Positions 1-64,000 of a DNA stretch of 64,000 bases are shown here, piece after piece; position 1 is the first letter of the stretch, and every line of letters starts with the position of its first letter. The DNA comes from Tausonia pullulans. Lineage: Eukaryota; Basidiomycota; Tremellomycetes; Cystofilobasidiales; Mrakiaceae. Below the pieces are notes generated by a model. That model worked only from the letters and a program-made list of their open reading frames with translations. It ran no database searches and was not told where the DNA came from. The position numbers were made by a program, and so were the translations under genes. The stretch is from assembly GCA_951802195.1 (NCBI GenBank), contig OX637630.1:682001-746000 (forward strand), read 5' to 3'.

Positions 1-647
1 CACCCCTCGCCGGCTGGTCCTCGACGCCAGAGCATCCCGAACGCGAGATCCCGTGCCTCAGAGAGTGGCGGTAACAAGCGCCCGAAGAACCGACGAGTCG
101 TCGCTCTCCGCCCGGCCGGCCGAAGCGTCGCTCGCTCGCTCTCTCTCCATCGCGCCGGCCGCCTACCCTCTCTCGCTCGTTCTCCCCTGGCGCGTCTCCC
201 CCTCCCAGTTGTTCGCGCGTAAACTGCCCTCTCTTCAACAGCAGGACTCACCGAACCACTTCCGGCCCGAGGCAGCCTGGCCCTCGATGACCTCGATGAC
301 TCCCGGCTTAAGGGCCTCAATCGTCGGGACGTGACCGGCAAGGATACCCATCGAACCGTTGGAGGCCGGGATGATGACCTGGGTGACCTCGCTCGAAGAG
401 AAGAGGGCCTGATGGGTTGCAAGGCAATCCACAGTGGGTAGGGAGAGGAGAAAGAGTGTACAGGGAAGAACGCGTGGAATGGCGTCAGGGAGAGAGACGA
501 GAGGGAAAGAAGGAAGGGAGGGGGACGGACGGTGTGAGGCATGACAAGGGAGAGCTTGAGGGCCTTTCCACCGGCGGCGGGGGCAGCCTCGGCGTAGGTA
601 CGGGCGAGGACGGCCGAGCGGCGAGCGACGGGGCGGAGGGCGAACAT
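1..647 (-). CDS. ATP16: Mitochondrial F1-ATP synthase delta subunit, 5' part (runs off left edge)
   Basis: Encodes the central-stalk delta subunit of mitochondrial F1Fo ATP synthase (bacterial epsilon homologue), which couples rotor turning to catalysis in the matrix. Exon 1 (647-531) starts MFALRPVARRSAVLARTYAE, an Arg/Ala-rich presequence, and ends in KALKLSLVMPHT. Exon 2 (408-252) reads on with ALFSSSEVTQVIIPASNGSM, GILAGHVPTIEALKPGVIEV and KWF, the conserved beta-sandwich core of the family. A GTGAGT donor follows at 251. The next intron has no convincing acceptor before base 1, so the C-terminal helical part lies outside the window. The donor of intron 1 (GTCCGT) is weak but joins the two family blocks in frame. 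Identity is based on strong recognition of the core motif; exon borders are by eye. Confidence 0.88.
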   Translation of the reverse strand, partial: MFALRPVARRSAVLARTYAEAAPAAGGKALKLSLVMPHTVRPPPFLLSLSSLSLTPFHAFFPVHSFSSPYPLWIALQPIRPSSLRARSPRSSSRPPTVRWVSLPVTSRRLRPLSRESSRSSRARLPRAGSGSVSPAVEERAVYARTTGRGRRARGERAREGRRPARWRESERATLRPAGRRATTRRFFGRLLPPLSEARDLAFGMLWRRGPAGEG

Positions 648-948
648 GGTCGAGGGAAGAAGAAGGAGGGAGGTAGAGGGAGTGACGGTCGAAGCGGCGA
701 GGAGAGAGAAGGAGGCGAGGGGCGCCCCTTCGCTTTTCCTGGGCGGAGAGCCGCGTCCTTGACGACGCGAGCCCAGGCGAGATGGCATTTCCATCATCCG
801 GAATCGCTGAGAGCGAAATCAGGTATGTATATCGTTGTATCATGAGAGATGAGGGGGAAAAGAAAAAGAGAACCAAGAGAGGGAAACTGATGCAGACGAT
901 CACTGCCAACCCTCAGCAGCCCACCTCTCACTGCACATAATTCCTCGC
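648..948. other. Intergenic, ATP16 upstream region
   Basis: Lies between the ATP16 start (647) and the ATG6 stop (949), both on the minus strand, so it holds the ATP16 promoter and the ATG6 3' end. It is purine-rich on the plus strand. I see no convincing gene or named regulatory site. Confidence 0.4.
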
Positions 949-2921
949 TCAGCCTCTTGTCGCCCACCCAATCAGACGATGCAGCTCGAGCAACATGTAC
1001 CTGCACGCGCGCGTCCAGCCATCGCCTGCCCCACCAGAGGCAGCTGCTGAACCAGCCGCTCCCAGAGGCATGTAGCCCGACCGGATCGAGACTTCTCGCC
1101 CTGGCTCACCAATCTTGTCTTTGTTGATCCTGCAGCATGCGGTGCCAGTTAGTTCTTCATCAACAGGCGCAACGCAACAGATGATTAAGGACAAAGGGCC
1201 CTGCACGCACGAGTATCTTCCCAGATCCCATCCGCCACCCGGTGAGGTTGGATTCGCGCTCTCGATGGCTCTAGCATGTTCGAGCAGCTGACGGAGGCAG
1301 TCGAGGAAGGCGACCATGGCGACCTCGTATCGACGGTTGTTGATCATCCGAGCGACGAGGTCCGATGAGCCATAGAGCTCGTACGAATTCTTGCTCCCGT
1401 TGATCTCTTCAATGCGGGAAAACGAGCCGAGAGGAACGAGGCGATATCTGTCATGGAGTGGGCAGGGTCCGTTCAGCCAGCGACTGAAAGAAAGGAAGGG
1501 AGGGAGGGAGAGATGAATATCTCACGTCTCAAATTCGAACCCGACTTTACGAGCCAGGGTTGAAAGGCAGAACAGCGCCAGTCCCCAGGCCGCGTTGATC
1601 TCTGGCCAGTCAATCTGGCCCGAGAAAAGGTATGATTTCGTCCGTCAGCTGAAGAGAGAGAGAGAGAGAGAGAGAGAGCAAGTGATGGACAAGGGACCTC
1701 ACCGTGCCGCTCCTGGACCCCCTTCCAAGCCTTAGTCCATTAATGCTCCCGACCTTGCCCTCACCATGTCCACCAACAATGCCAATGCTGAATACATCTG
1801 AGTAGACGTTCGTTTGCTCAAGTCTCTCGAGCTCCTGCACATCAAGCGCGTACGCTCCCTCCGCCGCACGAGCAGCATCAACGTGCGCGCAGGCTCGGGA
1901 GGCAAGTGAGTTGCGCTCGAGGAGGAAGGCGCGCTCTCGCTCGGCGAGGGCCTCGGACTCGGCTTGGAGGGCTGCGAGATCTGCGTGGAGTGAGGCGTTG
2001 GCGGATGAGGCGGAGAGGAGGGCTGTCGAAGCTCTGGCGTGATCGGCCTTGAGCTGCGAATGAAGACGAGAGAGATGGGCGTCAAGCCGGGAGGTCGTCC
2101 ACTTGCCAGTGGGCCACGCCTCACCTCTTCGAGCTTTTTGTGAAGCTGGCCAACCTCATCTGGTGGTCGCCTCCCCCCCTCCTCCTTGACCTCGCGCTCG
2201 AAGGCGATGAGGCCATCGCGCTCGCGTTTGACGTCCTCGAGCCGCTCGGTCGCAAGCTCGGCGAGGAGGCGAGCGCACTCGGAGCAGAGTGGGTGGTCGA
2301 TGTCCGTCCGGGCTGAAAGGAGCTGGAAGAGATCGGCGAGGAGGGAGTGCTTGGTTGGTTTCGGGGAGGCTGTTGATGAGGAGGCGGCGGCGGTTGAGGG
2401 GAGGAGGACGAAGGAGTCAGAGGGATTCGAAGGCGGGCGCGACGACGTGCCGGGTGCTGGGCTGTGGGAAAGAGGAGAGTGGGCCGAGTACAGAGCGACG
2501 GCCGGCGAATTAGGAAGAAGAGCAAGCCTGGCGGACTCCGAGAGTGAAGATGGCGGTGATGGCGAAGGCAAGGAGGCTGTCAAGACGCCGAAGGGGTCAA
2601 GCTCGTGTCATCATCGTCGGCGGACGCCGACAGCTCAAGAGGGGACAGACCACTGATGAGCTCGTACTGGGATTGCTGAATTCCCAGCAGAGATGGGTCG
2701 AGCTGCAGCGGCTGAGGGTTCCCAGACGACCGTGGGGCCGAAGCAGCGAGAGAAGGAGAGACAGAGAGAAAGAGGACACGAGACGCGACGCGTTAGCCCT
2801 GCGACGAGACGCTTGGGCGCTCCCGGTCGGTCGCCGTCCTTCGAGAGAGCGAGGCACTGCCGAAGGAGCGAACGTGCCAACTGACCTGGTGGCAGCTCTG
2901 GCAGTTGAGGCTCAGGTCCAT
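949..2921 (-). CDS. ATG6: Beclin 1 / Vps30 autophagy protein Atg6
   Basis: Subunit of the class III PI3-kinase (Vps34) complexes that start autophagosome formation and support vacuolar protein sorting. The start at 2921 gives MDLSLNCQSCHQ, the N-terminal cysteine motif of Beclins. After an intron comes LDPSLLGIQQSQYELI, matching the Beclin LDPS..L..SQYD block. A Ser/Pro-rich linker leads to HPLCSECARLLAELATERLE and a charged coiled coil. The C-terminal evolutionarily conserved domain shows TNVYSDVFSIGIVG, GSINGLRLGR, INNRRYEVAMVAFLDCLRQL and INKDKIGE, ending GWTRACRYMLLELHRLIGW before the stop at 949. There are several short introns; one carries a (GA)n tract at about 1653-1678. Gene order and domain order agree with one intact Beclin. 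The start is shared in a divergent promoter with the phosphatase gene at 3226. Confidence 0.88.
1653..1678. repeat. (GA)n microsatellite in an ATG6 intron
   Basis: Thirteen or so uninterrupted GA dinucleotides on the plus strand (CT on the ATG6 sense strand) inside an intron, just upstream of an acceptor, where they may act as the pyrimidine tract. Confidence 0.8.
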
Positions 2922-3225
2922 CGCATCGGACAGGGGAAGTGGTGCTGGTGGTGGTCGTAGACTGGATGGCGGCGCCGGGTCAATCTGTCGTTGTTGGCCG
3001 CACTCGTAGCACCCGCCCGCCCGCGCAGACCAACATCCCTCGCGCGCTCCATCGCCTCCCAACCGACCATCAGCATCCCTTCCGCAAGAGTCCCCCGTCT
3101 GCCCTCCTTCCCTCCGAGTTCATCGCCAGCTCCGACTCCTCTTCTGTTCGTCCTTCCTCTCCCCCTCCCAAGCTTCCCTATCTTCCTTCCCTCCCGCCTT
3201 CTCGTCGGCCCCTCCTCGATCTTCG
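2922..3225. promoter_or_regulatory. Divergent promoter ATG6 / PSR-like phosphatase
   Basis: About 300 bp between the two start codons. The part next to the phosphatase is pyrimidine-rich (CT-rich leader), typical of basidiomycete core promoters. No TATA box or named site was recognised. Confidence 0.4.
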
Positions 3226-5537
3226 ATGGCCGAGATCCCTCCGTCAACAACGACGGCGCCCGTCCCTCTCGAGCTCGGCGCCGTCGTCGCCGACTCGTCG
3301 TCGCCGCCGCCCTCATCCAACACCCCGGCCGTGGCCGGCAGTGCGACTGAGGCTGCCGCCGCTTCTTCCTCCCCCCCTGTTGCTGCTGCCTCAGGAGGGG
3401 AGACCGCTGCTGAGACAACGACGACGGCCGCCCCTCTCTCTGGATCAACCTCCTCGCCCGCCGTCGATGAACGCGTCCTTGCCTCGTCCACGCCTACCGG
3501 CACGACCGGCGGCACAACCGGCTCATCCACCCTCAAGGCTGCTGCCGCCGCTGCCGCCTCCTCGAGCGACAACAACAAGGCGGCGCACTCCTCTGCCGTC
3601 GCTCAACAGACCCCCGCCGCCCCGACGTCTACGACAACCCCCGCCGCTGGTTCTGTCAGCGCCAGCAAGCCAACAGCGACGGCTCCGGCTGCTGCTGCAA
3701 CCACCCGCCAGGCGGTCAAGCCCAAGAAGAAGCGAAAGTTCTCCCTCCGAGCATTCTTCGGCTGCCTCCCGAGCAACGACGCCGGATACGACGATCGCAA
3801 GAAGGCTACCGCGACTGGCGGGTCGAAGGCGGGCGTGGCTTCCAAAGCGTCCTCCGCCTCGACGAGTGCTGCTGCCCATGCTGCTGCCAATGGGAACGCC
3901 GAGAAAAGTGTGAGCGAGAAGCCGACGTCGTCGGTCGCGGCCGGCGCCAGGGAGACGGCCAAAGAGGAGAAGGCCTCAACAACGACGAACCCTCCGTCGT
4001 CGGGTTCGGGCTCGGTTGGCGCTGTCGACGCGGCGACCGCTGCAGGAGCCGTCGCGCCTCTCGACACGAAGGCGATGGATCCTGCATCCATGGAAGCCCC
4101 TGCTACACCTACCAAGGCCGCTTCGGCCGCGGCTCTCGCGCTTTCCACGCCGACGACGGCGCCCATCGAGGAGGTGCGTTCTCTCTTCCTACTGTGTTTG
4201 CTCTCGCCCGCGCTGTCTCTCCTCCGTCCCCATGCGGAGCCACTTCGGCGGAGCTGAGGAGCACGTGAAACCCCTTTCTCCACTGCAGTTGGACTGACTC
4301 GCTTTCCCCTTTTTACTCCGTCGTGGCCATCTCTCGAACCTGGTTTCTCCCCTTCTTCCGTCGATCCTTGTTTTTCCCTTTCTCGTTCCGTTCCTTTCCG
4401 TCCCGACGCGTCGTCGTTCGTCGCATCACAGACCGGCGGTCTCACCTCGTCCGCCGTCGTGCCCCCCGGGTCGGGCGCCCACCTCCTCCCTGGAACTGCT
4501 GCAGGCGTCGGGGCCGTTGCGGCTGGCACCGCTGGTGTCGTCGCCGCCGCTCACAGGGGAGGCACCGGGACCGCACCGTCCTCCCCTGGTGCTGACGGAG
4601 GCGCCGAGTCGTTCGTGGCGACCACGGAGTCGCAGTCGGACGTTGACGGTCGGCAGTTTGCGACGTCCGATGAAGAGGACCGGAGTGAGGAGGACGGCGA
4701 GCACGACGAGGATCGGAGCGAGGAGGAGGAAGAGCGGAGTGAGGATGATGGGATCATGCATGATGAGGAGGAGGAAGAAGAGGAGGAGATCAACTTGCTT
4801 GGTGGAGTTGGGTTCCCTATTGGACCTGTGAGTGGACTTTCGTCTCAAGAGTGAAGGGCGAGGCGGGTCGCTGATACGATCTCTTGTGATCTTCCCCGCA
4901 GGACGGAAAGCCCCATCCTCTCCTTCCCCCCATGAATGCGGCCCATCAGGGCCGCAAGTGCCTCGTCCTTGACCTTGACGAGACGCTCCTCCACTCTTCC
5001 TTCAAGGTTGGTCACCAACTGCTCCTCCTTTCGGTGTTCGACGGTGTTCGACTCGCCGCTGACCTCTCCCCGATTCGCCAGCTCATACCGCAGGCGGACT
5101 ACATCGTACCCGTCGAGATTGAGTCGCAGACACACAATGTTTACGTTATCAAGCGACCGGGCGTCGATGGCTTCCTCAAGGCAATGGGCGAGCTCTACGA
5201 GGTCGTTATCTTCACGGCCTCGCTCTCGAAGTACGCCGACCCGGTGCTCGATATGCTCGACGTTCACCGCGTTGTCACCCACCGGCTCTTCCGCGAGTCC
5301 TGCTACAATCACAAGGGCAACTACGTCAAGGACCTTTCCCAGTTGGGTCGACCGATCGACGAGACCATCATCATTGACAACTCGCCGGCGTCATATATCT
5401 TCCATCCGAACAACGCGGTCCCGGTCTCGACGTGGTTCAACGACCCACACGATTCGGAGCTCTCGGACCTTGTCATGTTTCTTACGGACCTCGCTCAGGT
5501 CGAGGACGTCCGGGGCGTTCTGGATGGAGGACTCTAA
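3226..5537 (+). CDS. PSR1/2-type FCP1-like (NLI-interacting factor) phosphatase
   Basis: HAD-family serine phosphatase related to yeast Psr1/Psr2 and human CTD small phosphatases. Four exons keep frame: 3226-4173, 4432-4827, 4902-5006, 5094-5537 (630 aa). The first about 315 residues are Ala/Ser/Thr-rich and carry a basic patch [20 protein letters not shown] whose Cys could be lipidated (inference). Exon 2 ends in a long Asp/Glu-rich stretch. The catalytic domain holds the DxDxT nucleophile motif as [14 protein letters not shown], then [33 protein letters not shown] and [10 protein letters not shown], all conserved. The domain ends 25 residues or so before the stop, as usual for the family. 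Yeast Psr proteins act at the plasma membrane in stress signalling; that role here is by homology only. Confidence 0.88.
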
Positions 5538-5837
5538 GTTTGAGGTGTCGCGTCTCTCCTTCCTCTATTATTACCTCCATGCATCGCGAACGCGCGGCAG
5601 CACATATCCCCGCCAACCAACCAGGACGAACTCAACCCTTTCACCCTTCATCTCTACTTCAATCACCCATCTTATGCTCTCTCCCTTCTTCTCAATCCCA
5701 CGCACTCTAAATAGAAGGCAGCGACGAGCTCCTCGGCTCGTTGCCTCGTCGATCTTCCTTTTCCCTCGTCATCCCCGCCCGAGCCGTTCGCCCTTCCACA
5801 ACCACCCACAGTCCTTCGTCCTTCTCCTCCCCCCCTC

Positions 5838-5915
5838 ACCCCCCCCCCCCCCCTTACTTCCCTCAATTTACCCCCGTCTCATTCCATCGCCGTCGTATAC
5901 CCCCCCCCCCCCCCC
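5838..5915. repeat. Two poly(C) runs of about 15-16 bases
   Basis: Nearly uninterrupted cytosine runs at about 5838-5853 and 5900-5915 within a CT-rich spacer. Similar C/G runs recur through the window; their exact lengths may be sequencing-sensitive. Confidence 0.8.
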
Positions 5916-6430
5916 TCCCCCTTCTCTCCTCCCCTCACCTCTTCCACCCTTTTCCCGTACGTCTTTTCGCCGCCTTGTTCCCTGGTCTGCTCAATCACCC
6001 CTCGCCTCGTCTCCTCTACTTTAAGCTCGTTGGTTCCTTCTTTCTCTCCTCTTTCCTCCTTCTGGCTACGTCTCTCTACCTACTACCTCTCTTCTTTTTC
6101 CGTGCGTTTCATCCCGACAGCAGCGTTTTTCGTCCCGCGCCCTCTCACCCCCACCTTTTCCCCTTTTCCCCCCTTCCTCCTCATTCAAAAAAGCAATCTA
6201 TCTCAAGTATCATGGAGACCCAAAACGCGACTGGCTGCAAAGAAAGGGGAAGGGGAGAAGAATGTTGAAGAAGAAAGAAAGAAAGAAAGAAAGAAAAAAA
6301 AAACCAAGGAGAGAGGGAAAGAAAGAGGGTTTCACGTTCAGTTGACTGGCTTGCTTCCTGGCTGAGGCCGCCAGGAGTTCGAGTGGGTGAGGGGCTTAAA
6401 AAGACAGCGAGCGTTCATTATAGGAGGGGA

Positions 6431-6449
6431 GGGCAGAGAGAGAGGGAGG

Positions 6450-6517
<68 letters not shown>

Positions 6518-6519
6518 AA
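6431..6519. repeat. (GA)n microsatellite, about 85 bp
   Basis: A GGGA-rich lead-in is followed by about 24 perfect GA units from about 6455 to 6501, then interrupted GA/GAAA. It lies 100 bp past the YTH gene stop codon and is probably in or near its 3' UTR. Confidence 0.9.
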
Positions 6520-6613
6520 GAAAGCGAGCGGGCAAGGCGAAAGGCTAGAAACGTGCGTGGGGACGAGGAGGGCCTGAAAGAGGAATGCGAAGTGGAAAGG
6601 GGAAGCGAGGACC

Positions 6614-9600
6614 TCAGTATCGTCCACCCGCCGTCGCCGCCTGGCCAACGTTGTTGTATACTCCTGAGCTAGCATACGGGGTCGCGGAAGTCGTCGCCAC
6701 CGGGGAGGTGGCCCCCGGTACCCCCGTGGCAGTGCCCGTCATCATCGTTTTCGTAGCGGCCGATGGGTAGGTCGGCTGGCTAGGGAACGGAGGGAGGTGC
6801 GCGATTGGCTGGCGGGCGGCTTCGGTTTGGGTCTGGAGGTCCTTCTGCATCGCTTGGAGCTAGAGAAAGAAAGAAAGAGGGAGGAGGAGGGTCAGATATG
6901 AAAGGGATAGAAAGGAGGGAGAGACAAATGACTGACATCGTAAAAGGCATAGTCCTGCAGGAGCGAGGTCCGTGATTGATACGTGTGAAAGATCCTGAGC
7001 ATCTCAAGTCCCGCGTCGGGGAGGAGCTCCTGTGTATCACGGCTGGATCAGGAGTGGCAGGTCAATATCAATCATGCTAAAGGAGGTGAGAGACCTGCGA
7101 CTCAACGAGTTGGTCACGGGCTTGAGCTCCTGCGTGTTCTTGAGCCGAATGTGGCGAAGCGCCTGGTTTGGAATGTCGCGGACATAGATCCATTTGACGC
7201 GGAAGATGCCCTTCCACTTGTCTTGCGCCCAGACGGTCGATGTCGTGTTGTAGTCGACATCTGTGAGCATCTGGGCCATGCCCGCGAAGTGACCCGACGA
7301 ATTGACCGAGAAGAAGAGATAGATCGGCATGTCCCTCCCGGACTCCTTGAACGCCCGATCGAGCCGCTTGTTGCCGAACGTCGTAGAGGACCAGATCTCA
7401 AACTTGAGGGACCGAGCAACATCGTCCTCGGTGTACGACTTGATGACAAAATATCGAGCTCGCGGAGGGTTGGTCTCGAAAACGGTCGGATTGTAACCCT
7501 TGAGCTGGATGAGCGAGGGAACGTCGACGACCGTCGCGGCTGCAGCAGCGACAGCAGCGGGATCAACAGCGCCCATCGCATCGAGCAAGGGCGCCGCCAT
7601 ACCGGGGGCACCAACAGCAGCAGCGACGGCGTGGTCGTTTAGCCCAGGAATGAGGGAGGGTCCGCTGGATACAACAGGGGTGTAAAGCGATGCAGGGAGG
7701 TAGGGTTGACCACCGTAGCCGTTGCCAGCCGTCCGTGACTGATTCTGCGGATGCTGTTGGCCGAGCGCCGAGAAGCCACCCATAGTAGGCTGATGCTGAC
7801 CGCCCCCGAACGAGGTCGGTCCGTACCCGAGGATAGCTTGCTTCTGCTCCCACCCAGTGCCCACGGCCGTGAAGGGTTTGCCCGCGTAGCCGTTGCTACC
7901 TCCACCGCCACCACCAGGCTGAGTCTGAGCGAACGGCTGATGCGACTGATGCTGATGGTGGTGAGAGTGCTGGTTTTGACCGCCTTCTCCGGCGTAAGAA
8001 AGTCCATTACTGCCTCCAGGTCCGCCGTAGTACCCTCTACCGTGGCTGTTGTTGAGCTGATTGTGGAGCGAGGTATGCCCAATCGGTGGGACGTACGCCG
8101 AAGCGGACTGGGGGCCCTGGATCCGGCGCTGGTACGGCTGCTGTTGAGAGAGCGCGTTCGGGTCCGTAATGAGAGAGAGCTTCTGACCTGGCCCTCCACC
8201 ACCTCCTCCACTGCCCAGGACGGGGCGAGCGAGGAAGCTTGGAGGCGGTCTGCTGTCAAGCGGGATGGGGGAGGGCGAGTTGCCCGTCGAGGCGGGGCGT
8301 GCGGCTGGATTGGGCGAGGGCGTATGGAACCGCGGGGGAGGGTTTAACGACGGAGAGCGAGAGTGTTGGGTTCGAGGTGGGGCATGGGAGAACGAGTCGG
8401 GGGAGGGAGTGCCTCGGTAGGCGCCGCTGCCACCAGAGACAGCAGCGGAAGAGCCGACTCCAGGGGGAGCGAGCGACCCAGACGTGGAGCGGGAGAGTGA
8501 GAGGGCGTCAAACTGGAGATCAAGAGTCAGCCGGAGAGCGATATTGACAGAGACAGAGGGGAGCCAACTCACGGCACTCTGGAGCTGCTCGCCACTCATC
8601 GCCGGCTCAGAGTCTGAGGCGACAGACCACCCACTCGCCTGACGAGACCTCGAGTTTTGTCCCGGGATTGGGCTGAGGGGTCCACGCTGGTGGTCCTGCG
8701 TCTCGTCCCAGCTCCTCTGCCGGGAGAGAAGGTCGCTGGCCACCGCGTTCCAAGGGCTCCTCTCGACGGGCGAAGTCGGCGGGGGCAACTCGCCCGCATG
8801 CCGAGGGGTGAGGCCGCTTGAGGACGCGTCGTCATCCGCTACGGTCCGAGCAGGCACATGGATGCCGACGCCGTTCCCTCGTCCTCCACCTCGGTCAAGC
8901 CGACGCTGGTCGAGCGACTGGTGGCGGCGGACGGTCGCGGCCGAGTAGCTCTCGGTGTGCGACTGTGAGCGAACGTGGTGGCCACCACCCACTCCATGGG
9001 CATGAACAGAGTAGTGGTGGGACGAGGACGTCGTCGGGGAAGAAGAGCCCTCGAAGCCACTGCTGCTGCCTGAGACGATATTGGGTGAGCGGGAGCCCGA
9101 GGGGATGTGGTTGAGCGACCGTTGATGAGCGAGCTGGGCTCCGTTTCGAGGGAAGGTCGAGGAGAGCAAGACCTGAGAAGCAGAAGTGGCCTAAGTGATA
9201 GATCAAAGAGCGATGAAACAGCAGAAGCCGAATGTGATTGTGAACACACCTCGGAGCCGTAGCCGCCCTCGTCAATCGCTCCTCCTCCACCGCCCGTCCG
9301 CCTTCCCTCAGCCAGGGCGCGCTCCCACTCATCGTCATCGTCATCGAGCTTGCGGGTGCTGTGGTCGTCCTCGCTGGCGGCGGAGAAGGTCGAGTAGGAG
9401 GAGCTGAAGGGCGAGCGGGGACCGAACCCTGCGTGGACGGGTGAGATCGGGTAGTGGGCTGGGAGGTAGGCGAGGAGCACCAAGATGTCAAATTCAGGAT
9501 TTTGGCGAGGGAAGATACGACGACGACAGAACAACCACAAGCGGGCATGTTCCCGCGCGCGCGATGGTGGGAGAGACAGACTCACTCGACCGACTCGGCA

Positions 9601-10192
9601 GGGATCCATGGCGGGTAAGCTTAGCTCCTGTGCTCTCGTCACTGCCGCCCAAGCCAGCCCGTCCAAGACCGAGCCCATAGGCCGCCGTTGCGCTGACAGG
9701 CGTTTGACTGACCGAGTGGCCGTCGTTCCCGCCGCCGTTGGCATTGTCCTCGAACTCATTCTCGCCGCCGCTCGAGGGTGCGAGCGACCCTGGCTGAGGG
9801 TAGTACTGCTCCGCGAGGGTGCTGCTTGTTCCCACTGTGCCGCCTTCGTCCTCCTCTCGAACGCGTGCTCGCTGGGTCGCGCTCAGGGCGCGCTGGGGCC
9901 GGCCGCTGCCCGCGACGGTGTGGTGTCTTCGGATGAGGGCCGGCCCGCGCGGGTCAATGGGAGGAGCAGGAGCGGTCGCCGGGGGTGAGGTTGGCGGCGA
10001 AGGGCCAGAGACGAGTGTCGTTGTTACTGTTGGCTCGCTACCGGGAGTGGCCGTAGCGGTGTCATCGCCGGCAGTAGCCGCCGCCGTCGAGAAAGCAGCG
10101 GCCGCATCCTGCTGCTGCTGCTGCTCCTTGAGAGCGGCAGCGGCGGCCTGCTCTCGGCGGAGCCTGTTGAGGTTAACAAAGGAGGAAGACAT
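6614..10192 (-). CDS. YTH-domain RNA-binding protein (putative m6A reader)
   Basis: The YTH fold binds N6-methyladenosine in RNA. The start at 10192 gives [15 protein letters not shown] and a poly-Gln/Ala region. Downstream exons encode a long Ser/Gly/Pro/Gln-rich disordered part, as in YTHDF proteins, with an acidic patch ([15 protein letters not shown] near 9300). The YTH domain near 7040-7480 reads [56 protein letters not shown] and [20 protein letters not shown]. Trp of IWSS and the later Trp residues match the aromatic cage. An intron splits the usual [15 protein letters not shown] block; the exons rejoin exactly as PVTNS plus [15 protein letters not shown]. The last exons end [14 protein letters not shown] before the stop at 6614. 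It diverges from MDM34. Whether this organism methylates mRNA cannot be judged here. Confidence 0.88.
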
Positions 10193-10928
10193 GGGAGAGG
10201 GGGGGAGGCTGGAGAGAAGAGTTGAGGGAAGAGAGGAGCGGGGCGGACCCAGCTGATGGTGGGTGGGAGGGGACTGGGCTGCTGCTGGCTTGGTGGTGGT
10301 TGTCGCGGAGGAAGCCTCAGCTCGGGAAATCGACTGGACTGTGTGAGAGATGGGCCGGTAACGCTTGCCATCTGTCACCCTGCATGCGCCTGTCGTCTTC
10401 TGGGCGACCGATGTGTCTTTCCTTTGCTTGGGGAAGACCCCCTTGTGTCAGAGGAAGGGGGTGGCAGGGGGAGGACTACATCGGCTGACCCCACTCTATC
10501 ACATGCGCGCGCAGGATGGCCGTCGCGCACCCAAACCAAGAGGACGTGGGATGAATGCGGGCAAAGACCATCCGCGCCTCTTGTGGCGAAAGAAGCTCAG
10601 ACTACATGACGATGCAGTGGTGGCAGCGAGCCGAGAGGCCGCGCCAGCGCCTGCAGGCCGTCGCCTTCCGTGTATGCGTGGCCGGGCCGATGGACGGCTT
10701 ACTGGCTTCGCAGGTGACGCGGCGACGGAGCAAAGCGGCGACGGCAAGAGAAGTCGGGCAAGCTCAGCGGGCCTGTCGAGGCAGAGGCGTGCATGCCTTG
10801 CTCGCTCTGTCGTCCACCGACCGTCGTCTTCGCTCTCCTCTTCCCCTTCTGCTTGCGCCCACCTCTCTCGCCCTCCTGCCCGGTCTATCGCGGCATCCCG
10901 CCCCACTCGCTCTATCAGCAGCAGCAGC
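10193..10928. promoter_or_regulatory. Divergent promoter YTH gene / MDM34
   Basis: About 735 bp between two start codons. Open frames here look like chance products of high GC. The 130 bp before MDM34 are CT-rich. No specific site is recognised. Confidence 0.4.
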
Positions 10929-13856
10929 ATGTCGTTCCAGTTTGACTGGGCCGATGCTTTCTCGCCCTCGTTCCGCGAGTCGGCAAAAGCCGTCCTCGAG
11001 ACCGCGCTCAACAAGGGCAACACCCCGGCCCTCATCGTCGGCCGGATCGAGGTCCGCGAGCTCGACATGGGCACCATCGTCAGTCATCCTCTCTCTCTCT
11101 CTTCCACTTCCATCTAGAACGACGGCAGACAAGGGACCGGAGAGATGTGTTGTGGACACGAGCGAATGAGGGAAGAGAAACTTGAGAGACGCGCCCGGCC
11201 GCCGTTGCCGTTGCTCTCTTTCCCTCATTCCCTCCCACGCACGCTTCTTGCTCCTCTATTCCCGTTCTGTCCGTCCGCCGATCCAGGGAGTTCTGTCCCT
11301 GGTGGCGTCGTCGTCGTCGCCCTCTCCGTCATACATTTCCTGGGACGCTAGCCACTCATGGCCTGACTCCCTCTCAACCAGCCCCCAACTCTTACCCTCC
11401 TCGAGATTGGCGACCTTCAGCCCGACCGGTTCCGAGGCATCTTTCGTCTCGGTTATGCGGGCGATGCCCACCTCGTCCTCGGCGCTCGCGTCCAGGTGAG
11501 AGGGGATGCTTGCTTCCTGACGTGGCCAGGTCATTGATCCGCTTATTCGTCTGCCCAGGCCAACCCGCTCAAGGAGTCGCCCTCGCCGCTCCCGCTCTCG
11601 ACGACTCCGCTCGCCGCCCACCGACCCCTACTCGTGCCCATGGCCCTCCGGCTGTCGAACTTGAAGCTGCGAGCGATCGTCGTCCTCGTCGTCTCCAAGC
11701 AAAAGGGTATCACACTCGTCTTCAAGAACGACCCGCTCGAGTCGCTCGACGTGAGCTCGACATTCGACTCGATCGCCGTCCTCAAGGGCTTCATCCAGCG
11801 CGAGATTGAGGGCCAGCTGAGGGAGATGTTCCGGGAAGATCTGCCGGGGATCATCCATACGCTCAGCCAACGCTGGTTCAGCAGCGAGGCTGGTGGAGCG
11901 CCTGCGCCTCCGACGAACGTCGAGATTCCGCGCGGACCGGGCGCTGTTGGAGGGGTCAACTCGCCTCCTTCCTCGCCGACGTCGGCACATCACTCGCTCC
12001 CAGAGCCCATCTTCCCTCCTTATTCTCCCTCGACGCACCAGCAACCGCAACGCTCGATGCCTCGGCCCGCCGGTCCCGCCCGCGCCGGTTCCTCTTCTCG
12101 AACAACAGCCACCGCCACCCATGCTTCGACCCAGCAGCAGCAAGTGACCGCTCCCTCTTCACCACCCTCTTCCTCGACGTTCCCCGACATTGAGGAGTAC
12201 GACCCAACATACGGCCTCCGACCCGAGGGCCTCCCGACGCACACCGTGGTCGCCGCTCCAGGGCTCGGCCGCCTCTGGGAGCGGAACCGCGGACTCGGCC
12301 AGCTCTTTGAGGATGTCCCGCGCGAGGCGGACGAGCTCGCCGAGGAGGCGGATGAACTCGCTGAGTACGAGGCGGCGAGCGCCGCGGACGAGTCTATCGG
12401 GTTCGATGAAGATGTCGACGAGCTCGACGACGAAGTTTACTACTCACGTCGGAGAGGAGAGGCCTTCGACGACTTGACGCCGACAAGGCGACGACAGGCG
12501 CTCGCTGCTGCCGCAGGTGGCCGCCCGTCTAGGTCGTTTGCGGCCATGTCGGAAGCGTACGAGACCATTCCGGCCGTCGGAGGAGGGACTGTGACTCGGC
12601 CGAGGGTGTTCCTCTCGCAGAGCTACATCCGACCGCCTTCCTCCGTCGGAGGCAGCGCCTGGCCTGGGACTCCCCGGTCGACGAGCGTCTTCGGCAGCGC
12701 AGGCGCCAGCGGGTCGACCGTCACCCTTCGGGATCAGCAGGCCGGGGAAGAGGAGCTCGAGGAGCAGTGGCGCCAGGCTCGCTATGGCGGAGGAGGAGCC
12801 TTGACCCCTGGTGGAGGAGGGGGCCCTTCGTTCCAGGACTGGGCGGAAAACCTTCGTGCGCCGGGTTCAGCGCCGTTCCAGTCCTCATCCGACCGACCGA
12901 GGAGCTCGGCCGATGGTGGCTTGGGACTTGGACTTGGCCTAAGGGGCGACTCATTTTATGGAGAGGGGCGACGAGGAGCTGCTGGCAGCTTGGGAGGAGG
13001 AGGCAGTCGCCCTCAGGCTGTTCACGCCGTCTCTTCGCCTCAGCTGGCGAGACAGCAGCATCTCCAGCGACACCACGCACGCGGCCCGTCCTCTCTCGGT
13101 CAGCCGTTCTCATCCTCCTCCTCCCGCCGTGTCCCTGGACTCTCGCACTCTCTCTCCACCACACCGTCCCGATCATCGCTCTCCCTCTCGACGCCCTCCC
13201 CAACAGACGTCCCCGTGTTCTCCTCCTCTCCCCCATCACCCTCCTCTCTTCACCCTCTCCCACGGCATCACCGCTCGCCCTCCTCCTCCGCCGGTCTCCC
13301 TGAAACGCTCTCCCATCTCTCCATGCTCTCCCTCTCGAACCACACGCTCTCCCCATACACCCGCGAGCCAGAACACGTCGCCGTGCGCTCGCACCCGCGA
13401 CTCGCTCCCAGCGGGGGAGGCTCGGCTTCTTCGTCCGCAGGAATGGACCACCCTCTCCGCGGGGCGATCCATCATCATGCGGGAGCCATGGCTGGCGGAG
13501 GAGGAGCTCCGCGCAAGGCTCAGAGAAAGAGGCTGCATCGGTTGGGCACTAAGAGCAAGACCGTCCCGACGACGCCGAACACTTCTTCGGGGAGTCCACC
13601 TCTTCCTCCGCTGGCGCCCTTCGAGTCTGCACCAGCATCCCCGCCCCTCCGACATCACAACCACCACCACCATCATCAGTACCCGGCGGTGTCATCATCC
13701 CCAGCTGCAGCAGTGAGGCCGAGGCTCACTCCGAAGGAGAGCTATGGCTTCCCGAGAATCGGGTCAGATGTCAGCAGCGTGCCGAGGCCGAGTGGCTGGG
13801 ATACGAAGGCTGCCTTTACGGGCAAGTTTAAAGGTGAAGGGAGGTTCCGGAGTTGA
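10929..13856 (+). CDS. MDM34: Mdm34, ERMES tether subunit with SMP domain
   Basis: Mdm34 (Mmm2) is an SMP-domain lipid-transfer subunit of the ER-mitochondria encounter structure, in the mitochondrial outer membrane. Exons 10929-11078, 11382-11495 and 11559-13856 keep frame (853 aa). The SMP domain fills about residues 1-190: [40 protein letters not shown], then [40 protein letters not shown] and [20 protein letters not shown], ending in the [20 protein letters not shown] helix. All match Mdm34 closely. The remaining 650 residues are Ser/Pro/Gly-rich with an acidic segment, a His-rich run ([10 protein letters not shown]) and a basic patch [20 protein letters not shown]; this tail makes the protein longer than most Mdm34 orthologues. 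The start is the first Met before the conserved N-terminus. Confidence 0.9.
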
Positions 13857-14172
13857 GCGCTCTCATCCGTGATTCTGTGTTCACTTCCTCACCACACATA
13901 CGCATGTTTTTTTCATCTCACATTTGCACCCTTGTTGTTTCATCTTTCCACGGACTATCTACATCATCTCTTCGTTCTTCGATTTTTCCCCTTTCTTGCG
14001 TTCGCTCTTCCTCAGCATTCATCTAACTCTTCTCTCTTACGCCCTCAACATTTCCTTCCACATACTTCGCTTCCTCCTTCCCCTCTTTGCATTCCTGTCA
14101 TGACATGATGATGTCTTTGCCTCTGCTCTGCCGTGCCCTCTTCTTGCTTGCATGTAAACTCACTCCACGCCA
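13857..14172. other. Convergent 3' region MDM34 / RRN11
   Basis: About 316 bp between two stop codons, T-rich on the plus strand as expected for a 3' UTR and polyadenylation region. No gene is seen. Confidence 0.5.
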
Positions 14173-15205
14173 TCATGAGACATCCATTTCGTAACTCTCA
14201 TTCCCTTCGTCGTCGTCATTCTCGCTCCCAGACGAATCCACCACCGCCCCAGCAGCCGAGCGGAACCCGCTGCTGCCACTACTGCTCTTGCTCCTCCTGC
14301 TTCTCCTATCCCTAGATGCCGTTGCTGCCACCTCGTCGTCGTCGTCATCACCACTGCTGCTCTCTTCTTCCTCTTCCTTCTCCTCCTCCTCCTCCGAATC
14401 GCTTCTCTCCGCCTCCCTTCCCCAGCTCTCGACGTCCAAAGTCACCCGTAACAGCGACTTGTATAATACCCGCGTCGCGTCGGGCGCCGAGGCAGGGAGG
14501 AGGTCGAGCGCCTTGTGGACGTATTGGAGGGCCGAACGATGATGGCTTTGGGACGGGGGAGCTAGAGGAACGTGACCGAGGGTTGGTTCAGCGAACCTGT
14601 CTGTCCGTGAGCAAAGCGCGCCCGCCCGCCTGCTACGCACCGCCAGCAGCGCGGTTCTCCACGCTGATCCCTAGCGCACACATCCCCGCAAGCGCGTGGA
14701 GGACGGGGCTCGTCGAAAAGGGTTGACCGGGGAGGTAGAGCTCGAGGCGGTCGAGGGCCTTGGTCATTAGTGGGGGATCGCGGGCGAGGAGTTCCTGGGT
14801 GTAGGCTTGGAGGAGAGGAACGGACTGATGGAAGGGACGTCAGCAGTCGACAGACAGGAAGACTCGACCTGGGTGAGCTGTAAAGAGGACAAGAGGACCC
14901 ACCTCCTTGCCGCCCCCACGCATAAGACCTTCGAGCAGCTCTGCGCGCTCGTCCGCCCCTCCCTCCAGATCTCTCGTGAGCGCGCCCGAAAGCAGCCAGA
15001 GGCTCTCCCAGCCAACCTCCTTGAGGCCAGCAAGGATCCTCCAAGCCCTTCGTGCGCGGGGGTAGTCCGCCCGGAGGAGGGAAAGGTGGAAGAGCGCGAG
15101 AACGTTCTGGATGTGGAGCGCGCGGTGCGAGGTCGGCTGTTTGGGAGGGCCGGGGGTCGGTCGGAGGACGAAGAGTGGTTGGTGGTGAATGGCTGAGGGG
15201 GACAT
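14173..15205 (-). CDS. RRN11: Probable RNA polymerase I core factor subunit Rrn11
   Basis: Rrn11 belongs to the core factor that recruits Pol I to the rDNA promoter. Exons 15205-14903, 14824-14641 and 14561-14173 keep frame (291 aa). The recognisable part is ALHIQNVLALFHLSLLRADY followed by PRARRAWRILAGL, a TPR-like helical pair typical of the Rrn11 family. After it come EVGWESLWLLSGALTRD, the helical LMTKALDRLELYLPGQPFST and VLHALAGMCALGISVENR. The C-terminus is a phospho-acceptor-like Ser/Asp/Glu tail (SDSEEEEEKEEEEESSSGDD) ending YEMDVS. Rrn11 sequences diverge strongly, so the call rests on the first helical block and the acidic tail. Start 15205 (MSPSAIHHQPLF) is the first Met in the open frame; the short divergent spacer to the next gene makes an earlier exon unlikely. 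Confidence 0.6.
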
Positions 15206-15424
15206 GACGGTCTAGGTGGGCGGCGAGGAAGATCCTCGGACGCTCATGAGGGCGAAGACGGGGTGGTGGTCAGGATGGAGAAGAGTGGAGGAGTGACTGA
15301 TACGCGTCGAGTTGCGTCGAGGGGGGTTCTCTCGGACGCGCGGGCTGATGGCCCAAGGATACAACCGGTCGTCCTCTTTCCTCCGACCACTACAACCGAC
15401 TTCCTTCTCGCACCTCCGTGGATT

Positions 15425-17873
15425 ATGGCCTCCGAGAACTCAGACTTCGCCTACGTCGGCTTTGTCAACCCTAACCTTGTCAGTGCTTTCTTCCGACGAG
15501 CCGCCCTCGCCCTCGCAGCACGGACCAGACCATCGTCGCTCGACGCCGACACCTCACCCTCGCCCTGTATCTCGTGGCTTTGCGGGAGGGCTTGTACTCG
15601 TCGCTGGGTTCTATTTGACTGAAACTGTGTCTGCCTCAGATCTGCTGCCTCTGCACGCTTCCCTTCGAGGCGCCCGTTTCGACGCCATGCGCTCACACCT
15701 TCTGCCGGGGGTGCCTCGACCGTTGTTCTGGCCAGTGCCCCATAGACCGGACGCCCTTCTCCTGGGATGATATCCGACCGGCTCCAGTCATCATCCGAAA
15801 CGTAAGGTCTTCCCTCGTCGCGTGCATAATACGGCGGTGCGCACATCGAAGTAGGCACTGACGTTGAACGAGAACGCCTGTGGATCGGTCGCTGCCACCA
15901 CCACTTCCACCTCCTGTCGCCGGCCGATTTTAGATGGTTGACGAGCTCCTTATTCGATGCGCCTGCTCCGAGGTCTACCAGCGGCAGAATGCCGACTTGC
16001 ATCGCAAGGCCTCGTGCTCGCATGCCCTCGCCACGTGCGGGTGTGGCGAGGCACTGCTCAAGAGGGACATGGACAGTCATCTTCGCCACTGCGAGCATCG
16101 GCTCATATCGGTGCTTGTTCTGTCCTTTTCCTTAGCAATGGCCCACCGTTATAGTGACCTGATGTTCGGTGCTACTCCTTAAACAAGTGCAAAACTTGCG
16201 AAGCGAAGATGAAAGCCCTCGAGGCCGAGGTACGCCCACGCGCAGTTTGCTTGTCTTATTTTCGGCTGACGGAGTTATTCCTACTACCAGGATCATGTTT
16301 TGGCTTGTCCTGAGGCTCCAACGGTGAAATTCACTGTCTGATTCTCACATTAGATGGGTTTCTGACCTTGCGTCTGCCTGCTTCAGTCGTGCCCGGACTG
16401 CTCGAGGTCACTCCCAAGATCATCCATGTCAGCGCATCGGTCTGCCTGGTGGGTCAATCCTTTGAAACCAGACGCGCTCGATCGCTCTCTGACGCCTCCT
16501 GATAGTCTGCTGGGGGAAGTATCGTGCCCTCAATTCTCCCACGGCTGCACTTGGACCGGCCCGAGGGTGAAGCTCGAAAGTCACCTCGAAGGCTGCTCAT
16601 ACGAGGCGATCAAGGGGTTCTTCTCCATCTACGAGAGTAGATTCGCGGCCGAGCAAGCCCTCCGTCGAGATGCTGAGCGCACGATGGACTCGCTGAAGAT
16701 GCAGACGCAGACGCTTGGGAGGCAGCTCGAGGAGGCCAAGGCGGTGAGTTGCCCTGGTCTTCCTCACTTCGCTACACTGTCTGACATCAGCCTCTGTTTT
16801 TAATAGAGGGTCGTATCACTCGAAGAAGCGCTCGGAGCTTCCTTCCTTCCACAACTACAAACGAGTCGACCTCCCGTCAACCTCCGGCTCCCTGTCGTAC
16901 GCCGCCGCTCGCTCCCTTCCTCGCATCTCCTCCAGCCCAGCCCAGCCGTCTTCCCACCCGAAGAACCCTCGATCTTTCCCTCCCTGCCTTCTTTACACGG
17001 GTCGGCTCTTACCGGCCATCACCCCCACCCCCACCCCCAAGTCCACCCTCACCCCTCCTCCTCGCCCTCCGCCATCTCGTCCCCCTTGCCACCTCCCATG
17101 CACCGTCATTCCGGTTTTTTGCTCTCGACGCTGCATAACCCGCGTGTCTCAGGAGGAGGCGTATCGCAAACTCTCCCGCATGATGGACCGACACATCCGC
17201 TCGATCCTGAGGACATAGTCTTCCCCCCGCCGACAGAGGATGAGCCCTCCATTCGGTCACCGCTTGAGCGGAGCGTGGGATCTATTGTCGAGACGCTCAC
17301 GGCGCTTGTGAATACTGTTGAAGCGCTCGAGAGGAAGTTTGGTGCGTTTCGTGACATTCTCGTTGTCGACATGCTGCTTCTCAAAGTCAAACTGACGAGC
17401 TGCTTACCAGACCTTATGCTCACGGCCGAGGTTTGTCTTTTGCCTTCTATCACTTATGTGGCGTCACAAGATGACACCTCTCTTCATCCCAGACTCTGCG
17501 CCTCATGGAAGAGATTGGCGCGCTTCGCTCGATGACGCACTCAATCCGGATGCAGCTTTACCAGTGCGTTGTTTCCTCCGAAGGCGGCCACAATTGACAT
17601 TCCTCCCTCTGACCCCCTTCCCTTTACTTCGACAGCCTTTCCACTGGGCAGTCCGCCCTAAGCCCTGCGAACCAGCGCTTCAGATCCCACTCTACCTCCA
17701 CAAGTTCCAGCCACCACGCCCACGCTCTCGCCGAGCCGGACAAGTCCTCGCTCGCCGTATCGGCCACGGCATACGCGACGACTTCATCCGTCGAGACTCC
17801 ACGAAGCTCGTCGCGGTTAGGGATGTTTGATGCGAGGGGCGGCGGGATGGATCGCGCACATCACAGGCTGTGA
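15425..17873 (+). CDS. RING / TRAF-type zinc-finger protein
   Basis: Likely E3 ubiquitin ligase of the TRAF-like class; substrate unknown. Exon 1 (15425-15478) reads MASENSDFAYVGFVNPNL and exon 2 (15640-15801) supplies the RING: ICCLCTLPFEAPVSTPCAHT then FCRGCLDRCSGQCPIDRTPF. The last zinc ligand is Asp (CPID), as in TRAF RINGs. Exon 3 (from 15934) begins MVDELLIRCACSEVYQRQNA and carries Cys/His repeats of TRAF-type fingers (ATCGCGEALLKRDMDSHLRH). Later exons add CPDCSR, CPQFSHGCTWTGPRVKLESH and a coiled coil FAAEQALRRDAERTMDSLKM. A Pro/Ser/His-rich linker follows, then helices (SIVETLTALVNTVEALERK) and a Ser-rich tail ending GGGMDRAHHRL. No MATH domain is visible, unlike animal TRAFs. At least eight exons are needed; internal borders beyond exon 3 are approximate. 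Confidence 0.78.
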
Positions 17874-17982
17874 TCATCTCTCTCTCTCTCCCCCGGCCAT
17901 GTTTGGTCTTTGTTCTATTGGTTTTCTTGTGACGATTATCATGAATTGACGACACCTCCCATCGGTAAGCAAGCAAAAGCCA

Positions 17983-20900
17983 TCACATCGGCTCGCCATC
18001 GACATCCTCCATGGCCTCCCCATCGAGGTCCTCCTCTTCGGCTCCCATTGGCTCGCCATCCAGGCTGTCGTCCAACGGCGCCCCATCGAGATCCTCACCC
18101 ATCGGCGCCCCGTCGAGGTCCTCTTCCTCCTTCTGCTCCGCAGCATCCGAGACGAAGCTCGAGGAGAAGCCGCCCTTTTTAAACTTGCTCGGGGCGGGAC
18201 CGGCCGCCGATGGGTCGGAACTGGCCTTTGTAGAGGGCGGAGTACCGTCGCCGCTGGCACCGCCGGTGCTGGTCACTTGGGCGCCGCTGAGTCGGACGCG
18301 GAGGTCGTCCGTGTAGGCGGGGTTGAAGACGATCCTGGGAGGCGGGCACCCAGAGAGGAGTTGAGAACGAGCGAGAAGAAGATGAAAGTGATACGGAGAG
18401 AGGGACGTACCAGATCTCGAGCACGTCGAGCACGTTGGTGATCTGAGACTTGAACTGCTCGGCCGAGAGGCGACCCATCTGGGCCTTGAAAGAGCTGTAA
18501 AGCACGCCGAAGTGATCGAAGACGGCTGGAAGACGAGCCTCAAAGGCGCCTCGGTACTTCCACTGAACGAGAAGAAGGATTTCGGCTGATCAGGGAGATA
18601 TAAAGCACGAGGAAGTCGAGCAAGAAAAGACGCACAGCGTTTGGCACGGGTGAGGCAGAGTTGGAGAGAATGTCGGAGATCAGGTGAAGGCGAGCGACTT
18701 TGAGTGGGACCGGGGTCTCAAAGATGGAGAGCGACTGGATGATCAAATCGGAGATCTGATCATGAGGAGATGGACGAGTCAGACCTGGAGTGAAGAGAAA
18801 GAAGGAGAAACCAGACGGTCCCTTACCTCGTCCGCAGAGTCCGCATGGTCGAGCGCGAACGCCATGCACCTTGCAATATCTCCGCGTTCACCCTTGAGAC
18901 CTCGGAGACAGCTGACGAAGCGTCGGCGGGCGAGCTTGCCGAGCTTGCCTTTGCGCGTCCGTTCCCGCTCCGAATCCTCCTCCGAGTCTGTCGAATAAAT
19001 TGAGTTATACCCCTAGAGCGAGCGCAGGGGTGATAAGAGTCAGGTAAGTATGCCAAACAGTAAGCATTTCAGTGAACTGACCTCATCGACAAAGTCTGGT
19101 GGCGGAGGTGGCGGAGGTGGCGGAGGCGTCGGCATCCGGTGTCGCGGGTTGAGAAGGCTTCTGAAGAAGTGGTATTCCGGCAGCTAGGAGGAGAAGGTTT
19201 AGCATTTCGATGTCTGTGCTCAAGGGGCGAACGTTCACGCACCGTGCTGTCCCGCAAAAAGTTGAACTTCTCGTTGTCCCTCTCCTTCTCTCGGAGCATG
19301 TCCTCAAAGGGCTTCCCCAGGTCCCTCACCTTGGCCGCGACCGTCTTCAGGAGCTTCTCCGTCTCAGGTTTGAGGTTGGGGGAATTCCGCGAGTGCGACG
19401 GCGACCGAGACCGGGACCGCGACCGCGAGTGGGACCTCGGACGTTGATCGTAGGATGATCCGCGGCCAGAGTAGTTATTTTCACGCTTGAGAGGGGAAAC
19501 GGAGCGTTGGCGCTTCGCGTGCCGCAAAGGTGACCTCGAACGCGAACGAGCGCGAGACGAGCTGCTGGTGATATCTGTGAGATCGCGTTGTAGGGTCAGA
19601 ACAATCAGGCGCGAGGCCGAGAAGTGCAGCAGAAGACTTGCCGTAGATCGGCCTCGCGGGGATTGGTACGCTCTTGCTCCAGCCGACCTTGAGGATGTTG
19701 CCGCCCCAATCGAGACCGTCCATGTCGTGGACGGCCCTCTCTGCGTCGGAACGTTTCATATAGGCCACAAAGCCTGACAGGCCGGCTCGCGCTCCGACGC
19801 GACGTGACATCGGATCCACGCTGCTCTCCTCAAAGCGAGGGTACATCACCTTTACCTAAACGGCATGATGAGCATATTTGCAGGTGAAGATCAGTTAACA
19901 CGGCTGATGCAGCGAGGAAAACAGTCCGACTTACAGAGCCGATGGGACCCAGCTTGGCAAAGAGCAATCCGAGAGACTGATCGGTGACAGCTTGCGGTAA
20001 GTTTCCGACGAATAGATTGGTTGTCTGGAGGTCAAAAAATCTGTCAACCTCGCCTGTTCGTCGGAAGACAAGTGCTCTGAGAGGGAGGGGCACAAACGTT
20101 TGCATCGCCCAAGTCGTGCGACCCGCGGTCCTTCGGATTCTCCCAGGCTGACAATGCAATCAATAAGTCAGACTGGCCGTCTTGGGTGGAGAGAAAGCAA
20201 TGTGAGGGGGCTCACCAGCATGGGCAGAGACAGACCCTCCAGCTGTGCCAAGATGATCAGCAGATAGCTTGCATCAAGGATGAAAGGCGTGAAGGCGGCT
20301 TACCTCTGCCGCTTCTCTTGAATCGATCCTCGCGAGCAGCCTGATCACGTTTGAGGTCCTCGAGAAACGAATTGATTACACGCTTGCCCTTGGGCTTGGA
20401 TGCCGGTGGCGGCGACGGCGAGCGAGGCTAAAGTCGTTCCCAGACGCGACGGGCCTAAGCTTCTAGGCGGCACGCTTGCTTCCCTAGATACGAGAGGAGA
20501 AAGAACACGTACCTTGACCGGAGCGCGCCCAAAAGCTCCTGGGGCGCGGCCATAGGCTGCTGGAGCGCGAGGAGGCTCGTACGCCGGTCCTCCGGATCCA
20601 CCTGGGGAGGGATTCAATCCGACCCAGTCAGTCTCGGCGTTCGTCGTCGCTGCTGGACGCGCTCTTTGGGACTCGCCTTCTCGCACGAAGCCGCCCCTCG
20701 ACTTCCTGGACGATCCAGCCGAGCCCTCGCCCTCGAACTCGGCTGTGAACTCCGCAAAGACCCTGGCTGCATCTCTGCCGACGCGTACGGCCAGTACAAA
20801 GTCAGCCAAGGGGCATCCACACGACAGCCTGCAGTCGGCGGAGCATGCTCTCCATAGGGCGGACGTACCTCTCCTCCTCCTCCTTCTTCCGCTTCTCTTC

Positions 20901-21245
20901 CTCGCGTTCCCGATCCTTCTTGGACTTGCGCTGGATGCCGTACGCGAACGTATTCTGCTTCTCCGCCGCTAGAACGATCTTCTGTGCTCGGGAAAGGACG
21001 GTGGCCAAGGGCAAGTGGGAGATGGCGAGGGAGTAGGCAGAACAAAAAGGCAATGGCATGGAAGAGATTGGTGGGAGAGTATCATGTCATGGGGGACAGG
21101 TGTGAGTCTCGACGCCCTGGGACAGGAAAGGACTACAGAGACAGAGAGAGAGGCGGACGGGTGTAGGGGCGTCGTCTTCGTCGCTGTCGGCACCTCCTCC
21201 GAAGCGGGAGAGATCCAGCTTCTGCTGGTAGTTGCGGGCGGTCAT
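17983..21245 (-). CDS. U2 snRNP-associated protein SR140/U2SURP (RRM-SURP-CID)
   Basis: Spliceosomal protein that travels with the U2 snRNP. The start at 21245 gives MTARNYQQKLDLSRFGGGAD. Then come a charged stretch (NTFAYGIQRKSKKDREREEE), KRVINSFLEDLKRDQAARED, and an RRM split by introns: TTNLFVGNLPQAVTDQSLGL, LFAKLGPIGSVKVMYPRFEE, SGFVAYMKRSDAERAVHDMD, GNILKVGWSKSVPIP. An RS-rich segment precedes a SURP module (KPETEKLLKTVAAKVRDLGK ... LPEYHFFRSLLNP). A CID-like domain follows: RRRFVSCLRGLKGERGDIAR, DLIIQSLSIFETPVPLKVAR, LHLISDILSNSASPVPNAW. The C-terminus has DLDGxPM-type repeats (EDLDGAPMGEDLDGAPLDDS) typical of fungal SR140, ending DVDGEPM at 17983. Domain order matches the family exactly. 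Roughly ten exons. Confidence 0.88.
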
Positions 21246-21483
21246 GGCTAGGTCGTTCGAGCGTGACGGGTCAGGCGAGACGGGTGGTAGGTGATGGTCA
21301 AAGAGAGAACGAGAAGGAGGGCTGGGGCGCTCGAAGTCGCAACAAGAGGGTGCGCGGCCACGTCCGGCCGCCCACGCTTGCTTGCGCGCAGACGCCTTCC
21401 CTGTCAACCTTCAACGAGCACGCCTGGATACCTTCCTCGCCAAAAAGAAGTCAACTGCGGGGTGAAAAGGCAGCAAAAGTTTC

Positions 21484-21556
21484 AGCTCCCTAGCCGAATC
21501 GAACGACTGACCTCATCATTACTAGTGACGTGTTATAGCCACTAAACCAAGGGAGC
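21484..21556 (-). tRNA. tRNA-Thr (anticodon AGT), intronless
   Basis: Read on the minus strand: 7-bp acceptor stem GCTCCCT/AGGGAGC, D arm GTTTAGTGGCTATAAC, anticodon stem CGTCA/TGATG with loop CTAGTAA giving anticodon AGT, five-base variable loop, and T arm AGTCG-TTCGATT-CGGCT. All stems pair (one G-T in the anticodon stem, one in the T stem). The discriminator is T at 21484. A TTTT Pol III terminator follows within about 12 bases. A repeat element begins about 75 bp upstream of the 5' end. Confidence 0.93.
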
Positions 21557-21630
21557 GATACATGCCTTCTCACATTATTCATATACATAGTCAGCTAGAA
21601 ACTGCCTCCGCCCCCGCTCCCCCCTTCCTA

Positions 21631-21861
21631 CCACCATCCCCGGTGGTTCGACCAACCCCCCCCCCCCCCCCTCTCACGGCGCCCATCACGCCGTCCGGCC
21701 AACCATCCCCAGTGGTTCGGCCAACCCTCTTCCCACGGCGCCTCGCCCGACGTTCTCGCGCTTGGTCATGTCCGCTCTCCCTCTATCCAGCTACAACTCG
21801 CTATCTCTCATAGGGTTACCTCGTTCTCCACGTATAACTCATGACTTAAATACAAAAAAAA
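21631..21861 (+). mobile_element. Oligo(A)-tailed repeat copy A1, 75 bp 5' of tRNA-Thr
   Basis: Starts with CCACCATCCCCGGTGGTTCG, then a C15 run, CTCACGGCGCCCATCACGCC, a second GTGGTTCGGCCAACC block, and a unique 3' part ending TAACTCATGACTTAAATACA with an A8 tail at about 21854-21861. It is about 231 bp with one GC-rich monomer. From the monomer to the tail it is almost identical to copy B1 at 58.7-59.1 kb (two substitutions seen in about 140 bp), so the copies are recent. The oligo(A) end and lack of terminal repeats fit a non-LTR retroposon. No ORF, so it is either a 5'-truncated piece or a SINE-like non-autonomous unit. No clear target-site duplication was found. Confidence 0.7.
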
Positions 21862-22041
21862 CTTCCTCTTCCTTGCTGTACCCTTTCACCTCGTACATCT
21901 TCTCCCTCCCCATCTATACACTCGCCTCCCATCCCTCCCTAGGTAGAATCTCTCTCCTCTTCCTCCCTCTCACTGTCTCTCATAGGTCATAGAGCCGGTC
22001 ATACTGTCATATAAGCTTGATCCATGACTTCAATTCAAAAA
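21862..22041 (+). mobile_element. Diverged second repeat tail (A2)
   Basis: Immediately distal to A1, a CT-rich stretch leads to TCTCTCATAGG, then CCATGACTTCAATTCAAAAA. This repeats the order of landmarks in A1 (TCTCTCATAGGG ... CATGACTTAAATACAAAAA) with clear divergence. It is read as an older 3' end of the same or a related family, placed in the same orientation. The 5' limit is uncertain. Confidence 0.4.
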
Positions 22042-22710
22042 GAGGATGCTCCGCTCCACCACAAAGACGTTAAAAAAATGCCAGTCGGCTCGATAGATAA
22101 CCCAGGTCGGAAGGGACACATCGAATCTGCTCTGCAGCGGAGGCGATGTATACGAAATCGTCAAGTCGAGGGCCTGAAAGTTGACTTTGACGTCTGCCTG
22201 CCGATCCCCGAAATGCCACCTGTAGACCCGGCGCATGCTAGCAGCAGCTCCGCAGTTCTGGGTTTCGAGCACCGACATTCTGCTAGCCAAAGATATCGTC
22301 ACTAGGTATTTATATTGAACTCTCCTGGCCATGCGACCATACACCAGCAAGCGACGCGTGCTGCCTAGCCTGACGGCGAGAAGACGAGATTGGAACCTGA
22401 ATGCCCGAAAGGCTGCACATCATCCATGATCTCTTCACTTTGTTCTGTGACTCGTCCCTCGTTAGCCGTCAAGACTCATGTATATTTTCGTCTTTTTCAT
22501 CTGACTCTGAACATTGCGAGTCGACAATCAGTGGTGGCGGCCCGGCGTCGACGACACAACGCACGCAGGATGCCTTAGACTGTGCTTCGCTTCAAAGTTT
22601 AAGTACAAGTGTGCACCACACCGCTCGACTTCAGGCTCCGATCCATCTAAATACTGGACCAGTCGAGAGTGTTCTAAGGCTACAGAAGTACAGACACACA
22701 CCAACACGAA
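22042..22710. other. Intergenic region between repeat A2 and the Mpv17-family gene
   Basis: About 670 bp 3' of the Mpv17-family gene, less GC-rich than its surroundings. Short open frames exist on both strands but none has recognisable motifs or splice support. It could be decayed repeat sequence or 3' UTR. Confidence 0.35.
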
Positions 22711-23795
22711 TCACATCCCTTCCCGTGGGGAGGATATGGCCAAGGAAGCCGTCGTCCGTGAGGGCAGTAGACTCGGTGGAGGGCTGGCAGCCTTCGATTC
22801 GTGAGTTTGATGAGCGTGCTCCTCCTCCATCTCGCTAACGGTATCGTTGGCGAAGTGGTTCGCGGCAGAGAGGTAGGTGTTCCATCCTGGAGATAGACAG
22901 AAGTGATTAGAGAAGGGAGCCCTGTAGCACCCTCATTACGCTCACGACTCACCGAGACCGACGGCCTGAAGGAAGAGACCCCTGTGCGGCAGAGGGATGA
23001 CGCTATAGACGAGAGCGCTCGTCGGGATAAAGACGGCTGCACCGCGGAAGTATGTTGGCCAGAAGGCGACCTCGACCTTCTCGCGAGCTTCGTGAAGTGA
23101 GTGGCCTGGAGGTACAGGTGGTCAGTAGAATGCGTCGTGCGAGCGAGGGGCGTGAACTGGTAGGGAGAGGACTCACCCTCCATGAGGGACATGACCGAGT
23201 AGAACATGCCGACAGAGAAAGGACCCCAGAGCGTCTGGTCAAGAGCCACCTGCGAGAGCAACGAGTGGAATCAGCCCCCCTACTTGTGCCAACCTGTAAC
23301 GGTGTCGTCGACAGACGCGACGGACCTTTGCGACGAGGCTCTTGGTTGCTGCTCCCCGGAGCTGGAGTCTGTCGACGATCTTGAACCATTGCGCCAGCAC
23401 GGGCGCGTGGAAGAAAAAACCGTACGCAGCAAATCGAGCTGAGCGAGCGATCTAAAGATGGGGAAAGGTCAGTCAGCCGGTGGAGGGACAGAGGAGGAAG
23501 GGCCAACGGGCTCAGACGACTAATCGTCAAGCAGCCGTGAAGTAGAGACTCACATCGTGCCGCTCGTTGCGCTCAAAGACCCGCTGAGCGATGACATCAC
23601 CAGAGGACATCATCCCCGCCGCCACGCAAGAGCGTGTGAGGTCTGCCGTCAAGGCAGTGAGCCAGCGTCAGCAAGGAGAAAGGTCACACGAGACGAGACA
23701 GGCCCGCCGCCGCTGTTTCCGCTGTCGCCAGAGAGCAAAGGAGGCGGCTTACAAGGATGCGACGCGAGAACACGGTTGTAGGCCTTCCATGGCAT
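22711..23795 (-). CDS. Mpv17/PMP22-family membrane protein
   Basis: Small four-helix membrane protein of the family that includes mitochondrial Sym1/Mpv17 and peroxisomal PMP22. The start at 23795 gives MPWKAYNRVLASHP, the usual W..Y...L..HP opening. After an intron the next exon reads LTRSCVAAGMMSSGDVIAQR, the conserved T....G.L...GD...Q motif. Further exons give ARSARFAAYGFFFHAPVLAQ, WFKIVDRL, then LDQTLWGPFSVGMFYSVMSL, EAREKVEVAFWPTYFRGAAV and the last helix with the family W.....FLP..V Pro/Trp pattern altered to SALVYSVIPLPHRGLFLQAV. The stop is at 22711. It could sit in mitochondria or peroxisomes; no clear presequence is seen. Its promoter region lies next to the UPS2 3' end. Confidence 0.82.
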
Positions 23796-24366
23796 TCTAA
23801 GGTCTGGCGGAGAGCGACCGGCGAGACAGTGAGGGCATGCGAGGGTGTGGTGAGAGTTGAAGTTAGGACCCGGAGAACAGGGAAGTCGAGGTGACTCGAG
23901 TCTCGATTTTGAGAAACGGACCGAGCGCAAGCTTTCGTGTTCATTCTCCGATGTCGTCGATCCTTTCTCTCCCATACTTCAGCGGGCGGGCTTGCGGCCG
24001 ACAAGAACGAACTGCGAGTCGTGAACAATGGGCGGACACAAAGGTCGTGGATCATGATGGGCGTGAGGGAGAATAAAAGAATGACGACGACGAGCTCTAA
24101 GGAGGGGTAAAGGGCCGGGGAGGCTGCCGTGCGGTCGAGAGCGAAACAACGAAGGAGGAGTGGGCGAGAAGAAGGACGACAAGACGGGGAGAGGACGAGA
24201 GTTAAGCGAGAAGGTTGGAGAGGCAGGGGAGTAGCAACATCTCCCCGCCATTTTTATGCAAAGCAGAAGCAAACAGGACAAGGAACAAGAGCGCTGTGCT
24301 AGTGGGGCACACCTCTGAACAAGAGACCAGGAAAGAGACGAAAAAGACAGAGGAACAGACCGACGG
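23796..24366. promoter_or_regulatory. Upstream region of the Mpv17-family gene
   Basis: About 570 bp between the Mpv17-family start and the UPS2 stop, both minus strand. It is purine-rich on the plus strand near 24100-24220, meaning CT-rich on the coding strand. No specific site is recognised. Confidence 0.4.
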
Positions 24367-25532
24367 CTACGCAACGGTCACTTCCCGGCGGGCTCCGACA
24401 TCACGTTGGCTGTCCTCGCCAAAGAGCCGGTGGAGGACTTGCTCAAAGCCCTCCTTGCCCTTGGCGGCATTCCGCTGGAACGTCTCGAGGCTCAGGTTCT
24501 CCAGCTTGTCCTTGACGCTCTTCCAGAGGGCGCCCCGGGCGGTGATCTCAGCCTTTTGTGTGAAGAGCGTCTCACGATGGGCGGCCGATGCCGAAGGGTT
24601 GTAGGCGATGGACTCCATGACGGTGAGGTACTCTGGAGACGGGCAGAAAAGGGTGAGGTGACAAGGGTAGAGCAGGTAAGCGAGCAACTCGAGAGCGACT
24701 GTAAGCCCAGAGCAGAAGGGATGCGTACGAGAGAGGGAGAGGTTGATAGAGTACATCCGGAGTGATCGGCTGATCGGGTCGACGAAGGATACCTCTCGGA
24801 CATAAGCCTGCTCCTGACCACCGAGCATCTATGAAGGAGCGAGAGGGGCGTCGTCAGTAACAGGTCCTCGGCTGAGGTCAACGGCAGGAGAGACCGAGAT
24901 CGGCCGGCGCGAGCGAGGATAAAGTCGTCATACCTTGATCGCCCATGCCTGAGGAGGAGATAAGAGACCAGGACAGCATTCAGCTTTTAGCTATCTCTAT
25001 TCCTTGCAAGAGCCGTTCTTTGACCCACAGGTGCGCTCTGCTTGCTGCCAATGACTCGCTCGCTGATGGGAGAAGATGCGCACGCACACGATCAGCGGCC
25101 GGACCCTCGGCCCGCCACCAATATGTCCTCAACTCACGTCCTGATGACGCCTGTGGAGGGATCCACTGTCCGCGAAATCGTGTCGACGCTCGTGACGTGG
25201 GCGGTTGACGGGTTGGGGTACTTCTGCCAGATACCCACGGTGACTCTGGACCACTCGTGGCTGGGGGAGGTGGAAGGAATAGAGGATGCGCGAGAGAGCA
25301 AGGCAGGGAGTCGTGCGAGGGCGGCGGCAGCGGATCGAAGGCAACAAGGTTGCCGAGCAGGACCGGGAGACAACCGTATCAGGACAGCGAGGGGAGGAGA
25401 GATGGATAGGACCTGGCGTCAGCCGGAATGTCGACCCGAGGATGTCCGGAGAGGAAAGAAGACGCAAGCGGGCTGCAGGAGAGCAAGCGGGACACACGGG
25501 AAGGTGAACGCCTGCGAAAAGAACTGGACCAT
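24367..25532 (-). CDS. UPS2: PRELI/MSF1-domain lipid-transfer protein, Ups2-like
   Basis: PRELI-domain proteins shuttle phospholipids across the mitochondrial intermembrane space with Mdm35; Ups2 (PRELID3) handles phosphatidylserine. The start at 25532 gives MVQFFSQAFTF, and the spliced continuation is PHEWSRVTVGIWQKYPNPST, AHVTSVDTISRTVDPSTGVI, RT, ERVIGSKQSAP, AWAIK, MLGGQEQAYVREVSFVDPIS. The KQ.AP.W..KMLGG and YVREVS..D blocks match Ups2 better than Ups1. The C-terminal exon contains EYLTVMESIAYNPSASAAHR, TLFTQKAEITARGALWKSVK and RNAAKGKEGFEQVLHRLFG, ending REVTVA at 24367. At least five exons. No presequence, as usual for the family. The substrate is inferred from homology. Confidence 0.8.
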
Positions 25533-26647
25533 GGTGGGAGTGTTTTTATGCTTGGGCGTGTGCGAGGGCGTAAGAGAGAAAGAAGAGGGAGGGGAAAGGG
25601 AGGAGGGGAGGAGGGAAGGGCGGAAAGAGAGAGAGGATGGATGCGGTTGGTCGGGAACCGACGGGTGGCGAGAAGAAGGAAGGTCAGAGCGACTGAGTGG
25701 AAAGTGCGGCCGAAAGAGGGAGCCAGGCATCAAGCTTCTGTTTTTTCTTTCTCTTCTCCCATCGACCATCATCATCCCGCCCAGATTCGATCTGACGTCG
25801 ACGTTCTATCCACCTGACATCTTCTAACTTTGATCAGACCCCGCTCAGGGAGTCCTTTGACCCAGAGGGAGTGCCCTCGTCCGTCGATGGAGGTTGTCCT
25901 TCCGAGTCCACTGCTTGCATGCCTTTCTCCAGTCTCTCAACTCCCCGCATGGCCTTGCCAATCAGCCCTGCATTGAGCGTGAGGCTGGCTCTGCGAGGAG
26001 GGGTATTCCGCACGCATGGCGCAAGCTCTTCTCCCGCCAGGTCATTCCCAGTACGCGCGCGCTCCGAGCTCAGGATGGACTGCCTTTGCGTTGAAACAGC
26101 CAACAGCGGGCCAGTGCCCAGGCAGACAGAGCCTAACAGAAAGCCCTTATGCCACTCAGGCCTTGCCCCAGGTGTCTAGTCCGTCGATGCCCTTCTGTCT
26201 GTGTACGCTTTCCTTTTCTCATCTTCGCTCTCAATACTTTTCCCTCCCACATTACCTTTGCATTATCCCCTTCACAAAACGGCTTGTCCGCGGCTACACT
26301 ACCGCGCGAGACGTCCAAAATGGCGGAGAGAGACTGCTTCTGAGGCGCCGATCCATATCCCTTGCTCTTTTAGTCTTTGACCCGCGTCTCTCCTTTCAAG
26401 AACGGGGGGCAATTGGGCCGGCCGACATCTTTATCACCTTCTCTAGCATTTGCTCTTCTATGCTTATGCTTCATATCATCGCCGTTTTGCAGTTTCCCGC
26501 AAGACAACGCGAGTCGCTCAAATGCATGCAGCGAGGCTTGCTCTCCTGGATCACCTGTACAGACATCGATTGAGATCCAAGTTACTTTGGTTGCCCGAAT
26601 ACGCAAAAGGAAATAGAAAGCCCGCATGTCGCCCATGGTTCACCTCC
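25533..26647. other. Intergenic, UPS2 upstream region
   Basis: About 1.1 kb between the UPS2 start and the glycerate-kinase stop. The first 250 bp are CT-rich on the UPS2 strand (promoter). A minus-strand frame at 25834-26103 is listed separately. The rest shows only short frames without motifs. Confidence 0.4.
25834..26103 (-). CDS. Possible small hypothetical protein (89 aa)
   Basis: Open from MAVSTQRQSILSSERARTGN through RRASLTLNAGLIGKAMRGVE and RLEKGMQAVDSEGQPPSTDE to a stop at 25834. The middle could form an amphipathic helix. No family is recognised and no clear upstream exon was found. It may be a real short gene, a terminal exon, or chance in GC-rich DNA; only transcript data would decide. 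Confidence 0.22.
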   Translation of the reverse strand: MAVSTQRQSILSSERARTGNDLAGEELAPCVRNTPPRRASLTLNAGLIGKAMRGVERLEKGMQAVDSEGQPPSTDEGTPSGSKDSLSGV

Positions 26648-27894
26648 TCAGAACTTCCCGGTGCCAAGGACCTCCCGCGACTCGCCAAGGTTGATCGACA
26701 TGCCTTGCCCAGCCCAGCATTGCGTAGGCGACCGGACGCCTTCGAGGAAGAGCTCATACGCCGGCATGTAGCGGTCGACAAAGGCGATGATCTCGGCGTC
26801 GGACATGCAGGGCTTGCCCGTCCGGGCGCGGACTGGGCGATGAGATGGAAGAGTCGAGTGATCTGGTGAGAGGGAAGACATAGGAGCAGTGAAAGATTGA
26901 AAGCACGTACGATCTTGCTCCTGTTGGGTGCGCCACTTGTAGATGGTCTCGAGCGAGGGAGGCGAGATCTGTTGAATACGACGTGCGGTCAGGATCAACA
27001 AGAGATCACGACGCTCCCTCGCTCGCAACCGCTGAGCTCACTTGGATGAAGGCCTTAAAGTGCTTGTTCCAAATGTCGTACGCCCGGAGGTTCTCATTGA
27101 TCTCGAGGAGACTCTCGAGCTCATGAGCGAGGAAACTCGGCCCTTTCTCCTCGCCCTTCATGCCGTCGTCGAGGCCAGCCTGCTCCGGGTCCTCCTCGCT
27201 ATCGTTTTCCCCAAGCTTGGCCGACCGGACGCTTTCCTCTGCACGAGCGATCGCGTACTTACGGATGAGGGCGTCCTTGGAGATGGGGAGGAAACCCAAA
27301 GACCAACCCTCGAGGAGGACGACGTCGACGGGTCCTTCGACGGGGATCGTCGATTCACTCCGGTCGCCGAGCCCACCGTGGGCGGACTTGTCGAAGATCG
27401 GAAGATGGACAGTCGTTCCCTCTGTAGCGGACTCGAGCGACGTGAGAATTTGCTCGCCGAGAGCGATATCGTGCGTCCCTGGGAGGCCGCGACCTTGAAG
27501 CATCTTATTCGATGGGGCAGCGGCTGCGACGGCGAGGAGGCCGGAACGAGGGAGGTAGAGGTCATCTGTCGAGAGAAGGGCAACTCGGAGGGCGTGGGCG
27601 GGCGAGGTGAGGATGTTCACTAGCGCTGTGGTAAGGTACGTCTTGAGTGGCGAGTCACACCAGACAGGACAGAAACTGAAAGTGTCAGTCAGGGCGACGC
27701 GTCGTTTGGGCCAGACGAGACGCGTATCGTTGACCGACCTTGCCGGAACCCTGAGGCCCTTGGACGCCAATGAAGAGGGGTGGAGGAGGCGAGTTTGGGA
27801 AGCCGGCCTTGTGCTCGGCATGGATACCGAGGACATGGGATGCCATCAGAACAGCGGCCGGGGGAGATGCATTCGGAGGAAGCTGGGCGGTCAT
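26648..27894 (-). CDS. D-glycerate 3-kinase-like P-loop kinase (Tda10 family)
   Basis: Fungal Tda10 and plant glycerate 3-kinase share this P-loop fold; the likely reaction is ATP-dependent phosphorylation of D-glycerate. Exon 1 from ATG 27894 reads MTAQLPPNASPPAAVLMASH ... PPPPLFIGVQGPQGSGK. The next exon starts at 27641 with TYLTTALVNIL, so the Walker A motif GPQGSGKT is completed across the intron. Then STDDLYLPRSGL, the GRGLPGTHDIALGEQIL motif, LPIFDKSAHGGLGDRS and DVVLLEGWSLGFLPI, all typical of the family. The last part has LRAYDIWNKHFKAFIQ, ETIYKWRTQQE, MSDAEIIAFVDRYMPAYELF and INLGESREV. The stop is at 26648. It diverges from the ZNF511-like gene 250 bp away. Confidence 0.83.
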
Positions 27895-28144
27895 GACCGA
27901 AGAGAAGCGGCGAGCAACGGAGGAGAGGAGGTTCGGTCGACGGCGGAGGAGGAGCGACAACACGAGAGGAGGAGAAGGAGAAGAAGGCTTGTCCTGCTGA
28001 TGCGATGGTTGGACGGATATGGTGAAAGTAGGACCGATTCCACCGAAAGGAGGCGTCTTGTTGCCATTTATCGGCCTGTCTACTCCGATCCACTGTTCGT
28101 GCTTGACCCTGTTCTCCCAAGGACCACCATTGCGCCTCTCGACC

Positions 28145-29240
28145 ATGCTAAACAAACGACACCGGTCTCTGAGTGTCTCATCGTCATCCTCCATTGGCTC
28201 CTCCTCTTCCTCGACCGGCAGCGCTGCACCTAAAAAAGCAGCCAAGCAGCCCACCCTCCCCCCGTCTGTCGCGTCCGTCGCGTTCACCTGCTCACTCCCG
28301 CCGACCTGCTCGCGCTCGCCCATCGCATTCGCGTCCTCGGCTGAGCTATCGGCCCACTATGCCCGGCTGCATGCACTCAGGTGCGATGCTGATCTGCCTA
28401 CCACCGGGGACGCGGCGCGCGGGAAGGCGAGGCAGTGTGGTAAGCTGTTCCCGGAGCCGAGGCTGCTTGAGCTTGTAAGTATCCTCTCTATCTCTCTTTC
28501 TTGCACAGATTGACTGAACCCATGCGCGGACGGGATCACAGCACCAGAACGAGTTCCACAATCCTTTGCTCGCCATAGCCAGCGAAAGAGGGGAGCGCAT
28601 CGTGAGCCTGACTGACCCACCGGCTCACGAGCCTGACAGACATCCCCGCTCAGCTATGTCACTTCGCCTTGCTCCCAGTACGAATGCTACCTCCCTCCCT
28701 CGCTCTGTGACCGCAAGTTCAGCACCCCCAAGAAGCGGCGCCTCCACCTGATCGCAAAGCATGCGTACCCCGCCGAGTACTTCTTTGCGATCGTCAAGGA
28801 AGGGGTCCGTCTCCATTGTTTCGCCTCCTCCCATTCCCTCCTATGTCTGAGCTGACAGGCAATCCTTCCCTCCACAGATTGGCGGTCTAGTGAAGGAGCA
28901 AGGCCAGGGAGCTTCGCTACTTCGACCGGTCCATGTTCCACGTCCTTCGACAGCAGCTCCAGCAACAACAGCAACAATAGCAGCAGGAATGGAAACGACT
29001 TCTTTAGATACAACGCAGGAAGACGTCTCTCCTCTACACTTCACCTCTCCGACGGCGACGATGACAGCAGCGCGGGCTCATGCTGGCGGCGATGACGACC
29101 GGACAAGGCTGACACCGCCGATGCCCGACGATGACGACGACGATCCGATGGACGGACTGGTGAGCTCGATGCGGAGCGCGAGTCTAGCATTTGTGCCGAG
29201 GACCGTCGGAAGAAGGACGAAGGCGGTTGGAACAGGATAG
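28145..29240 (+). CDS. C2H2 zinc-finger protein, ZNF511-like
   Basis: Exons 28145-28474, 28542-28601, 28679-28804 and 28878-29240 keep frame (292 aa). A Ser-rich N-terminus is followed by three finger-like units: FTCSLPPTCSRSPIAFASSA with AELSAHYARLHALRC; CGKLFPEPRLLEL joined to HQNEFHNPLLAIASERGERI; and YECYLPPSLCDRKFSTPKKR with RLHLIAKHAYPAEYFFAIVK. The order of fingers and the H..YP..Y.F ending match the animal and fungal ZNF511 family, whose biochemical role is poorly known. The tail contains an Asp run (PMPDDDDDDPMDG) and a basic end (FVPRTVGRRTKAVGTG). Start 28145 is the first Met in the frame and lies 250 bp from the divergent kinase gene. Confidence 0.78.
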
Positions 29241-30703
29241 GGGAAGTGGCCCGGTGAAAGAGGATCGAATGTAGCCGGCTGGGTGATCAAGAGCGCGCAC
29301 GACACTCCCTTATTGCTGAGAGACGGGAGCAGAAGATCAGGAGTAATGTAAGTCGCGTGGATGGTGTTGCGGATACTGCTGTTGCAGTGGGGGTGGAAAA
29401 GTGTGCCGTATATGCCAGCAGGCAGCTGATAAAGAATGGGAAAGAGAGAGGGCATGCATGAATTCCAGGAAGGACGAGCGATGTAGATAGCTCGGGGGCT
29501 GAGTGTCGTCGACGCAGATGATCCTCGCCCTTCAACGCCCGCGATGTGCGCATGCGAGCTCGGGATTTCATGCCTACCGTCATCCTGTAGATGAGATCAA
29601 GAAAGAGTAGTAAATGCGAGTAAGAACACCAGATGGTCCAAGTGGCCGTGCGAATGGGACAGAGCCTCTCAATGACACGTTGTGACGTCGGAACGTTGAT
29701 CATCCGGACAACGAGGGACCGACGGACCGCTTCTTTCTACCCGGTCCGTTCTTCCTCCATGGCTTGAGATGCGGATATACTTGATCCGTCTCCGTTTCTT
29801 GAGATGGTGGCAGAGCGAGGGAGACCAAAAAGAGCAAAGAAGAATAAAGTCTTCAAACACGGAAAGAGAGAGCCGCTTTTCGTCATAAGACCGACGACAC
29901 ATGCACGAAGGGAAGCGCGCGCCAATCCCGCGTTGAAGCGCCAAATTACGACCGGGATGGCGATGACTCGCGCGTTCGTCTCATGGCCCGGAGCTCCCTG
30001 CCCTGGTCTTTAAGCAGGTGATAGAATACGGAGTCCCCGTGGGCTTCGCTCCCTTCCGTCTCCGCTTTTATTCTTCGCCCGACAAAGGGCGGACGTCAGA
30101 GCCGATCTGAAGGAGGTCGACCGAAAGGGCCTTGCGGTGTCAGGCACACGATAAGAGAAGCCGATTGCCGTCGCTAGAGGCAAGTGGAATAGAGGGGGAA
30201 CAACGGGGGAAGGAGAGTGATGAGGGAAATTTGAGAGGAGGACTCAGACAGATGGGAGGAGAGGGCGCGGTTGCCGTTTGCGAGAGCCGCGGGCGCTATT
30301 TGCTGTGATATTGCTGTGATGCCACCTCAGGGCCGATGAGCCATTCGCCGTCTCCTCTCGTCCTCCGCGTATCGTTTGTCTCCCTGCTCTTGCCTTTTCT
30401 TCGGATTGCGGGGAGCGCTGAATGATCTCTGTGTCCCTGCCTGCCCATTCTCTCTCGAAATGGAAGAAGACGGGGGAATGAGGGACGAGAGAGGAAGGGA
30501 GAGGGCGAGACGACGACGACTCCCCCCCGACAAGCTCCGATCCGACGAAAGCCGCATTCGTCGCCTCCCCGTTTCGTCTCCTCGTCTTCATAAGGAGAGC
30601 AGCAGTCGTCTCCCCCTCCTTCCTCCCAACTACATCTCCCTCTTTCCCTCCCTCTTCTCGCCTCTCATCCTCCCACACCGTCCTCCACCCATTCCCCCCC
30701 ATC
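29241..30703. promoter_or_regulatory. PCK1 upstream region, 1.46 kb
   Basis: A long spacer between two plus-strand genes, much larger than most here, which fits a carbon-source-regulated promoter. The last 150 bp before the PCK1 start are CT-rich. A long minus-strand frame at 30244-30915 overlaps PCK1 exons 1 and 2 and is treated as chance. I could not assign individual binding sites. Confidence 0.4.
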
Positions 30704-32966
30704 ATGACCTCTGGCGAATACAAGGTGAGCCTCTTCGCCCCCCGCTCCTCATTACCGCCCCGCATCACCTCCCCGGACCCCGGCTTTCTCTCGCCCGTTT
30801 CCCGAGGATCGTCACTGACGCTCTCGGCCACTCTCGCTCTCTCTCTCTGGCCTTCAGTTCCTCGGCGCTGAGCTCTCGTCGCTCTCGACTGCCGGATTCG
30901 ACATGTGAGTGGCACGCTCTCTCCTGCTAGCGAGCATGAGACCGCGGAGGGTCAGGCGGGAGCGGGAGAAGACCGACACCCGGGTTGAGTGGCTTCAACC
31001 AGCTCTCTCTTGTCTCGTGATCATTCGTCCCTGGGTCTTCCCCTCTCCACCTCCATCTTCTTCTCTCCTCTCTGCCCTCCACCCCCCTTCCTCAGGCACT
31101 GACCCTTTCCTTTCTCTCCCTCCCACAGGGATAAGATCCACGTCCACCGCAACGCCCCCGTCGCCACCCTCTATGAGGACGCCGTCCGAAATGAGGGCGC
31201 CGTCATCTCCAACACCGGCGCGCTCATCAACTTCTCGGGTAAGAAGACCGGCCGGAGTCCCAAGGACAAGCGCATCGTCTTTGAAGAGACCTCCAAGGAC
31301 GATGTCTGGTGGGGTTCCGTCAACATTAAGATGGACGAGCACACCTTCGAGATCAACCGCGAGCGCGCCATCGATTACCTCAACACCCGGGAGAACGTCT
31401 ACGTCTTTGACGGATACGCCGGAGCCGACCCCAAGTACCGCCTCAAGATTCGGGTCATCGCTTCGCGTGCCTACCACGCCCTCTTCATGGTGAGCTCTCG
31501 TCTGTCTACATCTCACCTTGCCCCGCTGTCTCGCTGCCTCCGCTGACGCCACTCTGCTCTTCAGAACAACATGCTTATCCGCCCGACGCCCGAGGAGCTT
31601 GAGACCTACGGCGAGCCCGATTTCACCATCTACAACGCCGGTCAGTTCCCGGCCAACCGCTTCACGACGGGCATGTCGTCGACGACCTCGGTCGAGCTCA
31701 ACCTCAAGCGGATGGAGATGGTCATCCTCGGTACCGAGTACGCCGGAGAGATGAAGAAGGGTGTCTTCACTCTCATGCATTACATCCAGCCCGTCAAGTT
31801 CGGTAACCTCTCCCTCCACTCCTCGGCCAACGAGGGCATCGAGAAGGAGGATGTCACCCTTTTCTTCGGACTCTCTGGAACTGGAAAGACGTGAGTGGCC
31901 GTCAGATCTCGCTACCCCGCCACCGAAGTTTCTGACTAACGCCGCCTCCTCCAGCACTCTCTCGACCGACCCCAAACGCCAGCTAATCGGTGACGACGAG
32001 CACGTCTGGTCCGACTCCGGCGTCTTCAACATCGAGGGCGGCTGCTACGCCAAGTGCATCAACCTTTCCAAGGAGAAGGAGCCTGAAATCTACAACGCCA
32101 TCCGCTTCGGCTCGATCCTCGAGAACGTTGTCTACGACCCGTCCAACCGCAAGCCCGACTACGACGACGTCTCCATCACGGAGAACACTCGCTGCGCCTA
32201 CCCAATCGAGTTCATTGAGGGCCACAAGCCCGGTTCGCTCTCCGTCCACCAGCCGACCAACCTCGTCTTCCTCACTTGCGACGCCTATGGTGTTCTCCCC
32301 CCGGTCTCGCGCCTCACTCCCGAGCAGGCCTCGTACCACTTCATCGCCGGATACACCTCTAAAAGTGAGTCGCCTGTCTTGTCTCGGCTTCTCTCTTGCT
32401 TCTGACTGACGGCTTCCTCCTTATCTCCAGCCCCTGGAACCGAGGATGGTATCGTCGAGCCTTCGCCCACCTTCTCCACTTGCTACGGTCAGCCGTTTAT
32501 CGTCCTCCACCCTGGTCGCTACGCCGAGATGCTCGCCAAGAAGATGCAGGAGACCAAGGCCGCCTGCTACCTCATCAACACCGGATGGACCGGCGGCAAG
32601 TTCGGCACGGGCAAGCGTTGCCCGCTCAAGTACACTCGCGCCATCGTCGACGCGATTCACGACGGCACCCTCGCCACGGCTACGTACGAACGCTTCCCGG
32701 TATTCAACCTCGACATCCCGACCGAGATCCCTGGCGTTCCGTCAGAGATTCTCCACCCTGCGCGTGCTTGGCCCTCGCAGGATGCTTTCAACACCGAGGT
32801 CAACAAGCTCGGTGGAATGTACGACCCTCGCCTTTACTCCTCGTACCATGTTTCCTGACTGACCATCTCCTCCTTTCCCTCTAGGTTCAAGAAAGCATTC
32901 GAGAAGTACGAGTCTGGTGTCTCGGCCGAAGTTCTCGCTGCCGGACCCCAGGCCCAGTCGGCCTAA
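30704..32966 (+). CDS. PCK1: ATP-dependent phosphoenolpyruvate carboxykinase
   Basis: Converts oxaloacetate and ATP to phosphoenolpyruvate, CO2 and ADP, the committing cytosolic step of gluconeogenesis. Seven exons keep frame: 30704-30724, 30858-30904, 31129-31489, 31565-31890, 31955-32364, 32431-32842, 32885-32966 (552 aa). Motifs are intact: [32 protein letters not shown]; the Arg/oxaloacetate site [11 protein letters not shown]; the metal/kinase-1 region [12 protein letters not shown]-like [20 protein letters not shown]; the P-loop [11 protein letters not shown] (split by an intron inside GKT); the kinase-2 aspartates [21 protein letters not shown]; and [20 protein letters not shown] near the end. 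Length and motif order match fungal PCK. The last intron uses an unusual GTACCA donor, chosen because it restores phase into [11 protein letters not shown]. Confidence 0.95.
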
Positions 32967-34363
32967 GGACCTTATGTCTTTTTCTTTTCTCATTATTACT
33001 TCTTATTTCGCTCTTCGACTCTCTCTCTCTTTGCAATTCTCTCTTCTTTCTGTCGGGATCTCCCGCGCTTTGCATCTCTCTTTCTTCTCTAGTTCTCCCT
33101 CTCACTGTGCACTACATCCTCATACAATTTTCCCTTTCTAGTCATGCGATTTGAGTCTCACTGCCGGGATTCTTGAGCGAAAGATCCAGACTGTGCTTAA
33201 AGCGGGGTTCGTGAATCTGGAAGATGGCCTGGAGGGCAAGATTTTGGGTGTAGTTGATGGATGGCAATGGCGACCTCTTTCATGCCCACCTCATTCAAGT
33301 GAGTGTGGGCGAGGCGGTTGCATCCCGTTGTTGCTCGCTCAACTGAAGCGTTCTTGTAGCTCAAACGAGCGTAGCTTGAAGCATTGCGTCGGGACTAGCC
33401 CCACGGCCCCAGGCGAGATGAGTATGCTGATCGATAACTCTGTCCATCACCCAACCTCTTGCCATTGAACGTGTAAACTCTGGTAGACGGAGATGCGCGC
33501 GTTATCGTCTAATACAACGTCGACTCACGGTGAGTGGCCGCCTTCTTTGTTCAGTCGAGACGTGTCTTGACTCTCAATGTAGATGGCTCCCTTCCCAGTT
33601 ACTTACTTGCCTTGGTCTCCATCCCTGGTTCCTTCGTCCATCCCCTCCTTCCCCGGCGAAGATTTCCATCGACCTCTTTTCACGACAGCACAACGACCGA
33701 CCTTGCCCACCTCCTTCCTGCCCATCGCTCGTCCACGCTCATCTCGGTCCGGAGTCTTCCTCCCTCGAGGAGTTCGTTCCTCGCTGTTCTGCACCATGGA
33801 CGACGCCTTTGCTTGGCCTCTCCCCCATCTGGTTGGTTCCCTGACTCGCAGCATCCATCCTTGGACCCTCCCCCCCCCCCCCTTCCCCCTCCCTCGCCGC
33901 ACAAGTGCTTCGCCGACACCACGTGCGCCTTGCCTTCGCTCGCATGCTGAAGAACCCAAGAATGGTCATGACATTAGGGGGGAGGGGGTCGGTGACAACC
34001 CCCCTCTGGCGAAAGCGGCACGAAAAGGAGGGGGAGGCGGCTGAGCGGAAGGGAAACGAGGCTCGAAGATTAAAAGCAAAGAGGACGAATGGAGAAGCGA
34101 AGGGCGAAGAGAGCGAGGGCGAAAAGAGGCGACAGGCATGATGGGAGCAAGCGAGAATGGATGGAAGGAGAATGAGTCCGTGGAAGGCGGTACACCGATG
34201 AGGTGAGCGGGATGTTTAAGGCGGAAGCATGACGACGAGAAGGCGAGAATGACGGAGTGGGGGGGGGGGGGGGAAGGAGGGGGGGTAAAGATGTATGCAA
34301 AGAGTCGGCGTGAGATGATGAAAGAGAGAGAGGAAACAACAGGGAAGGGGGAGAGTCGAAAAT
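32967..34363. other. Convergent region between PCK1 and RAX2
   Basis: About 1.4 kb holding two 3' ends. 32967-33140 is T-rich (PCK1 3' UTR). C-rich and G-rich homopolymers lie near 33870 and 34259. Frames of up to about 150 codons at 33530-34044 are Pro/Ser/Arg-rich and show no motif, so I call no gene. Confidence 0.4.
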
Positions 34364-37300
34364 CTAGAGCATCCAGCTAGAGAAGAGGAGATGTCAGTCA
34401 GTCCGCCATGCGAGAGGAACGCGAGCATTGAGAGACTGACGCAGCGGGGACCGCGCCTTGCTCGCCTGTCGAAAGATCGACGGCAAGCCACCACTCATCG
34501 TCGCTGTCGTTGAGGACTAATACAGTGCAAACAGGTCCAGTCAACATACAGCGCAACTCGCGGGACATAGACAAACCCGACTCACTGAGATATTCCTGCC
34601 CAGCCTTGAGCGGCAATTCCCGCTCGGCCCCTTGTTCCGGGACCAGGCTCCACCTCGCATGTACGATCCTTCCCTCAAGCTCCTCGTCCTCCTCTTCCTC
34701 ATCTGCAGCATCCCCGTGACGGTCCTGCTGTCCTGCTGCTACGCCAGTGATTTCGGATGGCCTCTTCTCGTGCTGGGCGTCGTACACGGGTGCCCCGAGT
34801 CCCGCCCCACCGCTGATGACGCCCGCTGTCGCGAGGTTGATATGCTTGAGCATGACGGAGGGGGTACGGTCCATCGTGGCAGGTCGATCGACCGGGGGAG
34901 CTGGTGAGGGGGAGAGAGGGAGCAAGGGAGCCGAGGTCAGCTCAAGCCAGGAAGCTGGAGGAGGGGGAGGACTGAGATGACACACAAGATCCTCGGGCGT
35001 GGTGATCACTGAACGAGTCCCGACCCATGAAGGAGGCCTTAGGGTCGGCCTGCTGAGCACTGTTGCGTTCATCGGACCGACGACGCCAAAGCGCGATGAG
35101 GACAAAGAGGAGGACGAAGAGGAAGATGAGGCCGGTCGCGATGGCGATGCAGATGAGAACGACGATGCCGGAAGCGAGGAATTCTAAGGGGTAAGAACCT
35201 CGTCTGTCAGTCTTGGCCGACGCGATCAAGAGGGTAACGGAGCTATCACCCACTCCGAATGTTGAAGCTGAACGACCGCTCCGACGCAAAGAGACCCGCG
35301 AGCGATCCTGCTCCGCCATCCGAGCCCGTCGCCCGCACATATGGGTGCCATCCGGCTCCATCGTAAAGGGCCGAACTGTACCTGCCCGCATCGTCGCCGC
35401 CGAGCGTGAAAGCCCCCGAGACAAGCAGCATCCGATCGTTCTCCATCACGGGGTTCCCCGCGTGGGCGACCTTGAGCGGGACGAACGAGAGTTGGCTGAT
35501 GGACGAGCTGGCCTGGAGGAGGTTCGCCTGCAGAGGCGTCGACCAACTCGAGCCATCCCATCGGCGGAGGTAAGGGGACCCGTCTAAGGAGGAGATGCCA
35601 GCGGCGAAGACATTGCTCGCGTTCTTGTTGTCGACCGCGAGCGCCGTCGCAGGCCCCGGAAGAGAGCCGACAGATTCCCACTTGGCGGTCGTGAATGAGT
35701 ATCGCGCGACGGACGCGATGTCCCCCGACGCGGGCATGACGAAAGAGCCAGCGGCGAAGAGGGTGTCCGATTTGGCTCCGGCAAACTCAAGGACGCGGAC
35801 CTCGCCGTTAAGGCCATCGTCGAGGGCAGACCACTGGTGGGTCGAGGTGTCCCAGGCGCAGACGCTCGCGCAGGGAAGCGAGCCAGCGCGGTCAAAGGAG
35901 CCGGCGGCGAGGAAGGTGTTGGTGTCGCCGCGGATGACGAGGGCACTGACGGAGACGTTACTGGACGTGGCTGCAAAGGGAAGGAGTGAGGAAGCATCAG
36001 CGTTGAAGAAGAGCGGGAGGAGGTAGAGAGACGACTGACCGACAAGGCCCGCCATCTGGTCCGTGACCCAGCGTCCAGCTTTGAGGTCATAAAGTCCGAG
36101 ACCGCTCATGCCAGAGCCTCCCGTCCCAGAGAGAGCAAACTCGCCACCAACAAAGAGTCGGTCGCTTTCAACGAGCAGCGTCCTCACGACACCGTCGACT
36201 TGCCCGTTGCCAGGAAGACCTATCGTCGCCTTGGATGACGGCATGTAGATGGCGAGGTTGCTAGCGCCCGAGGTGGTGGAAAAGTTGCCACCAACGACGG
36301 TTACGAGCGGAGAACTTGAGGCGGTCGTGTTCTTCCAGTAGGCAGCGGCGAGGATCGAGGGAGACACGGACGCCGGAAGAGGGATTGCGGGTGCTGTTTG
36401 ACCAGAGCTGCCAGTCGTGGTAGACTGACGCTTGACGATGGCCCACCGGAAGGCGGACACAGACGACGAGAGGGAGAGCCAAGGCGACAAAGCCTTGGTC
36501 GAAGGGACCGCTGACCGCCGACGCCGAGAGGACAGGGCCGAGCCAGAGGTGGAAGAGCCCGCAAAGGAGAGAGGCACCGTCGATAATTGAGGCTGGCCGT
36601 CAGATCCCTGGCTAATGGTTGCAAAGCCCCGGGCGCCAAACCCGGAGGTACCCGAGATCCTACCGGCGAAGAAGGCGGCACCCGAGAAGCCACCGGCGGT
36701 TATAGCGACGTCGCCAAAGACAATGGACTGGTCGGCGACCCAGGCGTTTGAGGTGACGTCCCAGACAGCAAAACCTCCCGAGGGAACGCTTGAGCTACTC
36801 GAGTTGGCGGCCAGGAGAGTGCTGAAGTTGCCAGCAACAAGGATGGTCGTCGTCTTGCCGTCCTCGGATGTCGAGGCCGTGAGCGAGGAGACGGGTCCGT
36901 CGACGCCGCCGGCGAGGGTCGACCAGACCTGGGTGGCCGGGTCGTAGCTTGCGAGGTGGGCCAGAGCCGTGTTGCCCGACTGAGTCCTGGTAAACTCGCC
37001 TCCGACGTAGAGCTTGGAGCCCATGACGAGGAGAGCATTGACGAAGCCGTTGAGACCCAATTCGGGGAGCGCGCTCAGTGTAGCGTTGTCGTAGGCGACG
37101 ATGTTGGAGAAAGCTGAGGTGGAGAAGGCTCCGGCGACGTAGTAGCGGCCAGCGAGAAGCCCGGCTCCGGCGACAAACGCGGATGCGGACACATCGGTCG
37201 CCGAGACAGACGAACCGCCGAGGCTTGATGCGAGCACGGCACCGAGCTTGTCAAAGGCAGTCTCCGTCGAGTTGGCCAGAGGTTTAGACGCATCAAGCGA

Positions 37301-39438
37301 GGCGGTCGACGACGACGGTGAGTGGACCCACTCATAGACGCCCAAGGCCACGGCCGTCGTATTGGTCGTCGTGGTCGTGTTGGTCGTTGAGCCTGGGGTG
37401 ATCGTCGTCGTCCCATTGCGAGTGATACCATTAGCTCCGTACTGCGATGTACCGCTGCCGAGGCCGGTCGTATCGAGCGAGGTGAGCTTGAGCTCGACCC
37501 GGTTGATGACGATCGAATACTCGTCACCGTTGACGCCCGTCGGAGTACGGCTCATCGCAATGCGGACCGTCGGGGTGAAGGAGCTCGAGCTCGCCTGGAT
37601 GGCGCCGTTGTAGACGAGGTACTCGACGTCGTCCGGCGTCGGCGGGACCGTTTGTGTCCACGACGATGCGTTTTGATACGGGAAGACGATGACGTCGAGC
37701 GATGTCCGGGTCGCACAATCCCCAACGCGGTTGCACCCCGGAAGGACGAGAGAGACCGAGTAGTTTCCCGTGCCGGTGACGGTCGGGTAGAAGGTCACTG
37801 CAGGGAGCGGGTCGATGGTGGCGGCCTGGGAGACGGGCACTTTAGTCTGAAGCGCCGTGCCCGTAGTGCCGCCAATTGAGGTGTCGACTGTGATCTCCTC
37901 CCACTGGCCGACGACAATCGCAGCGGTCGACGAGGGGATCGAGGCGCACGCAGACGCCTCTTCCGAGACGGCGGACGCGAATGACCCTGGAGATGGGCGA
38001 CAAAGAGCATCTGTTTGTCAGCACCACAGCCACCAGCCAGAGCGAGCAAGAGAGAGCGTCACGACTCACCATCGGACAGAAGCAGGATCTGGCTCAGCCC
38101 GGCGCCCTCTCCCTGCCAACCAAGTAGCTGGATCTGGAAGCCGGTCATCTGGCGACCGCCCTCCTGGAAGAGGAAATCCTGGTACGGCACGTTGCTGTCC
38201 ACCGAGAGCGGGCACTCGTCCGAGCACGTCTTGGTCTCCTGGCTCGCCGGATCGCGGTATGTGAGCGTGAGGATTGTATTGTCCGGGATAGAAATGATCT
38301 GAAACGTCGTCGTCCCCCGACCGTTGACGAGGGCGTTACCGAGGCGAAGGCCGCTCCCGACGATCTCGCGGTACAGGATGAGGTTAATTTGAGCAATCGA
38401 GACGTCTCTCGCGAGCCAAGCCTGGCCTTGGGACGGGCAGAAAAGAACGTTCGGGTCCTGGAAGCCTGAGAGCGTCGTCGTTGGCCCGGCGTCGACGAGG
38501 ACGTCGGGCCCGAGGAGAGGAATCGGAGATAGCGATGACGAGAAGGCTGTCGCGCCCGGGGAGGTAATGGTGACGTTGGAGAGCGGGAGACCCGTGGGGG
38601 AGAAGCCTCCAGTCGACGTTGTCGAGTTGGTCGTCGAATTGGTTGTCGAGTTAGTCGTCGAGCTCATGGAGAGGTACCGGACGACGAAGTCGCCCGTAAA
38701 CAGAAGCGACGCGCCCGAGGGTGAGGGTGTGATCGAGCTCACCGACCCGGACGAGAAACCGACAAAGGGTGCCGGGGAGAACGATGAGGACGAGGGCGAG
38801 TACCGGATGACACCACGTCCGTATTGGGAAGATGAGGTGGACGACCCGACAGGATACGTGACGGCTCCTCCTAACCAGACGACGGCGCCGCTCTCGGCCT
38901 CGCTGTCGCCGTCGCAGTAGAGAGCCTCAACGACGCCCTCGACACCTCCCTGACCCAAGCTCGACACCTGGCCCGTCAAGGCGTCGACACTCGCGAAGTT
39001 GCGGCTCTGGACGCCTCCAAGCGAGGCAAACTCGCCGCCAACGAAGAGGGTGCCGAGGCTGCCGCCGCCACCTGAGCCAGCGTCCAGCCAGCAAAGGGCC
39101 AATATCCGGCCGCCCTCCTCAGTCTGAACGAGAGGGGTGAGTGATGATGATGAGGAGATGGATGATGACGAGGACGACGAGTTGCGCGCGACGAGCGTCG
39201 AGGCGGAGACAGAATAAGTGATGTTTACCGGTCGGGACGAGACGTCGTAAAAGTCGAGACCCGTGAAGCTGCCTCCAAGGGCAACAGAGCCGAGCTTGCC
39301 GTAGTCAACCTCTGGGAGCGAGGAAGTGGACTCGGCTGCAGCAACCAGGAAAGGGCCTAGCGAGGAGGCGGCGAGGAGGGAAATGAAGCGGGGCGAGCGC
39401 GAGGAGGACGAGGATGAGGAGGCGAGAGGGGACGGCAT
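34364..39438 (-). CDS. RAX2: Rax2-type cell-polarity membrane protein with C-terminal SH3 domain
   Basis: Rax2 is a large cell-surface protein that marks division sites and supports polarised growth in fungi. The preferred start (39438, MPSPLASSSSSSSRSPRF) is followed by a signal-peptide core ISLLAASSLGPFLVAAA; an upstream in-frame Met at 39705 exists. The huge extracellular part has Kelch/beta-propeller-like repeats: TLFVGGEFASLGGVQSRNFA, KLYVGGEFTRTQSG, ILVAGNFSTLL, RLFVGGEFALSG, TLFAAGSFVMPAS, plus many N-x-S/T sites. One transmembrane helix follows (GIVVLICIAIATGLIFLF) and then WRRRSDERN as stop-transfer. After another intron the tail has TMDRTPSVMLKHINLATAG, an acidic run, and an SH3-like module: RWSLVPEQGAERELPLKAGQ, EYLSE, VLNDSDDEWWLAVDLSTGEQ, GAVPAA. 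The final exon adds WML and the stop at 34364. Exon joins around the SH3 part are by phase and motif. Confidence 0.82.
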
Positions 39439-39796
39439 CCGCGGCGAAGAGGGTTCGCCCTGAGACGGTGGAGAGGGGAGATCGCCTAGACTAGACGTAG
39501 ATGGGGGGAGGAGAAGAAGCTTAAGGGCGAGAGGGAGACGACGGGCGGCGACTGAAGTGGACGTTCGACGGATGGCTAGCTGCACTTGGGACAGGAAGGG
39601 GCGAGGCCAGGACGCTGCCTGCTCCGCCTGCTTCCGCGCGCTTGCCTTTCTCAGACGCGTCAGGACTCCGAGTGCTCTTTCGCAAGCCCCGTGCCGGCAG
39701 TTCATGCATCATTCATCCACCCACTCTCCTCTGCAACACACTCAAAGAAGACCCAGGGGGAAGATAAAAAAAAAGGGAAACAAGAGGGGCACTATA

Positions 39797-42027
39797 TCAC
39801 TGCTCCAGCGTCGCAATGCACTCGAGGACCTGTTGGAAGTAAACGCCCAGGATGCGGTCAGCTCAATAGGTGACATGACAGCACTTGCTAACACTCACGT
39901 CCGCAAACCAGCTCACACCGCCATCAGAGCCAACAGTTGTGAGCGGCTGTGCCGGTTGGTTTCTCGCTGCCCAGTCGAGGATGCTTTCCTCGATGGCAAG
40001 GAGCGCCGCGCGCGCCCGCTCTCCTTCCTTTTCCGTCAGTTGGATCTCCCGCTCGGGTCGGATGACCTCGCCTCCGTTGGTGGTGCCGTTGGTGTTGTTC
40101 GAGACGAAGGAGGACGAGGTCGGATGGTGCTGGGCTGGGAGCATGAGGGTCTCCGGGATCGGGAGACCGAAGAGTTCGCCATCGCGGAGCTGTGAGGGTG
40201 GTCATCAGCCTCGCAGTCTTCACAAGGGGAAGTTGGACCGCCGCCCACATACCTTCTTCTCTTTCTCTTCATCGTTCCCGTTCCCGCCGCCACCTCCCTC
40301 AGAGAGCAAGTCAACGAGCGCCCGAGCGAGGTTCCGCAGGACGAGCGCCGTCGTGAAGGGCGAGCCGGCGGGAAGGCCCGACTCGCGGTCGAGAGGCATT
40401 CGTAAGCGGGTGATCGGTCGCCGCTGATTGAGCCACGAAGGGGGCGACGGTGCTGGGGAGGACGCTGGGTTGGCCTTGTAGACGACTGGAGGGGGAGCTG
40501 GAGAGAACGGCGAAGGCTTAACATCGATGAGGCCTCGCGAGGGTGACAGACGGACAGCACTCACGAAGCTCGGCTCCGCACTCGCGCACGCCCTTGATAA
40601 TGAACTGGGGAGGAACTGTTTGCGTGACAAAGGGGCTCGCCCCAGGAATGGCCTCGGAGATGTTTTTAATGATGTCGGCCGCGGCGAGGAGCGGCGGCAT
40701 CGGCGGACCGTTGTACCCGTTTGGGGCGACGGCAAATGTGGCACGGTAGGCGTGCCAGAGCGAGACCTGGGTGATGAAAGAGTCCTGGCCTGCGGCGAGA
40801 AAGTGCCGCTTGAGCCTGGGGAGCAGAGGAGATGAGGGAGGACGCCCGGTCAGAACTCTCTTTCCGCTGCGCTTAATTCGACTTGACTCACCATATCTGA
40901 CTGCGAGCGGGTTCGGCGATAGGGCACATTGCCATGATCTCCTGGGGACTGGGCCGAGTCTCGCCGCCCTCGACCTCTTCGACGCCCTCGTAGAGGCCCT
41001 TGGCAAGCATTCGCAGGACCCCGCCGACGTCCGGCCGACGAAGGATGACCGCCGCATGCGAGGGAGTCGACGTGTGCGTGTAGAGAATGTCAAGCGCCAG
41101 CGGCCGAAGCTCCCCAATATCCTCCGCGGGCAAGATGAGGAGGTCGACGGCGAGGCTCACGGCAAGCCCGACAACGTTGTGGGCGTGCGGAACGAGCGGC
41201 GGCCGGATGTGGACGTTTGGGTGCGGGTCCAGCGGGTTTGGCGTCGGGTTAGCGAGGTCCCGACTGGAGGGCCAGTGAACGGGGGCGGTGAGGGCGAGAA
41301 TAAGTCGAAAGGTGGCCGTGAGGATGGCAAGGTCCTTGACCCGGAGGAGTGGAATGAGGGCCGTCGCTATCCCGGGCGGGAGGATGACCTCGGACTGCGT
41401 GGCCGACACGAGGTTGTGGGCGATATCGAGGACGAGCAAGAGCGGTTCGGTTAGGTGGTCAATCAACACCGTCTCCGGGAGGGCGAGGAAGGCCTCGATG
41501 AAGCCGCGCAGCTTGTAGCTCCGACCAAGGACCTTGCCGTTCATGATCTCGTTGAGGCCCGCGTTTCGAAGAACGAGAAGGCTCTCCGTAGCTCTCCGCT
41601 GGACCTCCCGTTGCTCCATCGACGCAAACTCCCAGACGGCCTCCCCCCACCGGGCGGGCTCGTTGGCGGCGAAAGTGACGAGCTGGAGCGGGTATTCAAG
41701 CAGGGCATCGACCGAGCCAGGCCACTTCTCGAGGTTGAACCGCTCGTTGAAGTCTGTCGACGCCATGCACAACCGGCTGAGGGCCCAGTCGATCTCGTGC
41801 GGCAGCGGTGACCGAAGACTGAGGATCATCCGGTTGGCGGGACCCTCCTCGACGAACCAGTCTGTGGGCGGGAGAGCGTGACGGTTGAGGAGAGGATGAC
41901 GGTTGGCACGAAAGACAGAGAAGGAGAAAGAGAGTGAGCCAGGGAAAGCAAGCGGTCAGCAGGCACGAGGAAGACAGCACGAGCGCAATCCCGACGCACT
42001 CTCAAAACCATCGCGTGGTCTGCTCAT
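39797..42027 (-). CDS. RSC9: RSC9/ARID2-like chromatin-remodelling subunit
   Basis: Rsc9 is a subunit of the SWI/SNF-class RSC complex. Exon 1 from ATG 42027 encodes MSRPRDGFE; the next exon (from 41861) continues NWFVEEGPANRMILSLRSPL, PHEIDWALSRLCMAS, WPGSVDALLEYPLQLVTFAA and QRRATESLLVLRNAGLNEIM, matching the start of the Rsc9 armadillo-like core. Later segments include LTEPLLLVLDIAHNLV, DLAILTATFRLILALTAPVH, LAVSLAVDLLILPAEDIGEL and, in the next exon, ITQVSLWHAYRATFAVAPNG, an RFX-like W..Y...F block. The C-terminal exons give TALVLRNLARALVDLLSEGG, EREIQLTEKEGERARAALLA and WFADVLECIATLEQ. I see no N-terminal ARID domain, as in S. cerevisiae. The call rests on the N-terminal block and the LRN motif. 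Confidence 0.68.
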
Positions 42028-42559
42028 GACGGCGGCGAAGGATGAGGCGCGTGCCGTGGTCGCGTCGTGGGTGAGAGGAGGTTGGGAGGAGGGACAGAGA
42101 AAGGAGGACCGCCCGAAGGAGCACGCGAGAGACGGGGTCTATGAGAACGGCCTGTGGATGGGCGAGAAGGAGGGCCTCCAGTTTATCGACGGGGGCGCGA
42201 TGGATGGATAGCCTAGGAAGGACGAGAGGGAGGGAGGCAGAGAGGGAAGGAGAGGGTTGAAAGACAGACTCGCTCCTCGTTCAAACAAACGCGTCGGTCG
42301 CAGTGGATCTGTGTCGTCGTCAGCCAGACCAAAGTGATATGCCAGGCCACCAGATGAGGTCGTTTTCCCTTGGGCATATATTCTTCTCTATCGTCAGACT
42401 TTGCCCACCGTTTCGTGGCCGAGTCTCGGAGGGTCGCCTCCTCTTGGCAACGCATGAGTGGCCAGACGCCGATGGAGGCAAGGAGACAGACAGGCATCGG
42501 TCGGACCGTAGCAAGAGCCAGAGCCCCTCTTCCCTCGACCACCAACCAACTGAGCCGGG
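42028..42559. promoter_or_regulatory. Divergent promoter RSC9 / HbrB gene
   Basis: About 530 bp between two starts. A long plus-strand frame starting at 42303 runs through it and overlaps the HbrB gene in another frame; it is judged spurious. No specific site is recognised. Confidence 0.4.
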
Positions 42560-45066
42560 ATGCAGCCCCATCTATCCATCAAAACCACCCAGATCTCGGC
42601 ACCCAGACCCCTCGTCTCTCCAGGCCGAGCGTCTCCCGGAAACGTCTCCCCCCCGCCAGCGCCACATCCTCCGACACACCAGCCCCAGCCCCAGCACGCC
42701 GAGCGGGCCCGCTCGACGTCGCTCTCGGACAACCAGGGTGGCAGCGCCTACGGCTCCTACAAGCCGCTCCCGCCGACCTTCCGAGGTCCAGGCCACGATG
42801 AGCAGCCCGCTGGCAGGGGGAGTCTCGACAGCCGACGACCCTCGGAGCCTGCCCGAAGAACGGGTCCCATGTTCGAGGGCCAGCATCAGCCGTCATACTA
42901 CGCCGCCGGCGGCCACGGCGGCTCCTCATACGCGTCGGGATCGCTGTCGCCCCTGTCTCCCCTGCCAGGCTCGCCTCGGTCGGCCTCGCACTCGATGCGG
43001 GTGCCCCCAAGTAACAGCCGGTCCCTCAGCAGCAACACCGTCCAGCAGCAGCAGTCGCCGCTTTCACCGCCGCCCCCGATGTATCCACCGCTCGCATCGT
43101 CGTCCTCGGCGGCGTCAATCCGGTCGACCCAGCCCTCGCTCGCTCGCAGCGCTGCGACATTCGCACCGTACGATGCAAAGATCGTCGGGGCGTCTTTCGA
43201 GCGACTGCCCTCTCTGCCTGCGGCTCCGAGCACGCAGAACCCACATCCAACGCCGGACCCATCGCTCGCGAGTTCCCATAACCCCTACCCTCATCCCTCT
43301 CACCGTGAGTCTCTCTCGCTCGCGGCGCGTCGCCATGACGTCGCGACACGATCCTCCTGACGACGCGTCTCCCCGCTACAGCCACGTCCGCGCTCTCTAC
43401 GCTTTTCCTCCACGTCCTCCCGCTCTTCAATGGCTCGCCCCTCCTCTCCCCGCTCGAGGACCTCAACCGGTTCGTCCGGACGCACATCCAATCAACGGTC
43501 TCCCGGTCCCCCTCGCGCGCGACAGCCCTTCTCACTGCCGACCTGCGCGAGCTCATCGGGTCCGGGATGATGACGCTGAATTCCCGGTTTGCCAACGTCG
43601 ACGATGGCAAGCTCATCGGTCGCTTCGTCGACGCCTGGGTCTTCTTCTGGTCCAACGTCGTTCCTTACGTCGAGGGCGTCTTTCTCCCGCTCGGAACAGA
43701 CCCGATCCTCCTCTCGGCGGCAGGAGCAGCGAGGAAGAACACTGGGGCTGGTGGTGGCGGTGGTGGTGGCGGTCGGGGAGGGGACGCTGGAGGTCGACCG
43801 TCCTTTTCGCATCGTAGCTCGAGTGGAGCCGGAGGTTGCAACGGCCGGCCCTCATCGCCCCTGACGCCGTCAGGCGTGTCGATGAGCTTCCTGCATCATC
43901 ACCATCATCACCAGGGTGCTCGGCCGCCCGACCTCATTCCAAGCGGATCCATCGATGTTCGACTCCATCTCCTCACCTCGTACCTCGTTTCGGTCGTTCG
44001 ACCGCTCCTCCCTCGACTCCTCGCCATCCTCGCCGATCCGCAAGCCGCTGCGCCCCTACCATCCCATCTCGCCCGTCTCCAGCAGATGACGCTCGTCCTC
44101 CTCACGCAGTCCGACCCGGACATCATCGGTCCCAGACGAATGCCTCCTTCCTACTCTAGCTCGTCGTTTGCCTCTTCCTCCTCCAAATCCAACAAACCTG
44201 CTGCGGCCTCCTCCTCAACCGCCTCTTCAGCGTCTGTACTTCCGCAAGAGGTCAAGCTCCGTGAGCATCTCCTTGCCCTTCTTCAAAGTATCTCTCGCGC
44301 AAGAGACAGCTTCCCCCTGGCGGGTTCCTCAGCCGACGGTGGCGGGCAGCCGTCGACAGGCGATGGCTCTCGGACCTCAACATCCTCCCAGAAAGTGGAC
44401 CGTCGAGCCGGCTGGATCGCCGGCCGCCACCGACGCCAGCTCACGCTCAACGCCGACCCGACGAGGGAACTAGCGGCGCTGGACTTCAACATCGAGTCAG
44501 CGACTCCCGTCGGGAAAGGCGAAATTCTTGGAGGCGTTGGCGGCGGCATGTCAACGGCGACACCGAGGAGACTCTCGAGGTTGAATCGGTTCGCGATGGG
44601 GGATGCGTCGACGACACCGACGCAATCGGTCGTTCAGATGGGGCTGGGAGCTGCTGAAGCAGGAGCGGGTGGGCCGATGGACTTTTCTTATGCCAGTCAG
44701 TCCACGCTGTCGCCTTCCTCTGGGTGTCTCCCTCTCTCTGTCTCACGAATTGACGCTCTCTCGCCCCGACCCCAACCCACAGCCTCCGGCGTCTCCCTCA
44801 CGCCCTCCGCAACCCCAACCACCACGCACCACCCCCAGTTATCCGCCTTCCGTCTCGGAAGAGGCGCTCCCAACCACTCCTCGACGACGCTCACCGCTTC
44901 CGGCGAAGACGCCTACCTCGACTCTTTAAGAAGTCCAGATCTCAGGAGCGAGCTCTCGGGAGGAAGCGCGAGCCCTGGAGCGGCGAGTCTCAAGGGAGAC
45001 GGGCAGGGGCCATCGAGGAGGCATTCGAGTCCTGTCGAGGGATGGCAGAGGGCTCATATGGGATGA
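42560..45066 (+). CDS. HbrB-domain protein, TORC2 subunit (Bit61/PRR5 family)
   Basis: HbrB/Bit61/PRR5 proteins are accessory subunits of TOR complex 2, which controls actin and membrane tension. Exon 1 (42560-43304) is Ser/Pro/Gln-rich and ends NPYPHPSH. Exon 2 (from 43382) begins PTSALSTLFLHVLPLFNGSP and continues LLSPLEDLNRFVRTHIQSTV, LLTADLRELIGSGMMTLNSR, GRFVDAWVFFWSNVVPYVEG and VFLPLGTDPILL. This is the diagnostic HbrB pattern (LPLFNG ... EDLN ... GM.TLN ... W.FF....PY.EGVFLPL). After a Gly/His-rich insert the second half reads IDVRLHLLTSYLVSVVRPLL, RLQQMTLVLLTQSD and later HLLALLQSISRARD. The tail is Ser-rich. Without a further intron the protein is 809 aa; an intron at about 44700-44780 (GTCAGT ... 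CACAG) is possible. Confidence 0.85.
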
Positions 45067-45316
45067 GGAGGGGGAGGAGGCTGAAGGGAGAGAAGGAGAA
45101 GAGGTTAACGACTCTTACGATCTTTAGACGATATGTATTGCTTCGTGGAATGAGACCAAGGCAAGGGGGGCGGGGAGGGAGGAAAAAAGGAGAGAGAGAG
45201 AAAGAGACGGAGCAATTCGAAAGCGCGCCGACACTCTCCCGCGGAGAATAAATCACCCTCTCATTTCTCAGGCTAAGGTTGAAGACCAAAAATCAAAAAA
45301 TCTAAGGCCATCCCAT

Positions 45317-46393
45317 CTACGCCGCCGTGATCCTTGCCCAATCGATCTTCTCCGGCATCGCCACCTGTCCAAACCTCCACTCGACCGGCGCCTCATCCAG
45401 CACCCTCGCCCACTTCCTCCAGTCAATCCTCACCAGCTCTTCCGGATCGTCCCCGCCGTTCTGGGCCCTCATCCGGGCGAGGTACCGTTCGCGTCGTTCG
45501 AAGCGCATCTCCGTGCGCCGGGCGTGCTGAGAGGGGATGGCGCGTATGAGATCGAGGGGGTTGGGGAACTGCCACGATTTGGGTTCGGGCCGGGCGAGGA
45601 TGGCGAGCTCTTGGGGTGTTAGGGGCTCGTAGAGAGATTTTCGCTTAAGGCGCTCACGTCGCCACTGGAGAGGTAATGGAGGAATCAGACGAGAGGAGAC
45701 AGACAGACGGGACGACGCGCCGAACGACGATGGCCGACGGCTCGTCGGACCGCGTCGCCGGTAAGAGGGAAGGGGGAGGGGGAGGGGGGGGGGGGGGATT
45801 GAACGGACCTTTGCAAAGATGTCTTCGTTGTCAGGCCCCCAATCCTGAACGAGACACATGTAGTACATGACCCCTAGCAGAGAGGTAGTCGTTCGGTCAG
45901 TCCTGAGCAGCCACGAGAGGTGGGAAAGAGGGAACGACTGACAGCCCGCAAAGACGAAGATCCCGAGTTTCCCAACCCGCGCCGTCTTGGACAACTTGGG
46001 CCTCGCCCGGTCCATCGCTCGATTGTAGAGCATCGCTCTGTCCGGTTCGACGGCTGGTGGGAACTCGGTCGCGTACTGCTTGCCCGGGCGGTTGACGACT
46101 GTCGGGAGCGTGCGGAGCGCGTGGTCGATAGGGCTTACGGTCGCGCGCTCCCAGTTGCCGTCGAGGGAGACGACATGGGAGGGGACCTGGATCGGCGCGT
46201 CTGACGAGCCTTGACGGTCGCCTCGGAGCGTGCGGTCCATTTTTGGCGGCATGCAAGCAGACGGGGTTGAGGAGAACGGTCGGCGACGCGTAGGATGCAG
46301 GGAGGACGAGCAAGACGGCGCCGCTGTCGTTGGTCGGCCTCGCGGGACGAGGGCCGGGAGCTTGGACGAGGAGGGAATGGGGCGGGCGAACAT
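45317..46393 (-). CDS. Unrecognised protein, probably mitochondrial inner membrane
   Basis: I do not recognise a family. Exon 1 from ATG 46393 (MFARPIPSSSKLPALVPRGR) is Arg/Ser-rich with almost no acidic residues for the first 50 residues, like a mitochondrial presequence; an in-frame Met at 46477 would lengthen it (MTALVACRLRRPSSLL). It continues IDHALRTLPTVVNRPGKQYA, MLYNRAMDRARPKLSKTARV and KLGIFVFAG. The next exon joins as WVMYYMCLVQDWGPDNEDIF, giving one hydrophobic segment that crosses the intron. A third exon reads WRRERLKRKSLYEPLTPQEL, EMRFERRERYLARMR, EELVRIDWRKWARVLDEAPV and EWRFGQVAMPEKIDWARITA. The highly basic C-terminal half after one membrane helix resembles small assembly or ribosome-associated inner-membrane proteins; this is inference only. 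A G-run (sense C-run) lies in intron 2. Confidence 0.6.
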   Translation of the reverse strand: MFARPIPSSSKLPALVPRGRPTTAAPSCSSSLHPTRRRPFSSTPSACMPPKMDRTLRGDRQGSSDAPIQVPSHVVSLDGNWERATVSPIDHALRTLPTVVNRPGKQYATEFPPAVEPDRAMLYNRAMDRARPKLSKTARVGKLGIFVFAGCQSFPLSHLSWLLRTDRTTTSLLGVMYYMCLVQDWGPDNEDIFAKVRSIPPPPLPLPLPSYRRRGPTSRRPSSFGASSRLSVSSRLIPPLPLQWRRERLKRKSLYEPLTPQELAILARPEPKSWQFPNPLDLIRAIPSQHARRTEMRFERRERYLARMRAQNGGDDPEELVRIDWRKWARVLDEAPVEWRFGQVAMPEKIDWARITAA

Positions 46394-46707
46394 GATGGAG
46401 CGCCGTCTGAACCGAGGGTCACTCAAGGGAAGGAGAGAGGAAGGACGACGGAGGCGGCAGGCGACGAGTGCTGTCAAGAGGATGCTTGGGTGTCACGAGC
46501 CTCGAAATCGCGGTACTAGAGCCTCTGACAGCTTGCGCGTCGACCGCGATCAGCCGAGAGCTGACGAGACACGAGTCAGACAAGACCGTGGGAACTCAGG
46601 CCGCTCCCGCCCGTCACGGACCATCGGGAGTCGAGTAACCGGCGGCTCCGCGTCTCTTCTCCCCCTTCGCTTCTTCGCTTCGTTCCTCCTACCCACACCC
46701 ACACATC
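46394..46707. promoter_or_regulatory. Divergent promoter to PEX5
   Basis: About 310 bp between the unrecognised minus-strand gene and PEX5. The last 70 bp before PEX5 are CT-rich. Nothing more specific is seen. Confidence 0.4.
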
Positions 46708-49700
46708 ATGGCCCAACTCATGTCCAGCGGCGGCAAGGGCATCAACAACCCGCTCGCCAAGCTCTCGAACCAGTTCAGTACCGACCGAGGAGCCCAGGGC
46801 GTGAGTTTGCTGCACGCACTCTCCCCTCCCCCTTCTCGCCAACGGCCAATGATCGCTGATCGCGGTGACTCGTTCCAGGACCTCTACCCCAACGCCAGAG
46901 CAGGACCCTCAAGACAGGTCAGTCGTGTGGACTTGTACCGAACCCCCTCGACCCCTCCAGCTGACCCTACTCTCTCCTCCCACTCCAGACCCATTTCCGC
47001 TCAGCTCCTCAGCAAGGCCGACCCATCGATCCAACCGCCGGGCCCTCCTCTTCCTCAGCCCGGGCAGCTTCAGGAGGCGCTTTCGATGTCTCGGCCCTCG
47101 CACACGCCCTCCAAGTCGGCGGGCCGACGCCCTCTTCGGATACTCAGGGGTGGGTGGCCTCGTACCTCCACCATCAGCAGGGCCACTCGGGTCAGCTTGG
47201 CGAAACGGAGCGGCAGGAGATGAGCCGCATATATGAGAGGGTCCAGCAAGGGCCCCACAGTGGTGCGCTTTCGATCTCATTCGAAGATAGCAGCGGTGGT
47301 GGGTTGCTGACAGACCTGGTTGGAGACAGGCATCGACTGGCGCGGTGACTTCCTGCGGTTTGAGAGGGAGAACGCGGCCGCTCTCCGACTCGGTCCGGAC
47401 CAGGTCCAGGCTCTTGACAGGGCATACCAGGACGCTGCTCGTAGTATGTTGCCGTAGATTGCAGTTCAGGTCGGTAGATCGGGCATTTGACTGACACGGC
47501 GCTACTGGCGCAGTGCCGCCCTGGAACCACCCCCTGCCTCCAGCCCACTTCCCGTACCAGCAGCCTGCCTTTGTCCCCCGTCAACATTACCCACAGCACC
47601 AGAACCCAGCAACAACCCCCTCCGACGCGCTTCAAGACGCCCCATCTCATCCCCAGCAGCAGCAGCAGCAGCAGCCCTACCCAGACGTGGCGACGACCTC
47701 CCTTTCCGAGACGGCCTCCATCCTTCTCAACCACGTCGACGGCAATGCCTCGACAGCCTCAGCCGAAGAGTCGGTCAAGTTCCAGAACTCGGCGTTTATG
47801 GGGCTTATGCGCTCTTTCGCGGACGGGACGGCGGACGTTCAGGGCGAGGACGTCATCGCGACGCAGCCGAAACAGGTCAGCCGCAGCACCGCCCGTGAGG
47901 GCGAGGAAGGCTGGGCTCAGAGTTTTAGCGAGGACAATCCGATACTTGAGAGCCCGAGCAGCTTTGGGGAGGACATTCGCATGCAGCCTGTCAGCGATGT
48001 CAAGGGCAAGGGGCGAGCGACTGAGCCTGGCTCGTGGGCGAGCGAGTTTGGGCAGGCTCAGGCCCGCGAGTTTGACTCCCAGCAGCAGGAGAGTTCGGCA
48101 CCAACCCATCACCATCAGGAGCACCAGGGCTACCATCCGCTGCACTCGGCCTTTGGGAGATTCCTCCCGATTCAACAGCAGTTTGTCGCTCCAAGCGCGG
48201 GGGCAGCCTCCGCTCAACAGTCGGCGAGAACTGTCGATGATTGGGAGGCACAGTTCCTTGCGCAGGAGAAGGCGCTCGCTGCTCCCGGGAAAGAGGAGGC
48301 GGCCGGCCGCGAGAAGGAGGAGGATCCCTACACAACACTTTCGGATGCCCAGCTTCAGGCCGACACGGCCAGGGTCGGAGCCTCGTCCGCGTGGGAGGAG
48401 ACGCTAGGGTTCGACGAGGAGGAGGGGGATCTCGGCGACGAGGACGCCTTCCTGTTCTACAACGGCGCGCCTCGCTCAACGGTTGGCGCGGCAGAACGAG
48501 TCAAGGGCGAGCAAGAGCGAGAGCGAGAGCGGATGATGGATGAGTGGGAAGAGATCCCGGGTCAGTCGACGATGAAGTCTGCCGCACAGTACGTTTTCCA
48601 GACCGGCAACCCGTGGACGGATGAGCGCTGGGCTCAAGGCCAGGCTGGCAGCGGAGGGGATCTGCTGCAGGGCGTGCTCGAGCAGGAAGCGATTGTGCTG
48701 AAGAACCCATCGGACGCCGAGGCATGGTTCGAGCTTGGAGTTAGGCAGCAGGAGAACGAGCGTGAAGCTCAGGCCATCATCGCGCTCACTAAGTCGACCT
48801 CAATCGCTCCCGAGCTCGCCGCGCCTCATCTTGCGCTTGCCGTCTCCCATACGAACAACAACGACCGGATATCGACATTCAGCGCCCTCGAGGCCTGGGT
48901 CGCCGCCGTCTCTGCGGCTCCCAGCGCGCCGGCCGAGTACGCTCGCGTCCTCGCCAACCATGAAGGCCGGCCTCGGAAGGATGAATCAACCAAGGCGAGG
49001 CACGAGTGGCTCGTTGGGGTGCTTGTCGACATGGCTCGCGCTGGTGGCGACCAGGTCGATGCCGAGGTTCAGATCGCGCTCGGGGTCCTCTTCAACACAA
49101 GCGGCGAGTACGGGCGTGCTCAGGATTGTTTCAGAACGGCGCTCGCTGTCCGGCCAGAGGTGGGTTTTACGACGTTAGGAAGTGCGGAATGGGTTTCTGT
49201 TGCTGACATGATATGTATGCGCAGGACTGGCAACTTTACAATCGACTGGGTGCTACTCTCGCCAACGGTGGCAGGGCTGAGGAGGCGCATAATTTTTATT
49301 GGCGCGCTCTTGAACTCCAGCCGGGCTTTGTTCGCGCTCGGTCAGTCGGACCTTTACCCCCGCTATTCTTGAAGGATTGATACTGACCTTTTGTCTTCTC
49401 CTGTAGCTTTAACCTTGGCATCTCGTGCATCAATCTCCGAGCACGTCGTCACTTTCTCACTTCCACCTCGATCTCACGCTGACCTCCTTGGCTCCCTTCC
49501 CCTTGCACAGCGTTACGAGGAGGCCGCCTCGCACATTGTTACCGCGCTCCGCCTCCAGCAGAACGACTCGACCGAAGATCTCCCCGGCCACGCGAAGGGC
49601 GTCGGATCGGCTGCCCTCTGGGAGACGCTCCGCAACACGTGCAGCTACATGCACCGGCCGGATCTTGTGGAGCTCTGTATCAAGTGGGATCTAGACGGTG

Positions 49701-49852
49701 CGTACCAGCGTGTTCTCAGGGAATAGAAGAAAGGGCTCACCCGACGATGATTACTCACAGGCTTCGACGGTGTGTCCGAGGAGTGGGAGATGACGCTCCA
49801 TGAGCAGATGGTTGGAGAGCCGGGGGAGGTCGTCGAAGGTTTTGGTTGGTAG
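46708..49852 (+). CDS. PEX5: Peroxisomal targeting signal 1 receptor Pex5
   Basis: Pex5 binds C-terminal SKL-type signals with its TPR domain and carries cargo to the peroxisome membrane. Nine exons keep frame: 46708-46800, 46879-46917, 46989-47262, 47330-47443, 47514-49159, 49225-49340, 49407-49440, 49511-49697, 49761-49852 (864 aa). The N-terminus [20 protein letters not shown] is that of Pex5, though the usual early Cys of the ubiquitination site is not evident in this stretch. Tryptophan motifs for Pex14 docking include WVASY, WAQSF, WASEF and WEAQF. The TPR part reads [80 protein letters not shown] and [20 protein letters not shown], then [20 protein letters not shown]. The join NLR-RYEEA requires a GC-AG intron (49441-49510). 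It is longer than typical Pex5 because of Gln/Ser-rich linkers. Confidence 0.92.
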
Positions 49853-50095
49853 TTAAGTTGAAATTGCATGACATGCCATTCGTCAGTTATACAGAACCAC
49901 ATAATGAAGGAGACGGGCCCGCCTTGCCTCCTCACACCAGCACGGCGACGCACGCACGTGGGAGCGAGAATACGAGGCGGCTGCGTTGTTTTCGGCCAGC
50001 GCCGTCCACGGCCCCGACTCCAGCTTCCTTACCTGGAACCTTCGGTATTTCTCCCCTTCCGACGACGACGAACACTTCTCCTCCTTCTTCCCTCC

Positions 50096-52786
50096 ATGCC
50101 GGCCCTGCGATCCCTCTATCCTCTGCTCTTCTACTCCCTCCTGACAAGTGCCTCAGCCACATCCCGAAATGAGTCCCTCCACAGCCACGCACATCACCCC
50201 GTCGAGCCCCACGTTCCGACGCATGATCCTCACTTTGGTCAGCCCAGACAGACAGGTCGACTTCTGGACAGGCTGGCTGATCCCCCCTTCCACACCAGTG
50301 TTCTACCTTTTTGTCATTTTTGGCCTCGTCTGCCTAGTGCGTCTCGACCGAGCTTCTTCGTCCGTTCCCCACGAGTGGTCCGCTTCCCTTCCTCGCCCGT
50401 GGTCTGCCCCCTGTCTTGCCGTCCCGCCTTTCCACCCCATGCTGGTTATTTTAGCCGGCCTCACGTGCCTCGCCAGAGTTGAGCTATTGTGCATCGCGTA
50501 CGAGGCGGAGAACCTATTGCGTCAACTCTACCCTTTCCCCGCTTCTCCAGGCAGTCAGACACCTCACCAGCAAGCTGATTTCTTTCCCTCCTCCTCGACC
50601 CTCTTCTCGACCAGGCGGGTATCTTTGCGGGCCTCACGCTGGGTCTTCTGAGCCTAGACCAGACGCGTCTCCTCGTGCTTAGCGAAACAGGCGCGGACGA
50701 GCGCGAGAAGGAGCAGGCGAGCAAGGTCCTCGACCTCTTTGGACGGTGCGGAAGGCATTTGATTCTTGTCGCTCTCCTCGTGAGTTATTTCTCTCTTATT
50801 CTTCGCTCGGGGCGGTATGCGTGCATACACGAGGCGGGTTGAAGAGGGAGGTGGGAGGGGGCGTTGGGGGGGGGGGGGGGGGGTTCGTAACGGCTTTCGC
50901 TAGTCGGAGAGACAGGTCGCTCGTATGCGCGCTGATCCCCCTCATTTCTCCCATTTCGTATTTCGCAGCTGGCCAACACCTTCGTCAACACATCTCTGCC
51001 CATCTTCCTTGATTCCATCGTTGGTGGCGGCTGGCTGGCGATCCTGATCTCGACAGCGCTCATCGTCGTACGTCCTAGTGTTTGCCTACGGGTGCACCAG
51101 TTTCCATCTCTCTGATTTTCGCCTCTCCTTCTCACGAGCACAGATTTTTGGTGAGATCCTTCCCCAAGCCCTGTGCTCTCGATGGGGACTCCCCATCGGC
51201 GCCTTCAGCGCGCCCTTCGTCCGGGCGCTCCTGCTGCTTCTCTACCCACTCGCCAAGCCTATCGCTTCCCTCCTCGACTGGCTACTTGGCCACTCGGAGA
51301 ACTCGCCGTACTCTAAGCCCCAGCTCAAACGATTCCTCTCATGTGGAGTCAACCGGGAGGGCGCTCAGGCTGGTACGTTCCTTGATGTAGGCTGGCGGCG
51401 GTCAGGTGTGCTTGGACTGATCATTTCCGCTCCGCTCCCTCGCTCGCAGAGGTAGCCATCATCGAGAGTGTGCTGGATCTCGGGGATAAGACGGTCGAGA
51501 GCATTATGGTGGGTGTTTCCTTTCTGTCCTGGAGTGCCTGTACTGAACCCCCCGCGGTCCGGCAGACTCGACTCGAGGACGTATTCAGCCTTCCCGCCGA
51601 CCGCATCATGGATGAGGGTCTCGTACAAGAGGTGCGCGCTTCTTAGTCTTCTTCTGTCCACTCCCATCACTGACATCCGCTCCTGCTGTCGCAGATCATG
51701 GCGAGCGGCTACTCGCGGGTGCCGATCCACGAACCTGGCACACCGCGTGTCTTCAGAGGACTGCTCCTTGTCAAGCGCCTCTTAGCTTATGACCCAGGTA
51801 CGCTCGCCCTCCCTTCGGGGTTTTCATAGGGAAAACCTAACGCTTCCTTGTATTACCCCTCAAAAAGATGACCGCAAGACGGCAGGCTCCCTCGTAATTG
51901 CCTACCTGCCGGAATGTGACCCCTCACTTTCCTGTCTCGAGGCTCTCAGCTAGTAAGAGCCGTCCCTCATCGCGAAACGCCATGTTTTCTGACTCTGGAC
52001 AATCGTGCAGCTTCCAATCCGGCCGGAGTCATATGCTGCTTGTCTCTAAGCATCCGGGTAAGGCGGGTTCAGGGATTGGAGTGGTGACGCTTGAGGTACG
52101 TTCCCTCTCCACTCCCCGTCAAGCTGCGAGTGAGGCTGACACTTCTGATAACTATTTTAGGATGTGATTGAAGAGAGTGAGTTTTCAGCCACGATGTCTG
52201 TCGCGATGAAGAGCAGCGGATACAGATGTCTCATTTCTGTTTTTCGTTCTTCCAGTGCTCGGCGCCGAGTACGACCATTTACCTCCATCCGACCATTTTT
52301 ACCCAATCTGACTCGTCATTTTCCAGAATCATCGACGAAACCGACGTTTACGTCGACTCCTCCTCCAAAATTCGGGTCGTTCGCCCAGCGGCGGCCACGC
52401 AAGACCGCTATCGACCACTGACATCCTCTCGGCTTGAGGAAGGGTCTGGCGTCGGCAGCCTCTCGAAGGTCTTTGAGGGCATCGTCCGCGCGAAGGTTCG
52501 TCATTTTTCTCGTTTTTAACTTCTTCGCGGTGTCTGACTATTTCATTCTCTGCAATCGATCCAGGAGGCCTCGACAGCTCGACAGTCCAACGGTGTCATC
52601 CTCCCGCTGCCATCTGCCTCAGCGTCCCTCCTCAGTCTCGCCGCAGACATCGGTCCTAGACCTGCGACGCCACTTGCCACGACGGAATCCAGCAGCCACC
52701 ATGGGAAGACGAACGGGGCGAGGACGGCGGCGGAGGGGCGGCTGGTCGACCTGGGAGAAGAGGAGGGGTTACATAGCGAGGCGTGA
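50096..52786 (+). CDS. MAM3: CNNM/Mam3-type DUF21-CBS membrane protein
   Basis: Family members (yeast Mam3, vertebrate CNNM) sit in vacuolar or plasma membranes and affect metal-ion homeostasis. The DUF21 domain is clear: [12 protein letters not shown] joined to [77 protein letters not shown] and [20 protein letters not shown]. The CBS pair follows: [78 protein letters not shown] and TLEDVIEEVLGAEI. The tail is Ser/Ala-rich and ends GLHSEA. About ten exons. The start is uncertain: 50096 gives a signal-peptide-like [16 protein letters not shown] and needs a 39-nt intron to stay in frame; 50169 ([16 protein letters not shown]) needs none. A G-run of about 15 lies in one intron (50868-50883). 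Confidence 0.83.
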
Positions 52787-53199
52787 GGAAGGCTGACTTG
52801 CTTGCGCTCAATTATTTATGATGCACTCATACTTGCTTGCTTGAACGTCATTCACACAACTTCAAGTTCTTTTCTTCTTCTCGGCGCGAAGAGAGGCGCG
52901 GTTGAAGGCGGTCGTTCTGGTTAAGATAATGAGGCACGTTGGCGGCGGCGTGGAATGACCTGCCATACCTGGTTTGGTCACACAACATACTGCTGGAGTT
53001 CGAGCGTCAACCAGAGCAAGACAGGAAGGCTAGGAGAGATCCCCACTTGTCGGTCTTGCTGTGCGAATGATCGAGCACACCTGCTGTGCCTGATAGCTGA
53101 AAGCCATGTTGGACCATTCTGGTCCCGACTGAGGAGAACCCAATATCGGTTGGAGAACTCTCCCTTCCCTCCTCACCCCCAGTACTCACCTCGACCTCC
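52787..53199. other. Convergent 3' region MAM3 / HNH gene
   Basis: About 410 bp between two stop codons, moderately AT-rich near 52800-52880. No gene is recognised. Confidence 0.45.
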
Positions 53200-53922
53200 T
53201 CATCGCCTCATCTTGAGCCCCCTCACGCGGCCTTCAAACCCGCAGACGCGTTGCTTTCCAGCGTAACCAACCCACTTCTGCACGGCCTCACTCTCCCTCA
53301 ATCTTTCCATAGTGAACCACTCGTCCGCTAACTCCCGATTTGAGAAGATTCTGTGCACTGCCGAGTGGCACGGCCGACAGATGTAGGCCCGGTGCGTAAC
53401 GATGAGGGCGTGACGCGTAAAGTCGTCCGGTCGGCGTTTGAGGAGATGGGTGTGCTCGGAGCGCGGGAAGAGGTGGTGGATTGTGAGAGGAATGCCTTCT
53501 CGCTCGCAGAGCTCGCATTCGGATGGGAGTCTAGTCGGGGGGATGTCGGCAGAGGAGGAGGAGGATGGAGGAGGAACGGCAACGTAGGTCTCGAGAAGGG
53601 ATGAGACAACGCTCTCGAGTTCGTGCGTGTCACTGATGGCACACAGGTCCGTCAGGTGGTCGGCGAGCGTCGCGTAGAGCGGGTGGGAGGTAATCTCGGC
53701 TAGATCTGGGAGGTCGATTGAGTCGTCCTGGTCGCCGTGCTCCCCCTCGTCGTCGCCAATGACGGCGGAGAGCGCCGGGATGGCGAAAAGGCCGGCGTGG
53801 TCGATCTCGGTGAGGAGAAAGTCGAGGACGTCCGGGTCGGTCTCGCGGGAGAGGTTGAGACGGAGGGAGAAGGCCCATCGTTCGGACGCATCCGCACGAG
53901 AGAGCGTTGAAGGTATCAGCAT
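53200..53922 (-). CDS. HNH-like zinc nuclease-fold protein
   Basis: Single-exon frame of 240 aa. Residues 1-125 are helical and acidic (MLIPSTLSRADASERWAFSL; AVIGDDEGEHGDQDDSIDLP; HELESVVSSLLETYVAVPPP) and match nothing I know. The C-terminal 110 residues hold an HNH/beta-beta-alpha-metal pattern: CELCEREGIPLTIHHLFPRS with a C-x2-C pair and the catalytic-like HH, then HALIVTHRAYICRPCHSAVH with the second C-x2-C and the closing His. The end reads ADEWFTMERLRESEAVQKWV. Similar HNH proteins of unknown role occur in fungi and bacteria. Whether it cuts DNA cannot be said. The start at 53922 is the first Met; a Met further in is possible. It diverges from the F-box gene. Confidence 0.72.
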   Translation of the reverse strand: MLIPSTLSRADASERWAFSLRLNLSRETDPDVLDFLLTEIDHAGLFAIPALSAVIGDDEGEHGDQDDSIDLPDLAEITSHPLYATLADHLTDLCAISDTHELESVVSSLLETYVAVPPPSSSSSADIPPTRLPSECELCEREGIPLTIHHLFPRSEHTHLLKRRPDDFTRHALIVTHRAYICRPCHSAVHRIFSNRELADEWFTMERLRESEAVQKWVGYAGKQRVCGFEGRVRGLKMRR

Positions 53923-54236
53923 AGAGAAACGAGAAAGGATGGTGGAGGTTGAAAATGAACATCATTCGGCCAAGCCCGTCTTGCCCTTGTCTCACTGGGC
54001 CATGCGCCTCCGCCATCTCACTTATCACTCATGGCAGGCTCAAATGTCTCCAGACTGGCCAGCTTGAGAGATGATGAACACCAATCCAGTGGGCTGAGGT
54101 CGTTGGACTAGACCAGCCTCTGCGCCGATGTTTCAGCGAGCCAAAGCGACCCGCCTCTTTCGCTCCTTCGCTGCCCTTCCTGTCCCCCCTTGTTTCCCCT
54201 CTGACGGCCATTCAGCTAGCACGCCAAGAGCCAGCC
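53923..54236. promoter_or_regulatory. Divergent promoter HNH gene / F-box gene
   Basis: About 310 bp between two starts. CT-rich on the plus strand close to the F-box start. No named site is recognised. Confidence 0.4.
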
Positions 54237-57200
54237 ATGGATCTCTCGAGGCTCCCTCCCTTGGTCCTCCAAGGTGTCTCCTACCTCATCTCAACGGTCA
54301 TCCCCATTGTCTCGTCGCTGGACTGACGTCGACCATCTACCCCGCCCCTTTCCGCTGCCAGACATCGTACGCATGATTCTCCTCGTTCCGCCGCCATCCT
54401 CCACCCCCTCCTCCTCTTCCTCCTCCTCGGGACCCTCTCTCACCCTCCCACTCCTCTCCGAGCTCGGTCTGCACCTCCGCCAGGCCGCCCAGGCCGTCCT
54501 CTACCGGGACCTCGTCGTCTGCCTGCCCGTCGCCGGCCTCGGCGCCGGCCGGCCAAGAGACAACGATCCCTCCACATCAGCGGTTCGTCGCGCCGAGGGC
54601 GAGACAGGGGAGGAGTGGCGGGAGAGACAGCGATGGCAGGCAGTCCTTCGGTAGGTCTCGCTTGCTCCCTTTGTCAGATGTATCTGGAGGATCGCTCTCC
54701 ATCCCCTTCTATGCGCGTGTCAACCTGACCTGTCGATAATCCCACGCCTCCTCCTTGGCCCTGCCCCTTCACATTCCCTTTCATCCTCCTCAGGGATCCC
54801 GATCGCTACGCGCCTTTCGTCCGTTCCATCTCCGTCGTCTCGCCCGCTAGGAGCCATCCAGCCCTCGAGGCCGTGCCCGTCAATCGCGGCGAGATCGAAT
54901 GCTTCATCCCACTCCTCAATTACTGCGCGCAGACCCTTGAGCGTCTCGACTGGCGCGGCCTCGGAGTCTGGGGTGACGGCGTCAGCAAGGTTGATACGCT
55001 GCGACTGCCGGTTGTCATCTTCGCTTCAGCATTCGCTGATCTGAGTGGGAACGAACACAGCGACTCCTCCACTTCCCGTCTCTGCGCCATCTTTCCCTCG
55101 GGCCGCCTCCGCTCCACCCGTCGTCGCTCACCACCCAGAAATCGGCCTCGGCCCTCCCCCGACTCCAGCTCCTCTACCCGCTCCCTGGCTACCTTCGCAC
55201 GTTGCGCCTTTCAAGGCTCAGCGCCGTCGGAGTAAGTCTTCGTAGCCAGATCATTTCATCCCCTTTGAATCATAGCTGACCCGTTGAAACAACAGACCAA
55301 GAATCTCTGCCTCCACCTCTCAACCCTCCCCGCCCTTGCCGAGCTGGACGTTCTTGGCATCGAGAGCTCAATGCTCGATGACTCACTCGCAGACGTCATC
55401 TGCGCGGCCGGCCGGGGCGTCAAGGACCTTTGGCTTCGGAGCAGCGGCACCAAGCTCACGGACAAGGGAATGTGCGTGTTCCGCGTTTGTCATCCCTCAA
55501 ATGAGTCAAAAGCGCCTACATATTTGTAATGGGTCTCCGCAGTCAGCGCTTGCTCGAGGGCTGTATTGAGCTTGAGTCCCTCACGCTCTCCGAGATTCAA
55601 GGTGAACATCGGCGATAATATTCCTTCTTTCATCCTCTGATGATCGTTTATCCCAGGCCGCCTCTCAAAGAAGCTTTGGAGCAGGGTCGAGACGTGGCCA
55701 GACACGCTCCGGTCCCTCCGAATCGAGATCAGCGAGGTGGGACCGCACCATTCGTGAGTCCGTCTGCACTGCACTAAACAACACGGCGGCATCAGTCTGA
55801 AGACCATTCCCTGCAGATGGTCGACCGAGCACCTCGCCTCCATCGCCTCCATCCCTCTGGCCAGCCTGGTCACGCTCGCCGTCACACGCATCTCGCCACC
55901 GTACGCCCTCTTCCCGGTGCCTCCACGAGGACATGCCCCGCTTGTGGACGATATCTGTGTGCCCCAACCGATGCCAAAGGAGCTCGTTGAGCTTCTCGTG
56001 GCCGAGGGAGCCGGTCTGAAGTCCCTCGCGCTCGACTGGTGGAAGGTCTCGGAGAAGGATCTCACCAAGATCGTCAAGAGTTGCTCGGCGCTTGAGGAGC
56101 TTAAGGTCCTGGTCGATATGCCCTTCTCCAAGCTCGTGAGTTCAAGAGCAGAGAGGCGAGAGACACACAAGACTGATGATCTCGATCGATTAACAGCTCT
56201 CCTTTACTACGGCATTCTCGAACTTGACTCGCCTTAAGAAGCTCCACGTCCTCATTCCTGCGTGCCACGTCCCGCTTCCGACAGCCGCCAGCCCTGTCGT
56301 TCCGCCCTTGACGCCCTCGACGTCGCCGACACTATCGCGGACGATGGATCTCTTCATTTCCCAGGGCGCTCCCAACCCCTCACCCTCCCCATCGCTCATA
56401 GACCTCCTCCCCGAGAGTACTCGCCTTCACCAGCAGGACGCGCCGATCGAAATCCACCCGCTCCTCCTCGCCAAGGCCTGTGACCCGACTCTGCCGCTGA
56501 TTCGAGACGTCCGCAAGTTCGTTCGCCGGGTCCCATCGCTCGTTGAGCTCGGATGGACCGGCCGCACGGGTATCGGCCTCTGGCGGATTTCGCGTGAGGG
56601 CACCCCGGCGGACTCTGGCACTGGCTCGGCGACAGCGGCGACGGCGGCTCTCTCGACGTCGCCATCGGCTACCCCCTCAGTCACACGAGGAGGGTACGCC
56701 CGGCGGACAAGCGTCGCTGCTAGCGGCGGGGGCAGCAGCGCCGCCGCTGAGAAGAAGGGCGTCGAGGGCATCGAGTTTGTCAGTTTTGCAACGATGTGGG
56801 CTGACGAATGGGAGGAGGCCTCGCGTGGGGAGCCGACGTGGACGTTTGAGTTTCCGGAGGTCGACGAGAGGGACGACCAGCAGGACACTGCCTCCAGCGA
56901 TGTCGTTCACTCTCGATACAGCGGCAATCCGAACAAGAGCAGGAACGTCCTACCGCCGACTTCTTCCCCCGTTGCGCCGAATCGCGAGCAGGCATCGACC
57001 GTCGGCAGCGAGAAGGCCAAGGAAAGGAGGCGCCAGGCGTCGACCTCTTCCACCACGTCCGCTACCAATGCCATCGGCGCGCTCAGCATCTTGCAATGCC
57101 CCTCTGCCTCGTCCACTAATTCCTCTTCTTCTGTACCAATTTCTCAATTTTCCGCTTCGCCGCCGCCCAAGGACGTGAATTTTGGGCTCGGCCTCGACTT

Positions 57201-57678
57201 TGGGCCTGGTCAGGAACCCCCGGCTATCCACCAGACCACCCCTCCCCGGCGGCGCGTCTCCACGTCCACTACTTCCTCAACGCTCTCCCCCTCAGTCGCT
57301 GCCGCATCCTCCTGGTCATCATCCTCCCGTTCCTCGCCACCTTCGACCCCAGTTTCCACCACCACCGCTGCTCCTCTTCCTCCTCGCGTCCAGGCGCAGA
57401 AGCCCGCATCGGTTGTTTCCTACCGAGATCGCGCGGCCGCAGCTGCCGCCCTCCCTTCTCCCGTGCCAGAGTCCGCACCTTCTCCCGCGACGGGTTTGAC
57501 GGCGAAGAAGACCCACCAGCAGGGGGGAAGCGGGTCGACGAAGAGTGGTGGAAGTGGTAGCTCCAAGCAACAGCAGGGCGCGTCGCGCAAGATCATCACG
57601 GCCGATGGGTGGAAGCAGGTGGGTGGTGGTGGTAGCGTGGTTCTAGGAGAGGGAAAGAAGAAGAAGAAGAAGAAGTAA
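54237..57678 (+). CDS. F-box / leucine-rich-repeat-like protein
   Basis: Probably a substrate adaptor of an SCF ubiquitin ligase. Exon 1 (54237-54273) and exon 2 (54362-54650) join as MDLSRLPPLVLQDIVRMILL, an F-box-like LPP.VL..I start. Exon 3 (from 54794) reads DPDRYAPFVRSISVVSPARS and LLNYCAQTLERLDWRG. Further exons form irregular leucine-rich repeats: LLHFPSLRHLSLGPPPLHPS, YLRTLRLSRLSAVG, LCLHLSTLPALAELDVLGIE, GVKDLWLRSSGTKLTDKGM, LEGCIELESLTLSEIQG, LVTLAVTRISPPYALFP, GLKSLALDWWKVSEKDLTKI, VKSCSALEELKVLVDMPFSK and LTRLKKLHVLIPACHVPLP. The C-terminal third is a long Ser/Thr/Pro/Gly-rich segment. It ends in KIITADGWKQVGGGG and a run of seven or eight lysines directly before the stop at 57678. 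The substrate is unknown. Confidence 0.75.
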
Positions 57679-58530
57679 TGTGGACGCCCAGGGCTCTCAT
57701 GTTTTTTGGTCTCATCCTCACTCCCAGTCTTGATCTGCCCTCGATCACATGATACGTCTGTTTGTCTCTTATGATGGCGACCTCTGACTCTCGTGCGCTG
57801 CTGCCAAATGGATGATCCAGCCAGCGTCTGTAGGGCCTCCTGCTCTGGGCGCAAATCTGTCAAGGAGAGAGAGAATTCGACCACCGCAGCGACTTAAAAA
57901 AAGAGTACGGTTCGCATTCGGTTAAGATGCGGGTCCCAGGCCAATCACGACAGTAGGGGTGTCTTCTGAACATGGATCCGAAAGGTACTCGCCTGGAGAG
58001 AGATGCTAAAGACTTCAGGCCATCCGAACGAATGGAAAGAACCCGAGCAGACAGGTGCGTGCCCTTCGAGAGACCGTTGAACAACGGCGACGTAATCAGC
58101 CTACTCATCGCCTTGCCCGCCTCCCAAACCACTATCCACATTCAGCCCAGCGTGTCGACCTTCCCACCACCTCGTGTCCGCCGGCCGATGCTTGCGCCGG
58201 ATGGTGGATGCAACCGTTTGTATCTCGTCGTCCGTGACATCAACGAGGTCCTTGAGTATGCTGTACCGTCGGTTGCGGAGAAAGCGCCAGACCCTGGCGA
58301 GGAAGGGGCAATGGAAGGAAGAGCGTGCCGCGGGTGCGGATGTTGGGACAGACGAGTGTCTGAAGCGAAGGGGATTGAGGGGAGCGGGAGAAGCGGTGGG
58401 GAGAGACGAGCGCTGCGGCAGCGGTCCAGACAGCGCGCACCATAGGACAGGGCTCGTCGAAAGGATGGAAGAAGGACTCAACCGAGGCAGCCAGATGGAA
58501 CACGCCACGCGAGTTCTTGTGTCCCGTGCG
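57679..58530. other. Intergenic, between F-box gene and repeat cluster B
   Basis: About 850 bp. The first 150 bp are the F-box gene 3' UTR region. Minus-strand frames at 57860-58141 and 58101-58500 contain segments such as RRYSILKDLVDVTDDEIQTV that look protein-like, but I could not connect them by credible splice sites or name a family. A small gene or decayed gene is possible. Confidence 0.3.
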
Positions 58531-58631
58531 TTTTTTTGTATTTTTTTTGTATTTAAGTCATGAGTTATACGTAGAGAACGAGGTAACCCTATGAGAGATA
58601 TCGAGTAGTAGCCAGATAGAGGGAGAGCGAA
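58531..58631 (-). mobile_element. Oligo(A)-tailed repeat copy B2, 5'-truncated
   Basis: On the minus strand it begins abruptly at CGCTCTCCCTCTATC, follows B1 with about four substitutions in 90 bases, and ends CATGACTTAAATAC with A8, then TAC and A7. The copy lacks all GC-rich monomers, so it is 5'-truncated. Truncation at the 5' end with an intact oligo(A) 3' end is the usual result of target-primed reverse transcription. Its tail is doubled (TAC plus A-run twice). Confidence 0.65.
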
Positions 58632-58712
58632 AGTAAATAACAGGTAGAAGGAAAGCAATATATGGGTGTGGACATAGGCCCATTAAAGAGGTAAGATATT
58701 AAGATGACCAGC

Positions 58713-59146
58713 TTTTTTTTGTATTTAAGTCATGAGTTATACGTGGAGAACGAGGTAACCCTATGAGAGATAGCGAGTTGTAGCTAGATAGAGGGAGAGC
58801 GGACATGACCGAGCGCGAGAACGTCGGGCGAGGCGCCGTGGGAAGAGGGTTGGCCGAACCACTGGGGATGGTTGGCCGGACGGCGTGATGGGCGCCGTGA
58901 GAGGGGGGTTGGTCGAACCACCGGGATGGTGGTTGGCCGGAAGAGGGTTGGTCGAACCACTGGGGATGGTTGGCCGGACGGCGTGATGGGCGCCGTGAGA
59001 GGGGGGGGGGGGGTTGGTCGAACCACCGGGATGGTGGTTGGCCGGAAGGGGGTTGGTCGAACCACTGGGGATGGTTGGCCGGACGGCGTGATGGGCGCCG
59101 TGAGAGGGGGGGGGGGGGGGTTGGTCGAACCACCGGGATGGTGGTT
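58713..59146 (-). mobile_element. Oligo(A)-tailed repeat copy B1, 84 bp 5' of tRNA-Phe
   Basis: Read on the minus strand, it starts CCACCATCCCGGTGGTTCG about 84 bp upstream of tRNA-Phe, has three GC-rich tandem monomers, then the same unique 3' part as A1 and an A8 tail (T run 58713-58720 on plus). Total about 434 bp. Orientation relative to the tRNA is the same as at tRNA-Thr: monomers face the tRNA and the tail points away. No ORF and no terminal repeats are seen. Near-identity with A1 implies recent spread. Confidence 0.7.
58845..59146. repeat. Tandem GC-rich monomers (three units of about 98-105 bp)
   Basis: The landmark ACTGGGGATGGTTGGCCGGA recurs at 58861, 58959 and 59064 on the plus strand, giving spacings of 98 and 105 bp. 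Each unit holds GGCGTGATGGGCGCCGTGAG, a G run of 6, 13 or 15 bases, a GGTCGAACCACC block and the CCACC/GGTGG inverted repeat. The spacing difference equals the change in G-run length. Copy A1 has only one such unit. Confidence 0.88.
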
Positions 59147-59229
59147 GCTACCCACGGTGGTTGTTTTGCGGACAGACTTCTGGATCGTGACTGGTCTCTT
59201 GGCTCAAAGATGTATTCATCAATACAAAA

Positions 59230-59302
59230 GCCTCGATAGCTCATCTGGTAGAGCGTACGCCTGAAGAGCGTAAGGTGGCCTGTTCGAGCCAGGCTCGAGG
59301 CA
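59230..59302 (+). tRNA. tRNA-Phe (anticodon GAA), intronless
   Basis: Acceptor stem GCCTCGA/TCGAGGC, D arm GCTCATCTGGTAGAGC, anticodon stem TACGC/GCGTA with loop CTGAAGA giving anticodon GAA, variable loop AGGTG, T arm GCCTG-TTCGAGC-CAGGC, discriminator A at 59302. All stems pair fully. A T5 terminator follows at 59304-59308. Confidence 0.95.
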
Positions 59303-60059
59303 TGTTTTTGCACAATTAGCTTCGTTTTCTCTCGTCAGAAGGCTCCTAACGATAATGGAGAAGGATGAACGTGTTCGAGCAGGCGTCTGCGAATGAAGCG
59401 GTGATTGCGACGAGGCACGGCCGGCTCGGGTAGCCATGCAGTCATTAAGCGCCCTCTTGAGTCAGCGACGAGCGTGCCGGCCGAAAACCCACGCCGAGGA
59501 CGGGGGCAACATTCTTCCTCGATGCCCCGGCGGGGCGGCATTGCCATGCCCATCTCTTGCTCAGCAAGAAGATCCGGAGACAGAAGTGGGGATATGCCGC
59601 CACCATGGGGGAGAAGAACGACGTTGACGGGGCAAAAAAAAAAAAAAGCCGAAAGCGGAACAGCTCGTCCTATCCGTGCGAGCGAGCACTCATTCATGTA
59701 CTTTCGATACATCGGACTTCGCCGTTCTCTAATATACCCTTGCTAGCAGGAATCATGCATCTTATCAAGATGTTCCGTGAGATTACTTGAGAAAGCTCGA
59801 CGAGCAGAAATTGCGAACGTAGGCGGCATTTTGATGCGTCGAGAATGTCCCCTTTCTCCTTTCAAGCGTAAATCGGTCATGACGTGCCAAGCGCGATGAC
59901 GACGACCGGGGCCGCTAGGTCTCCCGCGTGTAGAGAGCCTGGAGGCCTTTGTGGAGCATAGTCCCGTCTCATTTTCTCTTTTGTCTTGGTCAAGAGGTCA
60001 CCGGGGGACTTTCTTTCTCCAACCACCAACTCCTCACCCCCTCCCAACTTACCCAGCGC
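59303..60059. other. Intergenic, MFS transporter upstream region
   Basis: About 750 bp between tRNA-Phe and the transporter start. It begins with the Pol III terminator, has an A14 run near 59635-59648, and its last 60 bp are CT-rich. No gene is recognised. Confidence 0.4.
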
Positions 60060-62935
60060 ATGAAGCAAACAACCATCAATGCGTCCCTGTTCCCCGACGG
60101 TGGCGCTCCTCCCAACGAGCACGTCGAGACTGTCGCTCCTACTACCGGCCCCGACGGCAAGCCCGCCGTGGGTCTTGACGAGGATCAGATTGAGGCCATT
60201 GCCGCTGAAGGCAAGATCATCATCGTTGACTGGGAGCCCAACGACCCCGAGAACCCAATGAACTGGTAGGTGATCTCCATTCTAGAGGAGGGAGGGGCCG
60301 CGGAACCTCGTTCGCCACGCATTGTCTGACACCCTTTTTGCTATACCATAGGTCTAAGGGCAAGAAGTGGCTCACTGTGGGTCCTCGTAATCTGAGGTAT
60401 TTTGTATATAGGCTCGGCTAATCTCTGGTCTTTCAACCTCTAGACTAGCCTCCTTTGCGCAATGACGCTCTTCGTAAGTGGAGGAAGCGAGACAGCGCTG
60501 CATTTATCGGCCTCCGATTCGCACGCACGGACGGCCTGCTGATACTGCCTCTTCTTTTCCTCCTCCTTCCCCCCCCCCCTCCGCCGCTTTCCAGATCGGA
60601 CTTGCTACAGCGGCATTTTCTGTCGGTGTCTCCGCTCTTTCGCAGGAGTTTGGCGTTGCGGACGTCGTCGGTCAGGTCGGAATGTTAGTTCCTCAAGTCA
60701 AGCCGAAAGATGCGGAAATTAAAGCTTGGCGCAGCGTGTGCATGGCCGGCTGAGACGATAAACTCCCGACTTTCAGGTTCGTTTTCAACGCCGCCTTTGC
60801 CTTCATTCCGCTCTTCTTTGCCCCTCTGTCCGAGTCCATCGGCAGGAACCCGGTCTACCTGTACTCCTGTGAGTATTCCCCCCTTCTTACGGCTGTGTCC
60901 GGTGCCCTGACAACTGTCGTCTCCAGATGCCTGCTTCACGCTCTTCTTCCTGCCTCTTGCTCTTGGCAAGAATATCCAAACCATCATCATCGGCCGTTTC
61001 TTCTCTGGAGTTTTCGGTACGTCTTACCGTATTCCGCGAGGCTAGTTGCTGGACCCAGCTGAGGGTGTTCCTCGCAGGTGCCGCGGGCACGACGATGGTC
61101 GGTGGAGGTCTCGCCGATATTTGGGTTACTGCCGAGCGTTCCGTCCCTATGGCTGTATTCTCGTTCATGGCTGTCTTTGGAACGGTCGCTGCTCCGCTCT
61201 ACTCGGGCTTTATCCTGGTGCGTTGTGTGCACGCGATCTGCCGTGCCTCGCCCTGTCCATCTCCTCACCTTGCCTCCCCCCCCCCCCCCCCCAATTTAAA
61301 CCCACAGCAAAACATGGGCTGGCGTTGGATCCAGTGGGTTCAACTCATCATCAATGGTGCCGTCTGCATCATCGAATTTGCGCTTCTGCGCGAGACTCGC
61401 GGATCGGTCCTTTTGGCGCGCCGGGCTAAGAAGCTCCGCAAGGAGACGGGCGACAACCGTTACCGCGCAGCTTCGGAGCTTGAACGCGAGTCTTACAAGC
61501 TTGTCCTCAAGGAGAGCTGCACCAAGTCAATCAAGCTGCTCTTCACGGAGCCGGTCGTACTGTTCTTCTCTATTTGGATCTCGTTCGCTTGGGTGAGCAC
61601 CGTTCTCAATCGCTTCTTCGCACATTCCTCATCGTTTTCACAATCTGATCCGTTGTACATTCCCTAGGGTATCATCTTCTTGGATTTCAGCAAGTCCCTG
61701 TCTACTTTTTGCCTCTGGTGAAGGGCTGCGGAGCTAATCCCGTCTTCTCTTCAGGCGTCATCCCTCTTGTCTTCCAGGGCATCTATGGCTTCGGCACCGG
61801 TACTGTCGGCCTCGCCTACATCCCTCTTATCATCGGATGCTTCATCGGGTTTGGCGGAAACTTCGTCCAAGACTATCTATACGATCGGGCGACCGAGCGA
61901 AATGGCGGGATTGAGCGACCCGAGGCCCGTCTCTACAGCGCCATGGTTGGCGCCGTCATCTTCCCCGTCGGCCTTTGGTGGTTCTCCTGGACCTCGTTCG
62001 CCAACATCCACTGGATTGTCCCGATGATTGCCCGTAAGTCAATTGTCGTTCACTCGAGCTAACTGGACTGTGGGCTGATTGATCCCGCTTTGCTCCCCAG
62101 TCGTTTTCGTCATTGTTGGTGAGTATAGGCAGGCTTGTGAGACAGAATCGACCCGCGGATCTCAAGACTGACATTCCATCCACAGGCATATACAACATCT
62201 TCCTCGCTACCTACAACTGTGAGTTATGCATGCCGCCCGAACCGCTAGGTGCTCAGACAGAACGGTCTGGCTGACGCTGGCTCGCACGCCCTTCACACAG
62301 ACCTTACGGATGCCTACGGCACGAATGCCTCATCGGCTGTATCCGCCCAGGGTTTCATGCGTAACATGTTTGCTGCCTCGTTCCCGTACGTGTCGTCTCT
62401 CAATACCTGTTGCTCCTCGCGGACAGGAATCCTTGGGAACAGAGGAAACTACCCGTGCTGCCGCTTAGCACGACCCGCTTCTGACCTACTCTTCTCATGA
62501 TCTTCAATAGTCTCTTTGGCTCTCAGATGTTCCGTGGAATGGGTAAGTACCTGTCCAATGCAGAGAGCCGCTCCTTTATTGGCATGCTAGCTTACCTGCG
62601 ACCTGCGTCTCCCTTGCCTTCATTCAGGTTACCAATATGCCGGTACTCTCCTCGCCGCGCTCGGTACCATCGCCATCCCCTTCCCTTTTATCCTCTACAA
62701 GTATGGCCCAACCATTCGCGCGCGCTCCAAGTTCGCCGAGACCGAGTCCGATCGGGCAGCGAAGATGGCAAACAAGGGTGAGAAGTCGGCTGCCGCGAAT
62801 GGCATGCCGAGGAGGCGGCCCTCCCACGACAGCAGCGATGCCACCCGGGCCAGCGATGAGAGGACCGCTGTTACCTCGCGAGTCAACTCGGCAGATGCCG
62901 AACGGGAGAGGGTCAAGGTAGCGAACAAGGTCTGA
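60060..62935 (+). CDS. MFS drug:H+ antiporter-1 / polyamine-type transporter, 15 exons
   Basis: Twelve-helix major facilitator of the DHA1 (Tpo-like) group; likely a plasma-membrane exporter, substrate unknown. Exons in frame: 60060-60265, 60352-60376, 60444-60473, 60595-60683, 60777-60868, 60927-61016, 61078-61217, 61308-61592, 61668-61689, 61755-62033, 62101-62118, 62186-62218, 62301-62385, 62511-62542, 62628-62935 (577 aa). The N-terminus has the family motif VDWEPNDPENPMNWSKGKKW. The motif-A loop reads FAPLSESIGRNPVYLYSYAC; then IIIGRFFSGVFGAAGTTMVG, GGLADIW, MGWRWIQWVQLIINGA, WGIIFLDFS joined to VIPLVFQGIYGFG, and IPLIIGCFIGFGGNFVQDYL. The second half ends FRGMGYQYAGTLLAALGTIA, IPFPFILYKYGPTIRARSKF and a charged tail. 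Intron 9 is GC-AG (donor GCAAGT at 61690). Six exons are 18-33 nt long. Confidence 0.9.
61276..61292 (+). repeat. C17 run in MFS transporter intron 7
   Basis: About 17 cytosines just upstream of the acceptor at 61307, placed where the polypyrimidine tract should be. A shorter C run sits in intron 3 (about 60570-60579). Confidence 0.8.
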
Positions 62936-63797
62936 GGAGTGCTGGCCGCCTCCCTCCTGGTCCCTCCGACTTCCTTTCTTCCCCCTCACACTTCATTTGT
63001 ATCTTTTCGCATTCGCCTCTCTCTATCCTTATACATACAATCTATCTTCCACTCTTCCACGTCCAACGAGTGGGTTCGCACGGCACGGCTTTGTATCATT
63101 CTCTTCCCCATATCGTACTCGTGCTCTTCCATGCTGTATTCTCACATCCTCTTGCCTCTTCGCCTTTTTCATCGCAAACTAAATTTACCCTGAAGGATGA
63201 GCTTGCATTGAAAGGTGGACTGGAGCGTTACTTGGGAAAGGAGTTGGTGCTGTTGAAGAAGGCTCCATCGTCGAGCTGATCAGCGTGGACTAGGTAGGGT
63301 ACGAGGAGGATTTCACCTGAAAGGTAAGAGGGGGGGCTACAGAGAAGCTGAAGGACGTCCGTCACAGCCTCGCGATACAGTCTTCCGGATGAGTTTGGCT
63401 GAGAAACGAGTGACGCTCCGTTGCGAGTGTTGACGACGGCCAATTTTGCTAGTTTTGGCCGTTCTGAACCTCGCCTTGTCCGTGCAGAGGACTTTCAGGT
63501 GCAATATCGCGCTGGTCTGAGGCCCCAACTTCCACCTCTAGGCCGCTGGCGTGTATATTATATTTTACGTTTGAGTCTCTTTTGTTCTTCCCATTCCCAC
63601 CCCTAACGTACTACCTCCTTGAACTCGATTTCCCAGCTTCGCCGTCCGTCCCCTCGGTGTTTGCCCTCCAGCCGGCTCTTAGTGCCCGCTTGACTCTCAT
63701 TCTCTTTCCCACTTCGTTGTCGCTCGCCTGCGCTCGCAAGCCGCTTCTCTCCTTCCTATGCACACTTTTTTTCTTCTTCTTTTATATAAGTCCATCC
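62936..63797. other. Intergenic right of the MFS transporter
   Basis: The transporter 3' UTR region (T-rich, 62936-63190) is followed by about 600 bp with no recognisable frame. CT-rich DNA and TTTATATAAG at 63781-63790, a TATA-like motif, precede a possible gene start at 63798. Confidence 0.4.
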
Positions 63798-64000
63798 ATG
63801 CAATGCAATACGGGTACAAGCAAGAAAAAATTGCCACCACCATCACCTCACCCAAATCTAAAGCTCGCCCTTCCCCCCACTGGCACCATCCCTCTCACCC
63901 CCCCTCCAACTCCTCAACCACGCGGCGGCCCTCTCCCTCCAGCCTTGCCCCAGGCACGCGTCCAAGCACTCCACGACGCCCTTCTTGCACCTGACGGCGA
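63798..64000 (+). CDS. Possible 5' end of a gene running off the right edge
   Basis: Open without a stop from ATG 63798 to the window end: MQCNTGTSKKKLPPPSPHPN, LKLALPPTGTIPLTPPPTPQ, then RVQALHDALLAPDG. It is Pro/Leu-rich with no recognised domain. A TATA-like TTTATATAAG lies only about 10 bp upstream, so transcription might begin inside this frame and the true start be further right. No family is called. Confidence 0.3.
   Translation, partial: MQCNTGTSKKKLPPPSPHPNLKLALPPTGTIPLTPPPTPQPRGGPLPPALPQARVQALHDALLAPDG

Follow-up and report, generated by a model that had tools for sequence, protein, structure and literature searches.

We found that two short repeats, A1 and B1, located in the analysed 64,000-nucleotide stretch of Tausonia pullulans DNA (the window) are very probably copies of a retroposon that owes its mobility to a LINE and enters by target-primed reverse transcription, divergently from tRNA genes and some 80 bp upstream of them, at sites set by distance and not by sequence. 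To judge from its sequence, the repeat is a short non-autonomous SINE-like retroposon, i.e., a passenger without machinery of its own.

Both tRNA genes of the original prediction were re-called by ARAGORN on opposite strands: tRNA-Thr(AGT), the target gene of A1, at 21484–21556 (minus strand) and tRNA-Phe(GAA), the target gene of B1, at 59230–59302 (plus strand; Rfam tRNA, 61.7 bits). A1 (21630–21861, plus strand) consists of one GC-rich monomer of about 105 bp, a 3′ end and a tail of eight A (21854–21861). B1 (58713–59146, minus strand) carries three such monomers, a LINE-like 3′ end (58713–58808) and likewise an eight-A tail (58713–58720); the two copies are 99% identical across 196 nt. The geometry proposed earlier was borne out for both, with the monomer end toward the tRNA gene, the A tail outward and the tRNA gene divergent. 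The spacings of 75 and 84 bp originally given proved slightly off, as sequence reading to the tRNA 5′ ends yields 73 bp (21557–21629) for A1 and 83 bp (59147–59229) for B1. A1 is bounded by a 6-bp target-site duplication, CTTCCT, one half of which forms the last six bases of the spacer (21624–21629) and the other directly follows the tail (21862–21867); the direct repeat flanking B1 is 2–3 bp only. Outward of B1, and beyond what had been described before, lies a 5′-truncated LINE 3′ end with an A tail (B2, 58531–58711, minus strand; 87% over 175 columns), which adjoins the B1 tail, followed by a diverged relic of the LINE ORF2 region (B3, 58400–58494, minus strand; 81% identity by BLAST of the window against a LINE copy).

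The suggestion that these repeats represent a tailed non-LTR family was upheld, with the correction that the window repeat itself is non-coding and that the proteins are encoded by a separate full-length LINE of the same genome. This non-LTR element of about 5.8 kb has a 5′ leader of about 35 nt, a CCHC-containing ORF1 (625 aa) and an APE-RT ORF2 (1231 aa, endonuclease plus reverse transcriptase), the two being joined by a TAATG stop-start. The reverse transcriptase matches RVT_1 (E 2.7e-25), and the top PDB match is human L1 ORF2p (E 4e-44). The APE domain N-terminal of it matches Exo_endo_phos with E 2.3e-4, which is below the Pfam curated cut-off (21.4 vs 24.5 bits), and the same region is also matched by human L1 endonuclease chains in PDB (E 0.002–0.006). 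No RNase H domain was matched in ORF2 by Pfam. For ORF1, there was no Pfam match at E ≤5 and PDB gave weak matches alone (E 0.067 and 0.82, the second being a Gag polyprotein). The element displays the hallmarks of LINEs (A tail, 5′ truncation and target-site duplications), and no LTR was seen in it. All 38 ORF2 copies scored among 386 candidates were full-length and 35 of them stop-free; with many open copies, the LINE is active-looking at the sequence level.

The short element and the LINE have about 96 bp in common at the 3′ end at 90% identity (86/96 bases; 21766–21861, plus strand, in A1) and about 8 nt only at the 5′ end. Being non-coding and ending like its partner LINE, the short element is SINE-like in these two respects. 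Neither A1 nor B1 had an Rfam match at the gathering score to a Pol III-type head (tRNA, 5S or 7SL). The short element contains GGTTCGACC, which we take to resemble a portion of the B box. We rejected its assignment as an internally deleted LINE (SIDE), as the monomers were unmatched in the first 4.4 kb of one LINE copy and in a second copy.

In the 23.9-Mb genome, the 22-base 3′ end has 399 matches at ≤2 mismatches and its reversed-pattern control none, so these matches are above chance; LINE 5′ ends number 44. Distances and orientations were counted in fetched stretches, which constitute a partial genome sample mostly picked by clean 3′ ends. Within this partial census, the predicted tRNA targeting was recovered: the copies are located on the upstream side of tRNA genes, about 80 bp away and in a single orientation. 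A divergent tRNA gene is present on the 5′ side in 46 of 50 copy clusters, which were grouped by hand, and no tRNA was called at the other four (C1:751378, C1:1969397, C9:26188 and C9:29537). A low-threshold Rfam search revealed no extra tRNA at C1:751378 or the C9 clusters, and a search of C1:1969397 at the gathering score only likewise gave none. Intron-split tRNAs were also considered at these four sites and discarded, as removal of candidate introns from the flanks produced no call (one chance call in six controls).

Seen from the tRNA side, 42 of 59 calls in the fetched stretches have an element 37–123 bp upstream (median 80, SD 15). Larger upstream gaps occur in three cases (261, 565 and 565 bp), both 565-bp gaps belonging to one inverted duplication; a same-strand upstream element was found at two calls (313 and 588 bp), and five have no upstream element in the sampled stretch. 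One array is situated 138 bp downstream of a tRNA-Gly, yet a second tRNA-Gly lies 78 bp from its start. When 29 unseen LINE 5′ ends were used for a forward test, a tRNA was found in 26 of the stretches with the nearest element edge at 65–110 bp, and the remaining three stretches ended within element sequence. When the test was reversed, a perfect tail, upstream and divergent, was present no more than 7 kb away at 15 of 29 tRNAs, against a mean of 1.1 and a maximum of 9 under rotation; 14 lack one within this distance. Targeting of Pol III genes other than those for tRNA was not seen, in a sample too small for exclusion. Scoring of 47 of 1476 5S candidates and 47 of 1020 U6 candidates gave one 5S gene and three U6 matches, one of the latter under the Rfam cut-off, and about 3.1 kb examined at each contained no element apart from 17–19-bp C-run matches.

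The clusters are also informative about how the arrays were built. TSD-like matches average 4.58 vs 2.15 in shuffled controls (n = 38), and in 18 multi-copy clusters the copy nearest to the tRNA gene is cleaner in 11, equal in six and worse in one. Short duplications together with the cleanest copy nearest the tRNA gene suggest that the same position received insertions repeatedly, and the arrays would keep a record of insertion order at each tRNA gene. It is improbable that only the first copy targets the tRNA gene, with later ones entering earlier A tails in the style of poly(A)-targeting LINEs. Many copies do start directly, or within a few bases, after an older A tail, and Candida Zorro3 sets a precedent for poly(A) targeting, as described in the available text of PMC7175516. 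However, such entry conflicts with the layering just described, with copies that interrupt older LINE sequence near the tRNA gene (C2:1533721, C4:493563) and with the nearest element lying at about 80 bp even in multi-copy clusters.

We consider it most unlikely that the repeats were brought along by joint duplication of tRNA genes with their flanks. Duplications do occur in this genome, as exemplified by two tRNA-Ser(cga) sites on C4 with the common 565-bp gap, Val-Glu-Leu tRNA groups present twice on C6 and a tandem array at C2:364–400 kb in which six copies of ORF2 match the query at 100% identity. Still, the 42 tRNA calls with an upstream element span 16 isotypes, only one of 861 spacer pairs is similar and the TSD-like repeats are locus-specific. 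The unrelated spacers largely refute joint duplication; because of them and the 16 isotypes, neither can a single ancient duplication, the outcome that was to overturn the original prediction, explain the copies. Another reading is that insertion is loose, favouring gene-near DNA that is open or AT-rich, with selection clearing copies except beside tRNA genes. It deserves hardly any credence either: the spacers are indeed AT-richer (GC 0.43 vs 0.55–0.66 in 2-kb bins of the window), but selection alone predicts neither the single orientation nor an SD of 15 bp nor the forward-test outcome of 26/29.

As for the favoured targeted insertion, the LINE of the same genome would mobilise the short retroposon, and target-primed reverse transcription would place copies relative to the mature tRNA 5′ end, distance from the gene dictating the position. 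The Pol III complex, in the form of TFIIIB or TFIIIC, may be what LINE proteins recognise before nicking the DNA immediately beyond its footprint, with the short element presumably borrowing this machinery via its LINE-like 3′ end. In the TRE5 family of Dictyostelium, ORF1 binds TFIIIB and a B box is required. A more speculative and rather doubtful extension is that TRE5-like targeting originated independently in fungi and that a LINE with so short a leader depends on the tRNA gene both for safe landing and as promoter. Divergent landing about 80 bp upstream could then permit transcription out of the open DNA that flanks the tRNA gene. The SINE-like partner would have the same site and the same dependence.

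By analogy, the element appears to work like Dictyostelium TRE5 with another spacing and in a basidiomycete-like fungus. Named matches of two window proteins are distant (45% identity or less) and mostly basidiomycete, and the original designation of the host as a red yeast is tentative. According to the accessible portions of PMC5911963 and PMC5006619, TRE5 (TRE5-A) likewise has two ORFs, APE and RT in ORF2 and an A tail, and inserts upstream of tRNA genes so that element and gene are transcribed in opposite directions; here, no isotype preference is apparent. In contrast, TRE5 inserts 40–54 bp upstream of the mature tRNA (37–123 bp, median 80, here), TRE5-A possesses A-, B- and C-modules instead of the short leader, and TRE5 also enters 5S genes, with none entered at the single one found here. 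In the same review text (PMC5911963), Polysphondylium NLTR-B and D. purpureum NLTR-A are non-LTR elements located 39–64 and 2–6 bp upstream of tRNA genes, but with a reported RNase H domain, and Ty1, Ty3 and other fungal LTR elements target the same 5′ side using integrase and LTRs, unlike an APE-RT element with A tail and 5′ truncation. Candida albicans Zorro3, a fungal L1-type LINE, likewise has two ORFs, and its 5′ UTR is very short, yet it targets poly(A) sequences (PMC7175516, in part). The NeSL and LIN families are tied to tRNA genes too (tRNA-Pro, tRNA-Arg or tRNA-Glu), but, in the text available in PMC4640811, are single-isotype and of the restriction-like-endonuclease lineage, whereas many isotypes and an APE-type enzyme are involved here. 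Persaeus-type short internally deleted elements are also passengers sharing termini with a partner LINE (PMC6740152, in part), in contrast to the limited terminal identity and unmatched monomers observed here.

Among the Pol III-targeting elements covered in the consulted part of PMC5911963, the fungal ones are LTR elements with integrase and the non-LTR ones are dictyostelid. As far as the accessible text of the open PMC literature goes, we came across no non-LTR element of fungi that targets tRNA flanks. A fungal LINE with open copies, a passenger and clean layering would offer a second system for studying how target-primed retrotransposons find tRNA genes and would let one ask whether an ORF1–TFIIIB contact is a repeated solution. 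The SINE-like passenger sets it apart from TRE5, and the comparison concerns layout and behaviour, not ORF2 kinship. In a quick ORF2 tree with long branches, the query is placed beside P0003 and a Microbotryomycetes protein, and two Tx1-named mushroom proteins among the ORF2 matches are placed in a different group.

In the window, the two SINE-like copies A1 (21630-21861, +) and B1 (58713-59146, -) lie 73 and 83 bp from the 5' ends of tRNA-Thr(AGT) and tRNA-Phe(GAA), respectively, the original prediction having placed both repeats and both tRNA genes correctly to within 2 bases. A1 and B1 are 99% identical over 196 nt. The ends of A1 bear a 6-bp direct repeat (CTTCCT, read from the sequence), and for B1 the candidate duplication measures merely 2-3 bp. 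B2, a 5'-truncated LINE 3' end beside B1, and B3, a diverged LINE relic farther out, resemble the references less than B1 does. Downstream of A1, positions 21955-22048 show partial likeness to the 3' end (TCTCTCATAGG... CATGACTT.AATTCAAAAAG); this segment, which BLAST did not retrieve at E 0.01, is perhaps a decayed older copy.

We merged the collected genome stretches and the window into 54 blocks (295,825 bp) containing 50 clusters of same-strand copies, grouped by hand. tRNA genes were called by ARAGORN with the intron option, because plain ARAGORN overlooks intron-bearing tRNAs. A divergent tRNA gene, i.e., one pointing away from the element, is found on the 5' side in 46 of the 50 clusters, as predicted for clustering upstream of tRNA genes in one orientation. 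Mostly, this tRNA shares the block or array; for clusters C2:164354 and C5:642696 (contig:position) it was assigned from the positions of a genome tRNA search, the former being 3.6 kb off with LINE reverse transcriptase (RT) sequence between, and for the C5:1294083 array it was found in the stretch L095. Several tRNAs predicted behind arrays proved present once the adjoining DNA was read. Intron-aware ARAGORN called no tRNA at four clusters (C1:751378, C1:1969397, C9:26188, and C9:29537); a B-box-like sequence occurs some 120 bp from the first of these, where no tRNA was called.

The spacing is narrow. At 42 of the 59 tRNA calls within the blocks, spanning 16 isotypes, a divergent element stands no more than 130 bp upstream, at 37-123 bp (median 80, SD 15; measured to the closest BLAST-detected element edge, with a possible error of a few bases), the median falling inside the 50-100 bp anticipated. 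Spacers are alike in 1 of 861 pairs (E 1e-3). Three calls have a larger upstream gap (one of 261 bp, two of 565 bp), seven stand behind another tRNA of their group (376-894 bp), two have a same-strand element upstream (313 and 588 bp), and five no upstream element within the available stretch. The two 565-bp gaps, identical together with their elements, belong to inverted tRNA-Ser(cga) sites at C4:629068-641809 (L023, L024), which are an inverted duplication. An element within 150 bp downstream was seen once, 138 bp from a C5 tRNA-Gly.

As a forward test, we took 29 of the 44 LINE 5' ends, previously unseen, each with 828-1160 bp of 5' flank. Intron-aware ARAGORN found a divergent tRNA at 26 of them, 65-110 bp from the nearest element edge; in 22 cases the LINE end itself adjoins the tRNA, and in 4 a short element intervenes. 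A low-threshold Rfam search of 20 of these stretches confirmed the tRNA in 14, the other six being ARAGORN-only intron-bearing calls or misses. The three misses (L087, L090, and L102) stop in or beside element sequence and are therefore neutral, neither for nor against. Among the remaining 15 ends, nine lie within the 54 blocks and four inside arrays, while at C2:1550679 and C3:405806 the distance to a tRNA of the genome search is 70 and 101 bp, respectively. L082 also contains a fungal U3 snoRNA match near tRNA-Phe (549-791, -; 40.6 bits, E 3e-7, gathering score 95).

The reverse test started, blind to repeats, from the 63 top-scoring tRNA genes (63 of 897 candidates scored) and used the 29 on C1-C5, the contigs whose perfect tails all seem to have been listed. 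A perfect tail lay upstream and divergent within 7 kb at 15 of the 29, and within 500 bp at 8, versus means of 1.1 (maximum 9) and 0.1 (maximum 3) for rotated tails in 1000 trials. Within 7 kb, the other geometries number 6 (upstream-same), 5 (downstream, element divergent), and 2 (downstream-same). At 14 of the 29 tRNAs no upstream-divergent perfect tail occurs within 7 kb; therefore, many tRNA genes either carry no perfect copy or have older ones only.

The family is large, with young copies. In the genome (23,855,473 bases, 21 contigs), the 22-base 3' end has 399 matches with up to 2 mismatches (100 of them listed) and the reversed pattern none. The 120-bp 3' part has at least 49 matches (40 of 434 candidates scored), 43 of them full-length and 98-100% identical. 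For the LINE 5' end, 44 matches were obtained (control 0). Full-length LINEs exist among the copies, e.g., C1:502666-508495 (L064 with L037; ~5.8 kb by position), which begins with AACCACCACCAGGTCAATCC and has a leader of ~35 nt and a 625-aa ORF1 in which CCHC motifs were read by eye. ORF1 joins ORF2 through a TAATG stop-start overlap; ORF2, complete in L061, is 1231 aa long and has matches to RT and endonuclease. All 38 ORF2 copies scored (of 386 candidates) are full-length and 96-100% identical, 35 without stops. By hand count, 53 of 143 RVT_1 profile matches represent this LINE, with a stop-free frame of 1231-1233 aa, and about 46 a separate group with a shorter alignment to the profile. 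This second group (e.g., C6:997438-997920, C1:4415-4897), whose open frames reach ~1459 aa, probably consists of LTR elements; several members are located close to contig ends or paired in opposite orientation.

The short element starts with AACCACCATCCCGGTGG and comprises one to several GC-rich monomers folding into hairpins (B1 folding z -5.25, 100 shuffles). Its last ~96 bp, tail included, agree with the LINE 3' end in 86 of 96 bases; the monomers have no match in either of two LINE copies compared. We call it a putative SINE-like passenger of the LINE. LINE 3'-end scraps of about 17-20 bp (e.g., GACTTAAATACAAAAAAA) flanked by TSD-like repeats, in L013 (1604-1665) and the L010 spacer, are possibly extreme 5'-truncated insertions. 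A head-to-tail array at C2:364000-400600 (L053-L061), with units of about 6.1-6.3 kb, each a LINE plus short elements, includes six ORF2 copies that match the query at 100% identity, is followed by tRNA-Ile at C2:401189, and looks like a recent tandem amplification. The LINE of this array lacks the first 148 ORF1 residues, and its first 14 bases resemble the short element.

The nearest matches of ORF2 are a database protein (30% over 90%) and a Microbotryomycetes sp. NB124-2 protein (34% over 42%). In a quick tree the three form one group (support 100, the Microbotryomycetes row being flagged as a long branch), separate from mushroom Tx1-named, coral, plant, and Chlorella proteins. The LINE is probably independent of TRE. 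Its host is fungal and probably a basidiomycete, 'red yeast' being a narrower label than the protein matches support. Insertion upstream of tRNA genes is described for fungal LTR and dictyostelid non-LTR elements (PMC5911963). Some NeSL/LIN families are reported to be specific for tRNA genes of a single isotype (PMC4640811); for Candida LINEs, poly(A) targeting (PMC7175516) and also a subtelomeric habit are described. Such targeting is known already, and in the open PMC papers we found no fungal non-LTR element targeting sites upstream of tRNA genes; a claim of priority reaches no farther than those papers.

Insertion traces were sought by comparing the 5' flank with the post-tail sequence at 38 of 42 junctions, the other four having no tail within 2.5 kb in the available sequence. 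The TSD-like match averages 4.58 nt versus 2.15 in shuffled pairs (maximum 3.13), and 13 matches reach at least 6 nt versus 1.3 (maximum 6); a few abut neighboring elements, which inflates their lengths. Where at least two tails fall within 3 kb (18 clusters), the tRNA-proximal copy carries fewer changes in a 50-nt 3' motif in 11, equally many in 6, and more in 1 (mean 0.11 vs 4.2). By reading of the sequence, copies at C2:1533721 and C4:493563 lie within older LINE pieces. Therefore, the insertion site is fixed by the distance to the tRNA gene, older copies being displaced outward. Insertion via target-primed reverse transcription, as established for this class of element, follows from the A tail, the 5'-truncated copies, and the TSDs, together with the APE-RT protein. 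A nick at 80 bp would presumably fall just beyond the TFIIIB footprint. We infer that the Pol III complex may guide insertion, since neither tRNA isotype nor spacer sequence matters and since there is the precedent of TRE5-A, which is described as requiring the B box and having an ORF1 that interacts with TFIIIB (PMC5911963). Two oppositely oriented Val-Glu-Leu tRNA groups, C6:672946-673848 (L016) and C6:884688-885577 (L010), differ in the position of the short element and in its 5' flank, and offer a possible natural empty-site comparison.
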